Part shown: piece after piece, positions 1 to 64,000 of the stretch
Numbering within the stretch: the first letter of the stretch is position 1
How the letters are laid out: each line of letters opens with the position of its first letter
DNA from: Mimachlamys varia
Lineage: Eukaryota; Mollusca; Bivalvia; Pectinida; Pectinidae
Reading direction: 5' to 3'
DNA: 64,000 nucleotides
Assembly: GCA_947623455.1 (NCBI GenBank)
Contig: OX392527.1
Span: 32,108,201 to 32,172,200, forward strand
The notes under the pieces: model-generated
The model's database searches: none
What the model was told of the DNA's origin: nothing
The model's input: only the letters and a program-made list of their open reading frames with translations
Program-made: the position numbers and the translations under genes

Positions 1-1265
1 AACACATCCTCACGGGTAGAACATTTATTTATATACAACCCCCAACACATCATCATGTGTAGAACTGTTATTTATATACAACCCCCAACACATCCTCATG
101 TGTAGAACTGTTATTTATATACAACCCCCAACACATCCTCATGGGTAGAACTTTTATTTATATACAACCCCCAACACATCCTCATGGGTAGAACTGTTAT
201 TTATATACAACCCCCAACACATCCTCATGAGTAGAACTTTTATTTATATACAACCCCCAACACATCCTCATGGGTAGAACTTTTATTTATATACAACCCC
301 CAACACATCCTCATGGGTAGAACTGTTATTTATATACAACCCCCAACACATCATCATGTGTAGAACTGTTATTTATATACAACCCCCAACACATCATCAT
401 GTGTAGAACTGTTATTTATATACAACCCCCAACACATCCTCATGGGTAGAACTTTTATTTATATACAACCCCCAACACATCCTCATGGGTAGAACTGTTA
501 TTTATATACAACCCCCAACACATCCTCATGAGTAGAACTTTTATTTATATACAACCCCCAACACATCCTCATGGGTAGAACTTTTATTTATATACAACCC
601 CCAACACATCCTCATGGGTAGAACTGTTATTTATATACAACCCCCAACACATCCTCATGAGTAGAACTTTTATTTATATACAACCCCCAACACATCCTCA
701 TGGGTAGAACTTTTATTTATATACAACCCCCAACACATCCTCATGGGTAGAACTTTTATTTATATACAACCCCCAACACATCCTCATGGGTAGAACTGTT
801 ATTTATATACAACCCCCAACACATCCTCATGGGTAGAACTGTTATTTATATACAACCCCCAACACATCCTCATGGGTAGAACTTTTATTTATATACAACC
901 CCCAACACATCCTCATGGGTAGAACTGTTATTTATATACAACCCCCAACACATCCTCATGGGTAGAACTGTTATTTATATACAACCCCCAACACATCCTC
1001 ATGGGTAGAACTGTTATTTATATACAACCCCAACACATCATCATGGGTAGAACTTTTATTTATATACAACCCCCAACACATCCTCATGGGTAGAACTTTT
1101 ATTTATATACAACCCCCAACACATCCTCATGGGTAGAACTTTTATTTATATACAACCCCCAACACATCCTCATGAGTAGAACTTTCATGTACCACTCCGA
1201 GCATATTCTCATAGGTAGAATTATTATGTGTATACCACCCCAGCACATCCTCTTTGGTGGGACAC
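1..1265. repeat. 43 bp minisatellite, about 28 copies, truncated by the window edge
   Basis: A tandem array of a 43 bp unit (AACACATCCTCATGGGTAGA followed by a TTATTTATATACAACCCCC part). It is nearly perfect to about 1190 and then decays over two or three degenerate units. It begins before the window and lies in the intron upstream of the first visible formin exon. Copies differ mainly at three positions (CTC/ATC, GGG/GTG/GAG, CTTT/CTGTT). Each unit carries ATGGGTAGAA, which resembles a weak 5' splice site. Whether it is anchored on an upstream exon, as the other arrays here are, cannot be seen. Open frames in it are repeat translations and not genes. Confidence 0.95.
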
Positions 1266-1995
1266 TTATATACCTCGTATACACATACCTATAAGCACAC
1301 CTATAATTATCAGTGAAACATTAAAGGGTAGACTACCTTAGGCCAGCAGTGTACCTTAATCTGATACCAAACCCTGCAGGTATTCGTAGGATATGAAACT
1401 TTATGCCAAACTTATTTGATACTCATGAGTAGAACCAAAATGTGTATACTACCTGAAACTCATACTGTACTAATTGCTTGGTAGGAAAAATCATTTCTTT
1501 TATGTATCTCTTGTATTCAAGTTCTTCAGAATTGAATTGTGTCTCCAATAATTCAACTGTTCTTTGCAAAAACAGTTCTTTAATTATCAAGTATCAAAAT
1601 ATTATTTAAACTTATATTTTTTACTTTCAGAAATAGTTGATTCCTCTAACCAGAACAGTCAGTTTTTTGACAAAAACCTTGGCAAGGAAGTACCCCCTCC
1701 CTGGGCACTAAAAAGTAGGTCACTTTTTTTGCCCCACTGAATTTAAATTTACTTTGTAAGTTTGAGTTGTGGAGGTTTTGCAGGTTAACAGTCTAACTTC
1801 ATGACATTTGACTGAATAGAGAGGTAGAAAGTTCATCAATTCCTACTTCATGATATACATGTCTTTACCCATCTGGTTGATAGTCTATCAAAGGTTTAAT
1901 TCTTCTCTCCATATTTACATGTAGTTCCAACATTGCTTGCTTTTCCTCTTTGCCATCAGTGAACATATCTATTAGAGGTTTGTGTGTCTTTCCAG

Positions 1996-2122
1996 ATGGT
2001 ACAGAGGCCTGGGGTCAGACTGGTCCTCACTTGGCATCCTTCCAGCAACAGGTGGAATACCTGCTTACCTCCAGGGAACGCTCACAGCTGAAGAAGGCTC
2101 TTCAGATCTACGCTGAAAACAG
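1996..2122 (+). CDS. GRID2IP: Formin exon: harmonin-N-like domain, first half
   Basis: Acceptor TCTTTCCAG and donor CAG|GTAAGT bound 127 nt (enters phase 2, leaves phase 2). The translation contains FQQQVEYLLTSRERSQLKKA and then LQIYAENR. This is the helical pattern of the harmonin-N-like domains that sit next to the PDZ domains in delphilin. Its last ~49 nt reappear at 3715-3763 on the far side of the next minisatellite. Confidence 0.88.
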
Positions 2123-5100
2123 GTAAGTTAATAGAGGGGCAGAGAACAGGTAAGATATTAGAGGGGCAAAGACAAGATAAGATAAAAGAGGGGCAGAGAA
2201 CAAGTAAGATAATAGAGGGGCAGAGAACAGGTAAGATAATAGAGGGACAGAGAACAGGTAAGATAATAGAGAGGGCAGAGAACAGGTAAGATAATAAAGA
2301 GGGCAGAAACAGGTAAGATAATAGAGAGGGCAGAGAACATGTAAGATAATAGAGGGGCAGAGAACATGTAAGATAATAGAGGGGCAGAGAACATGTAAGA
2401 TAATAGAGGGACAGAGAACAGGTAAGATAATAGAGAGGGCAGAGAACAGGTAAGATAATAGAGGGACAGAGAACAGGTAAGATAATAGAGAGGGCAGAGA
2501 ACAGGTAAGATATTAGAGGGGCAGAGAACAGGTAAGATAATAAAGAGGGCAGAAACAGGTAAGATAATAGAGAGGTAGAGAACAGGTAAGATAATAGAGG
2601 GGCAGAGAACAGGTAAGATAGTAGAGGGGTAGAGAACAGGTAAGATAATAGAGAGGGACAGAGAACATGTAAGATAATAGAGGGACAGAGAACAGGTAAG
2701 ATAATAGAGAGGGACAGAGAACATGTAAGATAATAGAGGATCAGAGAACAGGTAAGATAATAGAGAGGGCAGAGAACAGGTAAGATAATAGAGAGGGACA
2801 GAGAACAGGTAAGATAATAGAGAGGGACAGAGAACAGGTAAGATAATAGAGAGGGACAGAGAACAGGTAAGATAATAGAGAGGGACAGAGAACAGGTAAG
2901 ATAATAGAGAGGGCAGTGAACAGGTAAGATAATAGTGGGGTAGAGAACAAGTAAGATAATAGAGTGGAAGAGAACAGGTAAGATAATAGAGGGACAGAGA
3001 ACAGGTAAGATAATAGAGAGGGCAGAGAACAGGTAAGATAATAGAGAGGGACAGAGAACAGGTAAGATAATAGAGAGGGACAGAGAACAGGTAAGATAAT
3101 AGAGAGGGACAGAGAACAGGTAAGATAATAGAGAGGGACAGAGAACAGGTAAGATAATAGAGAGGGACAGAGAACAGGTAAGATAATAGAGAGGGACAGA
3201 GAACAGGTAAGATAATAGAGGGACAGAGAACAGGTAAGATAATAGAGAGGGACAGAGAACAGGTAAGATAATAGAGGGACAGAGAACAGGTAAGATAATA
3301 GAGAGGGACAGAGAACAAGTAATATGTTAGAGGGGCAGAGAACAGGTAAGATAATAGAGAGGGACAGAGAACAGGTAAGATAATAGAGGGACAGAGAACA
3401 GGTAAGATAATAGAGGGACAGAGAACAGGTAAGATAATAGAGAGGGACAGAGAACAGGTAAGATAATAGAGAGGGACAGAGAACAGGTAAGATAATAGAG
3501 AGGGCAGCGAACAGGTAAGATAATAGAGGGGCAGAGAACAAGTAAGATAATAGAGGGGCAGAGAACAGGTAAGATTATAAAGGGGCAGAGAACAGGTAAG
3601 ATAATAGGGGGGCAGAGAACAGGAAAGATATATAATAGAGGGGCAGAGAATAGGTAAGATAATAGGGGGGCAGAGAACAGGAAAGACACATGATAGAGGG
3701 GCAGAGAACAGGAAGGGAATGCTCACAGCTGAAGAAGGCTCTCCAGATCTACGCAGAAAACAGGTAAGAATAAAATAGACTTAATTTTTAACACAACTTA
3801 TATATATTGTTGTGAACCTTTATGGTTAAATGCAGTCTGTAGAATTGCATCCAAACTGATGTAATGTTGCTGAATCTCCCGATTATATCATGGTCATGCA
3901 AAAGTTCTGAACAGATCATGCAGATGTGATATTAAATCTGATCAGGAGAATATTTGTAAAGATAATTATATGTTAGTTGATGGGCTACGTTTGCCTTGGA
4001 CATGATTTGGAGGAGCTTGAATACAAGCCTAAATTAATGGTCAAGGTCAAGAGGAATATGGGGTTGACCAGTCTAAGGTCAAGGTCACTTACGGAACCAG
4101 TCTTTGGTCAAGGTCACTTACTGAACCAGTCTAAGGTCAAGGTCACTTACTGAAACAGTCTAAGGTAAAGGTCACATACTGAAAATATAATTTCACCGTC
4201 CCACCAAATTGAATCACTCTAGCAGCTGTATCTCTTGTAAGATCTTCAAACATCTTTGCAGATATGTAAACATTGACATATTTTGCACAGGTTTACGTAT
4301 TGTTGTAATCAGTCAAAGGTCATTGTTGGTGAAAATAGAATTCCACCACTTAACCAACAGGAGGTTAGGATATGTGGACGTTTCTCATTTTCTCTACAAT
4401 GCCAGTCAAGGTATGATATCCAGCTATATCCTTATTACTATTCCTCCATGAGGAAGTCTGAACTATTTATCTACCTGTTGTTATCATCAACAGGAAAGTA
4501 GAGAACCTCATTCAGGACTTAGAGGTCATTCTGGACACGCCATCAAAGCAGACACTTTGGATCTACATCATTCCACTACTGGTAGCTGAGCACCAGGAGT
4601 ATGCCCGCCACCGACTCAATATACATCATGATGTTAAAGGTAGGTGTCACAGACTCAATATACATCATGATGTTAAAGGTAGATGTCACAGACACCACAT
4701 AATCATAAGACATACTCTGTAATTGTTATGTAAACCCTCCACAGACTCAAAATATTGAAAAGGTATGTTAAATATTTATCTGCATGCTGATATATTTGCA
4801 TAGATTTGATACAAATGAAATAAGCAAAAACAACTCCACTTTTACTGTTTCAACAATGATAATTATCTGAAATGTAATAATATCTGACAAAGACTCAAGA
4901 TTTATAAAAGTATTGAGAGAACTTACAGTAAACATACTGGACACATTCCATAATCTCAAAGGACTTCCTTAAATCACCTTAGCTGTTAATAGGATGTAAA
5001 ACACAAACCAAATCAGACTGCAAAGGTATGTATAGTCGTTAACTTGTCTGCTTGTCAAAGCTTTACACATCTACCATAGACTTGACATAAACTATGATGA

Positions 5101-8100
5101 CAAAGGTATGTATGTCAAATTGTATATCTCCAATGGATAGATATTTCCCACTGAAAATTACCTTTGTTTAATAAGAAATCCTTCTAAAATTCCAAAAATC
5201 TGTAATTATGCTGTAGTAGAAAACTACAAATGAAATACCTTCCCTGTGTTGTTACAATAATTCTTGCAATAGTATGTAAGACCAGTTGTTCAAAAGGCGA
5301 TTAGCTTAATCAGTGATTAGTGCAAATTTTAATTATCCTGTAACTTTAAAATGAAACCATAGATTTAGTTACAAGTTTGCAGATAGCAATATCTAATAGT
5401 GTCAATTTACAAAATGTTACCTTGACGTATATTGACAGAATTATTAAAGTTTGAAAAATATTATTAAATAGTGAGTAAGCTAATCACCTTTTGAACAACT
5501 GGACCCAGATGTGTAATGTATGTTTAAAATTGACTGTAGTTCTGTGTACTGATATATGTCTACTCTGTTTAATACATTTCAGGCCTGCCTCCTGGTAAGT
5601 GTGAATCTCTTGTCCGTACACAGACTGACCAAGTGGAGACCCAGTATAGCACTGAAGATGAATTTAGAATAGGTATCCCTTACAGTCCCCTTTCCATTCA
5701 CATGTCTGCATGTCACCAGTCGCTCTGTCCTCAAACTTATTTTGTAGGTGTACTGTACTCTTCTCCTGGAACTTCCTGTCACATGGTAGGTCTTCCATCT
5801 TGGAAGTATCCTGTAAGTTTCATTCCTAAGTTTCCTGTCCCTCAGTTGAAGTACTTCAATCTTACGTAAACCTATACTGTTACTCTGTACAGCTTCTATC
5901 TCCTCTGAACTTCCTGTTATTTAATGAATAAGTCGGTCCTACTTTTTAATTACTACTTCTCTCTATCAAATTGGTCCCCCAATCCTCCATGAAAATAATT
6001 CACAGACATCTAGTTTGTCGCCTCTCCTCCATACGCCTGCATGTATTCAAGGAGTATTTTATCTGTTCTCTGAAATTCTTTTCTATCTGTAAAACTCTCT
6101 CCTGTCTCCTAATTTTGCCTCTGAATGAAGAAACCATATTCAACCCGATAAGTGCACCTGTCTCTGTATAAAGCACATCCCTAACTTTTATTAGAGAAAG
6201 AGGATGGGTTTGCTAATTAAAACCTTAAATTAAGACCTTAAGAGTTCCTTGCCTTTAAATGATGTGCCGATACAACCTTGAATCTTTTAACCCAAGTCTC
6301 TGTTCCAGAGAAAGGAAATCAAACTGAATATCTAAGAATTCATTTCCAAATATTATGTGCATAAGGTTTATTAAGCAGACCTTTTCTCCTTTTCCCCCTC
6401 CTCTCCCTCCTGAACTATCTGTCATGCGGCAATGCCCTTGCTCCTTGAACTCACTTCTGCCCTTATATCGGAACTTCATACCACCCAGCTCAATAGGTTT
6501 GGCCCTCTATAGCTTCCTTTCACTCGTGTGTGTTTCCCTCCCTACACTTCCTCATCCTAAACTGCTTGCCTCCCATCTATCCTTAAATACAATTTCCTAC
6601 TATTCAACAAAATATTATATCTTAACTTGCTTAGCTGTCAACCCTCCCTCAAGGGGCAGGAGACTGAGTCATTTCGTCCAAAATTATCCATTGCCCCTTT
6701 AATTATTGAAACTCCCTCCAAATTTAACTCACACAAACTCAAAATCTACATCATTTTGTCAAATGATCTTTTTGTTTCTGCAGTATTGTATGTATGTAAT
6801 GATGATAATGGGTGTTACCCTTAACCAAATTAATGCTTTTTGAAATGATAATTGTTATGAGAAAGATAAATTTAGCAAAACAGTTAAGTCTTAATTTATA
6901 CACTTTCTCCCTAATTGAAAATGTGGAATGAGGGAGATCTTCTTCATTGTAGGTTTCAAGTGTTGACACCAATAGCCTTGACAAATCTCAGTTGCTTAAT
7001 GTTCTTGTGACCATTAGCTATTACGCATCTGCCTTCTGTATTTCTCTTTTTCTGGATAAAAAAAGACTTGTGACATGCAAGTGTTCTGTCAGTCAAAATG
7101 CACCTATTGTAAAATGTGTGTATACCGACATGCTTAAGTTTTATTCATCATTTGTGCTTGATATTGCTAAACAAATTATCAATATATAACTATAATAGAT
7201 TTGGGCTGTTGATATTTGGCCTCCCAATGCACCAGTCCAAAGGGGATGCAACCCTGTTTTTACATTTAGGATGTATATATAATTTTTTTTTTTAATCTGA
7301 CACGCATTTCTTGTTTGAACTGTACATGTTTAATGACTTTTTATTGATAGATAGTAATATTGATACAAAATAATAAATCTACATTTGAACGTTGTCATCT
7401 CAAACTCTTACAAATCCAAGACCCTGTTTCATTAATTCAAAGTATTTCATAAAGTCCATTCCAAAACTTCATATCAAACATTCAAACTTAATTAACTCCA
7501 ATTATCGGATGACTCAAGGTTTTGCCATGGTTCTATATCCACTTTTGAGGTAACAAGGTTCAGCTTTACATACCATGCCAGTTTTACATGAGGATAAGCA
7601 TAATTTGTTAAAACATTGTCAGTATCACAGCTGCTTTAAGTGACGTTAGTGCCACCTGTAATTATTGCTTACACCTGTATTATCACCTGCCTATTTGTCC
7701 TCCAGTGGGTGTTGCAGCTGCTGCCCTCAGAAGAGGAAGGGAATACTTGGTATGTAAAAACCTTGCTGTCATTTATGATTTTGGTGTTCATTTCATTGTT
7801 CAAAAAGAACTGTGAATATTATTAGTACTATTGCATATACCCGGTATATGATGGTTCAACTGATTCAAGTTATCTGTAAATTAATATAAAAAAACACAAA
7901 AATAATCCAAGAATATCTGCAAATTAGATTCAGTATCCTGTAAAAAGTGTCAACAGATGCACTATGTATTGTATAATGTTTTCTTAAGCTAAACAACATT
8001 TAGATAAAATGCTTCAGTCTGTCCAATGACAAAGAAAAATACTGATTATAAGGTGCATTTCTACTTTTTGTTCACTACATTTTTCTTGGTGAACAACAAA

Positions 8101-11100
8101 ACCGATAAATCTTTCGTCATGAATCAATACCATCCCCTGTCACTGAATTTTAGTGTAAGACATATATGGATCAATAGAATTGTGTATTTAACACTAAATC
8201 TTAAGTCACGCCTGCCACTGAATTTTAGTGTAACACAAATGTGAATCAACATTCAACTTTTAACACAACAGAGTTCTTACTCCTCTGACGACGACATGCC
8301 TGACCGAACACAAAAGCCAGGCGTGAAGCGGGCCAGAGGTCGCCTCTGGAAAAAGATGCACCCTGGGTATGACCTCAGTGGAAGAGATGGTAGGTGTAAA
8401 TATGACAGTTTATCTCAGAATAAAAAAAATGATACAGATTATGTGTATAAGTAAGTGTACTTTGTTTGCTGTTAAATATATTAGAACACTGGTTATATGT
8501 TTTTTGATGACAGGAGAGTGGAAAAACAGTTATTGATTAGATACAATTTTGTAATAATTGTAAAACCTAGATTATAGGGCCATCATTGGAATACCTTCGA
8601 ATTCATGAGATGTTAAAGTTTGCAAATTTTGGTGCCTTCACAAATTTATGAAAGCTAAAAACCTTGCTAATATTAAAAATTATACATCATATAACCTTCA
8701 TCAGGGACCAAGAACATAGACATGGCTCTCATGAAGGAACTGGAAGAAACTCGGCGAGCCGTAGAGGAGGCAAAGAAAATATTCCAGGCAGGACACAAGA
8801 TGGATGCAGATTTAACAGGTTTCTCAAACTATTTAGTGATTTAGATCTCGAATGACTTACTTTCCAAATAACTTATATATATATTCATTTTTCACATTCT
8901 AAGCTTTTTAGCTTGAAACAAATTTGACAAGATTAATGGCCTTAACTTGTATTCAGTTTATATTATTCACATCTGAAAAGACTGCAGTAGTAGTTATATT
9001 CTTCAGGTTCCATCAAAATTGATTGTTTTAATGCTTATACCTATTATAATGGTTTTTTTCTAGACTCTGATGATGACACAGATCTGAAAGCTAAGAAATA
9101 CGTAACTGTAATACCTATCAGTAGCAATGAATATACAGGAAAAAATCTAACAGATGAAAAATCTGGACAAGGACAGTCACAGCAAAGGAAAAGAAATGGA
9201 GTATCGCCTGTTTCCAGCAAAAACAGAAATGGAGTACAATTCCCACCGGAGATTGTGTTCAGTTCAACTTGTTCAGATAGTGACAATGATGTTGAAGCTG
9301 ATGTTGAAATAGACAGGTCCAGATTCTCCATCAAATCTGGAGATTCATTTAACCGCCGTGCTATGACTGCGTTGAAAGAGCTTGATGCTGCCATGGCTGC
9401 AGAGGTGTCTGACCTTGATGCAACAAGTACTATTGGTCAGGATTATCTCAAGGTCACTGGTGGATCATCGCCATTGTTGTATCAACAGGGGAAACAAGAT
9501 TCCCAGATTCCACCTCCACCTCCTCCAGGTAAGGTGACTAGTAGACCAACAGGTGGGCCTGCTTCCCAAAGTCCACCTCCACCACCCCTAGGTCCCGAGT
9601 AGACCAACAGGTGGGCCTGCTTCCCAAAGTCCACCTCCACCACCCCTAGGTCCCGAGTAGACCAACAGGGGGGCCAGCTTCCCAAAGTCCACCTCCACCT
9701 CCTCCAGGTAATGTCCCGAGTAGACCAACAGGGGGGGGGGGTAGCTTCCCAAAGTCCACCTCCACCTCCTCAAGGTAAGGTGACTAGTAGACCAACAGGG
9801 GGGGGGGGCAGCTTCCCAAAGTCCACCTCTACTACCCCTAGGTCCCGAGAAGACCATCAGGGGGGCCAGCTTCCCAAAGTCCACCTCCACCACCCCTAGG
9901 TCCCGAGTAGACCAGCAGGAGGGCCTGCTTCCCAAAGTCCACCTCCACCACCTCCAGGTAAGGTGCCTAGTAGACCAGCAGGGGGGCCAGCTTCCCAAAG
10001 TCCACCTCCACCACCCCTAGGTCCCGAGTAGACCATCAGGGGGGGGGGGACCAGCTTCCCAAAGTCCACCTCCACCACCCCTAGGTCCCGAGTAGACCAG
10101 CAGGAGGGCTTGCTTCCCCAAGTCCATCTCCACCTCCCCTAGGTCCCGAGTAGACCATCAGGGGGGGGGGGGGCAGCTTCCCAAAGTCCACCTCCACCAC
10201 CCCTAGGTCCCGAGTAGACCAACAGGGGGGGCCAGCTTCCCAAAGTCCACCTCCACCTCCTCCAGGTAAGGTGACTAGTAGACCAACAGGGGGGGGGGGG
10301 GGGGCAGCTTCCCAAAGTCCACCTCCACCTCCTCCAGGTAAGGTCCCGAGTAGACCAACAGGACGGGGGGCAGCTTCCCAAAGTCCACCTCCACCTCCTC
10401 CAGGTAAGGTGACTAGTAGACCAACAGGGGGGGGGGGGGGGGGCAGCTTCCCAAAGTCCACCTCTACTACCCCTAGGTCCCGAGAAGACCATCAGGGGGG
10501 CCAGCTTCCCAAAGTCCACCTTCACCACCCCTAGGTCCCGAGTAGACCAACAGGGGGGCAGCTTCCCAAAGTCCACCTCCACCTCCTCCGGGTAAGGTGA
10601 CTAGTAGACCAACAGGGGGGCCAGCTTCCCAAAGTCCACCTCCACCATCCCTAGGTCCCGAGTAGACCAGCAGGAGGGCCTGCTTCCCAAAGTCCACCTC
10701 CACCACCTCCAGGTAAGGTGACTAGTAGACCAGCAGGGGGGCCAGCTTCCCAAAGTCCACCTCCAACACCCCTAGGTCCCGAGTAGACCATCAGGGGGGG
10801 GGGGCCAGCTTCCCAAAGTCTACCTCCACCACCCCTAGGTCCCGAGTAGACCATCAGGGGGGGGGGGCAGCTTCCCAAAGTCCACCTCCACCACCCCTAG
10901 GTCCCGAGTAGACCAGCAGGAGGGCCTGCTTCCCAAAGTCCACCTCCACCACCTCCAGGTAAGGTGACTAGTAGACCAGCAGGGGGGCCAGCTTCCCAAA
11001 GTCCACCTCCACCACCCCTAGGTCCCGAGTAGACCAACAGGGGGGCCAGCTTCCCAAAGTCCACCTCCACCATCCCTAGGTCCCGAGTAGACCAGCAGGA

Positions 11101-14100
11101 GGGCCTGCTTCCCAAAGTCCACCTCCACCACATCCAGGTAAGGTGACTAGTAGACCAGCAGGGGGGCCAGCTTCCCAAAGTCCACCTCCACCACCCCTAG
11201 GTCCCGAGTAGACCATCAGGGGGGGGGGGGGGGGCCAGCTTCCCAAAGTCTACCTCCACCACCCCTAGGTCCCGAGTAGACCATCAAGGGGGGGGGGCAG
11301 CTTCCCAAAGTCCACCTCCACCACCCCTAGGTCCCGAGTAGACCAGCAGGAGGGCCTGCTTCCCAAAGTCCACCTCCACCACCTCCAGGTAAGGTGACTA
11401 GTAGACCAGCAGGGGGGCCAGCTTCCCAAAGTCCACCTCCACCACCCCTAGGTCCCGAGTAGACCAACAGGGGGGCCAGCTTCCCAAAGTCCACCTCCAC
11501 CATCCCTAGGTCCCGAGTAGACCAGCAGGAGGGCCTGCTTCCCAAAGTCCACCTCCACCACATCCAGGTAAGGTGACTAGTAGACCAGCAGGGGGGCCAG
11601 CTTCCCAAAGTCCACCTCCACCACCCCTAGGTCCCGAGTAGACCATCAGGGGGGGGGGGGGGGCCAGCTTCCCAAAGTCTACCTCCACCACCCCTAGGTC
11701 CCGAGTAGACCATCAAGGGGGGGGGGCAGCTTCCCAAAGTCCACCTCCACCACCCCTAGGTCCCGAGTAGACCAGCAGGAGGGCCTGCTTCCCAAAGTCC
11801 ACCTCCACCACCTCCAGGTAAGGTGACTAGTAGACCAGCAGGGGGGCCAGCTTCCCAAAGTCCACCTCCACCACCCCTAGGTCCCGAGTAGACCATCAGG
11901 GGGGGGGGGCAGCTTCCCAAAGTCCACCTCCACCACCCCTAGGTCCCGAGTAGACCAGCAGGAGGGCCTGCTTCCCAAAGTCTACCTCCACCACCTCCAG
12001 GTAAGGTGACTAGTAGACCAGCAGGGGGGCCAGCTTCCCAAAGTCCACCTCCACCACCCCTAGGTCCCGAGTAGACCAACAGGGGGGCCAGCTTCCCAAA
12101 GTCCACCTTCACCTCCTCCAGGTAATGTCCCGAGTAGACCAACAGGGGGGGGGGGGGGCAGCTTCCCAAAGTCCACCTCCACCTCCTCCAGGTAAGGTGA
12201 CTAGTAGACCAACAGGGGGGGGGCAGCTTCCCAAAGTCCACCTCTACTACCCCTAGGTCCCGAGAAGACCATCAGGGGGGCCAGCTTCCCAAAGTCCACC
12301 TCCACCACCCCTAGGTCCCGAGTAGACCAGCAGGAGGGCCTGCTTCCCAAAGTCCACCTCCACCACCTCCAGGTAAGGTGCCTAGTAGACCAGCAGGGGG
12401 GCCAGCTTCCCAAAGTCCACCTCAACCACCCCTAGGTCCCGAGTAGACCATCAGGGGGGGGGGGGACCAGCTTCCCAAAGTCCACCTCCACCACCCCTAG
12501 GTCCCGAGTAGACCAGCAGGAGGGCTTGCTTCCCCAAGTCCATCTCCACCTCCCCTAGGTCCCGAGTAGACCATCAGGGGGGGGGGGGCAGCTTCCCAAA
12601 GTCCACCTCCACCACCCCTAGGTCCCGAGTAGACCAACAGGGGGGGCCAGCTTCCCAAAGTCCACCTCCACCTCCTCCAGGTAAGGTCCCGAGTAGACCA
12701 ACAGGACGGGGGGCAGCTTCCCAAAGTCCACCTCCACCTCCTCCAGGTAAGGTGACTAGTAGACCAACAGGGGGGGGCAGCTTCCCAAAGTCCACCTCTA
12801 CTACCCCTAGGTCCCGAGAAGACCATCAGGGGGGCCAGCTTCCCAAAGTCCACCTTCACCACCCCTAGGTCCCGAGTAGACCAACAGGGGGGCAGCTTCC
12901 CAAAGTCCACCTCCACCTCCTCCGGGTAAGGTGACTAGTAGACCAACAGGGGGGCCAGCTTCCCAAAGTCCACCTCCACCATCCCTAGGTCCCGAGTAGA
13001 CCAGCAGGAGGGCCTGCTTCCCAAAGTCCACCTCCACCACCTCCAGGTAAGGTGACTAGTAGACCAGCAGGGGGGCCAGCTTCCCAAAGTCCACCTCCAC
13101 CACCCCTAGGTCCCGAGTAGACCATCAGGGGGGGGGGGCCAGCTTCCCAAAGTCTACCTCCACCACCCCTAGGTCCCGAGTAGACCATCAGGGGGGGGGG
13201 GCAGCTTCCCAAAGTCCACCTCCACCACCCCTAGGTCCCGAGTAGACCAGCAGGAGGGCCTGCTTCCCAAAGTCCACCTCCACCACCTCCAGGTAAGGTG
13301 ACTAGTAGACCAGCAGGGGGGCCAGCTTCCCAAAGTCCACCTCAACCACCCCTAGGTCCTGAGTAGACCAGCAGGGGGGGCAGCTTCCCAAAGTCCACCT
13401 CCACCTCCTCCAGGTAAGGTGACTAGTAGACCAACAGGGGGGCCAGCTTCCCAAAGTCCACCTCCACCACCCCTAGGTCCTAAGTAGACCAGCAGGGGGG
13501 GGGGGGGGGAGGTGGGGGGGGGGCAGCTTCCCAAAGTCCACCTCTACTACCCCTAGGTCCCGAGTACATCAACAGGAGTGCCAGCTTCCCCAAGTCCATC
13601 TCCACCTCCCCTAGGTCCCGAGTAGACCATCAGGGGGGGGGGCAGCTTCCCAAAGTCCAGCTCCACCACCCCTAGGTCCCGAGTAGACCAGCAGGAGGGC
13701 CTGCTTCCCAAAGTCCACCTCCACCACCTCCAGGTAAGGTGACTAGTAGACCAGCAGGGGGGCCAGCTTCCCAAAGTCCACCTCCACCACCCCTAGGTCC
13801 CGAGTAGACCAGCAGGGGGGCCAGCTTCCCAAAGTCCACCTCCACCTCCCCTAGGTCCCGAGTAGACCAACAAGGGGGGCAGCTTCCCAAAGTCCATCTC
13901 CACCTCCTCCAGGTAAGGTGACTAGTAGACCAGCAGGGGGGCCAGCTTCCCAAAGTCCACCTCCACCACCCCTAGGTCCTGAGTAGACCAACAAGGGGGG
14001 CAGCTTCCCAAAGTCCACCTCCACCTCGTCCAGGTAAGGTGACTAGTAGACCAGCAGGGGGGCCAGCTTCCCAAAGTCCACCTCCACCATCCCTAGGTCC

Positions 14101-17100
14101 CGAGTAGACCAGCAGGAGGGCCTGCTTCCCAAAGTCCACCTCCACCACCTCCAGGTAAGGTGACTAGTAGACCAGCAGGGGGGCCAGCTTCCCAAAGTCC
14201 ACCTCCACCACCCCTAGGTCCCGAGTAGACCATCAGGGGGGGGGGGGGGGGCCAGCTTCCCAAAGTCTACCTCCACCACCCCTAGGTCCCGAGTAGACCA
14301 TCAGGGGGGGGGGCAGCTTCCCAAAGTCCACCTCCACCACCCCTAGGTCCCGAGTACATCAACAGGAGTGCCAGCTTCCCCAAGTCCATCTCCACCTCCC
14401 CTAGGTCCCGAGTAGACCATCAGGGGGGGGGGGCAGCTTCCCAAAGTCCACCTCCACCACCCCTAGGTCCCGAGTAGACCAGCAGGAGGGCCTGCTTCCC
14501 AAAGTCCACCTCCACCACCTCCAGGTAAGGTGACTTGTAGACCAGCAGGGGGGCCAGCTTCCCAAAGTCCACCTCCACCACCCCTAGGTCCTGAGTAGAC
14601 CAGCAGGGGGGGCAGCTTCCCAAAGTCCACCTCCACCTCCTCCAGGTAAGGTGACTAGTAGACCAACAGGGGGGCCAGCTTCCCAAAGTCCACCTCCACC
14701 ACCCCTAGGTCCCGAGTAGACCAGCAGGGGGGGGGGGAGGTGGGGGGGGGGCAGCTTCCCAAAGTCCACCTCTACTACCCCTAGGTCCCGAGTACATCAA
14801 CAGGAGTGCCAGCTTCCCCAAGTCCATCTCCACCTCCCCTAGGTCCCGAGTAGACCATCAGGGGGGGGGGGCAGCTTCCCAAAGTCCACCTCCACCACCC
14901 CTAGGTCCCGAGTAGACCAGCAGGAGGGCCTGCTTCCCAAAGTCCACCTCCACCACCTCCAGGTAAGGTGACTAGTAGACCAGCAGGGGGGCCAGCTTCC
15001 CAAAGTCCACCTCCACCACCCCTAGGTCCTGAGTAGACCAACAAGGGGGGCAGCTTCCCAAAGTCCACCTCCACCACCTCCAGGTAAGGTGACTAGTAGA
15101 CCAGCAGGGGGGCCAGCTTCCCAAAGTCCACCTCTACTACCCCTAGGTCCCGAGTACATCAACAGGAGTGCCAGCTTCCCCAAGTCCATCTCCACCTCCC
15201 CTAGGTCCCGAGTAGACCATCAGGGGGGGGCAGCTTCCCAAAGTCCACCTCCACCACCCCTAGGTCCCGAGTAGACCAGCAGGAGGGCCTGCTTCCCAAA
15301 GTCCACCTCCACCACCTCCAGGTAAGGTGACTAGTAGACCAGCAGGGGGGCCAGCTTCCCAAAGTCCACCTCCACCACCCCTAGGTCCTGAGTAGACCAG
15401 CAGGGGGGGCAGCTTCCCAAAGTCCACCTCCACCTCCTCCAGGTAAGGTGACTAGTAGACCAACAGGGGGGCAGCTTCCCAAAGTCCACCTCTACTACCC
15501 CTAGGTCCCGAGTACATCAACAGGAGTGCCAGCTTCCCCAAGTCCATCTCCACCTCCCCTAGGTCCCGAGTAGACCATCAGGGGGGGGGGGCAGCTTCCC
15601 AAAGTCCACCTCCACCACCCCTAGGTCCCGAGTAGACCAGCAGGAGGGCCTGCTTCCCAAAGTCCACCTCCACCACCTCCAGGTAAGGTGACTAGTAGAC
15701 CAGCAGGGGGGCCAGCTTCCCAAAGTCCACCTCCACCTCCCCTAGGTCCCGAGTAGACCAACAAGGGGGGCAGCTTCCCAAAGTCCATCTCCACCTCCTC
15801 CAGGTAAGGTGACTAGTAGACCAGCAGGGGGGCCAGCTTCCCAAAGTCCACCTCCACCACCCCTAGGTCCTGAGTAGACCAACAAGGGGGGCAGCTTCCC
15901 AAAGTCCACCTCCACCTCGTCCAGGTAAGGTGACTAGTAGACCAGCAGGGGGGCCAGCTTCCCAAAGTCCACCTCCACCTCCCCTAGGTCCCGAGTAGAC
16001 CAACAAGGGGGGCAGCTTCCCAAAGTCCATCTCCACCTCCTCCAGGTAAGGTGACTAGTAGACCAGCAGGGGGGCCAGCTTCCCAAAGTCCACCTCTACT
16101 ACCCCTAGGTCCCGAGAAGACCATCAGGGGGGCCAGCTTCCCAAAGTCCACCTCCACCACCCCTAGGTCCCGAGTAGACCAACAGGGGGGCAGCTTCCCA
16201 AAGTCCACCTCCACCTCCTCCGGGTAAGGTGACTAGTAGACCAACAGGGGGGCCAGCTTCCCAAAGTCCACCTCCACCATCCCTAGGTCCCGAGTAGACC
16301 AGCAGGAGGGCCTGCTTCCCAAAGTCCACCTCCACCACCTCCAGGTAAGGTGACTAGTAGACCAGCAGGGGGGCCAGCTTCCCAAAGTCCACCTCCACCA
16401 CCCCTAGGTCCCGAGTAGACCATCAGGGGGGGGGGGGGGGGGCCAGCTTCCCAAAGTCTACCTCCACCACCCCTAGGTCCCGAGTAGACCAGCAGGAGGG
16501 CCTGCTTCCCAAAGTCCACCTCCACCACCTCCAGGTAAGGTGACTAGTAGACCAGCAGGGGGGCCAGCTTCCCAAAGTCCACCTCTACTACCCCTAGGTC
16601 CCGAGTACATCAACAGGAGTGCCAGCTTCCCCAAGTCCATCTCCACCTACCCTAGGTCCCGAGTAGACCATCAGGGGGGGGGGCAGCTTCCCAAAGTCCA
16701 CCTCCACCACCCCTAGGTCCCGAGTAGACCAGCAGGAGGGCCTGCTTCCCAAAGTCCACCTCCACCACCTCCAGGTAAGGTGACTAGTAGACCAGCAGGG
16801 GGGCCAGCTTCCCAAAGTCCACCTCCACCACCCCTAGGTCCTGAGTAGACCAGCAGGGGGGGCAGCTTCCCAAAGTCCACCTCCACCTCCTCCAGGTAAG
16901 GTGACTAGTAGACCAACAGGGGGGCCAGTTTCCCAAAGTCCACCTCCACCACCCCTAGGTCCCGAGTAGACCAGCAGGGGGGGGGGGGGGAGGTGGGGGG
17001 GGGCAGCTTCCCAAAGTCCACCTCTACTACCCCTAGGTCCCGAGTACATCAACAGGAGTGCCAGCTTCCCCAAGTCCATCTCCACCTCCCCTAGGTCCCG

Positions 17101-20100
17101 AGTAGACCATCAGGGGGGGGGGGGCAGCTTCCCAAAGTCCACCTCCACCACCCCTAGGTCCCGAGTAGACCAGCAGGAGGGCCTGCTTCCCAAAGTCCAC
17201 CTCCACCACCTCCAGGTAAGGTGACTAGTAGACTAGCAGGGGGGCCAGCTTCCCAAAGTCCACCTCCACCACCCCTAGGTCCCGAGTAGACCAGCAGGGG
17301 GGCCAGCTTCCCAAAGTCCACCTCCACCTCCCCTAGGTCCCGAGTAGACCAACAAGGGGGGCAGCTTCCCAAAGTCCATCTCCACCTCCTCCAGGTAAGG
17401 TGACTAGTAGACCAGCAGGGGGGCCAGCTTCCCAAAGTCCACCTCCACCACCCCTAGGTCCTGAGTAGACCAACAAGGGGGGCAGCTTCCCAAAGTCCAC
17501 CTCCACCTCGTCCAGGTAAGGTGACTAGTAGACCAGCAGGGGGGCCAGCTTCCCAAAGTCCACCTCCACCTCCCCTAGGTCCCGAGTAGACCAACAAGGG
17601 GGGCAGCTTCCCAAAGTCTATCTCCACCTCCTCCAGGTAAGGTGACTAGTAGACCAGCAGGGGGGCCAGCTTCCCAAAGTCCACCTCCACCACCCCTAGG
17701 TCCTGAGTAGACCAACAAGGGGGGCAGCTTCCCAAAGTCCACCTCCACCTCGTCCAGGTAAGGTCCCGAGTAGACCAACAGGGGGGCCAGCTTCCCAAAG
17801 TCCACCTCCACCTCCTCCAGGTAAGGTGACTAGTAGACCAACAGGGGGGCCAGCTTCCCAAAGTCCACCTCCACCACCCCTAGGTCCCGAGTAGACCAAC
17901 AGGGGGGCTAGCTTCCCAAAGTCCACCTCCACCTCCTCCAGGTAAGGTGACTAGTAGACCAACAAGGGGGGCAGCTTCCCAAAGTCCACCTCCACCTCCT
18001 CCAGGTAAGGTCCCAAGTAGACCAACAGGGGGGCCAGCTTCCCAAAGTCCACCTCCACCTCCTCCAGGTAAGGTGACTAGTAGACCAACAGGGGGGCAGC
18101 TTCCCAAAGTCCACCTCCACCTCCTCCAGGTAAGGTCCCGAGTAGACCAACAGGGGGGCCAGCTTCCCAAAGTCCACCTCCACCTCCTCCAGGTAAGGTG
18201 ACTAGTAGACCAACAGGGGGGCAGCTTCCCAAAGTCCACCTCCACCTCCTCCAGGTAAGGTCCCGAGTAGACCAACAAGGGGGGGCAGCTTACTAAAGTC
18301 CACCTCCACAACCCTAGGTCCCAAGTAGACCAACTGTTTTTCATGGTCTGCACCCCTCCCCCTCCTCTTCCCACAAATAAAAGCAAATCAAAGTTGGAAG
18401 CTAGCTAGACCGCTTGTAGACTTTCACAGTGCCCAAGCCTTGTATGACACTTGTATGACCATTTGTAGAATGCCACAGACCCAAAGTATTATTTGACCAA
18501 TACTTTTCCTCTAACATCTATGACCACTAGTAGACTGCCTCTGTAACAAATCATTAGATGACAAGTTCATTCTCCAAAACTTCTATGTCACACAAGGACG
18601 CATGCTATAAATTGTCAAAAACCAGAAATTGCCATCAACCAATCTTCAGAGGCTGAGATAATCTTTATGTATATATACATTTGTCACTTGACGTATGGAA
18701 GCCTAAATTTCCAACTTTTTCTCAAAAACCTTTGAATTTCCATGTTTTCAATAGAATTTGCAAAAAGCTTCCACAGCAATACTCAAGTCAAGATTTTTGT
18801 TACATGTTCATTAAATGTTTTTTATGTGACATAAGAAAAATACATAGTATTTGGTTTGCCAAAGCACAACAACAAGCAACGTTGCATACATAACAACTGA
18901 GGTGACTCGAAGTCCATGTTAAGAGATATAACTTTTGACAATGAAATGATAAGATACTGAGCATTACCAAATACTAAAGCATTAAATTCTGGTATAAATT
19001 TCAGTGGCACCCCCACCCCCACCTCTGCCACCACCTCCTCCTCCTCCTCCCCCAGGCATTCAGAATGGCACCCCAAGTCACCAGTCTGCACCTGGTGGCA
19101 AAATGAATGTCAAGAGGATCAACTGGGACAAACTGGACCAGAAAAAAGTGGAGAATACGATATGGGAACAGGTAGGTGTTAAATAACATGTATCCCTGGG
19201 CGTGCATCTTATGATTCATGTCTGTCGTATCCCAACATGGATTAACAGCACTGTGAGCGGAGGCATGATACACCCGTCGTACCCTATCGGAAGTACATGT
19301 ATAATGGTATGAAAACACAAAAAAAGTTCTGACATTTTCTACATTATGTCCCAAATTGCATCAGATACGAAGTTCCAAAGGGCCATAACTCTATTAAATA
19401 TTGTCGAATTAAATTGTCATTCAGGAAAACACAACTTCATGTCATGATGATAAAGCCTAGCAAATTTGAAAGATATTAATTGGAAACTGTACATGTAGGA
19501 GAAAATCTCCGGACAAATAACAGTTTACGACAGAAATGCATTGTCTACATAATGCCTATATCTAACTATGAAATGCTGTTATGTGAAAAGTTGAAATAAC
19601 TTAACAAAACCCTTAATTTATGTTAAATATTATAGCTTTTCGAAGTACCATACCAAATTTTAGAGGAATTGAAAAAAAAACACAAAAAAGTTCTGACGTT
19701 TTCTACACAATATATTTCTGTCCTGCGTTAAACCTGTGACTAACTAACTAGGAGGTAGGCCTATTGGTGGTTGCCTATTCGAGCATGCATTGCTACTGTT
19801 GCAGGATATGGCAGCCATGTTTCTGCCTCCCAAAATATGAGAAGATTTTAATTCTCATAAAATTTGTGACATTGTGGACTCCAAACAACTTAATAACTGA
19901 CTGATGTTGAAGAAGATTGTAGTCTGTAATCTAATAAGTTATCTTGTATATAAAATGTACATAAAGTGGAAGCTTATTATATGAAGAAATACTCATTTTG
20001 ATATCTATATACATAGGTTAGTGAAGTTGGATCTTGATCTATCAAGACCATTTAGCAAAGGCTAGATAAACAGGAAAAAGAGCCAAAGCTGGTAATTAAA

Positions 20101-23100
20101 CTAAAGAATGAAGTCAAAGTAAGCGTTTTATACGAATGTGTATGTGACGTTCACGAGAAACAATCTACGCATGTTGTGAATTGATGTAACATATATGAAA
20201 TACCTCCTGTCATTTTACATCTATTTCAGTTGGGAGAAAATGATTTGGAGGATGTTGTTAAATACCTGGAATTGGAACAGCATTTCAGCACTGGAGCCAC
20301 CAAACAAAGTGAGTATTATAGATACCTGTGATACAGGAGCCACCAAACAAAGTGAGTATTATAGATACCTGTGATACAGGAGCCACCAAACAAAGTGAGT
20401 ATTATAGACCTGTGATACAGGAGCCACCAAACAAAGTGAGTATTATAGATACCTGTGATACAGGAGCCACCAAACAAAGTGAGTATTATAGATACCTGTG
20501 ATACAGGAGCCACCAAACAAAGTGAGTATTATAGACCTGTGATACAGGAGCCACCAAACAAAGTGAGTATTATAGACCTGTGATACAGGAGCCACCAAAC
20601 AAAGTGAGTATTATAGACCTGTGATACAGGAGCCACCAAACAAAGTGAGTATTATAGACCTGTGATACAGGAGCCACCAAACAAAGTGAGTATTATAGAC
20701 CTGTGATACAGGAGCCACCAAACAAAGTGAGTACGTAATATAAATACTTGTGATACAGGAGCCACCAAACAAAGTGAGTATTATAGATACCTGTGATACA
20801 GGAGCCACCAAACAAAGTGAGTATTATAGATACCTGTGATACAGGAGCCACCAAACAAAGTGGGTACGTAATATAAATACTTGTGATACAGGAGTCACCA
20901 AACAAAGTGAGTATTATAGATACCTGTGATACAGGAGCCACCAAACAAAGTGAGTACGTAATATAAATACTTGTGATACAGGAGCCACCAAACAAAGTGA
21001 GTATTATAGACCTGTGATACAGGAGCCACCAAACAAAGTGAGTATTATAGATACCTGTGATACAGGAGCCACCAAACAAAGTGAGTATTATAGATACCTG
21101 TGATACAGGAGCCACCAAACAAAGTGAGTATTATAGATACCTGTGATACAGGAGCCACCAAACAAAGTGAGTACGTAATATAAATACTTGTGATACAGGA
21201 GCCACCAAACAAAGTGAGTATTATAGACCTGTGATACAGGAGCCACCAAACAAAGTGAGTATTATAGACCTATGATACAGGAGCCACCAAACAAAGTGAG
21301 TATTATAGACCTGTGACACTGGAGCCACCAAACAAAGTGAGTATTATAGACCTGTGATACTGGAGCCACCAAACAAAGTGAGTATTATAGACCTGTGATA
21401 CTGGAGCCACCAAACAAAGTGAGTATTATAGACCTGTGATACTGGAGCCACCAAACAAAGTGAGTATTATAGACATGTGATACAGGAGCCACCAAACAAA
21501 GTGAGTATTATAGACCTGTGATACAGGAGCCACCAAACAAAGTGAGTATTATAGACCTGTGATACAGGAGCCACCAAACAAAGTGAGTTATATAAATATC
21601 TGTGATACACAACAATTGTAGGTATTTCAGCACTGGAGCCACCAAACAAAGTGAGTACGTAATATTAATACTTGTGATACAGGAGCCACCAAACAAAGTG
21701 AGTATTATAGACCTGTGATACAGGAGCCACCAAACAAAGTGAGTATTATAGACCTGTGATACAGGAGCCACCAAACAAAGTGAGTATTATGGATACCTGT
21801 GATACAGGAGCCACCAAACAAAGTGAGTACGTAATATAAATACTTGTGATACAGGAGCCACCAAACAAAGTGAGTATTATGGACCTGTGATACAGGAGCC
21901 ACCAAACAAAGTGAGTTATATAAATATCTGTGATACACAACAAATGTAGGTATTTCAGCACTGGAGCCACCAAACAAAGTGAGTACGTAATATAAATACT
22001 TGTGATACAGGAGCCACCAAACAAAGTGAGTATTATAGACCTATGATACAGGAGCCACCAAACAAAGTGAGTATTATAGACCTGTGATACAGGAGCCACC
22101 AAACAAAGTGAGTATTATAGACCTGTGATACAGGAGCCACCAAACAAAGTGAGTAATATAAATACCTGTGATACAGGAGCCACCAAACAAAGTGAGTATT
22201 ATAGATACCTGTGATACAGGAGCCACCAAACAAAGTGAGTATTATAGATACCTGTGATACAAGAGCCACCAAACAAAGTGAGTATTATAGAAACCTGTGA
22301 TACAGGAGCCACCAAACAAAGTGAGTATTATAGATACCTGTGATACAGGAGCCACCAAGCAAAGTGAGTATTTTAGATACCTGTGATACAGGAGCCACCG
22401 AACAAAGTGAATATTATAGATACCTGTGATACAGGAGCCACCAAACAAAGTGAGTATTATAGACCTGTGATACAGGAGCCACCAAACAAAGTGAGTATTA
22501 TAAATACCTGTGATACAGGAGCCACCAAACAAAGTGAGTATTATAGACCTGTGATACAGGAGCCACCAAACAAAGTGAGTATTATAGACCTGTGATACAG
22601 GAGCCACCAAACAAAGTGAGTATTATAGATACCTGTGATACAGGAGCCACCAAGCAAAGTGAGTATTTTAGATACCTGTGATACAGGAGCCACCGAACAA
22701 AGTGAATATTATAGATACCTGTGATACAGGAGCCACCAAACAAAGTGAGTATTATAGACCTGTGATACAGGAGCCACCAAACAAAGTGAGTATTATAAAT
22801 ACCTGTGATACAGGAGCCACCAAACAAAGTGAGTATTATAGACCTGTGATACAGGAGCCACCAAACAAAGTGAGTATTATAGACCTGTGATACAGGAGCC
22901 ACCAAACAAAGTGAGTATTATAAATACCTGTGATACAGGAGCCACCAAACAAAGTGAGTATTATAGATACCTGTGATACAGGAGTCACCAAACAAAGTGA
23001 GTATTATAAATACCTGTGATAGGTATGAAATGTAGCTATAGATCTGATAGAATTCAGTACAAATGTGAAACTTTCAAAATCAGTTAAATATTCTTTGTTT

Positions 23101-26100
23101 AATTAATTATGACTTTATAAGTTTAGTGTATGATCTGCCTTATAGATTATAACTTCCCTGATTAATTTGTTTGGGTTTTCTTTTTGACAGAAATATCCGA
23201 GAAGCGACAGGAAGTGTTCGTCCTTAATGCAAAAAAGGCCTATAATATCTGTAAGTTACATATGTTGAGGGTTTGGTACTGTAACCATATCAAGTCCATA
23301 GAAATAAGGGTTAATGTTGAAAGTCCATTAAAAAGTCATAGTTACATACACCAATTGAACAGTATGACTTGTATAACAAATTGATTACAATAGATTACTG
23401 TGTTACTAGGAAAACTTGATTTGAATTAAATTATTTCTGAACAACCAAATCAACAAATATTTCCAATAATAAATTAGTTTTATAGGTGGTCTCCTATTAG
23501 AGTGGGGGGTAGGGGTGTGTGAACATGGAATCAGTTATATACTTGGGTATTCATTTTGCTCCTATAAAAAAGCCATAATGCACTTGCATGTTTACGTATT
23601 ATAACATTTTAGAGGCTGCAGGTCAACCTATCGGATATGATTTTGCCGACTGTGACAGGGCCTGTCAAAAGTATATTGCCATGTAAATCCTATTACATGG
23701 TTCATATCTGACTTTTGATATATATCATTAAGATATTACAAATACTGCTTGGCACATGTACATTTCTTAATCGGGGTGTTTCCTTCTCTACTGAATCTTT
23801 TTTACTCTAGTCTCTCATATTAGGATGTAAAACTAGGAAACAATGTCTGATTGTGTTACATTGACTTATCGACAGCCACACTGTCTACTGAATCTTTACA
23901 CCAATCTGTCATATTAGGATGTAAAACTAGGAAACAATGTCTGATTGTGTTACATTGACTTATCGACAGCCACACTGTCTACTGAATCTTTACACCAATC
24001 TGTCATATTAGGATGTAAAACTAGGAAACAATGTCTGATTGTGTTACATTGACCTATCGACAGCCACACTGTCTACTGAATCTTTACACCAATCTGTCAT
24101 ATTAGGATGTAAAACTAGGAAACAATGTCTGATTGTGTTACATTGACTTATCGACAGCCACACTGTCTACTGAATCTTTACACCAATCTGTCATATTAGG
24201 ATGTAAAACTAGGAAACAATGTCTGATTGTGTTACATTGACTTATCGACAGCCACACTGTCTACTAAATCTTTACACCAGTCTGTCATATTAGGATGTAA
24301 AACTAGGAAACAATGTCTGATTGTGTTACATTGACTTATCGACAGCCACACTGTCTACTGAATCTTTACACCAATCTGTCATATTAGGATGTAAAACTAG
24401 GAAACAATGTCTGATTGTGTTACATTGACTTATCGACAGCCACACTGTCTACTGAATCTTTACACCAATCTGTCATATTAGGATGTAAAACTAGGAAACA
24501 ATGTCTGATTGTGTTACATTGACTTATCGACAGCCACACTGTCTACTAAATCTTTACACCAGTCTGTCATATTAGGATGTAAAACTAGGAAACAATGTCT
24601 GATTGTGTTACATTGACTTATCGACAGCCACACTGTCTACTAAATCTTTACACCAATCTGTCATATTAGGATGTAAAACTAGGAAACAATGTCTGATTGT
24701 GTTACATTGACTTATCGACAGCCACACTGTCTACTGAATCTTTACACCAGTCTGTCATATTAGGATGTAAAACTAGGAAACAATGTCTGATTGTGTTACA
24801 TTGACTTATCGACAGCCATACTGCTTGGCCATGTGAAGATGAATGTACATCAGATGAAGCAGGCGCTGTTCCAGATGGACGAGGAAATTCTTACTTATGA
24901 ACTCCTACGACAACTCCTTGCCTTCGCACCAAATCACCAAGAGGTCTGTAATAATACACTGACAATTTGTCTCCTAGTTAGCTTAAGTCACCAGGAACTC
25001 TGTATAACCCCTGACAACTTGTCTCCTAGTTAGCTTAAGTCACCAGGAACTCTGTATAACCCCTGACAACTTGTCTCCTAGTTAGCTTAAGTCACCAGGG
25101 AACTCTGTATAACCCCTGACAACTTGTCTCCTAGTTAGCTTAAGTCAACAGGAACTCTGTATAACCCCTGACAACTTGTCTCCTAGTTAGCTTAAGTCAC
25201 CAGGAACTCTGTATAACCCCTGACAACTTGTCTCCTAGTTAACTTAAGTCACCAGGAACTCTGTATAACCCCTGACAACTTGTCTCCTAGTTAGCTTAAG
25301 TCACCAGGGAACCCTGTATAACTCCCTGACAACTTGTCTCCTAGTTAGCTTAAGTCACCAGGGAACTCTGTATAACTCCCTGACAACTTGTCTCCTAGTT
25401 AACTTAAGCAACCAGGAACTCTCTATAACTGCCTGACAATTTGTCTCCTAGTTAGCTTAAGTCACCAGGAACTCTGTATAACCCCTGACAACTTGTCTCC
25501 TAGTTAGCTTAAGTCACCAGGAACTCTGTAATATTTCCCTGACAACTTGTCTTCTAGGTAGTGCGTCATTTTCACTCCTTTTGGAATTCATTTAAAATGT
25601 CCTGCTGAAGATGCTTTTTGTGAACTACAAAATTGAAATAAATAATTAAATGGAAGAAGCAATATGTGTAAATGGATTAGTTTTGTTAAAACTGTGTTTA
25701 ACATTTCAGATGGAGAAATATGTCTGCTTTGATGGAGACCTTGATGACTTGAGTAAACCTGACAGATTTGCTTATGAAGTAAGAGATAATTTCTCTTCAA
25801 TTTAAGTTAAGTTTTACTGCCCATTTTATGGTGTTATTTAATAGATCGTGTGCTCAGACTTTAACAGGGTACTTCACTACATTGAAATATTGTTAAGTCC
25901 AGGTTAAGCAGTTAGATATAGAACTAAGCTTACCTTTGTCAGTGTAGTTGGTACAGTACATAGAAATTAACAACATGTTTGAAAGTTTTGTGCTTGACTG
26001 TTTGTAGATGAGCCGTGTTCCTGGGTATGAACAAAGACTTAAAGCCTTAATATTCAAAGGGAATTTCAATGAGAAGATTGCTGAAATGAAAGAGGTATAC

Positions 26101-29100
26101 ATGGTTTTATATCACTGTATATATGCTTTATATTTTTATAAATTGTTTCATTATTTAGAATAAATTATGCAATACATACTGAAATGATAAATGCTTATGT
26201 ATACAAAAAGATAGAAAATAAGATGGACACACCTTGATACATTACTACAGTTAGTTTAATGGCATTGGTATATAAAACAGCCATCATCTATAGCAACTTA
26301 CAGTATACTAATGATAGTTAGAATAATCCACTGTTGAGGCACTGAAGGTTAATTTCATCCAAAATTTGGGTGCTTTGCAAATATGTTTCCACAGGTTGTT
26401 GCCAGGTGCTGCTAGCAAATTCCTGATGTCTGATTATTCCAGAAACATTTTTTTAATACTGAAGTTAAGATTGATTTGTTTTGGCTACCAAATATTTAAG
26501 TATCTGGTGAAATAAGACTGGTTTGTTTTAGCTGCCTATTATTTAAGTATCAGGTGGTAAATGCGTACACTCAAGCAATGTATTGTATCATTTCCATACC
26601 AGAATTTACAGAACATCAGAAAGGCATCAGCAGAACTGCGTCACAGTAGGAAACTGGCCAAGATATTGGAGGTAACACTGTTGTATGAACCACTGGACCA
26701 AGACGTCCAAACTTCTAACTACTAATAGCTATATTTTAGTTGAAAGGATATACTTTTCTAAAAACAAATGCTTACTATTAAATGGCCACTAATATCTTTA
26801 CGTTATCTTGGTACATTCTGATTTGTAATGAATACTGTACTAAAATGCTAACTTAATATGTAGCCTTTCCTAAATACATTCTGATTGTAACAATGTACGT
26901 ATTTGTATGACAATGACAATGTATAATAATGCAATTGACCTTTTTTCGTTATACTTTAATCAATTTCAACAAATTTGACAATTTGTAAGTTGGTTTAAAA
27001 AGCAATGAGCTCAATAGGTTCCTGTTCAACTTCAAAAATAAGAGATCAATATTTTCCTCACACAGCTAATTTTGGCCATGGGTAACTACATGAACAAAGG
27101 CAATAATAGAGTAGGCGGTGCAGCTGGATTTAGGATATCCTTTCTAGCACAGGTAAGTAAAGGAATATCCTTCCTAGCACAGGTAAGTAAAGGAATATCC
27201 TTCCAAGGACAGGTAAGTAAAGGAATATCCTTCCTAGCACAGGTAAATAAAGGAATATCCTTCCTAGCACAGGTAAGTAAAGGATTATCCTTCCTAGCAC
27301 AGGTAAGTAAAGGAATATCCTTCCTAGCACAGGTAAGTAAAGGATTATCCTTTCTAGCACAGGTAAGTAAAGGAATATCCTTCCTAGCACAGGTAAATAA
27401 AGGAATATCCTTCCTAGCACAGGTAAATAAAGGAATATCCTTCCAAGCTCAGGTAAATAAAGGAATATCCTTCCTAGCACAGGTAAGTAAAGGATTATCC
27501 TTCCTAGCACAGGTAAGTAAAGGAATATCCTTCCTAGCACAGGTAAGTAAAGGATTATCCTTTCTAGCATAGGTAAGTAAAGGAATATCCTTCCTAGCAC
27601 AGGTAAATAAAGGAATATCCTTCCTAGCACAGGTAAATAAAGGAATATCCTTCCAAGCACAGGTAAATAAAGGAATATCCTTCCTAGCACAGGTAAGTAA
27701 AGGATTATCCTTCCTAGCGCAGGTAAGTAAAGGAATATCCTTTCTAGCGCAGGTAAGTAAAGGAATATCCTTTCTAGCACAGGTAAGTAAAGGAATATCC
27801 TTTCTAGCACAGGTAAATAAAGGAATATCCTTCCTAGCACAGGTAAATAAAGGAATATCCTTCCAAGCACAGGTAAATAAAGGAATATCCTTCCTAGCAC
27901 AGGTAAGTAAAGGATTATCCTTCCTAGCACAGGTAAGTAAAGGAATATCCTTTCTAGCGCAGGTAAGTAAAGGAATATCCTTTCTAGCACAGGTAAATAA
28001 AGGAATATCCTTTCTAGCACAGGTAAGTAAAGGAATATCCTTTCTAGCGCAGGTAAATAAAGGAATATCCTTTCTAGCACAGGTAAGTAAAGGAATATCC
28101 TTTCTAGCGCAGGTAAATAAAGGAATATCCTTCCTAGCACAGGTAAATAAAGGAATATCCTTCCTAGCACAGGTAAGTAAAGGATTATCCTTCCTAGCAC
28201 AGGTAAGTAAAGGAATATCCTTTCTAGCGCAGGTAAGTAAAGGAATATCCTTTCTAGCACAGGTAAGTAAAGGAATATCCTTTCTAGCACAGGTAAATAA
28301 AGGAATATCCTTTCTAGCACAGGTAAGTAAAGGAATATCCTTCCTAGCACAGGTAAATAAAGGAATATCCTTTCTAGCACAGGTAAGTAAAGGAATATCC
28401 TTTCTAGCACAGGTAAATAAAGGAATATCCTTTCTAGCACAGGTAAGTAAAGGAATATCCTTTCTAGCACAGGTAAATAAAGGAATATCCTTCCTAGCAC
28501 AGGTAAGTAAAGGAATATCCTTCCTAGCACAGGTAAGTAAAGGAATATCCTTCCTAGCACAGGTAAGTAAAGGAATATCCTTCATAGCACAGGTAAGTAA
28601 AGGATTATCCTTCCAAGCACAGGTAAGTAAAGGTTATCCTTTCTAGCACAGGTAAGTAAAGGAATATCCTTCCTAGCACAGGTAAGTAAAGGATTATCCT
28701 TCCTAGTTCAGGTAAGTAAAGGATTATCCTTCCTAGCGCAGGTAAGAAAAGGAATATCCTTCCTAACGCAGGTAAGTAAAGGATTATCCTTCATAGCACA
28801 TGTAAATAAAGGTTATCCTTCCTAGCACAGGTAAGTAAAGGAATATCCTTCCTAGCACAGGTAAGTAAAGGAATATCCTTCCTAGCACAGGTAAGTAAAG
28901 GAATATCCTTCCTAGCACAGGTAAGTAAAGGAATATCCTTCCTAGCACAGGTAAGTAAAGGAATATCCTTCATAGCGCAGGTAAGTAAAGGAATATCCTT
29001 CCTAGCACAGGTAAGTAAAGGAATATCCTTCCTAGCACAGGTAAGTAAAGGAATATCCTTCCTAGCACAGGTAAGTAAAGGAATATCCTTCATAGCGCAG

Positions 29101-32100
29101 GTTAGTAAAGGAATATCCTTCATAGCACAGGTAAGTAAAGGAATATCCTTCCTAGCACAGGTAAATAAAGGAATATCCTTTCTAGCACAGGTAAGTAAAG
29201 GAATATCCTTTCTAGCACAGGTAAATAAAGGAATATCCTTTCTAGCACAGGTAAGTAAAGGAATATCCTTTCTAGCACAGGTAAGTAAAGGAATATCCTT
29301 TCTAGCACAGGTAAATAAAGGAATATCCTTTCTAGCACAGGTAAATAAAGGAATATCCTTTCTAGCACAGGTAAGTTAAGGAATATCCTTCCTAGCGCAG
29401 GTAAGTAAAGGAATATCCTTCATAGCACAGGTAAATAAAGGAATATCCTTCCTAGCGCAGGTAAATAAAGGAATATCCTTCCTAGCGCAGGTAAGTAAAG
29501 GAATATCCTTCCTAGCACAGGTAAGTAAAGGAATATCCTTTCTAGCACAGGTAAATAAAGGAATATCCTTTCTAGCGCAAGTAAGTAAAGGAATATCCTT
29601 TCTAGCACAGGTAAATAAAGGAATATCCTTCCTAGCACAGGTAAATAAAGGAATATCCTTCCTAAGCACAGGTAAATAAAGGAATATCCTTTCTAGCACA
29701 GGTAAGTAAAGGAATATCCTTTCTAGCACAGGTAAGTAAAGGAATATCCTTTCTAGCACAGGTAAATAAAGGAATATCCTTCCAAGCACAGGTAAATAAA
29801 GGAATATCCTTTCTAGCACAGGTAAATAAAGGAATATCCTTTCTAGCACAGGTAAATAAAGGAATATCCTTTCTAGCACAGGTAAGTAAAGGAATATCCT
29901 TTCTAGCACAGGTAAATAAAGGTTATCCTTCCAAGCACAGGTAAATAAAGGAATATCCTTTCTAGCACAGGTAAATAAAGGAATATCCTTCCTAGCACAG
30001 GTAAGTAAAGGAATATCCTTCCTAGCACATGTAAATAAAGGAATATCCTTTCTAGCACAGGTAAATAAAGGATTATCCTTCCTTGCACAGGTAAGTAAAG
30101 GAATATCCTTCATAGCACAGGTAAGTAAAGGAATATCCTTTCTAGCACATGTAAATAAAGGTTATCCTTCCAAGGACAGGTAAATAAAGGTTATCCTTTC
30201 TAGCACAGGTAAATAAAGGAATATCCTTCCTAGCACAGGTAAGTAAAGGAATATCCTTCCAAGCACAGGTAAGTAAAGGAATATCCTTCATAGCACAGGT
30301 AAGTAAAGGAATATCCTTTCTAGCACAGGTAAATAAAGGTTATCCTTCCAAGCACAGGTAAATAAAGGTTATCCTTTCTAGCACAGGTAAGTAAAGGAAT
30401 ACCCTTCCAAGCACAGGTAAGTAAAGGAATATCCTTCCAAGCACAGGTAAGTAAAGGAATATCCTTTCTAGCACAGGTAAATAAAGGAATATCCTTTCTA
30501 GCACAGGTAAATAAAGGAATATCCTTTCTAGCACAGGTAAGTAAAAGAATATCCTTCCAAGCACAGGTAAGTAAAGGAATATCCTTCCTAGCACAGGTAA
30601 ATAAAGGAATATCCTTTCTAGCACAGGTAAATAAAGGAATATCCTTTCTAGCACAGGTAAGTAAAGGAATATCCGTTCTAGCACAGGTAAGTAAAGGAAT
30701 ATCCTTTCTAGCACAGGTAAGTAAAGGATTATCCTTTCTAGCACAGGTAAGTAAAGGAATATCCCTTCTAGCACAGGTAAGTAAAGGAATATCCTTTCTA
30801 GTGCAGGTAAGTAAAGGTTATCCTTCCAAGCACAGGTAAATAAAGGTTATCCTTCCAAGCACAGGTAAATAAAGGAATATCCTTCATAGTACAGGTAAAT
30901 AAAGGAATATCCTTCCTAGCACCTTCCTAACAAATATTGTTCTCATGATAGATATAATTCATTTTAACAACAGAATTAGTCGTATTTGATTCTCCAACAC
31001 ATTTTGTTTTATGTAAAGATTCTTTTACAGAACCCATAAACATTTTGTTTGCTGATGAATGTGACAGAGTACGTTTATCATTTTGTAATTCAGGGGCTAT
31101 TATGAAATTAATAAACCTGACTTGTGTATAATATAAACTAACAAGTTAAAGCTCTGAAGTATAACTGTAATCTCATCATCCTCATCATCAGTTGGATGTC
31201 ACCAAGACTAAGGACAACAAGATGACCTTCATACATGTCCTGGCAGAGGCGGTGTACTCCCAATTCCCTGATGCTTTGTCAGTAGGGGAGGACCTTACCA
31301 CAGTCCCACTGGCTAGCAAAGGTAATTCTTACCACAGTCCCACTGGCTAGCAAAGGTAATTCTTACCACAATCACACAGGCTAGTAAAGGTAATTCTTAC
31401 CACAGTCCCACTGGCTAGCAAAGGTAATTCTTACTACAGTCCCACTGGCTAGCAAAGGTATTTCTTACCACAGTCCCACTGGCTAGCAAAGGTAATTCTT
31501 ACCACAGTCCCACTGGCTAGCAAAGGTATTTCTTACCACAATCACACAGGCTATTAAAGGTAATTCTTACCACAGTCCCATTGGCTAGCAAAGGTATTTC
31601 TTACCACAATCACACAGGCTAGTAAAGGTAATTCTTACCACAGTCCCACTGGCTAGCAAAGGTAATTCTTACCACAGTCCCAATGGCTAGCAAAGGTAAT
31701 TCTTTCTACAGTCCCACTGGCTAGCAAAGGTAATTCTTACTACAGTCCCACTGGCTAGCAAAGGTATTTCTTACCACAGTCCCACTGGCTAGCAAAGGTA
31801 ATTCTTACCACAGTCCCACTGGCTAGTAAAGGTATTTCTTACCACAATCACACAGGCTAGTAAAGGTAATTCTTACCACAGTCCCACTGGCTAGCAAAGG
31901 TAATTCTTACCACAGTCCCACTGGCTAGCAAAGGTATTTCTTACCACAGTCCCACTGGCTAACAAAGGTATTTCTTACCACAGTCCCCATTGCTAGCAAA
32001 GGTAATTCTTACCACAGTCCCACTGGCTAGCAAAGGTATTTCTTACCACAGTCCCACTGGCTAGCAAAGGTATTTCTTACAATCACACTGTCTAGAAAAG

Positions 32101-34563
32101 GTATATTTCTTACCACAATCACATTGGCTATAGCAAAGTATTTCTTACAATCAGACTAGCTAGCAAAGGTATATTTCTTACCACAATCACACTATATAAT
32201 ACCCAGCAAAGGTATACATGATAATACTAATAGCCAGCACAGGTATGCATCACTACATTTATGTACTTTCATTGGCTGGGGAAGAAAAGTATGTTTTACG
32301 ACATTACCCTTGTCTTGCAAAGGTATATGTCTCAATGTCAGTCTCATTGGCCAGAACTTTACCATACTCACCCAAATAATTGTCTAGAGTGCTAAAAGTA
32401 TGAAGAAAATATGAGCAGGCCCTTATTGGGACCAATTAAGAGTCAAATTGACCAAAAATCAACAGTAAGTCATGAGCCAAAATTTCCTCAATTACTCAGA
32501 ATATTATAACTTAGATTATTGAACATATAACATATATAATGAAAGTAAGAAGTTCTTGTCAGTGTTTTGGGGTCTTACGACAGTTCCAATGAGGAAGGGA
32601 GGGGGGGGGCAGTTATAGGGATACAGATGCTTATTGGGTTGATTACAGTATGACTTATTTTTTGCAACAATTTTAAATCCAACTGGCTAGCATTAAAGCA
32701 AAACCGCTGATGTTCAATAACAATCCCAGCAAATTAAAGCTTTACCATTACAGTAATTCAATGGGTCAGGAAAGTTGTTAATTCATACAAATATACTACC
32801 TAGCAGAGATATATTGTAACTACAAAGTTTCTGGTCAACCAATATTGACCCAAAGGCTTCGGTGTACTAGTCCAGCTATCACACAATAAAGTCAAAAACA
32901 GTTCCGTTATGCTAGTAATTATGATAATGTGTATACATGTATTTCCCTTTACTCATTAATGGTTTTGTTTCGGTGTCTAACATTATGATAATGTGTATAT
33001 ATGTATTTCCCTTTACTCATTAATGGTCTTGTTTCAGTGTCTAACATTATGATAATGTGTATACATGTATTTCCCTTTACTCATTAATGGTTTTTGTTTC
33101 AGTGTCTAACATTATGCTGAATCAAGAACTACAGGAATTGAGAAAAGTATTACAGGTAATTACGTTTTTGCCAATTATAAACTACAGTACTTGTTTGTCT
33201 TCAGATTGTGCTTGGAACCTGTAAGTGAATTCCTGTATGCTCCACAAAGACATGTTAGAAATGTTTTATTAAATCTCAGTACCCAGTAATGTAGATATTA
33301 CATGCAGAAAGTACAGCAATATAATGTGATATTTCCTATTGCTTTATTCAGGATGTCTCCAACACACTAGAGAAGTTTGGATCACAGAAGACAAGCATTG
33401 GAGTCAATGATCGCTTTCAGGATGTGATGGGAGTATCCTTTTGAAATAGAAATAGCTTCATGTGGAGACCTATAGATATACATATCTACGATCAGACTGT
33501 ACAGAGTCAGGGCCACTTATAGACTAGGTCTATGATGACTTAAACAGATAATTTTAATTAGGCATAAAGCAATGAACAAATTAAGTGTCGAATGTAAGTA
33601 ATACCTGGCTTACAAGACTTCAGAGACAAATATTATATTGGAGTGGCTATATTTAGAATCAATACTAAATGAAATATCCAAATGTGGCTTTTGAGCCCAC
33701 TAAACAACTGAACACAAAGAGCTCTTACAATATTAATATGTAGCAATGCAATAAAGATCTGATCAACCTTGTCCTGCACATTTAGTAAATCTAACATTTA
33801 GAAAAGGATTTTTGATGTTCATCTGTAGTCATAAATTGTTTGCAATAAGAAAACTTGGTACATAAGAAAAAAATATTTTAAAAAAAAACTGAATAAATAT
33901 TTTTACTGTAATTATGCACTATCAATAAGGAACCATGGTACACAGCGATGTAATTGTGTCTGATTATGACCAGCAATATAAATTCCATGGTACTTATAAG
34001 CAATATGATAAGACCAGATATGGAAATTCTACCTTCTATACCTACTACAATGTAGTATATAAAACATGATTGTCCTTAACTGATTAGCACTTCATATCAC
34101 AGGCTTCCGATGAGATCCAGGGTTTGTTCCGGCTCCAAGCTAATACCATGGAGGAATTCCAGACCATGGTTCAGTTCTTCGGGGAAGACTCCAAGAAATC
34201 AACTACTGAAATATTTGGAATCTTCTCCGAGTTCATCACAAAATTTGAAGTAGGCTTCTGCTGAAATTTCTTTATATCTTATTATAAAGTATTGCTGGTT
34301 ATAGCTATTAACACATCTATTTCCCTTCGTGTTTGTATGGCTTTCTTCATTTCAAGTTTGTCAGCTGTTCTTATATCCATAAAAAATTCAATCACCTTAT
34401 ACAATGATATAGGGTGTTTATATACCATTGAATTCAATAAAATTTTGTTTTGTACACATATATTGAAAAGTGAAACTGTAAATCAGGCGTGATTGATGCA
34501 GGTGATTTTTGTTTATATTTTCAGAGAGCGCATCATCACAACATGTTGTACAAACGACGCTAA
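1996..34563 (+). CDS. GRID2IP: Delphilin-type formin (GRID2IP homologue), 3' part, 20 exons, stop present
   Basis: Formins nucleate and processively elongate unbranched actin filaments; vertebrate delphilin is a PDZ-formin scaffold of the GluD2 postsynapse. Exons read with matching phases: 1996-2122, 4494-4639, 5583-5672, 7706-7749, 8272-8389, 8705-8818, 9064-9528, 19005-19171, 20230-20308, 23191-23250, 24816-24943, 25710-25778, 26008-26094, 26603-26671, 27066-27152, 31192-31321, 33103-33155, 33352-33432, 34103-34249, 34525-34563 (TAA at 34561). They encode about 765 residues: harmonin-N-like domain (1-91), charged linker, FH1 (about 361-388), FH2 (about 392-754) and a 12-residue tail with no DAD motif. 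Motifs include RINWDKL, KAYNISILL, GNYMNKGNN, KMTFIHVLAEA and FFGEDSK. The KAYNISILL and FFGEDSK stretches and the VKYLELEQHF segment match delphilin better than DIAPH, DAAM or FMNL. The PDZ-coding 5' exons lie upstream of the window. Introns are swollen by junction-anchored minisatellites. Subfamily is inferred from remembered family sequences; that it is a formin is certain. Confidence 0.93.
2115..3714 (+). repeat. 27-28 bp splice-donor minisatellite, about 58 copies
   Basis: The unit reads roughly ATAATAGAGAGGGACAGAGA then ACAG|GTAAG. The final GARAACAG is the end of the preceding exon (GAAAACAG) and GTAAG is its 5' splice site, so almost every unit carries a strong donor-like CAGGTAAGA. 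The array starts exactly at the exon-intron junction (2122/2123). Unit length varies by 1-2 bp (GAGGGG, GAGAGGG, GAGAGGGA). Long reading frames on the complementary strand are repeat translations. Confidence 0.95.
3715..3763 (+). pseudogene. Duplicated exon tail plus splice donor at far end of the array
   Basis: These 49 bases repeat the last part of exon 1996-2122 from GGGAACGCTC to the donor, with only three substitutions, two of them synonymous. They are followed by CAG|GTAAGAA. The copy has no evident polypyrimidine acceptor of its own and the frame from the first donor into the array stops at once (TAA), so it is probably not translated. It marks the right edge of the founding duplication. 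Confidence 0.85.
4064..4185 (+). repeat. 29 bp short tandem repeat, 4 copies
   Basis: Four imperfect copies of GAACCAGTCTAAGGTCAAGG plus TCACTTACT lie within the second visible intron. They are not adjacent to an exon. No coding or regulatory role is visible. Confidence 0.85.
4494..4639 (+). CDS. GRID2IP: Formin exon: harmonin-N-like domain, second half
   Basis: A 146 nt exon (acceptor ATCATCAACAG, donor AAAG|GTAGGT). It continues the harmonin-N-like fold with LIQDLEVILDTPSKQTLWIY and the segment IIPLLVAEHQEYARHRL. The DTP...LW..I.PLL pattern is characteristic of the delphilin/harmonin/whirlin family of helical domains. The last 27 nt and the donor are tandemly duplicated just downstream. 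Confidence 0.88.
4613..4690 (+). repeat. Two-copy 39 bp duplication of an exon end plus 5' splice site
   Basis: Copy 1 (4613-4651) is the last 27 exon bases plus 12 intron bases. Copy 2 (4652-4690) repeats this with one substitution that changes the donor from GTAGGT to GTAGAT. The unit is a multiple of three and open, so using the second donor at 4679 would insert 13 residues in frame. It looks like an early stage of the larger junction-anchored arrays. Confidence 0.92.
5280..5507 (-). mobile_element. Foldback MITE, family A copy 1
   Basis: About 228 bp with imperfect terminal inverted repeats: CCAGTTGTTCAAAAGGCGAT at the left, and GTAAGCTAATCACC then TTTTGAACAACTGG at the right. A second copy at 34693-34936 is related in the opposite orientation; both share TGAAACCATAGATTTAGTTA in the interior. 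There is no coding capacity, so it is non-autonomous. Confidence 0.85.
5583..5672 (+). CDS. GRID2IP: Formin linker exon
   Basis: A 90 nt exon after acceptor ATACATTTCAG, encoding LPPGKCESLVRTQTDQVETQ and YSTEDEFRI. The donor GTATCCCTTA was chosen because it gives the phase needed by exon 7706-7749. It partly resembles a U12 donor, but the downstream acceptor has a good pyrimidine tract and no clear U12 branch site. An alternative short form ending at 5594 (TCCTG|GTAAGT, a 12 nt microexon in the same phase) is possible. Confidence 0.75.
   Translation, partial: ACLLVSVNLLSVHRLTKWRPSIALKMNLE
5673..7705 (+). other. Formin intron with no recognised content
   Basis: Two kilobases of AT-rich intron. 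I see no tandem array, foldback element or second exon. Short open frames on either strand lack family similarity and splice support. Confidence 0.7.
7706..8818 (+). CDS. GRID2IP: Formin linker exons (three exons: charged region and helix)
   Basis: Exons 7706-7749 (VAAAALRRGREYL), 8272-8389 (SSYSSDDDMPDRTQKPGVKR then ARGRLWKKMHPGYDL) and 8705-8818 (KNIDMALMKELEETRRAVEE then AKKIFQAGHK). The middle exon has an acidic patch followed by a basic stretch. The third is a predicted amphipathic or coiled-coil helix. All boundaries are canonical GT-AG and phases match. A 15 bp palindrome CACTGAATTTTAGTG occurs twice (near 8142 and 8216) before the second acceptor. Confidence 0.85.
9064..9528 (+). CDS. 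GRID2IP: Formin exon: acidic linker and first polyproline block of FH1
   Basis: A 465 nt exon, the largest in the gene. It encodes a Ser/Asp-rich linker (SDSDNDVEADVEIDRSRF), a short helix (RRAMTALKELDAAMAAEV) and, at the end, SQIPPPPPP. The donor CTCCAG|GTAAGG splits a Gly/Val codon; joining to 19005 keeps frame (G|TG). FH1 polyproline recruits profilin-actin. The last ~30 nt were amplified with the donor to form the large downstream array. Confidence 0.92.
9529..18330 (+). repeat. FH1-derived 58-63 bp minisatellite, roughly 145 copies, 8.8 kb
   Basis: Units alternate between a 63 bp type, GTAAGGTGACTAGTAGACCA then a G-run, CAGCTTCCCAAAGTCCACCT and CCTCCAG, and a 58 bp type starting GTCCCGAGTAGACC and ending CACCCCTAG. 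Each unit repeats the end of exon 9064-9528 (TTCCCARATTCCACCTCCAC...CCAG) plus the donor GTAAGG. In the ancestral frame the 63 bp unit reads KVTSRPTGGPASQSPPPPPPG. Most units carry TAG or a G-run (about 6-17 G) that changes frame, so the whole is best read as intron. Higher-order copies exist: about 10897-11326 is repeated immediately, 430 bp on, and the 10473-10706 block recurs at 12807 and 16105. The 3' end (17760-18290) has the most regular 63 bp units. Confidence 0.95.
19005..19171 (+). CDS. GRID2IP: Formin exon: second FH1 block and start of FH2
   Basis: A 167 nt exon encoding APPPPPLPPPPPPPPPG, a Gly/Ser spacer and then KMNVKRINWDKLDQKKVENT and IWEQ. The two tryptophans in NWDKL and TIW are the conserved FH2 lasso residues that insert into the partner subunit's post. 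The acceptor is weak (ATAAATTTCAG) but the phase fits exon 9064-9528 exactly. A 673 bp unique intron segment separates it from the array. Confidence 0.93.
20230..20308 (+). CDS. GRID2IP: Formin exon: FH2 linker/knob
   Basis: A 79 nt exon: LGENDLEDVVKYLELEQHFS then TGATKQ. VKYLELEQHF resembles the VKYLDLELHF segment remembered from vertebrate delphilin. Donor CAAA|GTGAGT. Its last 19-26 nt are repeated throughout the following array. Confidence 0.9.
20282..23020 (+). repeat. 41/43/47 bp splice-donor minisatellite, about 64 copies
   Basis: The unit is GAGTATTATAGATACCTGTG then ATACAGGAGCCACCAAACAA and AGT. GGAGCCACCAAACAAA is the exon end and GTGAGT the donor, so nearly every unit keeps an intact 5' splice site. 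Variants lack 2 bp (GACC) or contain GTACGTAATATAAATACTTG. Two units (near 21600 and 21940) keep a longer exon tail, TATTTCAGCACTGGAGCCAC, showing the exon origin. A block of about seven units (from 22383) is repeated exactly 295 bp later. Confidence 0.95.
23191..23250 (+). CDS. GRID2IP: Formin exon: FH2
   Basis: A 60 nt exon encoding ISEKRQEVFVLNAKKAYNI, with acceptor CTTTTTGACAG and donor ATCT|GTAAGT. Together with the next exon it forms KAYNISILL, the FH2 helix whose isoleucine in other formins (Ile1431 in yeast Bni1, from family knowledge) is important for actin contact. Confidence 0.93.
23805..24815 (+). repeat. 94 bp minisatellite carrying a 3' splice site, about 10.5 copies
   Basis: Unit: CCACACTGTCTACTGAATCT, TTACACCAATCTGTCATATT, AGGATGTAAAACTAGGAAAC, AATGTCTGATTGTGTTACAT, TGACTTATCGACAG. 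The last unit ends precisely at the acceptor of exon 24816-24943. CCACACTGTCT in each unit matches the exon start CCATACTGCTT, so acceptor and exon start were amplified together. All copies keep the CGACAG acceptor. Copies differ by only a few substitutions, so expansion is recent. Confidence 0.95.
24816..24943 (+). CDS. GRID2IP: Formin exon: FH2, between two arrays
   Basis: A 128 nt exon: ILLGHVKMNVHQMKQALFQM then DEEILTYELLRQLLAFAPNH and QE. The pattern LL.FAP..E is typical of FH2 domains. It is preceded by an acceptor-type array and followed by a donor-type array; the donor is the weak GAG|GTCTGT. Confidence 0.93.
24930..25556 (+). repeat. 52 bp minisatellite derived from an exon end/donor, about 12 copies
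   Basis: Unit: AACTCTGTATAACCCCTGAC, AACTTGTCTCCTAGTTAGCT, TAAGTCACCAGG. It aligns with the exon-intron boundary TCACCAAGAG|GTCTGTAA plus the first 45 intron bases. In the repeats the junction is TCACCAGGAACTCTGTAT, so the GT has been lost; unlike the other arrays these copies are not functional donors. Confidence 0.9.
25710..27152 (+). CDS. GRID2IP: Formin exons: central FH2 including the GNYMN motif (four exons)
   Basis: Exons 25710-25778 (MEKYVCFDGDLDDLSKPDRF), 26008-26094 (MSRVPGYEQRLKALIFKGNF then NEKIAEMKE), 26603-26671 (NLQNIRKASAELRHSRKLAK then ILE) and 27066-27152 (LILAMGNYMNKGNNRVGGAA then GFRISFLAQ). All are phase 0. GNYMNKGN and GFRIS are the FH2 signature in the post region. The last donor is CACAG|GTAAGTAA, the founder of the 30 bp array. 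Confidence 0.95.
27132..30925 (+). repeat. 30 bp minisatellite of exon end plus consensus 5' splice site, about 126 copies
   Basis: The unit is AGGAATATCCTTTCTAGCAC then AG|GTAAGTAA. It contains the last 20-21 nt of exon 27066-27152 (AGGATATCCTTTCTAGCACA and G) and its donor. About half of the units carry CAGGTAAGTA, a perfect match to the U1 snRNA 5' end; the rest carry GTAAATAA. Because ATCCTTTCTAGCACAG also resembles a 3' splice site, each unit looks like a zero-length exon. The unit is 10 codons long (GISFLAQVSK), so the exon can read through into the array without a stop to 27572. Some units have a 1-2 bp deletion (GGTTATCC). Confidence 0.96.
31192..31321 (+). CDS. GRID2IP: Formin exon: FH2
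   Basis: A 130 nt exon after acceptor CATCATCATCAG: LDVTKTKDNKMTFIHVLAEA then VYSQFPDALSVGEDLTTVPL and ASK. The D.K.TF.H.LA pattern and the ending DL.TVPLA.K match delphilin FH2. Donor AAAG|GTAATT. Confidence 0.94.
31297..32220 (+). repeat. 34 bp splice-donor minisatellite, about 25 copies then decaying
   Basis: The unit is GGTAATTCTTACCACAGTCC then CACTGGCTAGCAAA. It contains the last 25 nt of exon 31192-31321 exactly, plus the donor. A variant reads ACCACAATCACACAGGCTAG. Each unit also carries TTCTTACCACAG, which resembles an acceptor, followed by 18 nt and the donor, so each resembles an 18 nt microexon. Units degrade after about 32090. Confidence 0.94.
32917..33116 (+). repeat. Three-copy 64-65 bp repeat carrying a 3' splice site and exon start
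   Basis: Each copy runs ATGATAATGTGTATACATGT, ATTTCCCTTTACTCATTAAT, GGTTTTGTTTCAGTGTCTAA, CATT. The third copy ends in the real acceptor and start of exon 33103-33155 (CAG|TGTCTAACATTATG). Copy 2 keeps the CAG; copy 1 has CGG, an inactivated acceptor. Confidence 0.93.
33103..34563 (+). CDS. GRID2IP: Formin exons: end of FH2 and C-terminus (four exons)
   Basis: Exons 33103-33155 (SNIMLNQELQELRKVLQ), 33352-33432 (DVSNTLEKFGSQKTSIGVND then RFQDVMG), 34103-34249 (ASDEIQGLFRLQANTMEEFQ, TMVQFFGEDSKKSTTEIFGI, FSEFITKFE) and 34525-34563 (RAHHHNMLYKRR, stop). FFGEDS and F..F..KFE close the FH2 domain. The protein ends 12 residues later without a DAD-like basic motif. The junction between the second and third exons is a U12-type intron; relative to my recollection of vertebrate delphilin about six residues are missing there. 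Confidence 0.93.
33433..34102 (+). other. U12-type (minor spliceosome) intron in FH2
   Basis: The donor is GTATCCTTTT, a full match to the U12 5' splice site consensus. TCCTTAAC at 34073-34080 matches the U12 branch site, with its branch A about 23 nt before the CAG acceptor (34102), slightly farther than typical. There is no strong pyrimidine tract. Splicing is phase 0. All other formin introns have U2-type donors, except that 5673 is ambiguous. Confidence 0.88.
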
Positions 34564-34692
34564 GTTCAATAGACAGTCACTGAACATCAATAATGGCAGC
34601 TACACATGACCATCATCTTCCCGTTTACTTTCTATATGTACTTTAAATGTGTTCGTCATTGTGATATACTATAATCATTACAATCATTAGAC

Positions 34693-34936
34693 CAGGGCCC
34701 AGTTGTTCAAAGGGTGATTAGCTTAATCACTATTTAGCGACATTTTTCAAACTTTAATAATTCTGTCAATATACAAGGTGAAATCTTCAAATTGTGCATG
34801 TACCTTTATACTATTAGATAGCTGATATCTGCAGAGTTGTAACTAAATCTATGGTTTCATTTTAAAGAAACATGATAATTAATATTTGCGCTTATCACTG
34901 ATTAAGCTAATCACCTTTTGAACAACTGGGCCCAGT
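34693..34936 (+). mobile_element. Foldback MITE, family A copy 2
   Basis: Terminal inverted repeats GGGCCCAGTTGTTCAAAG and CTTTTGAACAACTGGGCCC enclose an AT-rich interior related to 5280-5507 in reverse orientation. The inner repeats GTGATTAGCTTAATCAC and GATTAAGCTAATCACC extend the TIRs. It lies just after the formin stop codon, probably in the 3' UTR. Confidence 0.9.
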
Positions 34937-35384
34937 GATCTGTTTACCATCACGTCGACCATATTCCCCCTTAGTCATGTTTAATTATGGTAAATACAGT
35001 GCCTTCTAGATAAAGAAAGTGTTTGGTAAAGGATTCTTCATCATCCTAGCCATGTCACTGATTAAGGCATGACATGACACTGCTTATACATACCACAACA
35101 ATTGTGCCACCGATATATTCATATGAAAAATTCTTGCTGAAAACACTTTACAATAACAGTTGTGTCGCTGTGCATGATATCAGAGAAAATCCGTCTCTCA
35201 TACTATTATTATAATCATTCAACTTAACAACTGCATGATCATGTGTTTCTGAAATCATTGTACAAAAACTAAAAATGCTATATGTCCCACAACATACTGG
35301 ATGGGGCACTGGATGATTGCCTTTACCGCAACTGGGCTGTCTGTCGAAGACTGGTGTCTGTTAATCTGTGTTTGCCATCAAAGA

Positions 35385-35980
35385 TTGGTGTCTTTGGTAA
35401 ACTGTGTTTGTTTGCGGTCAATGGTTGGTATTTTTTGTAAGCTGTGTTTGTGGTCAAAGACTGGTGTCTTTAGTAAACTGTGTTTGTGGTCAAAGATTGG
35501 TGTCTTTGATAAACTGTGTTTGTGGTCAAAGATTGGTGTCTTTGGCAAACTGTGTTTGTGGTCAAAGATTGGTGTCTTTGATAAACTGTGTTTGTGGTCA
35601 AAGATTGGTCTTTGGCAAACTGTGTTTGTGGTCAAAGATTGGTGTCTTTGATAAACTGTGTTTGTGGTCAAAGATTGGTGTCTTTGGCAAACTGTGTTTG
35701 TGGTCAAAGATTGGTGTCTTTGATAAACTGTGTTTGTGGTCAAAGATTTGTGTTTTTTTGTAAAATGTTTTGGCGTCAAAAATTTGTGTCTTCGATTGTA
35801 GGCAAAGAATGGCTTCTTTGGTTATCTGTGTCGGGTCAAAGATTGGTGTCTTTTGATTATAATACGATACATAGTTGGGGTTGTGTTAGATTGATGTCTG
35901 GTATTCTGTGTATGTGGTCAAAGATTGGTGTCACTGGTCGTATATGTTTGCGGTCAAAGATTGGTGTCTTTGGTAAAAGT
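35385..35980 (+). repeat. 36 bp minisatellite in the formin 3' flank, about 11 good copies
   Basis: The unit is GATAAACTGTGTTTGTGGTC then AAAGATTGGTGTCTTT. It is regular from 35440 to 35750 and diverged on both sides (to about 35980). No exon junction lies next to it, in contrast with the intronic arrays. Overlapping open frames on both strands are repeat translations. Confidence 0.93.
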
Positions 35981-36593
35981 AACTAGTCAGTTATTTTTGT
36001 CATGGATATTTATGGTAAAAATTAAAATTTGTTAATCTTTGACTGTGGCCAAAGATTTATGGTTGAATGTTGATGTCCCTGGTATTTTAAAAAGTGTTAA
36101 AAAGTATTTAAAAGTGTGTTGACTGTCAGCAAATTCAGCAGTCTATCTGATTAAAGTCATCTGTTACATGGCTCCGTTAACTTCGTACTAGGCCTGTTGC
36201 ATTAAATTGCTCAATGTCACTTTCATTTGTAATTTTATTTAAACTAAAGTGTCCTATATGCTTAGAATCTACACTGGACATGACAGTTCTGCCACTTTGA
36301 CCTTGTCTTCGTCATTTTATATTAATAAAGGAAATGATCTGCTTTGGCTGTTTCAATTTTATAGGAACATGTTCTTTGTCGAACTTTAATTTTACTAGTT
36401 ATGTTTTGGTACATATGAAATGTGCGTATGTGATGTGCAATATTTGAATGCTGCGGTAGTATTATTATGAACAATACATGTATAAACAAAGGGGACTAGG
36501 TGAAAAGGAGAGTAGCGTATTGTACACCCTTGGCTTGCGATGTTGTATACAGTCATGCATTTGAGAATAAACTATCACACTCAATACCTTCAA

Positions 36594-36750
36594 TTAGTCC
36601 GAAGGGTTCTGACTCTATGATCCGCTTAAATATTGGGACAGCTAGCGGTTCGTACATGATCCGCTTAACTATTAGGCCTGCTAGCGGCTCGTGGCTCGTA
36701 CAAGCCGCTAGCCGTCTCAATATTAAGTCAGAACCCTTCGGACTAACCTT
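36594..36750. mobile_element. Foldback element, about 157 bp
   Basis: Inverted ends TTAGTCCGAAGGGTTCTGAC and GTCAGAACCCTTCGGACTAA enclose internal CTAGCGGTTCGTAC/GTACAAGCCGCTAG repeats. It has no coding capacity; it is probably a MITE. Confidence 0.8.
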
Positions 36751-36839
36751 CAATATACTATAGTTACCAAGGCTTATGATCAATAAAGACATATTGGATT
36801 ATTGCATATGAATTCTGTTGTATTATTTTGTATTCAAGA

Positions 36840-37420
36840 GAATTAGTTTTAATTCATCAGATGAGCTATTTCAATGGCCCTTCGTGCGTGGTTCGTCTTC
36901 CGTCTATCTGTAAAGATTTTCTGTTATCGTTATCTCTCAACTACTGGCCGAGGTGGATCGTTCTGAAACATCACATGTACGTTCCCCTTGGTCCCTAGTT
37001 GTGCATTGTCCTATTTTCGGTATGATATTAGAAAAAGACAATATTTCTGAAAGGTAGCTATCTTTGATATTGACGGAAATTCTTTCTTACCACTATTTCT
37101 TGCCTATTTATAGTACTGGTGGATCATTCTGAAATTTCAAGTGTAGGATCCCATGGTCCCTAGTTGTGAATTGTTTCGGTACGGTACTGATTCTTAAATA
37201 TAATGGCAAACGGGTGACCGTATTGGATTTCGGCAGTAATAGTTAATTATCGATATTTCTTTAAACATTTCTGTAACTGGGAGAATATTTCTAAAACTTA
37301 TGATAGTGTAGGTTTCCCTTGGTCCTTTTGGCATGTATCCTTGAAATGATATGGCTGACGGGCGACCAACTTGAGTTTCATAACATTCGATAAATCAATA
37401 TAGAAGAACATCGGATGTCG
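36840..37420. repeat. Dispersed repeat family with GGTCCCTAGTTG segments
   Basis: Three related segments contain a version of CTTGGTCCCTAGTTGTGCAT followed by TTTCGGT or similar and 'gaccat...ttggatttc'. Related text recurs at about 40680-40960 and 54780-55570. These look like old copies of an abundant repeat; no protein is recognisable. Confidence 0.55.
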
Positions 37421-39225
37421 GACAAAACGATCCTTCTGAATCGATTGGTTAATTTACTCTAGTTAAAGTGTGGCGTGAAAAAACTGAAGCTGCGATGGTA
37501 CAATTACGATATATTATAAGCCGCATATGGTACCATAAGTACAGACTGCCCAACAGATGATGGTCACACTGACCTTCACCTTTAGATTGCATTACGGAAT
37601 GTCTATCATCATCTAAAATCATTGTCAAGTTGTAAACTAATTTCATAACGTGGAAATCATTAACCCGACGCAGTTGCAACATTAAAATAGGAAATAATAT
37701 TCCATTTGATAAGGGAGTCAGAACCAGACCATGAGTTCCCTGGTTCCAACCTTGTCAAGTAACTTAATCAAGACATGTTTGTGGGTATAAGAAATCAAAC
37801 AAAAATCTAACAGGAACTTTGAACACGTTAACAGGTTTTTTGGCATAGATTATATAGACATGGATATTTCTTTGATGAAGACATACGATCTGTAGCACTA
37901 TATAGTGACTCCGCTTTCGGCCAAGTAAGAAGGTGGATCTCTAAAGGTCGAGTGTCTATAAGGCCCCTTTTTGGGCCCCGAAATATATTCGGTGTTTTCA
38001 TTTTCTCAATTTTTCCAAGGATGTCTCATTGTATTACATCCAAGCACGGTAAAAAACCAACCAGGACCTGGAACTAACTGTACCTTTTCACTTCAGATTG
38101 AGATATTCGAAAGCGCCAAATTTTAGTCCGTGAGCCATAGCTCCGTATTAAACAAAAAGAAAATGTGTATCGAACATGCATTTTATGTAATGATAACATT
38201 TGTAAATTCCAACACGAAATAGTATTTAGAAAGGAAATTATTGTGAAAATAAAACATTTTCTCACTTAAAAATTAAGTAAATCATCCCCTGACTAAATTA
38301 CGCATCCATTTCTAAAATAATCATTCAGTAACGGTTGAAATCCAGTTATATTTCATTCGATTACCTATCCCTGTTCAGTTTACGCATACAAATGTTGTTC
38401 CAAAAGTAGAAATCATAATAAACAGCATATCATATTTGTAATTTACCGTACCGGCGTACCCCCAAATACCTACTTTTGGTCGAACTTTTTATCTTAGCTT
38501 TTTCGCATGGTAATACAATAGGACATCCTTGAACAAATATAACTCGGCCCAAAAATGGGCCATATACTCATCCTTTTTCGTAGACATAAGAGTATAGCCC
38601 GATGTTTGATACAGTGAATAACGGGACAGTTTCATCATATACACTTCAGAACATTTTATTGAACATATCTAAAGTACACAAAGAACTATAGGGCAACAGA
38701 TAGAGCATATGTAGGTCCTCTCCTTAGATCTCAGATATATATCTAGGGCTCGCATACTTAAACGTCACAATCTATAACGGAGGAATATCGGTCACAATCT
38801 ACAATGGGGGACACATATAACAGTTCAATACACCAAGACAGGCGAGTTAGGGATACTATTTGATATAATTGAAAGTAAGAATATGCATCTGTACTTTAAT
38901 TTGGTCACCCAAGTGCAAATATAACACCTGGTCCTGTATATGTTTTCTCTTGTACTTCTACAAGGGTCTCCATGTAAATGTTTCCTTTGTTCATATTTAG
39001 CCTCTTAGTTCGGATTTTGGTTTTGTTGACGCTTTGGTATTCTCTGATTTTCCCCCATAACACAGCACACTATCAGTTCCATTACATCCTTTCTACGTGC
39101 CCTATCATTCCATCGGGTCACAACATATATACCATAACGGCCACAGACGGAAAAAACTATAACTCACCAGACCCTCTATAGATAAGTAAGGTGACGTTGG
39201 CGAGACAAGGCTTGGGCTTAACAAC
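37421..39225. other. Intergenic, nothing recognised
   Basis: Unique-looking AT-rich sequence. Two nearby near-repeats of GTCACAATCTAYAAYGG occur at 38765-38812, upstream of the secreted-protein gene. A weak TATA-like CTCTATAGATAAG lies near 39174, about 50 bp before that gene's start codon. No supported gene. Confidence 0.5.
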
Positions 39226-42200
39226 ATGTCTGTAGTCATGGTTTTCCGTGTAGTACTTTTAGCCGCGTTGTTCTGTGGTTGCCTTCCAGCACCACTGAAA
39301 CCAGAGGCTGACAATAGGAACATGTTTCATATGTTTCAAGACATGTTCGGAGGCGGGATGAATATGATGATGGGTGCGGCTAATGGGATGTCCCAGACGA
39401 TGGGAGCGGGCGTGGACACCGCGATGAAAGTTTTCGGTAAGACAGTTTTACTTTTGATTCCGTATTCTTTACTCATATAGCTGTTGTTGAAAAGGTGACT
39501 TATTGGCGTCACATTGTCTGCGTCGGTTGCGTTGTCTGAACAATGGTTCCCATGCGATAGCTCGAGTTCCATTTGACCTCAAACTTCATACAGTACTTTT
39601 TTTCTGAACGTCCTTTATTGGAATGGATTTCTCTTCGAGTTTGAAGGTCAAACATCGAGGTTATCATTCCGATAATAAAACCGACGTGCGAACAAAGGTT
39701 TCGTTGCGGGAATTTTGAGTTTCCTTGTAGGCCTTTCAAACTCAAACTTCATACACTTACTAGAAGTCCCTGTTTGGAATTACTTTTTTGGTCTATCTGC
39801 AAGTCAAAGATCAAGGTAACTGTTATCTTTTTACTATAAACAGAAAATCATTTCCCACGCCATAGCCTAGTTTCATTGACACGTGGAATTGATACAATCA
39901 CATAATACTTCCATAGAAACTGTACAAATTAATTATGTTTTGAAATATGCATCAAAATCTTTGGCGTCAGTCTGTTCGTCCGTCAGATATACTCATTTCA
40001 CTGGTTTCTCATACTGTTTAACGGTTAACCGATTAAAGCGTTCAGACACATTTCGTAGAGACTTTACACAAGTATTGTTGGCATCACTATCTGGAACAAG
40101 GTTGAAAGTCAAGGTCATACATTTAAGTTCAAGATCACAGATGCAGGAGCAGTTTACAACGTAAAACATTGTAATAATTTCATGAATCTGGACTTAATGA
40201 TTCTCACTGATAATATCTGAAAATTAGATGAACGTGGAAATTATAGATGAATGTCAAGGCCAATGTCACAATTATAGAATATTCAACATGATCGATATTC
40301 AGGCTTGTCCACAGGTTCCGGACCAAATATTCATTTAAGTTTTATGAAACTTTGACAAACATTTCTGACACCAATTTCTGGAAACCATATATATGCAAGT
40401 TTACAACTTTTCCATACTTTCTGAATATATTTTATGTTCCAGTTTTAAAGGTATCGGTTGATGGTCAGCGTCATAAAGGTCAAAGGTTAACTTTACATGT
40501 ACAGAAGCTTTACCCCGGATAACGAATTTCAAGTATTCAGCAAATTTCGTTTACCTACTCGTTCCATATTTGTACATACAGTGTATATAATTAGTTACGC
40601 CCAAGTCAACACTGATTGTTTTCCCATTTGACACATGCATGCTAAACATCCATTGCTAACACAAAGATTTATATAACAACTGGACTGATTTTAAAAATGA
40701 AGGTTTGTTATCGCTACTCATTATGATGAACTACGAGGCCTTTTTATACAGTTATACGAAGTGTATGTTCCAATTGGGTTGTAAATGTTTATAATCACTT
40801 TTAAAACTGACCGGATTACCAAAATGGCCGACCAGCGACCATATTTGATTATGATAAGGCCATTTGTTGTCACTATTTTTCAGAATCAAAAATTCCTTAT
40901 CTATGTTGCCTTTGGTCCTTCGACGTGTCAGCTTTTAAAATCAAACTACTGAATGACGAACATAATTGATTTTAATGATTTTTGTTATTTTTTTCTATTT
41001 CTCTTTCACAGAGTAGTTAGCATTAAAAGAATCTTCCTGAATTTTTTTCATATTTCCCGCCCCACCTTGATAAAAATAACACTAGCCCTTATTTTGTCCA
41101 TGATTATGAAGCATTACGACATAACTAAGATTATGTTTAAGATTCCAGTATAGGGTTTCCAACATTGGGACGGGTAAAAGTTAGTCAGAAGCTAAGAGTT
41201 CTGACTATCTGGCCCGCTAAGGATTTCGCCAGCATTTCGCCAGCATTTCGCCAGCATTCACGAGGGTTTCTTTTTGTCGAGTTGCGAATACTGTACAGCT
41301 CAAAGTTCATTGGGATACTCTGTCGAAAAAAAAAATAACTGATTGAATATGTCGAAAAAATACGAAACTACAATCCACACAGCAACTACTTCACAAATTT
41401 TAAATGGCAAATGAAAATAATGTATCAAACTTAGGCTCGTATACTGTATCTGTCATTAAGATAATAATAAAACGGAAGGAAACTGATCTTGTTTTTAATT
41501 TTCAGGTGATATGTCACCACCTCATTGGGGTCCTTTTGGCAGCAGTAAGTATGTAAACTGATATTTTAAAGACGGAAAATATACTGTACTTTCCATAACA
41601 ATTACCATTAGGCCTAGCTCATCTCGAGGAAACTGTTATTTAAGATAGACTGTACATTGTATATCTCACTATCCTGATTGAAGCAGCTTTTTGTAGGTAA
41701 TTTCTCTCACAGGTGCTAGGCACGGACCTATGTCACTATGAAATGATTATCAGATAATTATTTTACCTCTCGAATATAACCCTCCCACTACAATATGTCT
41801 GTCGTAGTGGGAGGTATGATATTCGAGAGAGGTAAAATAATTATCTGACAATCATTTCAGTGACATAGGTCCGTGCCCCTGTAGTTTTATTGCCAGTACC
41901 TCGTTCCTAACTTTGAGGAGCTGACATATTTATTTGACTTTTGTCATCAATGAAGCAGATAACATTTTCACTTTCAGGTTACTTGGTTTCAATATTCCTT
42001 TTGTCCCTTTTCTATTATGTAAATATAATACTAAAAATTTGAACAAGATATCTTTAACGGTTTAAAAGTTATCGTCCGGACAAGAATTATTGAAAAAAAT
42101 CACACTTTTTTTACCTCTGACCTTGAGGTCAAGGCCACAGTGACAAAATGACAGTGCACTGCACATCTGCTTTAGGTGATGCATGTATACTGCAAGTTTC

Positions 42201-42727
42201 GTCAGGATATCTTCCAATGATTAAGAAGTTATGGCCCAGACAAGAATTATTAGAAGAACCAGAACTGGTACTAATACAATGTCTCCCTTCATACGAAGAG
42301 GAGATAATTACTAGTTTGTTCATACATGTACTTTAATGGTCATCTTCTCTAGCCAAGGTATGATCTTAACCCTTGGCTAGGGAAGTTATTTTATTGATTT
42401 GTTTCTGTGTGATTTCCAAAGAAGAAATTGAATTAAATTCTTTTCTGAGTTGCTTGTGGTCAGAATGTATGGCACCTGACTGAACACTTAACCGTGTCTA
42501 ACCTGTGACGAGGTGAAATATTTACTGATGGTTCCGTATATAATCCTGGTTATGTACATCATTTTGTAGATCCAGGTCCTGCTTTGGCCAGCGTTCTCTC
42601 CAGTGTTACAGTAAAGCCAAACACAGAGACTGACGCACCAATCACTGGCACCCCTGCCCCAACAACTGTAGCACCAACTACAAGTACCCCTGCTCAATAC
42701 CACTGGATAACCTTCGGAGGGAAATAA
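39226..42727 (+). CDS. Small secreted Met/Gly-rich and Thr/Pro-rich protein, three exons, unrecognised
   Basis: Exons 39226-39436, 41506-41544 and 42570-42727 join in matching phases (1, 1) to give 135 residues ending at TAA 42725. The start has an A at -3. Residues 1 to about 22 form a signal peptide (MSVVMVFRVVLLAALFCGCL). Then comes an amphipathic Met/Gly-rich part (MFHMFQDMFGGGMNMMMGAA), a short aromatic exon (DMSPPHWGPFGS) and a Thr/Pro-rich stretch (TDAPITGTPAPTTVAPTTST) likely to be O-glycosylated, ending HWITFGGK. It has no cysteines after the signal region. All splice sites are canonical (CG|GTAAGA, TTTTCAG, CAGCA|GTAAGT, TTTGTAG). I do not recognise the family; it could be a lineage-specific matrix or mucus protein (speculation). 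A polyadenylation signal AATAAA lies at 43382. Confidence 0.78.
39590..40960. repeat. Old dispersed repeats in intron 1 of the secreted-protein gene
   Basis: Repeated short phrases such as CAAACTTCATACA...AAGTCAAAG(A)TCAAGGT and AAGGTCAAAGG occur several times. At 40830-40925 there is text like that at 36840-37420 (AAAATGGCCGACCAGCGACC). These look like decayed interspersed repeats. The remaining intron sequence holds nothing identifiable. Confidence 0.4.
41719..41877. mobile_element. Near-perfect foldback MITE, about 159 bp
   Basis: Arms of about 73 bp, GGCACGGACCTATGTCACTA...CCTCCCACTAC and GTAGTGGGAGG...TAGTGACATAGGTCCGTGCC-like, are separated by about 13 bp (AATATGTCTGTC). Arms differ at only a few positions, so insertion was probably recent. 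It lies in intron 2 of the secreted-protein gene. Confidence 0.92.
42000..42330. repeat. Decayed dispersed repeat (ACAAGAATTATT motif twice)
   Basis: ACAAGAATTATT occurs after GTTATCGTCCGG and again after GTTATGGCCCAG. Between them is ACCTTGAGGTCAAGGCCACA. This phrase pair is typical of abundant mollusc interspersed repeats as I remember them. No intact protein is encoded. Confidence 0.45.
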
Positions 42728-44018
42728 CGGTTTTTCACAAAAATACTAAAGCTTCAATGTTTTAAATCACAACTGTATTAAATTCAAAATTTCATAATTG
42801 TTTTACAACGGCGTTTATTACTTTTTTTAAATTAAAAACAATTCATATACAAGTGTACATACGTATTTTAAAGAATTTGTATATTATGAGTGCAATTTAC
42901 ATGTCTTATCTAATATCATCGCAATGATCACTTAGGGGATTTTTATCCATATTTTCCCTGAAAATCTCTTAAAAATCGAAAATGATATTACTTTATACAG
43001 AAAAATCTCAATTGATATTTTGCTGATCCCATAAAATCCCTCAAATTCTCCCATAGGTTTTAAGAGTCGGAATTATCCCCCGAGTATGTATACTCAATAA
43101 GTGTACTCATATTATGTCATAAGCATTTTTTGGCCTATAGAATTGACAGCGAGTATAACTGTGTCAGGAGAAATAGTTAGCATTGTACTGGTAGCACTAC
43201 AAATGATTTCATTCTGTGTTTTCACATTGACGTTTGGGACACTGATCTGGCTGTAGATTGACATATATTTCTTAACTGAAGGAAATTCTGAACATTTTCA
43301 TAGAAGGTTGTTCCTCAACTCAAGAGTAGTCACATAAAATTCTGAAAAGTTCAGCTGGTTTTAACTACCTTTGTATACTGTAATAAAGTTTTACCGGACG
43401 TGTATAAAAACTTGAAAGCAACAATTAGACAAACAAATGAGAATGACTGATATACAAATACACTAGGGATGAGGTCATGGTTGTCAGTATTTACAAAATC
43501 TGTACTGTGATTTAAAGGTTAAAAATAAATCTCCACCACAATCTTAAATTGATGATTGAGAGGAAAAACAAGTACAAAACGGACAATTTGTTGAACCTTT
43601 TAATGGCGTACATTAAAGACAGGAAATGTTTCTGTTAATAACTTCAGCATGTTTCGAACACTTTATATCATTATGTCTGCTGCATTACTTGGATGCTTGA
43701 ATATTTCATAATATACACAACACTATCATCTGCAAATAAGTTACTGAAAAGGAGAACATTACTTGTTTTTTTTTACCATAATAGATTTTATAACCATTTA
43801 TTTTCACTTCAAATAGAACTTGCTATTGGAATTTTCGTGAACCTCGAAGAAAATGGCCCCATACTAAAGAATTCTGAATGTCACAATGATATACAAAAGT
43901 ATTACAGTGTGTGTTGAGGCAGCCATAGAGACCGGAAGTCCCGTTTGTTTCTGTGTGTACCGAGACAACTAATGGTATACCACTTTGTAGCACTATAAAT
44001 GTTTGATGATTATGACGG
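42728..44018. other. Convergent intergenic region between secreted gene and PSMD12
   Basis: 3' ends of both genes face each other here. Candidate polyadenylation signals are AATAAA at 43382-43387 (plus) and AATAAA on the minus strand at 43802-43797, about 215 bp after the PSMD12 stop. Nothing else is recognisable. Confidence 0.55.
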
Positions 44019-47000
44019 TCAATGGAGCTTGTGTACCATCTCCTCCTTGGTGATGAGGTGATTGGTCTTGTTGACAAGCTGCATCAGTGTGGTGATGTTA
44101 TGGGACCAGTCATTGAGAATGTCACTGGGGTCCTTCTGGTGGGTGAAATTCACTATACCTTCCAGGCGATCCATCTTGGCTTGTATAGTCTTGTTCACAA
44201 CAAGATTGGACAAGAATTCTTCAGATTCCTAAAAGTAGACATAACATTCTGAAGTCCTTCCTGTGTTTTATATAACTATATAATTTTTAATCATTAATAG
44301 TAGTTCGAACTACTTGACCTTACCTCAGAGTATGCTTGTCAGATGTATATGTTTCTTATGGAAAACTTGATTCTCATCTTTTGTGATTTTATTTAGCCAA
44401 AAATGTCTGTATTTACAATAAATCCCTACATGACAGTTACATCAATAATAACTATTTTTCAATTTAGAATACTAGTCTCATGCCTCACAAGTTGTAAAGC
44501 TTGATATTCAATGGTAATTGTAATCACACATGTCAATATCTTACCGCCTCAGACTGGTCCAGAAGGTCAGCGATTCTCTTGGTCCTCACACGGGTGTAGT
44601 ATTTGGCCATCACTCGAATATTCTAAAATAAACCATTAAACAATTACCTTTTATAGATTCATTTTTATACATCTTAAAAGTATTTCAAGCTTAAAATGTA
44701 TGCATCAATATCAATCTAATATTCAACAAAAAACATTTTAATGACAAACAGGGGTAAAGGTCAACATGTTGATTAGCAGTTCATTTTGTAAATTCTACAT
44801 AATGAAAGCTGATCATACCACAAGAGGTTGAATGAACAACGATGAACATTTTTGGACTGACAGCCCTGAAACAACAGACACTTTTGAGCTTTATATTTTC
44901 CTGATGAAGATGGCCGTTACTCACATGTTCTACAACCCTATTTTTTAGGTCTGCCCAGCGTTTTGCTCCCCCTTCCAGTTTTGTGTTGAACACATGGGTA
45001 GCAGGACTACTCGTGGAACCAAACTTAAGCTCGCTCTCGTATGTCAGACACAACTGCTTCCATGTGATCAGCTCTGACGTAGTGAAACAATTTAGTAGCT
45101 CTCTGTAGAGTAAAATATGATGTTCCAGTGTATTTGATTAAAGATGAAGGTGGTGCAAAAACCATTTCTGACAGCAAATAAATGAGGATTTATGTACATT
45201 ACATTTGTATTAAAAATGTTTAGTGTACTTGCTGGTAAAGTCTGATTTCACACTTTCTGCTATTGGTATTAGGGTATTTCTTCCAGATTTCTGTTACACA
45301 CTTACTGGTATTAGGGTTTCTGTCACACACTAACTGGTATTAGGGTTTCTGTTACACACTTACTGGTATTAGGGTTTCTGTTACACACTTACTGGTATTA
45401 GGGTTTCTGTTACACACTGACTGGTATTAGGGTTTCTGTTACACACTGACTGGTATTAGGGTTTCTGTTACACACTGACTGGTATTAGGGTTTCTGTTAC
45501 ACACTTACTGGTATTAGGGTTTCTGTTACACACTTACTGGTATTAGGGTTTCTGTTACACACTTACTGGTATTTGGGTTTCTGTTACACACTTACTGGTA
45601 TTTGGGTTTCTGTTACACACTTACTGGTATTAGGGTTTCTGTTACACACTGACTGGTATTAGGGCTTCTGTTACACACTTACTGGTATTAGGGTTTCTGT
45701 TACACACTTACTGGTATTAGGGTTTCTGTTACACACTTACTGGTATTTGGGTTTCTGTTACACACTTACTGGTATTAGGGTTTCTGTTACACACTTACTG
45801 GTATTAGGGTTTCTGTTACACACTTACTGGTATTAGGGTTTCTGTTACACACTGACTGGTATTAGGGTTTCTGTTACACACTTACTGGTATTAGGGTTTC
45901 TGTTACACACTGACTGGTATTAGGGTTTCTATTACACACTTACTGGTATTTGGGTATTTCTTCCAGATTTCTGTCCTCCTTGACTCTGTGTATGAAGTCT
46001 GACTGCTCATTATCGTAGGGTGCCAGTATCACATATAGGACTACATAACGCAGGGCCTGCAGGTCAAAGGTCAAAAACCATTATTCATTGTACCGCACAA
46101 CATCCTAGCCAATAATCAAACTGTATGCATCAACCAAAGGGATAAAGAACCATGTTTACCCTTGAAACATGTTTTTTGTAAGTGAAGTTTATAAGGAAAT
46201 ATTGATGATCTTTTCAAATTTTCTAGCAGGATCCAAACTCTACACTGCAAGAATCATTTTAGTGCAAAACAATATGTAATGGAAATCAAAAAGAACGCTT
46301 AGTTTCTAACAATTTTAGGAAAAATCTATAAATTTACTTCAAACCCAACATTCTTTTGTTAGTGCATAAATTTATCAATATCAAAGAATTACATGTACGT
46401 ATATCAAAATTTGTTAAACTAATTTCAGTTTTTGAAAATTTGGGAAAATTAGGCACTTTTTGGCTAGAGGAAACAGAATGAATTCGGCAGTAAAATTGAG
46501 CAAAAAAGTGACACTGTTAGCAACAACATCAAGTCAAATTGAAGATTTTTCAGCAAATCAAATGACAATATTAAATCAGATAGTGATTGGCAAAATGTTT
46601 TTCAGTATATATGATTGCATAGCAATTGCATGACTATGAATTAAACATTCATGTCCTATTGATTTATGCCTTGGTGTAAGCGTGTTGTAATGTTTTACCT
46701 CTCTCATTTTGTCTTTGTTTTCTTTGATCTCTGGTGTGTCATATACAGCTTTGTAATGTTTACAGATAGCTAGGTAGGATCCCTCATGTTCATCAAGCTC
46801 AATCATCAACTGGTAATATTTCAACTTTAGCTCCTGAAAAGAAAACGCATTCAAGTAATTCAGTATCAATAACATGTCATTTCATAAGTATACAAGTCTG
46901 TCTTATCAATATAAACACTGAACAAGTAACATATTGATAATACCAACTAGATAGATATATGTTTTACATGTTGTTACACAAACACAATCTAAATCTAAGT

Positions 47001-50000
47001 GTTACATCATGATATTGAGATACACTCAATGTACAATCAAAATACAAAATAAAAAACCTTTGTGTTACACATTAATACAATAATAATAAAAATCTCAGTA
47101 CTACACACTGGTGTAACAGTATAGAGTGTTACATGTCGGTAATACAGTTCAATTCAGGTGCAAATGAACCTACGGTTGTTCCAGCTTCCTCGAAGAACTT
47201 TGAGCTGATCTTTTTGCTGATGATCTGTGTCCTGATGTAGTCCTTCTTAGCTAGACACAATCTCATCTGCTCTAGAATAAACTCCACCTTCTCTTTCTTC
47301 TCCATTGACCCAAATGTCTCCACCTAATATAGAACATAGAATCAAAAAGGGTCAATATTTCATATAAGATCAACCATTTCGATTGATATGTCTGCCCTGT
47401 TTTGATCATCACTGCAAATGTGAAAATAGTTGGTCTAACAGTGCACTTACAGTTTCAGAGAAACTAACTAAGATGCTGACAAAGTCAATGGACCATGAAA
47501 TTAGGCAGCATCGTGGATTTGATGCATAAATGGACATACTGCCTAAAATGCATCAATGGTCCAAGTTTGGTTGGCCTAAAACTCACTTCACCGCAGAAAC
47601 TTAATGCTGACACTCTTGAATGGAAAATCAAAATCTTATTCTCGCCTCTACCTCTTCATGGTGGCAAGACAAAAACTGTACCTGCTATTCAAAAATGCTC
47701 TATACATGGAAATATTTTAGACATTTTGCAATATTCTAATGAGATTATATGTTTAAATATTTCTAAATATTTGAAATGCTGTTCTGCTTTTAACCAACAT
47801 AACATAGCCTTGCTTGATTAATGTACTGATAATACTGACCTGTAGCTCCTGAAGTATGTCCGCGGCCTCCGTTACCTTTCCACTGTCTTCCTTTATTTTA
47901 GCAAGAGTTCTGGTGAGTCTTGCACGTTCAATTTCCACATAGATCTGCACGAAAAAAAACAACATTAGCAATGACAGCATATAAAGGATTTAATGAAATA
48001 TTATCAACGATTTTCAACTGCATATTGATAAAATTTATCAAAATCTTGTACACTGTAGCTCAATAATACAATCTGCATGACAGTTTGCGACGTTTGCCAC
48101 TAGTCAGTCCTATGCCATGACTAGTAAATTTTGGTTTGGACTAGTGGAAATTCCTTGAATTTCAATATATTTGATATAATAAACACTGCATTTTGCTTGT
48201 CCGGACTAGTGCTTGAAAATGTTACTGTCACAGACTCAACTGGCATGAGAATAGCAACTTTTATAGAAAAATCTTGGTATGAGAAAAATATCAAACTTGG
48301 CATGCGTGAATTGGCAGAAATTCATATTTAACTATTTCCTTTAAGGCCAAAGTGATGAAGGTTGAAAAATCTGTAATAGAGTAGATGAGACCAGATTTTA
48401 GCATGACACATTCTGCTCTAATTACAGAAACTCTACTACAAAATTGTGACAAAGTATGAGATATTTAACAGAAAAATGCGATATGTGATGATGGACGAGC
48501 CAATATTATTCAATATTAATTGTAAGTGGACATCAGGTCACATTCTGAAAGATAACACAAATTACCTAATGTAATTGTAGATGACAGACAACAGTCACAG
48601 ACAAAAGTGATGCATTAGGGACAAGGCCAAATATCTCACAAACTGATAAAATTCCAGTATGTAACACTCTGCCTTCAAAAGATGTACTTGAATATCGGTA
48701 ACTATATGTGAAAGATTACATGAGAATGTTACCCAGGATACAAACTGACAGTGTATTGCTATAATCTTTGCTGTGGATAATCTTTAATGTATGCATTTCT
48801 GAAATAGCATCCGACAACTTCCTTTTCCAGCTGTGACTGTCCTACTTACTTTTCCAGCTGTGACTGTCCTCAGTGTATCAATCAACTTGAGTTTGACTTC
48901 CATGTTGCCAGCTGGAGTCTTTTCAACATAGGTATAGGCTTCCTGGATCATCTTTGTAACCGACTGAAACCATTTTCAAAGGAATTAAATTACTGAAATA
49001 GAAGTACATGAAGAGACAAAGTTGCACCATCATTCTTGTCTTAAACGAAAAAAAAAATAAAGAATTCATAGCACAGGTGTGTAAACCTTATATTAGTAAT
49101 GTAAAAGAAAACATTGTCATATCTACCAAGTTTTATACCTATCAGTTAAGATAGTAAATATAAAAGCAATATTAATATTTGCATAACTTACACTGTACAT
49201 TTAAATGGAAAAAAGAAAAGGGACATATCTTCCAAAGATATGGGCCTTAATCAACATTTACATCCGATTCATTGCCTATTTAAAAGCAAAGGGTTAAATA
49301 GACAGTAAGGCCCTTATATTATTCATTGCACTTTTTGATCAGCTTTACATATTTCTGGCCTTTTTAACATATGCATACATATTATTAAATTTCCTTCTAC
49401 AAAATTAACAGATTTTAAATGAGCTTATTACCAAAACATTTGTACTCTTATCAAGAAAATGTATATATAATATAAATCTGTGACAGAGAAATTCAAGACT
49501 TTTGTATATATCTCAGCAGTTACCTTAGACCTGGATATACATGTACTTACCTGTTTTATCTGTCCTCGTTTCTTTGTTAGTACGACAATATTTTCATTCA
49601 GTGCATCCCAATTTTTGTTTTCAAAACAGAGGCGAACCACAGTCACCAGGACTCTACTCGTGGAATGAGTATCAGCTCCCTACAAAATAGACAAAATATT
49701 TAGTCTAATCCACCTGTAGGCAAACATGGGGGTATCTTCCAGCATTTGGTAGTCATGAAGAGGCTACAGCTATTTAAAATACAACATTCCAACAATTGGC
49801 CCAGTCTAGTTCACATACATTGTACTGTCACACTATGATATAGTGATTACACATTTCATAGTAAAAAGCCCTTTGTGTCAAAACATGAGAATTAAAAGAC
49901 TGGAACAAATCCATCTATGCAAGATTCTGCTGTGTTGATCACGTACAGGATATAAAGTGAATAGTAGATCTAGATCTATAGCAAAGATAGAACATACAAT

Positions 50001-51047
50001 ACATTTTGTAACAAACTTTGGTTTATTTAGTTTTACGTCCTATTAACAGCCAGGGTCATTTAAGGACGTGCCAGGTTTTGGAGGTGGAGGAAATATTGGT
50101 CCCATACGACACATCCATACTCCAAAATTGACCTAACAAGGCTAGGTAGCTATATAGGCTGACCTTCTACAACTACGTATATGTGGGCAGTGTTTAAGGT
50201 TGCGGATAATGAAGCCAAGGGAACAGTGGGTCTTCTTGACGGTTTTCATTGATGATAACTCCAAGGTAGGGACACTCACTAGTTTGGAATCTGGATTATT
50301 CATCCTTAATTTTTGCTTTACAATCTATATATATAACTATGGAAAAAATGATTCTATGAAAACAAATTGTACTATGAAAAACAATTTTTTTTTTAGAAAT
50401 TATCAGAGGGAAGGGGCAACATTGACTTTAGAAAATAACTGATAACACCTTTTTATTCATTTATTGCCAATTAAGAACCTGTACATGTACATTGTACATA
50501 CAGCTGATCATATATGGTAGCTACGTAAACCATATAAATGGTTTGTCTCACACTGAAAAATCAGAATAGTTTGTAAGTAAAGTACGGGTTCGTAATCAAA
50601 TAAACCTAAACACTTGCCGTTCTTGTTTGTTTTTCTAATGACATCAATATATCCAGTGCTTCTGTCAATTTCCCTTGCTGAAATAAGAAACAGAGAAAGG
50701 AGTACAATATATCAGTTGTATTTTAAACATGTTACATGATAAATCTGACAACTACGTATACAAAAACTTATGTAAAAAAATGCAGAACTTAGTTCACCGA
50801 TGCAACATATATAATATATATATAAACAGCTTTAACCGGCACCCCCCCCCCCCCCTTCCAAACTGTGACATAGCAGATTTTGATGATAATAATTTGGCAG
50901 AACAGAATTTATTCTATCGACGAGAACAATATTGGATGAAAATGGAAAACTTACTTTTGCTAATTTTTCACATTTAGGAAGTTTTTCATCTACAGTTGAA
51001 CTGTAGTCAACTTCCATTTTCTGAGGAGTCGTTTCTGTGTCCGCCAT
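44019..51047 (-). CDS. PSMD12: 26S proteasome non-ATPase regulatory subunit 12 (Rpn5), complete, 11 exons
   Basis: Rpn5 is a PCI-domain scaffold of the 19S regulatory lid. Exons in transcript order (minus strand): 51047-50955, 50677-50618, 49679-49551, 48963-48850, 47944-47840, 47323-47174, 46833-46699, 46056-45944, 45102-44925, 44622-44545, 44228-44019 (stop at 44021-44019). All phases match and give 454 residues, against 456 in human. Recognisable blocks: [125 protein letters not shown] and C-terminal [20 protein letters not shown], the PCI winged-helix. Intron 2 has a GC donor. Intron 8 holds a junction-anchored minisatellite and exon 4 a two-copy one. It starts 439 bp from the divergent PITPNC1. 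Confidence 0.98.
45264..45943 (-). repeat. 29 bp splice-donor minisatellite in PSMD12 intron 8, about 22 copies
   Basis: On the transcript strand the unit is AAACCCTAATACCAGTAAGT then GTGTAACAG. AAATACCA|GTAAGTGTG is the exon 8 end plus donor, so units carry ATACCA|GTAAGT (some GTCAGT). The array starts exactly at the junction (45944/45943). Its far edge (45264-45294) is a 31 bp copy of a longer exon 8 tail matching 45944-45974 with one mismatch. Confidence 0.95.
48815..48868 (-). repeat. Two-copy 27 bp duplication of PSMD12 exon 4 end plus donor
   Basis: On the transcript strand copy 1 (48868-48842) is GACAGTCACAGCTGGAAAA|G and TAAGTAG. Copy 2 (48841-48815) repeats it, but the donor GTAAGT is changed to GGAAGT and so is inactive. 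This is a minimal version of the junction-anchored repeats. Confidence 0.92.
50015..50215 (-). mobile_element. SINE 3' part, minus orientation, in PSMD12 intron 2
   Basis: Read on the minus strand it gives CCAAAACCTGGCACGTCCTT, AAATGACCCTGGCTGTTAAT, AGGACGTAAAACTAAA and TAAACCAAAG. This is the same tail as in the SINE copies at 56350-56590 and 58925-59150. The tRNA-like head is absent or diverged. Confidence 0.65.
50612..50677 (-). other. PSMD12: PSMD12 exon 2 with GC-AG intron donor
   Basis: Exon 50677-50618 encodes [20 protein letters not shown] and is followed by GCAAGTGT rather than GT. The next exon begins [12 protein letters not shown], aligning with the human TASDMVSTSRILV, so the GC donor is the natural boundary. 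No GT nearby keeps the frame. Confidence 0.85.
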
Positions 51048-51486
51048 GGTTGCTTCTTTTCGTCTGTCTGGGTGCGTTCGTATCGGAAAATGAATATTTT
51101 GCTTTTAGTTACACAGCACTGAAAAGATATAATTTAAAAAAATACTCAGTTTTATGATATTCTGATTGATATAAAATATATCAAAGGGAGAAACATTTCC
51201 TTGTTTTATTTTTCAATAAAAACAATATGAAAATATTTACAAGATAAATGTTTTACGGAAGGTGCTGTTCCTGTGTTCACTTTAAAATTAGTTTGAATCA
51301 TATTGTTCGGAACACTATATGTTATTAGAAAATCTAGAGGTATTCCGAACTCATAGTCTGTGAGGTTGAAAGATGACAGAGTACAAGTGAAGGGGGTGAT
51401 GTGGATATAGACAATTTAGGCAGCTGTTGGTCTTAAGAAATTGGTCCAGATTATGTTATAGACAGTGAGTTCAAATATCTGCGACA
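51048..51486. promoter_or_regulatory. Divergent PSMD12/PITPNC1 promoter region
   Basis: The 439 bp between the two start codons must hold both 5' UTRs and core promoters unless a 5' non-coding exon lies elsewhere. No clear TATA box is seen for either gene. The half next to PSMD12 (51048-51110) is the less AT-rich part. A bidirectional promoter is inferred from geometry only. Confidence 0.6.
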
Positions 51487-54400
51487 ATGTACTTGAAGGA
51501 ATATCGTGTGTGCATGCCTTTAAGTGTGAAGGAGGTAAGTTGGCAAAACAAGAATACTGTATTGATATTATATTCATCTGTTGACAGTGTCACGTCCGTT
51601 ACAATAGATTGTATTAGTATGGCAGGTAGCCGGACCTCGTGTCAAAGCGTGCTTTGAGATCCGGGGTGTGACAAGGTGTGGTCATACACTGGAACTTCAG
51701 GCCTCTACCACTATATAAGTTATAGCTAGTTATAGTTAAAATGGTGTAATATCCAAGTACATGCATGCAGTCTGATTGATTTGCTATTCTGATCTGTTTA
51801 CATTTATGATATATGTATACTTACCTCAGTGGGATACACGTATAGTCATGTAAACAAGAGAGGGTGGATATACAACATCAGGCATAATTGGGTTTGATGA
51901 GATAGATTAATATGTTTTATCGATCGCTCTAATATATAGATCTACATGACAAACTTTAATTTGGATGTTAATATTTTATAGCATGTATTTACAGCTGTAT
52001 GTTTGATTTTGTGAAATCCTTTTAACAACGTTACTTAATTCAGATAAGTAACTTAACTAAGGATGTTAAATCTTTATGATATAATTATCATGATGATATT
52101 TTATAGAATTCGAAAAAGAAAATGATGGGTTCTGTAGGCCTATAATGGTAAGTGATCGAATCCCACAGGAAAAAGTTTAGCCTAGGACTTAAGATATTAT
52201 TCGAAAAATGATTACATGTATTCTTTAGATCAATCGCTTATCTAATTCTACATATATAAGTGTGACTCAAAAGTATTAATGATAAAATTTAATCCAAGGA
52301 TCCTGCTGATTGATGTCCTACTCACCCTAGGAGTGGAAAAGGAATAATCAACATCCTGTTATGTGGACATGGCCTCCCTTTTATTAGTAATGCATAATAC
52401 CAGTGTAGATGTATCAGTGTTTTGCATCTACAAATTGAAATATATTTTGTATACAAATAAAAAATTATAGTTCTATATATTTATTACTTATAAAATTTAA
52501 AGAATTCTCTATTTCTAAATATATATATATATATATGTACATTGAATTGTATGTCAATGTGAAGGTACATTGTATGTGATATTTATATTTCAAATTCCTA
52601 AATCAGCCTTTAGGGAATTTCCTCTAGTTTTTAGGTACGTAGGGTCCATTGAATTGGGAATTTTACGTGATATAAGGTCAAATTGGGAAAAATGTCAGAA
52701 ATAAAAATAAAACATGTGGTACAAATTTTCTGCTGTAAATCGGCTAAGATGTTGCATATCTTATGCTGCAAAACATTGTGACACTATACACTACAGAAAT
52801 GAAAAACAACTCGGACAAAACATGTACATGTACATCAATTTGTATTTAATTTTTCTACATCTAATGAATGACACTGTGTATAAGCTAAAGCCAGCTGCTG
52901 ACACATAATAGAACAAACATATAGGTATCATTCTGTTGATAATTTTTAACAAGAAAATTTGGAATTTTATCTTTTTTTGGAGGGGAATAGGTCCCTTTTG
53001 CGGACCTAAATTCTACTGTAGGAAATTAAAATCCTTGTAATGTTTATATATAAATTTACCATATTGGCCTTAATTAGCACCCTTTCCACTGTAAGTGCCC
53101 TCCCCCTTATGCGGATCGATATATTGAAATCATATAATTGCTCCTATTAATTGTGACTATAAATTAAGTTATTCTGTATTACGGTACAGTTAATTATAAC
53201 CTCATAATGCGAATGTTAACAAGAAAAAGACTAACAGATATTTGTAATACATGTACAGTGATCAATCTAGCTATGTGCGAGTCCCGAGTCCAGTACTCAT
53301 AAAATTATGATGGGACTCATAAAAATTCTGGAAATGCTTCAATTTAACATTGTGGGACCCATCATTTTCAGCAATGTGTACACAAAGGACCCATGAAAAT
53401 AAATTGTAAATTGACCACTCTAAATATATATGTGTACACATTATTATCCGAAATGATGATGATAATATTGCATATATATGAGTACTATACCAATCCTGGT
53501 CACAATACATAACATCACACTACGGATTTAAAAAAAAAAAAACCAACATTTTTAGTTCAGGTCTTAGTTTTGCTTAACAAAAGATATATTTACACTTGGT
53601 ACATATTATTTTATAAGTAACTTTTCCCAGAACTTCAATAAGGATTCAATAAAATTGGATGCAAGCTGACACATTTATGTAACACTTTGATCCCCCATCC
53701 AGAGAAATTTAATAACAAACATCAGAATTATACTTTTAGCCTTAGTCATGGTTATAGATTGTGAAAATGTCTCTTACATTTTTATATGATATATAGAGGC
53801 TATTCAGTGGTTTCCCATTAAATATCAAATATATTTCACGAGTATGGCAGATTTTTTTTTATATTTTCACGAGTGCGTAGCACGAGTGAAAATATTTTTA
53901 AAATCTGCCATACGTGTTTGATTTCATTTTAAAAATTTGCGGTTACAACTGATCGAAACAGAGTGCCTAAGGGTTATAGAATATTAATACGCCACAGGAT
54001 GAAGTTCTATTTTTTGTTTTCGAAATAGTAAAAATACAAAAACATATTAAAGGCCCAAAATACGTAACTTCAGGGAAATTTTCGTGATTCGGAAAAACTC
54101 TGAAAAAAACCCAATTGATAACCATGCAAAAATAAGCCTTGAACGAAGTAAACCTGAGCGGTAACTCACAAGAAACTCTTGACAAAAAAATCCAAAGAAT
54201 TGAAAATAATTCAGGTTGGGCCCACTTCAACAACAAACCGAAGGTACATGTAGAAGACGGTTCGAAATGGACGCATGGTTACAAATAGCGTGTTTCAACT
54301 GCTGCTGTACCGGTAACCGCGAAAGAACTCATCTTGAATATTGCTGATATCAGTTAATCTTAACTAAATCTACAAATATAATAAGTTATTAGGCTTGATT

Positions 54401-57400
54401 TTCGTTTTGCCGAAAGTTACGTATATTGGGCCTTTAATAAAATCAATAAGTTATCTATTAATTTCCATAATACTATAGAGGTTTTTAATTTCCCTACTCT
54501 ATATGATTTGATTCTATATTAACATAAAAAAATACACAAATAGTGCGCAATGATATCGGACAGAAACTTATATCATCACTAGTGATGATATAAGCAGTGA
54601 TGATATAAGTATTATCAAGTTGATATTTTCTGATATTTCACTGGTAAAAATGTAATAAACATGTATACTGTATGTATGCATGTATATAGTTTAAGTCAAA
54701 TACAATCTTATCATCATAACCATCACAATGTTTTCTCTGAATCTTTTAACCCTCCATGTTATTGAGGTGGGGTACCCTCATCCATCGCCATCTGTCCTTA
54801 AACTATTCTATCTTGTTATCACTATTTCTTGACAAGCACTAGATGGCTCGCCTTGGTCCCTGGTTCTGCATCGTCCCATTTTCGGACTGATCCCTGTGAA
54901 AAAAATAGCAAACAGACCACCCTCTTGGATATTCACAGTTAAGATTTGTTATCAATATTTCTTGACAAATACTGGGTGGATCATTCTCAAATTTTATATG
55001 CATGTTCACCTTTGTCTATGGTTTCTCATTGTACCATTTTTTGACTGATTTGAAAAGCAATATGGCAGTACAACCATCTTTTCACATTTCCTATTGCTGT
55101 TTTTGGGAAGTGCTGGATGAATCATTCTCAATCTTCATATGTATAGGTTCCTATTGTTCCTTGCTTATGCATTGTCCTATTTTGGGAATAATCTAAAAAA
55201 AAAATAATGTGGCCAACAGCAAAAATGCCTGAATTTCTGTCAGTATATAAAAAAATGTTTATATATTGGAGCCGCGGCCCATTACATTACTGTAATGGGA
55301 GGCTCATTTCACACATACATGTATATATTTATTATTTACTGACAGAAACTCAAGCAACTGTGCCAACAGCTAGGCAGCTGTCTTTGATATTGACAGTAAT
55401 AGTTTGTTATCACTATTCCTAGAAAAGGTACCAGATTGATCATTTTCATATCACTGTTCCTCCTAGTCCCTAAGTTTGCCTAAATCTGTTCCATTTACAT
55501 GTATTAGCTGATCTGAAAAACAATATGACAGTCAGGTGGCCATCTTGGATTTTGAAAGTTTGTTATCGCTATCTCTTGAGCAGTACACTGAATTGGATAA
55601 TTTTGTTTCAAGTTACATTGTGTAAACCTCATATACACATGTATATATACAAAGCCACATGTATGATATTGCTTAGGTCTTCGCTAATTTTCAAAAAAGG
55701 ATTTTATTAACAACTTTCATACCAAAAGAAAATGACCATCATCATGATGGACAATAATACAATTTGTAATCATTATGCTTTTTCAGCAAATAGACTATTA
55801 TCAGAAGTTGAGTATGTTATGACTCATAGGACTGGGAAATTTTGATATCTTTCGTAAGACTACTTCAAGTATTTTAGTTCATCAGTTTAGTTGACAGCTG
55901 ATATCAAGATGTGTAACTATGATGTGTAAGTTACAGGGTATACACACACAAAGCTAAGCCGAGTCTTGTCAAGTATTTTAACAAGAAATTACTTATTATT
56001 GATAAACTTTGATAAAACTAGCTGTCGGGCAATTTGATAACCTCTGAATGAAAGGTTGACAGCCTTGTTGTAGATGATGGATGGTCTAGATGAACAAGAA
56101 TGATAGGAACTCTGTGTGACTATCGTCAATTGAGTGTTCAAATTTATAATTTTATACAGGTGTGTAAACGATTTCATCTAAGAGTACTAGCCCTGAAGTG
56201 GTTATATAGAAAAGTAGTACTTCATGGTATTGTATATAGCCTCAGCGATATTTTCATAATGATTATTTGACATTTTCTTTTAATTTCTGTAGCCCAACAT
56301 ATCATGTACTTATATTAATGTAGGCCTTAATTTACAACATGCCCTAGCTATAGCCTGGTGGCCAAGTTGCTAAGATGTCTGAAGTTCTGTTGTACATGTT
56401 CTATTCAAAGCTAGCTTTCCACTTCTGGGTCATGGGTTGGAGAGGCCTTACGTGGGGCATAATCACCAGGTATTGGTGGGTTTTCTCCAGGAACTTCAGC
56501 TTTCCTCCAACTCCAAAACCTTGCATGTCCTTAAATGACTCTCTCTATATATAATTGTTAATAGGACTTAATCCACAAACAAACCAAACCTTTACAGCCC
56601 TGTAGATAGATTTTATTCAAACATCTTATCTTACATTGATCACAATATTATAATAATGAGATACAAGCAAAATTGATTATCTATATAAATAAAAAGATAT
56701 TTCAATCTCAAACAATGAAATTCACACATTATATTGCTGCTCTTTATTTTATTGTCAGAATTATCAACTAAATTAAATTTCAAAAGCAAGTAAAATCAAT
56801 TAGTTTGATTAAAATTATAACAGGATAATGCTACTCTTTATAGCACTTAGATGATGGATATCAGTTTAATTAACAGATTAACACAATTAATTTAATTAAA
56901 TAAGAATTCTGTATGTGTATTTAAATATATACAAGATTTCAGTGTGAAACATACCTTGATAATTAGTTATAGACACTGCCCTGTCTATACAACAGTTAGA
57001 GACTGCTAAGCACCAGCATAATCCCAGGACTTAAATAAACTATTACATTATATAATATATACACGTAACTGTGTTTTATAAACAGATGTCATGAACTATA
57101 ACAGATTTAAATTTATATAGCATTATGAATTTAAACTAATACTGCTAGTGACACACTTCACTGTAATATCTCATGGTTATGACATGCACCGAAGCTCACT
57201 TTTCCGGGAAAGTTTCTTCAAACAAAAAAATATTATTTTGTAATTTGTAATATGAGGAAAACTTAATGGTTGTTGATGTGGCAGGATACTTTAAAAAAAA
57301 TTCTCTTTTGCTTCTCACTTGTTAAATTATACAGGAATATGCTTGACAATGCTTACAGTGTTCTATGTCGATAGTTTTTACTCTCTTAAAATATTTATAG

Positions 57401-57851
57401 TGAAACTTGATTAAGTCAATCTTTGGTGACCAGTTATCACTGGTTCATGAACATCCATCCCGAGTTTAAGATGTCCCGGGTTCCAACCCGGTCTTGCCCT
57501 ACAAATTCATCAACTGTCTTGAATTTTGTTATGGTATTCAATTAAATTCTTGAAAATATTATATTCGGCCGCTCCCATGAAAAAAATTATGCATGTACAT
57601 GTGAAGTATACAATGGACAGTGCACCATTTTATCCTATTAATAAACTCACCAAGATGTGTATTTAATATTTTTAATGAAATTTTATTTTTGTCTACGTAC
57701 AGTACCAGATTGGTCAGCTGTACATGATAGCCAAGCACAGCCATGAACAAAGTGAGAATGGCGAGGGAGTAGAGGTGGTCACCAACGAACCATGTGAACA
57801 TGAAAAACACGGAAAAGGACGATTTACCGAAAAACGAATCCATTTGTCTAG
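51487..57851 (+). CDS. PITPNC1: Cytoplasmic phosphatidylinositol transfer protein 1 (RdgB-beta), first two coding exons, 3' part outside window
   Basis: Exon 1 (51487-51534) encodes MYLKEYRVCMPLSVKE with donor GAG|GTAAGT. Exon 2 (57703-57851) follows acceptor GTCTACGTACAG and encodes YQIGQLYMIAKHSHEQSENG, EGVEVVTNEPCEHEKHGKGR and FTEKRIHLS, with donor AG|GTGAGT leaving phase 2. The SKHSHEQS..GEGVEVV.NEPFE type of sequence distinguishes PITPNC1 from class I PITPs (YSVAEASKNETGG) and from PITPNM. The protein moves phosphatidylinositol and phosphatidic acid between membranes. Intron 1 is 6.2 kb. I searched 57852-64000 for the next exon (a tryptophan-containing LPSWAR-like start, AWN.YPY) and did not find it, so intron 2 exceeds 6.1 kb. 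Confidence 0.93.
51535..53820 (+). other. PITPNC1 intron 1, first part, nothing recognised
   Basis: Unique AT-rich intron sequence. An imperfect palindrome (CGGACCTCGTGTCAAAGC and GCTTTGAGATCCGG) lies near 51630-51664, and a short TA dinucleotide tract near 52519-52536. No exon or mobile element could be supported. Confidence 0.55.
53827..53926. mobile_element. Foldback MITE, about 100 bp
   Basis: Inverted arms ATCAAATATATTTCACGAGT, ATGGCAGATTTT...TATTTTCACGAGTG and CACGAGTGAAAATATTTTTA, AAATCTGCCATACGTG, TTTGAT surround the loop CGTAG. No coding capacity. Confidence 0.82.
54049..54436 (+). mobile_element. 390 bp TTAA-flanked MITE, family B copy 1
   Basis: Ends are AGGCCCAAAATACGTAACTT and AAGTTACGTATATTGGGCCT, an imperfect terminal inverted repeat, each next to TTAA. 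The interior is about 85-90% like 60453-60842 by eye. TTAA target duplication and short TIRs suggest mobilisation by a piggyBac-type transposase (inference). It has no ORF. Confidence 0.88.
54567..54594. repeat. Perfect 28 bp palindrome
   Basis: CTTATATCATCACT and AGTGATGATATAAG form a perfect palindrome, followed by another GTGATGATATAAG copy ending about 54608. It is probably a remnant of a foldback element. Confidence 0.8.
54780..55570. repeat. Dispersed repeat family as at 36840-37420, with nested foldback 55230-55352
   Basis: About four diverged segments carry TGGTCCCTGGTTCTGCATCG- or TGTTCCTTGCTTATGCATTG-like text and GATCATTCTCA. Inserted in one is a foldback with ends TTTCTGTCAGTATATAAA and TTTACTGACAGAAA and an inner CATTACATTACTGTAATG. 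No gene. Confidence 0.55.
56350..56590 (+). mobile_element. tRNA-derived SINE
   Basis: The head has a box A-like TGGTGGCCAAGTTGCTAAG and a box B-like GGGTTGGAGAGGCC. The body is CTCCAACTCCAAAACCTTGC, ATGTCCTTAAATGACT, and the tail is TTAATAGGACTTAATCCACA then AACAAACCAAACC. The same body and tail occur at 50015 (reverse) and 58925. It lies in PITPNC1 intron 1. It is not a functional tRNA gene. Confidence 0.72.
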
Positions 57852-58009
57852 GTGAGTAAATGTACAAACACTGTAATGCCGTTATCAGACAGATATTTCT
57901 GTATAATCTGGCACAATGTCAATATTTATAGAGCATTAATCTCCACATGTCATGTTTAACTCGACTGAAGTGTCACAGATATTCAATCAGTATATAGATC
58001 ACAGGGTAT

Positions 58010-58145
58010 AGATCTAGATAGGATATTTAGTTTAAGATTAGGGTCTGCTACGTACTGGTGTAGGCTATTTAGTTTAAGATTAAGGTCTTCTACTGGTGTA
58101 GGATATTCAGTTTTAAGATTAGGGTTCTTCTACTGTTGTAGAAAT
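58010..58145 (+). repeat. Three-copy ~45 bp tandem repeat in PITPNC1 intron 2
   Basis: Three diverged copies of GATATTTAGTTTAAGATTAG then GGTCTTCTACTGGTGTAG. No exon lies next to it, so it is not junction-anchored. Confidence 0.8.
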
Positions 58146-58924
58146 AATACTCCATTTAAAATATTTTCATCTTTTATTGATTTTAACATTTATAATCATG
58201 ACATGCTGTGGTCTGTTTGACGTGTTTTTAATGATTGTTATATATGAACCAATAAACATTGTACATGTTCTCGGTTGAGTGAAGAAAATTTGGTTTTAAA
58301 GATTTGCTCAATATTTCAGAATTACCTCTGAAAATTTATAGAATTGGTTAATCCACTAAAAACAACATTGAAATAAAATTATATGTAATTCTTTAAATAA
58401 TGTAAAGTAATTAAGTTCCTGCATGGGTACAACATGTGCACTACAATGAACCTTATTACGTCGTTAATTTCAGTGCAACATTTAATGATGTACTAAATAA
58501 TTTGCTAAAATTGTTTGTATGATGGACAAGTTTTCCTAAATTTTACAATTTGTTCATAATTTTAGATGATGTAAGTACAACTTATTCAAATAAGATGGAT
58601 TTATTTGATAATAGAGCTAGAGTTGAATTCTTTCTAAATGTCATCAAGAAACAGGGCAAGTTAAACAGCTGACGTAAGGCATTTCCCGTGTACTGTTGTA
58701 ATAGACAGGAATTACCACGAAATGCTAGGTTTACAATACTTTAAAGTGATCTACAACATACCTGTACAAAACATGTCGACAACGAAACGAAAACATTCTC
58801 CTACTCTTGTCTGAAATTATCTAACAAATGTTGTTTGACAATACACATCAAGTTGTTTACATGAAACCAACAACTTACACTGGTTGTTAAACTTGTCACG
58901 TGACATATAATTGACCCTTTAACC

Positions 58925-59150
58925 TATAGCTAGGGTAGCTGGGGCCACGGTGCCCTTGAGCTCTAGATCGATCTAGGTCACAGGTTTGAGGCCTACATGG
59001 GGCGGTCCCCAGGCCAGGTACTAGCCGTTGGTCGGTGGTTATTCCCCTCTGGCACTCCAGCTTTGCTCGACCATTTAAACGTTAATCTTCACTGGTACAT
59101 CCTTAAATTACCTTAGCAGACGTTAATCACAAACAAACCAGACCTAAAAG
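58925..59150 (+). mobile_element. tRNA-derived SINE, second copy
   Basis: A box B-like CACAGGTTTGAGGCCTACAT, then a body with CTGGCACTCCAGCTTTGCTC and a tail GTACATCCTTAAATTACC...GTTAATCACAAACAAACCAG. The tail matches the 56350 copy in layout although the middle differs. Confidence 0.62.
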
Positions 59151-59519
59151 AGTTGGGTTTATTTGTTTGTTTTTTTTTACAGCTCTTAACATTAATATCG
59201 GTTGATGAATCATTACATGTACTTGTATTCAGCACTTATAATATGTTTATAGAATTAATTTCATCAAAAACAGCTTTGATACTGTCTACAGCAATTTACT
59301 TTTATTTTCAAGTTTTAAACTGTCATGTCAAGAACCTTCGTATGTTTGGGGCAAATTTTCGACATGCCCTAGAAAAATGGATTCATATTATTCATATTAA
59401 ATCTGACAGTGCAAGTTAAAAGCTTTCAATTAAGATTCGAAAAAAAAAAATATTCAGATTGTGGTTACTCAGAATACTTTCGAGATGTTCCCTACATTGA
59501 CCATGTGTCTTCCGGTTTT

Positions 59520-59660
59520 TTGTAACCAAGGAAGTGGCAGACCTTTTTGATTTACCCTTGCTTGGTAACGTGTATAGACACCCTTGGGTATAAAAGCACC
59601 AATTCTTGCAAAACCGGTTTCATTCTGACACTGCCCTCTGGCTGTAGCACGTCTTTTACA
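59520..59660 (+). promoter_or_regulatory. TATA-type promoter-like segment in PITPNC1 intron 2
   Basis: A consensus TATAAAAG (59589-59596) is followed about 30 bp later by a TCATTCT initiator-like site near 59620, then CACGTCTTTTACAG|GTACAG near 59655, which looks like a short leader exon end with a donor. It could be an alternative PITPNC1 promoter, a transposon/LTR promoter or chance. Confidence 0.35.
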
Positions 59661-60452
59661 GGTACAGAAAGTCTGTACACATTATGTTACGGCTCCTTTT
59701 CGTGTGTGTTTTTTTACTAATATGGATATGGATTTTGTAAAGATATATAATGAATGAGAAATGAAATTGCAATAAAAACATCCATATCCCCAATGAACGT
59801 ACAACAAAATAACACAACACAACTTTATGTAATACATGTTGCAAGTGAAACAAACAAATGGCTAATTAACGCTTATGTCTACCTTTTTGTTATCCAACTA
59901 GTACTTACATCCAGTGTAGAAACCATAATAATCCCAAATAAGTCCATGATAATGGTTCAAATATATAATTTCACATTGTTGACTACACACCTGGGTGTGC
60001 CGTGTTTTACACGTGTTTGCTTGTGAAGCATCTACATCACCAAGACTAATAGTTTGTACGTGGATGCGATTATATGCACGTGAAAGACCAGAAATATATA
60101 TTGGATTTGTGGAAGTATTTCCAGTGATATATCTTTTATTTCGGATACGCAATTTCAAGAATGTGTTATTCGTAACAACCAGCATGGCAATATTGTGGTT
60201 CAATGTCTACAGGTGAGTGCGTTTAATTTTTGACAGCGGTTGCCGAGTGCGCGGTGCACTGAATGTTGTGACGGTCAGGAGTATTTTGAAAACAGGTTTT
60301 ACAGGCTATTACCTTTATATACCATTCGGGACCCATACTCGTTACTAAGCAATGGCAAAACTAAAATGTCTGAACTTTCTTAGAAACGATGGTTGGAACA
60401 GATCGGGATGATCTCAAAACCAGAAAAAAACTCAGCTTTTTAAAAAAATATT

Positions 60453-60842
60453 AAAAGCCCAATATACGTAACTTCATAGAAATTTTCGTGATTCTGAAAA
60501 ATTCTGAAAAAAAAATCCAGTTGATAATCATACAAAAATAAGCCTAAAACGATTGAAACCTGAGCGGTAACTAACAAGAAACTCTTGACAAAAAAATCCG
60601 AAGAATTGAAAATAATTCAAGTGGGGCCCACTTCAACAACAAACCGAAGGTAGAAGACGGTTCGAAATGAACGCGTGTTTACAAATAGCGTGTTTCAACT
60701 GCTGCTGTTCCGATTACTGCGAATGAATTCATCTTGAATATTGCTGATATCAGTTAATCTTAACTAAATCTATAAATATAATAAGTTATTAAGCTTGATT
60801 TTCGCTTCAAGTTTTGCCGAAAGTTACGTATATTGGGCCTTT
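60453..60842 (+). mobile_element. 390 bp TTAA-flanked MITE, family B copy 2
   Basis: Ends AAGCCCAATATACGTAACTT and AAGTTACGTATATTGGGCCT lie next to TTAA on both sides. It is collinear with 54049-54436, including AATATTGCTGATATCAGTTA and CAACAACAAACCGAAGGTA. Same orientation as copy 1. Confidence 0.88.
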
Positions 60843-61799
60843 AATTGAAAGCTTTTTAAGTTGCATTGTCAGCTTTAAGGATTCCTGCAATTTGATAAGA
60901 CCAAAGAATACCTTTATATTTATATAGCAGTATAGCAAACACCAACTGACTTTACCTATGAAGTATGTCTGTTGGCTATATGGTCTTCTGATCAATCTCA
61001 ATATGAACCTTATTATACAATTTGAGAAAGGTCTTCAAGTTCTTTTTTGAAATCGAGATTGCAGATTTGAGCTATCAATGTCGATGAATGCTGCCCGACT
61101 GTCTTGTTAATTTGATCAATCTAAATTTAAAATAAGCACATCATTATGTTGACGGAGGGGAATCTATAGGAAATTTGAGAAATTTAAGTAAAGTGTGTCT
61201 TAATGAGAAATACATGTAAATACACTTTTTTGAATCACCATGCTTATAGATGCTACCTACAGTAATTTAGACACCAGTCACACAATCTGATGATGATGGG
61301 CAGGAAATTAGATAATAAAGGTACAAATATTATAAGTTGTATAAATAATTTGATACAGAAAAACAGTCGGTGATCTCATTTGCATATCTAGTTAAACCAG
61401 TAGTGGGTCTGTTTATTAATGTATCATTTTCAAGTAATTATAATAATCCTTTTAAACCTGCTAGTATCTATGCAGACCTTGCAAGGCTTTGTCAAGGCAC
61501 TCGATCCTGAAAGCCGCATCAGATTCTTGGCCCAACTTTATTTCATATACACTGTACACACTCCAGTCCAACCTGCTCAACAGCTAGCATGGATCACAAT
61601 AAATGAATGTTGTACATGTAAGCTTTTTATAATAATGAGATAAACCAGATAAGTCAGTTATGAAATATCCATATTGAATAATCAAATTGCAATCTTCTTC
61701 ACAAGTTCATCTGAAGTTTTTGACAGCTAAATAATACTCTGTATATATTTATAATGAAGTATGCTTAACATCACATTTTGATTAAAGGGTGGTCTTTAT

Positions 61800-62600
61800 A
61801 GCTCACCTGGCCTGAACGTCCAACATGCCATGGTGTGTTGTTCATCCGTCGTACATTGTCCTGCCATCCAGCATCAACATTTTACTTTAAACAATTTTTT
61901 CTATATAACCCAAAAGGCACAGGGTACTGATATTGGGCCTGTGGCATGCTGGGATGAAGGGCTTCGAAGTTTGTACAGATAAATCTTGACCAATATAATT
62001 CATAAGTGCTAAATTCTTCGAATAACTAAATTAAAAGGCTATGGCTTTCAGCATTTGACCTGTAGTATGCTGGGTAGAGTGACTGCTAAATATAAGTTTG
62101 TTTAAATGAGTGACCTTGACCCACTTGTAATTGTCACATAGGTCAAAAGTGCTAAAAATCTTCATACATTTTTTATGCCTCCGCCATGAAATGGGGAGGT
62201 GGGGGAGATATAGTGTTACCCATGTCCTTCCCGTCCCCCGTCCCTTCCCCCGTCCCGTCCAGTCGCGCCCTGTGGTAATGTAACCAGCTAATCTCTGTAA
62301 CTATCAATGTGATTCTCACCATACATAATAAGTTCATGGATTAAGCATCCAAGATGGCTGCCACAACCTCTGAACCTATCAAATTTATTCAAGAGAATGA
62401 CCTATTACCTTGTATTCAATCAAGGTCACAGGGATAAGTGTTAAAGGTCACCTGAGTAAAACATTTTTAAAACTTTTAAACTCTCAACTAACGAAGAACC
62501 TTAGGGTAATAATTGCCAATAACATGCTGCAATGAAGGGCTAGTAAGTTTGTTCAAATGATTGACTGCTTTATACTCATTTAACCTGTACATTTATTTTA
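61800..62600. repeat. Complex dispersed repeat (GCTCACCTGG and CCGTCCCGTCC segments)
   Basis: It contains GCTCACCTGGCCTGAACGTC, repeated GGCATGCTGGGATGAAGGGC-like phrases (three times to 62550), and TTATGCCTCCGCCATGAAAT followed by a CCCGTCCC run. Such text is common in mollusc interspersed repeats as I remember them. No intact coding region. Confidence 0.5.
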
Positions 62601-62709
62601 GTCCGCTTTAAAGATTACAAATGTGAGATTGATATCAGTAACGATGCATGTCTATTTGGCCTCTTGTCTTTGAAAACATCGAGAAGTGAATTTCAGCAGA
62701 AAACACTTC

Positions 62710-62759
62710 AGGTGACATACACAATGTATGTCATTCTCATACACAATGTATGTCATTCT
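62710..62759. repeat. 24-25 bp direct repeat with palindromic core
   Basis: CATACACAATGTATGTCATTCT occurs twice in tandem; GACATACACAATGTATGTC is nearly self-complementary. It is short and of unknown meaning. Confidence 0.75.
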
Positions 62760-63462
62760 TCAAATCTTTACGTCCTTTCCCACATTGAAAATTCATTTAG
62801 ATTTCTTGAATATCTGTAATTCTTGCAGAAAAGTGTAATGTGACATATTAAACTTTTTGAAAGATTGATACCCGGTAATTTGATTTTGGGGTTTGTGAAT
62901 GTATGTGAAGTTTGCTTAGGTTTCAATAACGCTGCAAAAATGATATCAATTTTGATACCTGCACCTTTCTTTGAAGAGCTAGGTTTGAACAGTATGTGCA
63001 TGTACATGTTACATTAAAAGCTGCCATTGGCACATGTCCTTCTAATCCCATTACACCACACCATTACTCCTGCTCTCCTTGGTGAAAGATCAGGTAATGT
63101 AAATATATATATAGAGCATGTGTAGCAGTAATTGTCAAAGCTGCTCATATTTCATTCAAACCTACAATTTATCAGGGTTTTTATTTGGTGAAAAACTTCC
63201 GAGCTACCTGCTTGATTAGGAAATGAGATATTTCAACAAGACAAAGACACTCACGTATGACATCACATGTACATGTTCTTACTAATTTGATATGCATAAG
63301 GAATCAGCTCCTGTCCATGTTTATTAAGTAGAAGCATAAGTGTTCTTTCTCTTTGTAAAAGCTGTTCAGGTTATGAAATAATTGATGCTGAATTTTATGT
63401 ATCTAATTGATTATAAATCAGGAATAGGGATTAGAAGGGTATGGGAAAAAATGCAGAGGACA

Positions 63463-64000
63463 GGTAGAGTTCTGGTGAGAAGTTTGAAAAAACTTGATGG
63501 CAAGATGGTGAAGATAGGGGAGGTCAGTGTAGAGAGGGGAGGTAAGTGTAGATAGGGGAGGTAAGTGTAGAGAGGGGAAGTAAGTGTAGAGAGGGGAGAT
63601 AAGTATAGAGAGGGGAGGTAAGTGTAGAGAAGGGAGGTAAGTGTAGAGAAGGGAGGTAGGTGTAGAGAGGGAAGGTAGGTGTAGAGAGGGGAGGTAAGTG
63701 TACAGAGGGGAGGTAGGTGTAGAGAAGGGAGGTAGGTGTAGAGAAGGGAGGTAAGTGTAGTATAGGGGAGGTAGGTGTAGAGAGGGGAGGTAGGTGTAGA
63801 GAAGGGAGGTAAGTGAAGTATAGGGGAGGTAGGTGTACAGAGGGGATGAAAGTGTAGATAGGGGAGGTAGATGTAGTATAGGGGAGGTAGGTGTAGAGAG
63901 GGGAGGGAGGTGTAGAGAGGGGATGAAAGTGTAGATAGGGGAGGTAGATGTAGTATAGGGGAGGTAGGTGTAGAGAGGGGAGGTAAGTGTAGATAGGGGA
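63463..64000 (+). repeat. 18-19 bp G-rich minisatellite running off the window
   Basis: The unit is GGTAAGTGTAGAGAGGGGA with variants GGTAGGTGTAGAGAAGGGA and GATGAAAGTGTAGATAGGGG. More than 25 copies are visible. Many units carry GGAGGTAAGTG, donor-like text resembling the formin arrays. No exon that fits PITPNC1 is seen to its left. Confidence 0.92.

Follow-up and report, generated by a model that had tools for sequence, protein, structure and literature searches.

The window, i.e., the whole stretch of 64,000 nucleotides analyzed here, carries two unrelated scallop genes, the delphilin gene (GRID2IP) on the + strand and PSMD12 on the - strand, and both are hosts of tandem repeat arrays. Assignment of the former to a formin of the DAAM or FMNL type was rejected, as Pfam matches to FH2 together with harmonin-N and relatives pointed to delphilin. 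The delphilin gene model comprises 1294 codons in an open frame, uses the exon-proximal junctions and has an acceptor placed at 34088, and in PSMD12 a GC donor was assigned to exon 2 with the A. irradians protein as guide. In both genes, proteins of other scallops match continuously across the predicted array-bearing junctions and thereby support them.

Positions 1-1185 (+ strand) are occupied by the far end of a 5.7-kb donor array that begins 4.6 kb upstream; its 43 bp unit, CAACACATCCTCATGG|GTAGAAC, carries the tail of an exon ending upstream of the window (...NHPQHILM; donor CATGG|GTAAAA at window position -4557), which adds a twelfth junction case to the eleven described before. The donor of the delphilin exon at 1996-2122 (+), part of the harmonin-N-like region, seeds an array of about 57 copies of a 27 bp unit (AACAG|GTAAGATAATAGAGGGGCAGAG; 2118-3712, +). 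This array is followed by an outermost copy (3714-3763, +) in which 50 bp match the exon tail at 47/50 positions before GTAAG follows; it is likely a relic of a longer founder duplication. The donor of exon 4494-4639 is included in 2.2 copies of a 39 bp unit (4609-4693, +), whereas the donor array of exon 9064-9528, the FH1 end, extends over about 9 kb with units of 58-121 bp (9509-18334, +). TRF reported the latter as two blocks of a 58 bp unit, with 64 and 57 copies, and placed its start at 9540, 11 bp beyond the 9529 donor; one copy within the array agrees with the terminal 46 bp of the exon at 39 positions and continues with GTAAGG. The 58 bp consensus has an altered donor (CCCTAGGTCCCG), and CCAG|GTAAGG is kept in other units. 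Exon 20230-20308 is followed by about 65 copies of a 41-43 bp donor unit (20293-23021, +), with most exon sequence (27 bp) present in an internal copy (21624-21650) and not in the outermost one.

Exon 24816-24943 bears both an acceptor array of 11 copies of 94 bp (23787-24823, +), upstream of which lies an outermost relic copy with 17 bp of the exon head (23742-23759, +), and a donor-derived array of 11 copies of 52 bp (24959-25561, +). For the latter, TRF set the start about 16 bp beyond the 24944 donor, and the donor GT reads CT in the diverged junction copy of the unit; this copy reached a local score of 45 as compared to at most 19 for the other + strand donors of the gene. The donor array of exon 27066-27152 contains about 126 copies of 30 bp (27135-30922, +), that of exon 31192-31321 contains 26 copies of 34 bp (31294-32193, +), and the acceptor array of exon 33103-33155 contains 3 copies of 64 bp (32918-33116, +). 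In PSMD12, 23 copies of 29 bp were found at the donor of exon 8 (45944-46056; array 45288-45955, -), together with an outermost relic copy of 31 bp of the exon tail (30/31; 45264-45294, -), and the donor of exon 4 (48850-48963) lies in a 27 bp duplication with 2 copies that are 96% alike (48817-48870, -), GG replacing GT in the second copy.

All eleven arrays enumerated in the preliminary description were recovered by TRF and gene models. Nine of them overlap a junction by TRF coordinates, namely the donors 2122/2123, 4639/4640, 20308/20309, 27152/27153, 31321/31322, 45943/45944 (PSMD12 exon 8) and 48849/48850 (PSMD12 exon 4) and the acceptors 24815/24816 and 33102/33103, and two do so by homology. 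The reported unit range of 27-94 bp and minimum of 2 copies were likewise reproduced, but the highest copy number is about 126 and not about 145; only 2-3 copies are present in three of the eleven arrays (4609, 48817 and 32918). Counter-examples spanning no junction are an intronic array (4067-4183), a repeat of two copies inside an intron, 46 bp upstream of an acceptor (26466-26556), and, within intron 2 of PSMD12, a weak repeat rich in AT (50336-50386). These gene-body arrays had been absent from the earlier list, as had array 1-1185 and, outside both gene bodies, the arrays at 35343, 36617, 58019, 62716 and 63508, the latter group being left out of the chance test.

This test compared junction spanning with a null model in which one unit was placed randomly in the gene, arrays were collapsed and wholly exonic units were forbidden. 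For the 15 gene-body arrays of the window, the model predicts 2.0 that span a junction, and 9 (strict, P = 2.3e-5) or 11 (by homology, P = 1.2e-7) were observed, which bears out the claim that repeats are anchored on junctions of two unrelated genes beyond chance. For the whole of delphilin and PSMD12, the corresponding figures were 3.1 expected and 11/22 (strict, P = 4.1e-5) or 13/22 (by homology, P = 5.4e-7) observed. The further statement that most gene-internal arrays behave in this way is valid in the window (12/15 with array 1-1185) and holds to a lesser degree when both genes are taken in full, with the counts just given. In the upstream half of delphilin alone, 2/8 arrays lie on junctions as compared to 1.3 expected, an excess that is not significant (P = 0.40), and therefore the window has to be seen as a favourable sample. 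Both 5' and 3' boundaries are affected, the arrays at 23787 and 32918 being of the acceptor type and the rest of the donor type; over both genes, arrays were found at 11/39 donors vs 2/39 acceptors (P = 0.013; strict, 9 vs 2, P = 0.047). Donors are already spanned in 2/3 of the gene-body repeats that have just two copies (P = 0.04).

The upstream half of delphilin is in accordance with plain tolerance, i.e., even duplication along the gene with removal of exonic copies by selection and survival of intronic and junction copies, short ancestral introns having made junctions common targets. Moreover, one intact site remains after such a duplication. However, the null model, although it lacks wholly exonic units and works on introns with collapsed arrays, still expects just 2.0/15 and 3.1/22 junction arrays, and even duplication yields no donor bias of the kind observed, so that we regard plain tolerance as an unlikely explanation. 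Tolerance of duplications leaving an intact site, one of three causes suggested in the preliminary description, fits the data but does not by itself give the excess.

The association with donors was also seen across the genome, where the donor motif in arrays, taken as the closest stand-in for a comparison of array starts with annotated exon borders, was in excess. Triples of CAGGTAAGT with array-like spacing numbered 6,986 as compared to 205 for the reversed motif, the sole genome-wide control and one not matched for genic location, and the share of occurrences lying in arrays was 22.8% for CAGGTAAGT and 3.8% for the reversed motif, each array copy being counted. When clusters were counted by eye at the first 100 places of each motif, arrays were present at 6/38 donor-motif loci vs 1/84 control loci (P = 0.0037); one long-spaced control group was scored as non-array, and the alternative scoring gives 2/84 (P = 0.011). 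The first 10 Mb of C1 contain 9 separate triple-donor loci, and the count in 4.17 Mb was 6 array loci vs roughly 15 isolated CAGGTAAGT sites in excess of background, with exon homology for 2/6 arrays. For a shuffle test in the local 264 kb, 80 units (at least 2.8 copies, at most 200 bp; a single threshold chosen by us) were derived from 116 merged arrays. A strong donor was present in 11/80 units with both genes included (shuffled mean 5.1, P = 0.01), and the excess was not significant when the two genes were taken out (7/63 units, shuffled mean 4.0, P = 0.086).

Of twelve donor-motif arrays elsewhere, 3 start at an exon end with clear protein homology, 2 at one with weak homology and 3 at an open frame only, and at the start of the other 4 neither was found; the first copies end exons resembling DNAH9 (3.4e-48), CUB and DSL domains, and a match to IFT140 remained under Pfam's cut-off. 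The four arrays that start at no coding exon, as well as the 63508 array with its GGAG|GTAAGTG units, where no exon was identified, would be explained if strong-donor-like sequence, as a target of U1, seeded arrays wherever it is transcribed and exon ends were its commonest place. Contrarily, several arrays of both genes lie on weaker donors (GTAATT, GTTGGT, GTCTGT) and two on acceptors, and the exon-less cases may represent untranslated or unrecognised exons; a purely motif-driven origin thus appears improbable to us.

Seven arrays were measured, and in most of them the exon part of the unit varies as much as the intron part, so that variation of the copies is near-neutral; conservation of the splice core does not exceed that of the remaining unit (P = 0.38). 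Many copies retain the GT: no copy has lost it in three arrays (126/126, 26/26 and 23/23), and of about 57 copies in a fourth, 57 have the G and 55 the T. Compared with the other columns, GT taken by itself shows a slight surplus of conservation (P = 0.037) that would not be expected under plain neutrality. This surplus might be due to selection for a splicing role, with copies serving as spare donors, as U1 sinks against early polyadenylation or in regulated exon extension, which would be supported by the 27135 array, where every copy retains GT and the 30 bp units are open in frame over long stretches. Given the lack of extra conservation of the splice core as a whole, however, such a role, also among the causes considered before, is not supported. 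In addition, the unit length is not a multiple of 3 in 4/7 arrays measured, the donor is lost from the consensus units of the 9-kb and 24959 arrays, and the delphilin proteins of two other scallop genera, which need not carry arrays, have no inserted repeat residues at the array-bearing junctions. We therefore judge a splicing role very unlikely. Of the three causes put forward, a putative process targeting junctions, donors above all, fits best. Of the 10 arrays with exon-like copies, 3 have an outermost copy with a longer stretch of exon (3714-3763, 45264-45294 and 23742-23759). Long arrays are hard to assemble, but copies differ within arrays (TRF matches 78-97%), units are specific to each junction and array edges join unique exon or intron sequence, which leaves an assembly artefact a negligible probability.

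In human CBS, the exon 13-intron 13 donor junction is crossed by a VNTR of about 31 bp; this is a single locus, as opposed to many junctions in the scallop. Junction-spanning minisatellites are an already described class, the amphioxus 'mirages', whose founding paper reportedly dates from 2002, and the assertion that no class of this kind had been described does not hold. New here are the mollusc host, the scale and the donor bias. The unit that characterizes a mirage, exon-edge bases plus the splice site, is present in 9 window arrays strictly and in 2 by homology. Mirages were named in amphioxus Adh3 as tandem repeats spanning exon-intron boundaries (PMC3087553), and boundary-spanning repeats are also known from the amphioxus globins BflGb6 and BflGb9 and troponin C, with similar ones in PGBD5 (PMC3087553, PMC3902484). 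As far as the accessible text of these papers goes, the scallop arrays resemble them as minisatellite-like repeats over a 5' or 3' boundary with AG/GT in many copies. Splicing is reported there as normal despite the repeats, whereas in the scallop regular splicing may be presumed from the open delphilin model and from the continuous match to other scallops, and 3-6 units in amphioxus BflGb6 compare with as many as about 126 copies, or 9 kb, in the scallop. Unlike in the available amphioxus text, the scallop case includes a measured donor bias, a genome-wide excess of donor-motif arrays and longer outer exon copies in three arrays. In human, internal tandem repeats of the minisatellite type, about 30 bp in size, change the structure of genes and in some cases lie at exon-intron boundaries; according to the accessible part of that report, they are tied to recent segmental duplications and to changed exons or novel introns, whereas the scallop exons fit those of other scallops (PMC2812944). 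The accessible parts of papers on earthworm metallothionein (PMC12783039) and placozoan repeats (PMC2871265) describe intronic or general minisatellites and none across a splice site. No bivalve or scallop case was found in the literature searched, the coverage of which is incomplete.

A route proposed by the amphioxus authors in the text available (PMC3087553) would make the arrays young introns born from tandem AG|GT duplication (Rogers model), and intact AG|GT donor copies are indeed present inside the arrays. However, the array-bearing introns close with acceptors lying outside any donor array, and intron birth seems highly improbable here. Instead, we propose as the probable explanation that the arrays are mirage-type minisatellites, in which a junction, mostly a donor, was duplicated, tolerated as intron and then expanded, the copies having no splicing job. 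Following this, a short tandem duplication would land across an exon-intron junction, more often at the donor; the copy adjoining the exon body would still be spliced, and therefore additional copies would turn into intron and be tolerated. The repeat would then expand by slippage or unequal exchange within the array, and the founder unit might in some arrays be displaced by a shorter derivative, with the outermost copy retaining the longer form. Founder duplications might be commoner at donors owing to some transcription- or U1-linked mutational bias.

Junctions, mostly on the intron-start side, may thus be favoured birthplaces of repeats, because junction arrays look widespread here as compared to the few lancelet genes known earlier. 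It is conceivable, although we put it forward tentatively and with less conviction than the mirage-type origin, that 5' splice sites are a principal birthplace of minisatellites in scallops through transcription- or U1-tied duplications, with an array at about one in eight to one in three donors, a rough figure drawn from the loci counted in 4.17 Mb and from the 11/39 donors. If donors are duplication hotspots, one measurable cause would underlie the growth of introns, the birth of minisatellites and part of intron gain, and the scallop genome would, by extrapolation from the C1 count, offer probably hundreds of cases with two to more than 100 copies, not all of them tied to exons. The puzzle of the window becomes a count that can be settled in any annotated mollusc genome.

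A peptide-repeat scan for read-through arrays covered the proteins P0001-P0013, P0033-P0093 and P0153-P0183; eight entries including P0005 were in gapped form, and the other seven gave gap artefacts and lie outside the effective scan. Within this set, a junction repeat was found only in P0005, the annotated delphilin of Mytilus edulis, and for the repeats of P0093, P0171 and P0174 no link with a junction was established. In P0005, VLQVSQIKVLQVSQIKVLQ closes the exon orthologous to 33103-33155 and would correspond to read-through of a 24-bp donor array. This case, known from the protein only, concerns the same gene and a different junction from the scallop arrays. A gene finder can take such an array for an exon extension, and the delphilin of Mytilus edulis may be an instance of this.

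Junctions between exons and introns carried a clear excess of tandem arrays in the window (C1:32108201-32172200 of the 975-Mb assembly). The 36 TRF rows included 15 separate arrays with a period of at least 18 in the bodies of delphilin and PSMD12, five further window arrays outside both gene bodies being left out of the test. By TRF coordinates nine of the 15 overlapped a junction, and homology added two, at the exons ending at 9528 and 24943. Under a null model in which every array began as one unit at a random position in the array-collapsed gene, wholly exonic placements being barred, only 2.0 of 15 would be expected to span a junction (P = 2.3e-5 for nine, 1.2e-7 for eleven, with array 1-1185 entered as non-spanning). 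By strict coordinates, delphilin alone gave 7/12 (P = 5.0e-4) and PSMD12 alone 2/3 (P = 0.018), confirming the junction anchoring asserted in the preliminary description. The gene-body arrays not among the eleven were 1-1185, 4067, 26466 and 50336. Array 1-1185 proved to be the distal end of a donor array belonging to an exon that ends 4.6 kb before the window begins, which brings the junction arrays to 12 of 15.

The forward-strand gene was identified as delphilin/GRID2IP by its FH2 (8.7e-92) and harmonin N-terminal domains (Pfam), its closest relatives being those of Mizuhopecten yessoensis (86%) and Ylistrum balloti (90%). With 100 kb added on either side of the window, the complete gene comprised 30 exons and a 1294-codon open frame with no stop. 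The reverse-strand PSMD12 shows 98% identity over its full length to that of the bay scallop Argopecten irradians and has 11 exons with a single GC donor (ACG|GCAAGTG, end of exon 2, 50617-50677), backed by the A. irradians protein. Both genes thus point to a scallop (Pectinidae) as the source. Alignment with both scallop delphilins was unbroken at every array-bearing window junction, for exon 4494-4639 only after later-found small exons were included, and alignment of PSMD12 to A. irradians was unbroken at exons 4/5 and 8/9. An automatic splice search also agreed with the hand-built model at the array-bearing delphilin junctions. On protein evidence, then, the exon borders are real. Delphilin exon 3 (5583-5672) contains an internal donor, CCTG|GTAAGT, a possible alternative donor that would yield GLPPVGV, the shorter M. 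yessoensis form.

The upstream half of delphilin, unseen when the preliminary description was made, served as an independent test stretch. Here two of eight arrays spanned donors, namely a 33-bp unit at AAAAG|GTTGGT and array 1-1185, against 1.3 expected (P = 0.40, array 1-1185 included); with that array and a nested 324-bp array removed, one of six did so (0.8 expected, P = 0.61). This weak result marks the window as a favourable sample. The nested array (324 bp x 6.3; L010-L009, 97429-99465 in 'window+100000' coordinates) lies within the 43-bp donor array extending to the window start. For both genes over window and upstream stretch, 11/22 arrays spanned junctions strictly (P = 4.1e-5) and 13/22 by homology (P = 5.4e-7), with 3.1 expected. 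Donors accounted for 11 of these 13 (11/39 donors versus 2/39 acceptors, P = 0.013), or nine versus two by strict coordinates (P = 0.047). Of three two-copy repeats, the recent duplications 4609 and 48817 cross donors and the third crosses none (P = 0.04), which hints that the donor bias is already present at the birth of arrays. Donors might, we infer, be favoured through polymerase pausing, U1-bound nascent RNA or R-loops.

Such arrays had been held to form an undescribed class, a claim that does not stand: the scallop arrays are of the same kind as the amphioxus 'mirages' (PMC3087553, PMC3902484), which are tandem repeats crossing an exon-intron boundary, 5' or 3', in the Adh3, globin and troponin C genes. 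PGBD5 is described there as carrying similar repeats, and mirages reportedly leave splicing undisturbed, have AG/GT in many copies and are unstable in length. Human tandem repeats at exon-intron boundaries in segmental duplications have also been reported (PMC2812944). Bivalve, mollusc or scallop cases were not found in the literature, of which coverage was incomplete. The scallop arrays add an unusually rich new case to a known kind, from a phylum new within the literature searched, and they provide first figures on junction-array frequency and donor bias. In a database delphilin of Mytilus edulis, the counterpart of exon 33103-33155 ends in VLQVSQIKVLQVSQIKVLQ; we infer that it may be a 24-bp donor array read by the gene finder, so other bivalves may share such arrays.

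In seven donor arrays, exon and intron parts of the unit varied similarly, the biggest gap being 0.979 versus 0.923 in array 20293. Across these arrays the nine-base splice core was no better conserved than other unit stretches (P = 0.38), with a slight edge in conservation for the GT pair taken by itself (P = 0.037), and three of the seven unit lengths (43, 33, 27, 43, 30, 34 and 29 bp) are multiples of 3; the copies therefore look passive. A possible course of growth is that a long duplication crossing the junction acts as founder, that a shorter derivative then dominates through local expansion, and that an outer copy escapes and retains a longer exon stretch. As would be expected under this scheme, far copies in three arrays hold more exon than the unit: 50 bp versus 5 bp at 3714-3763, 31 versus 11 bp at 45264-45294 and, on the acceptor side, 17 versus 8 bp at 23742-23759. 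The pattern is not general, since the remaining arrays with exon-like copies lacked a longer outer copy; in array 20293 the copy richest in exon sequence is internal (21624-21650).

Genome-wide, the two strands together held 30,635 occurrences of the perfect donor nonamer CAGGTAAGT and 5,463 of its reversal. Triple copies with array-like spacing started at 6,986 places for the donor nonamer versus 205 for the reversal, equal to 22.8% and 3.8% of their occurrences, respectively. Because nonamer matches are not independent, loci were counted by eye in two listings of 100 matches each. Among the matches listed, the donor nonamer formed 38 separate loci within the first 4.17 Mb of C1, 6 of them arrays, and the control formed 84 within the first 20.4 Mb, 1 of them an array (two with a long-spaced group). 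This difference (Fisher P = 0.0037, or 0.011 with that group; density P = 1.4e-4) was measured against a reversed motif unmatched for lying in genes. The 5' flanks were fetched for all 12 array loci among the matches listed, and five showed an open frame with homology ending at the donor of the first copy: clearly for dynein axonemal heavy chain 9 (3.4e-48), CUB (5.3e-6) and DSL (6.7e-6), weakly for the first propeller of IFT140 (1.5e-4, under the Pfam cut-off) and a sodium-dependent multivitamin transporter (0.0018). Three loci (L033, L039, L040) had an open frame only, homology search of those submitted giving nothing convincing, and four (L030, L032, L034, L037) had perfect donor nonamers in the array and no recognisable coding exon at its start. 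The homology-backed exons therefore take the pattern beyond a quirk of a single gene, though no exon could be matched to a third of such arrays. Arrays at C2:61758011, C6:19915244 and C10:48253272 share about 70% similarity with the 30-bp array at 27135, which may reflect chance or common descent. At the window end, 63508-64000 and on to about 66091 (L019), units of 19-77 bp carry the strong donor GGAG|GTAAGTG, possibly another donor array.
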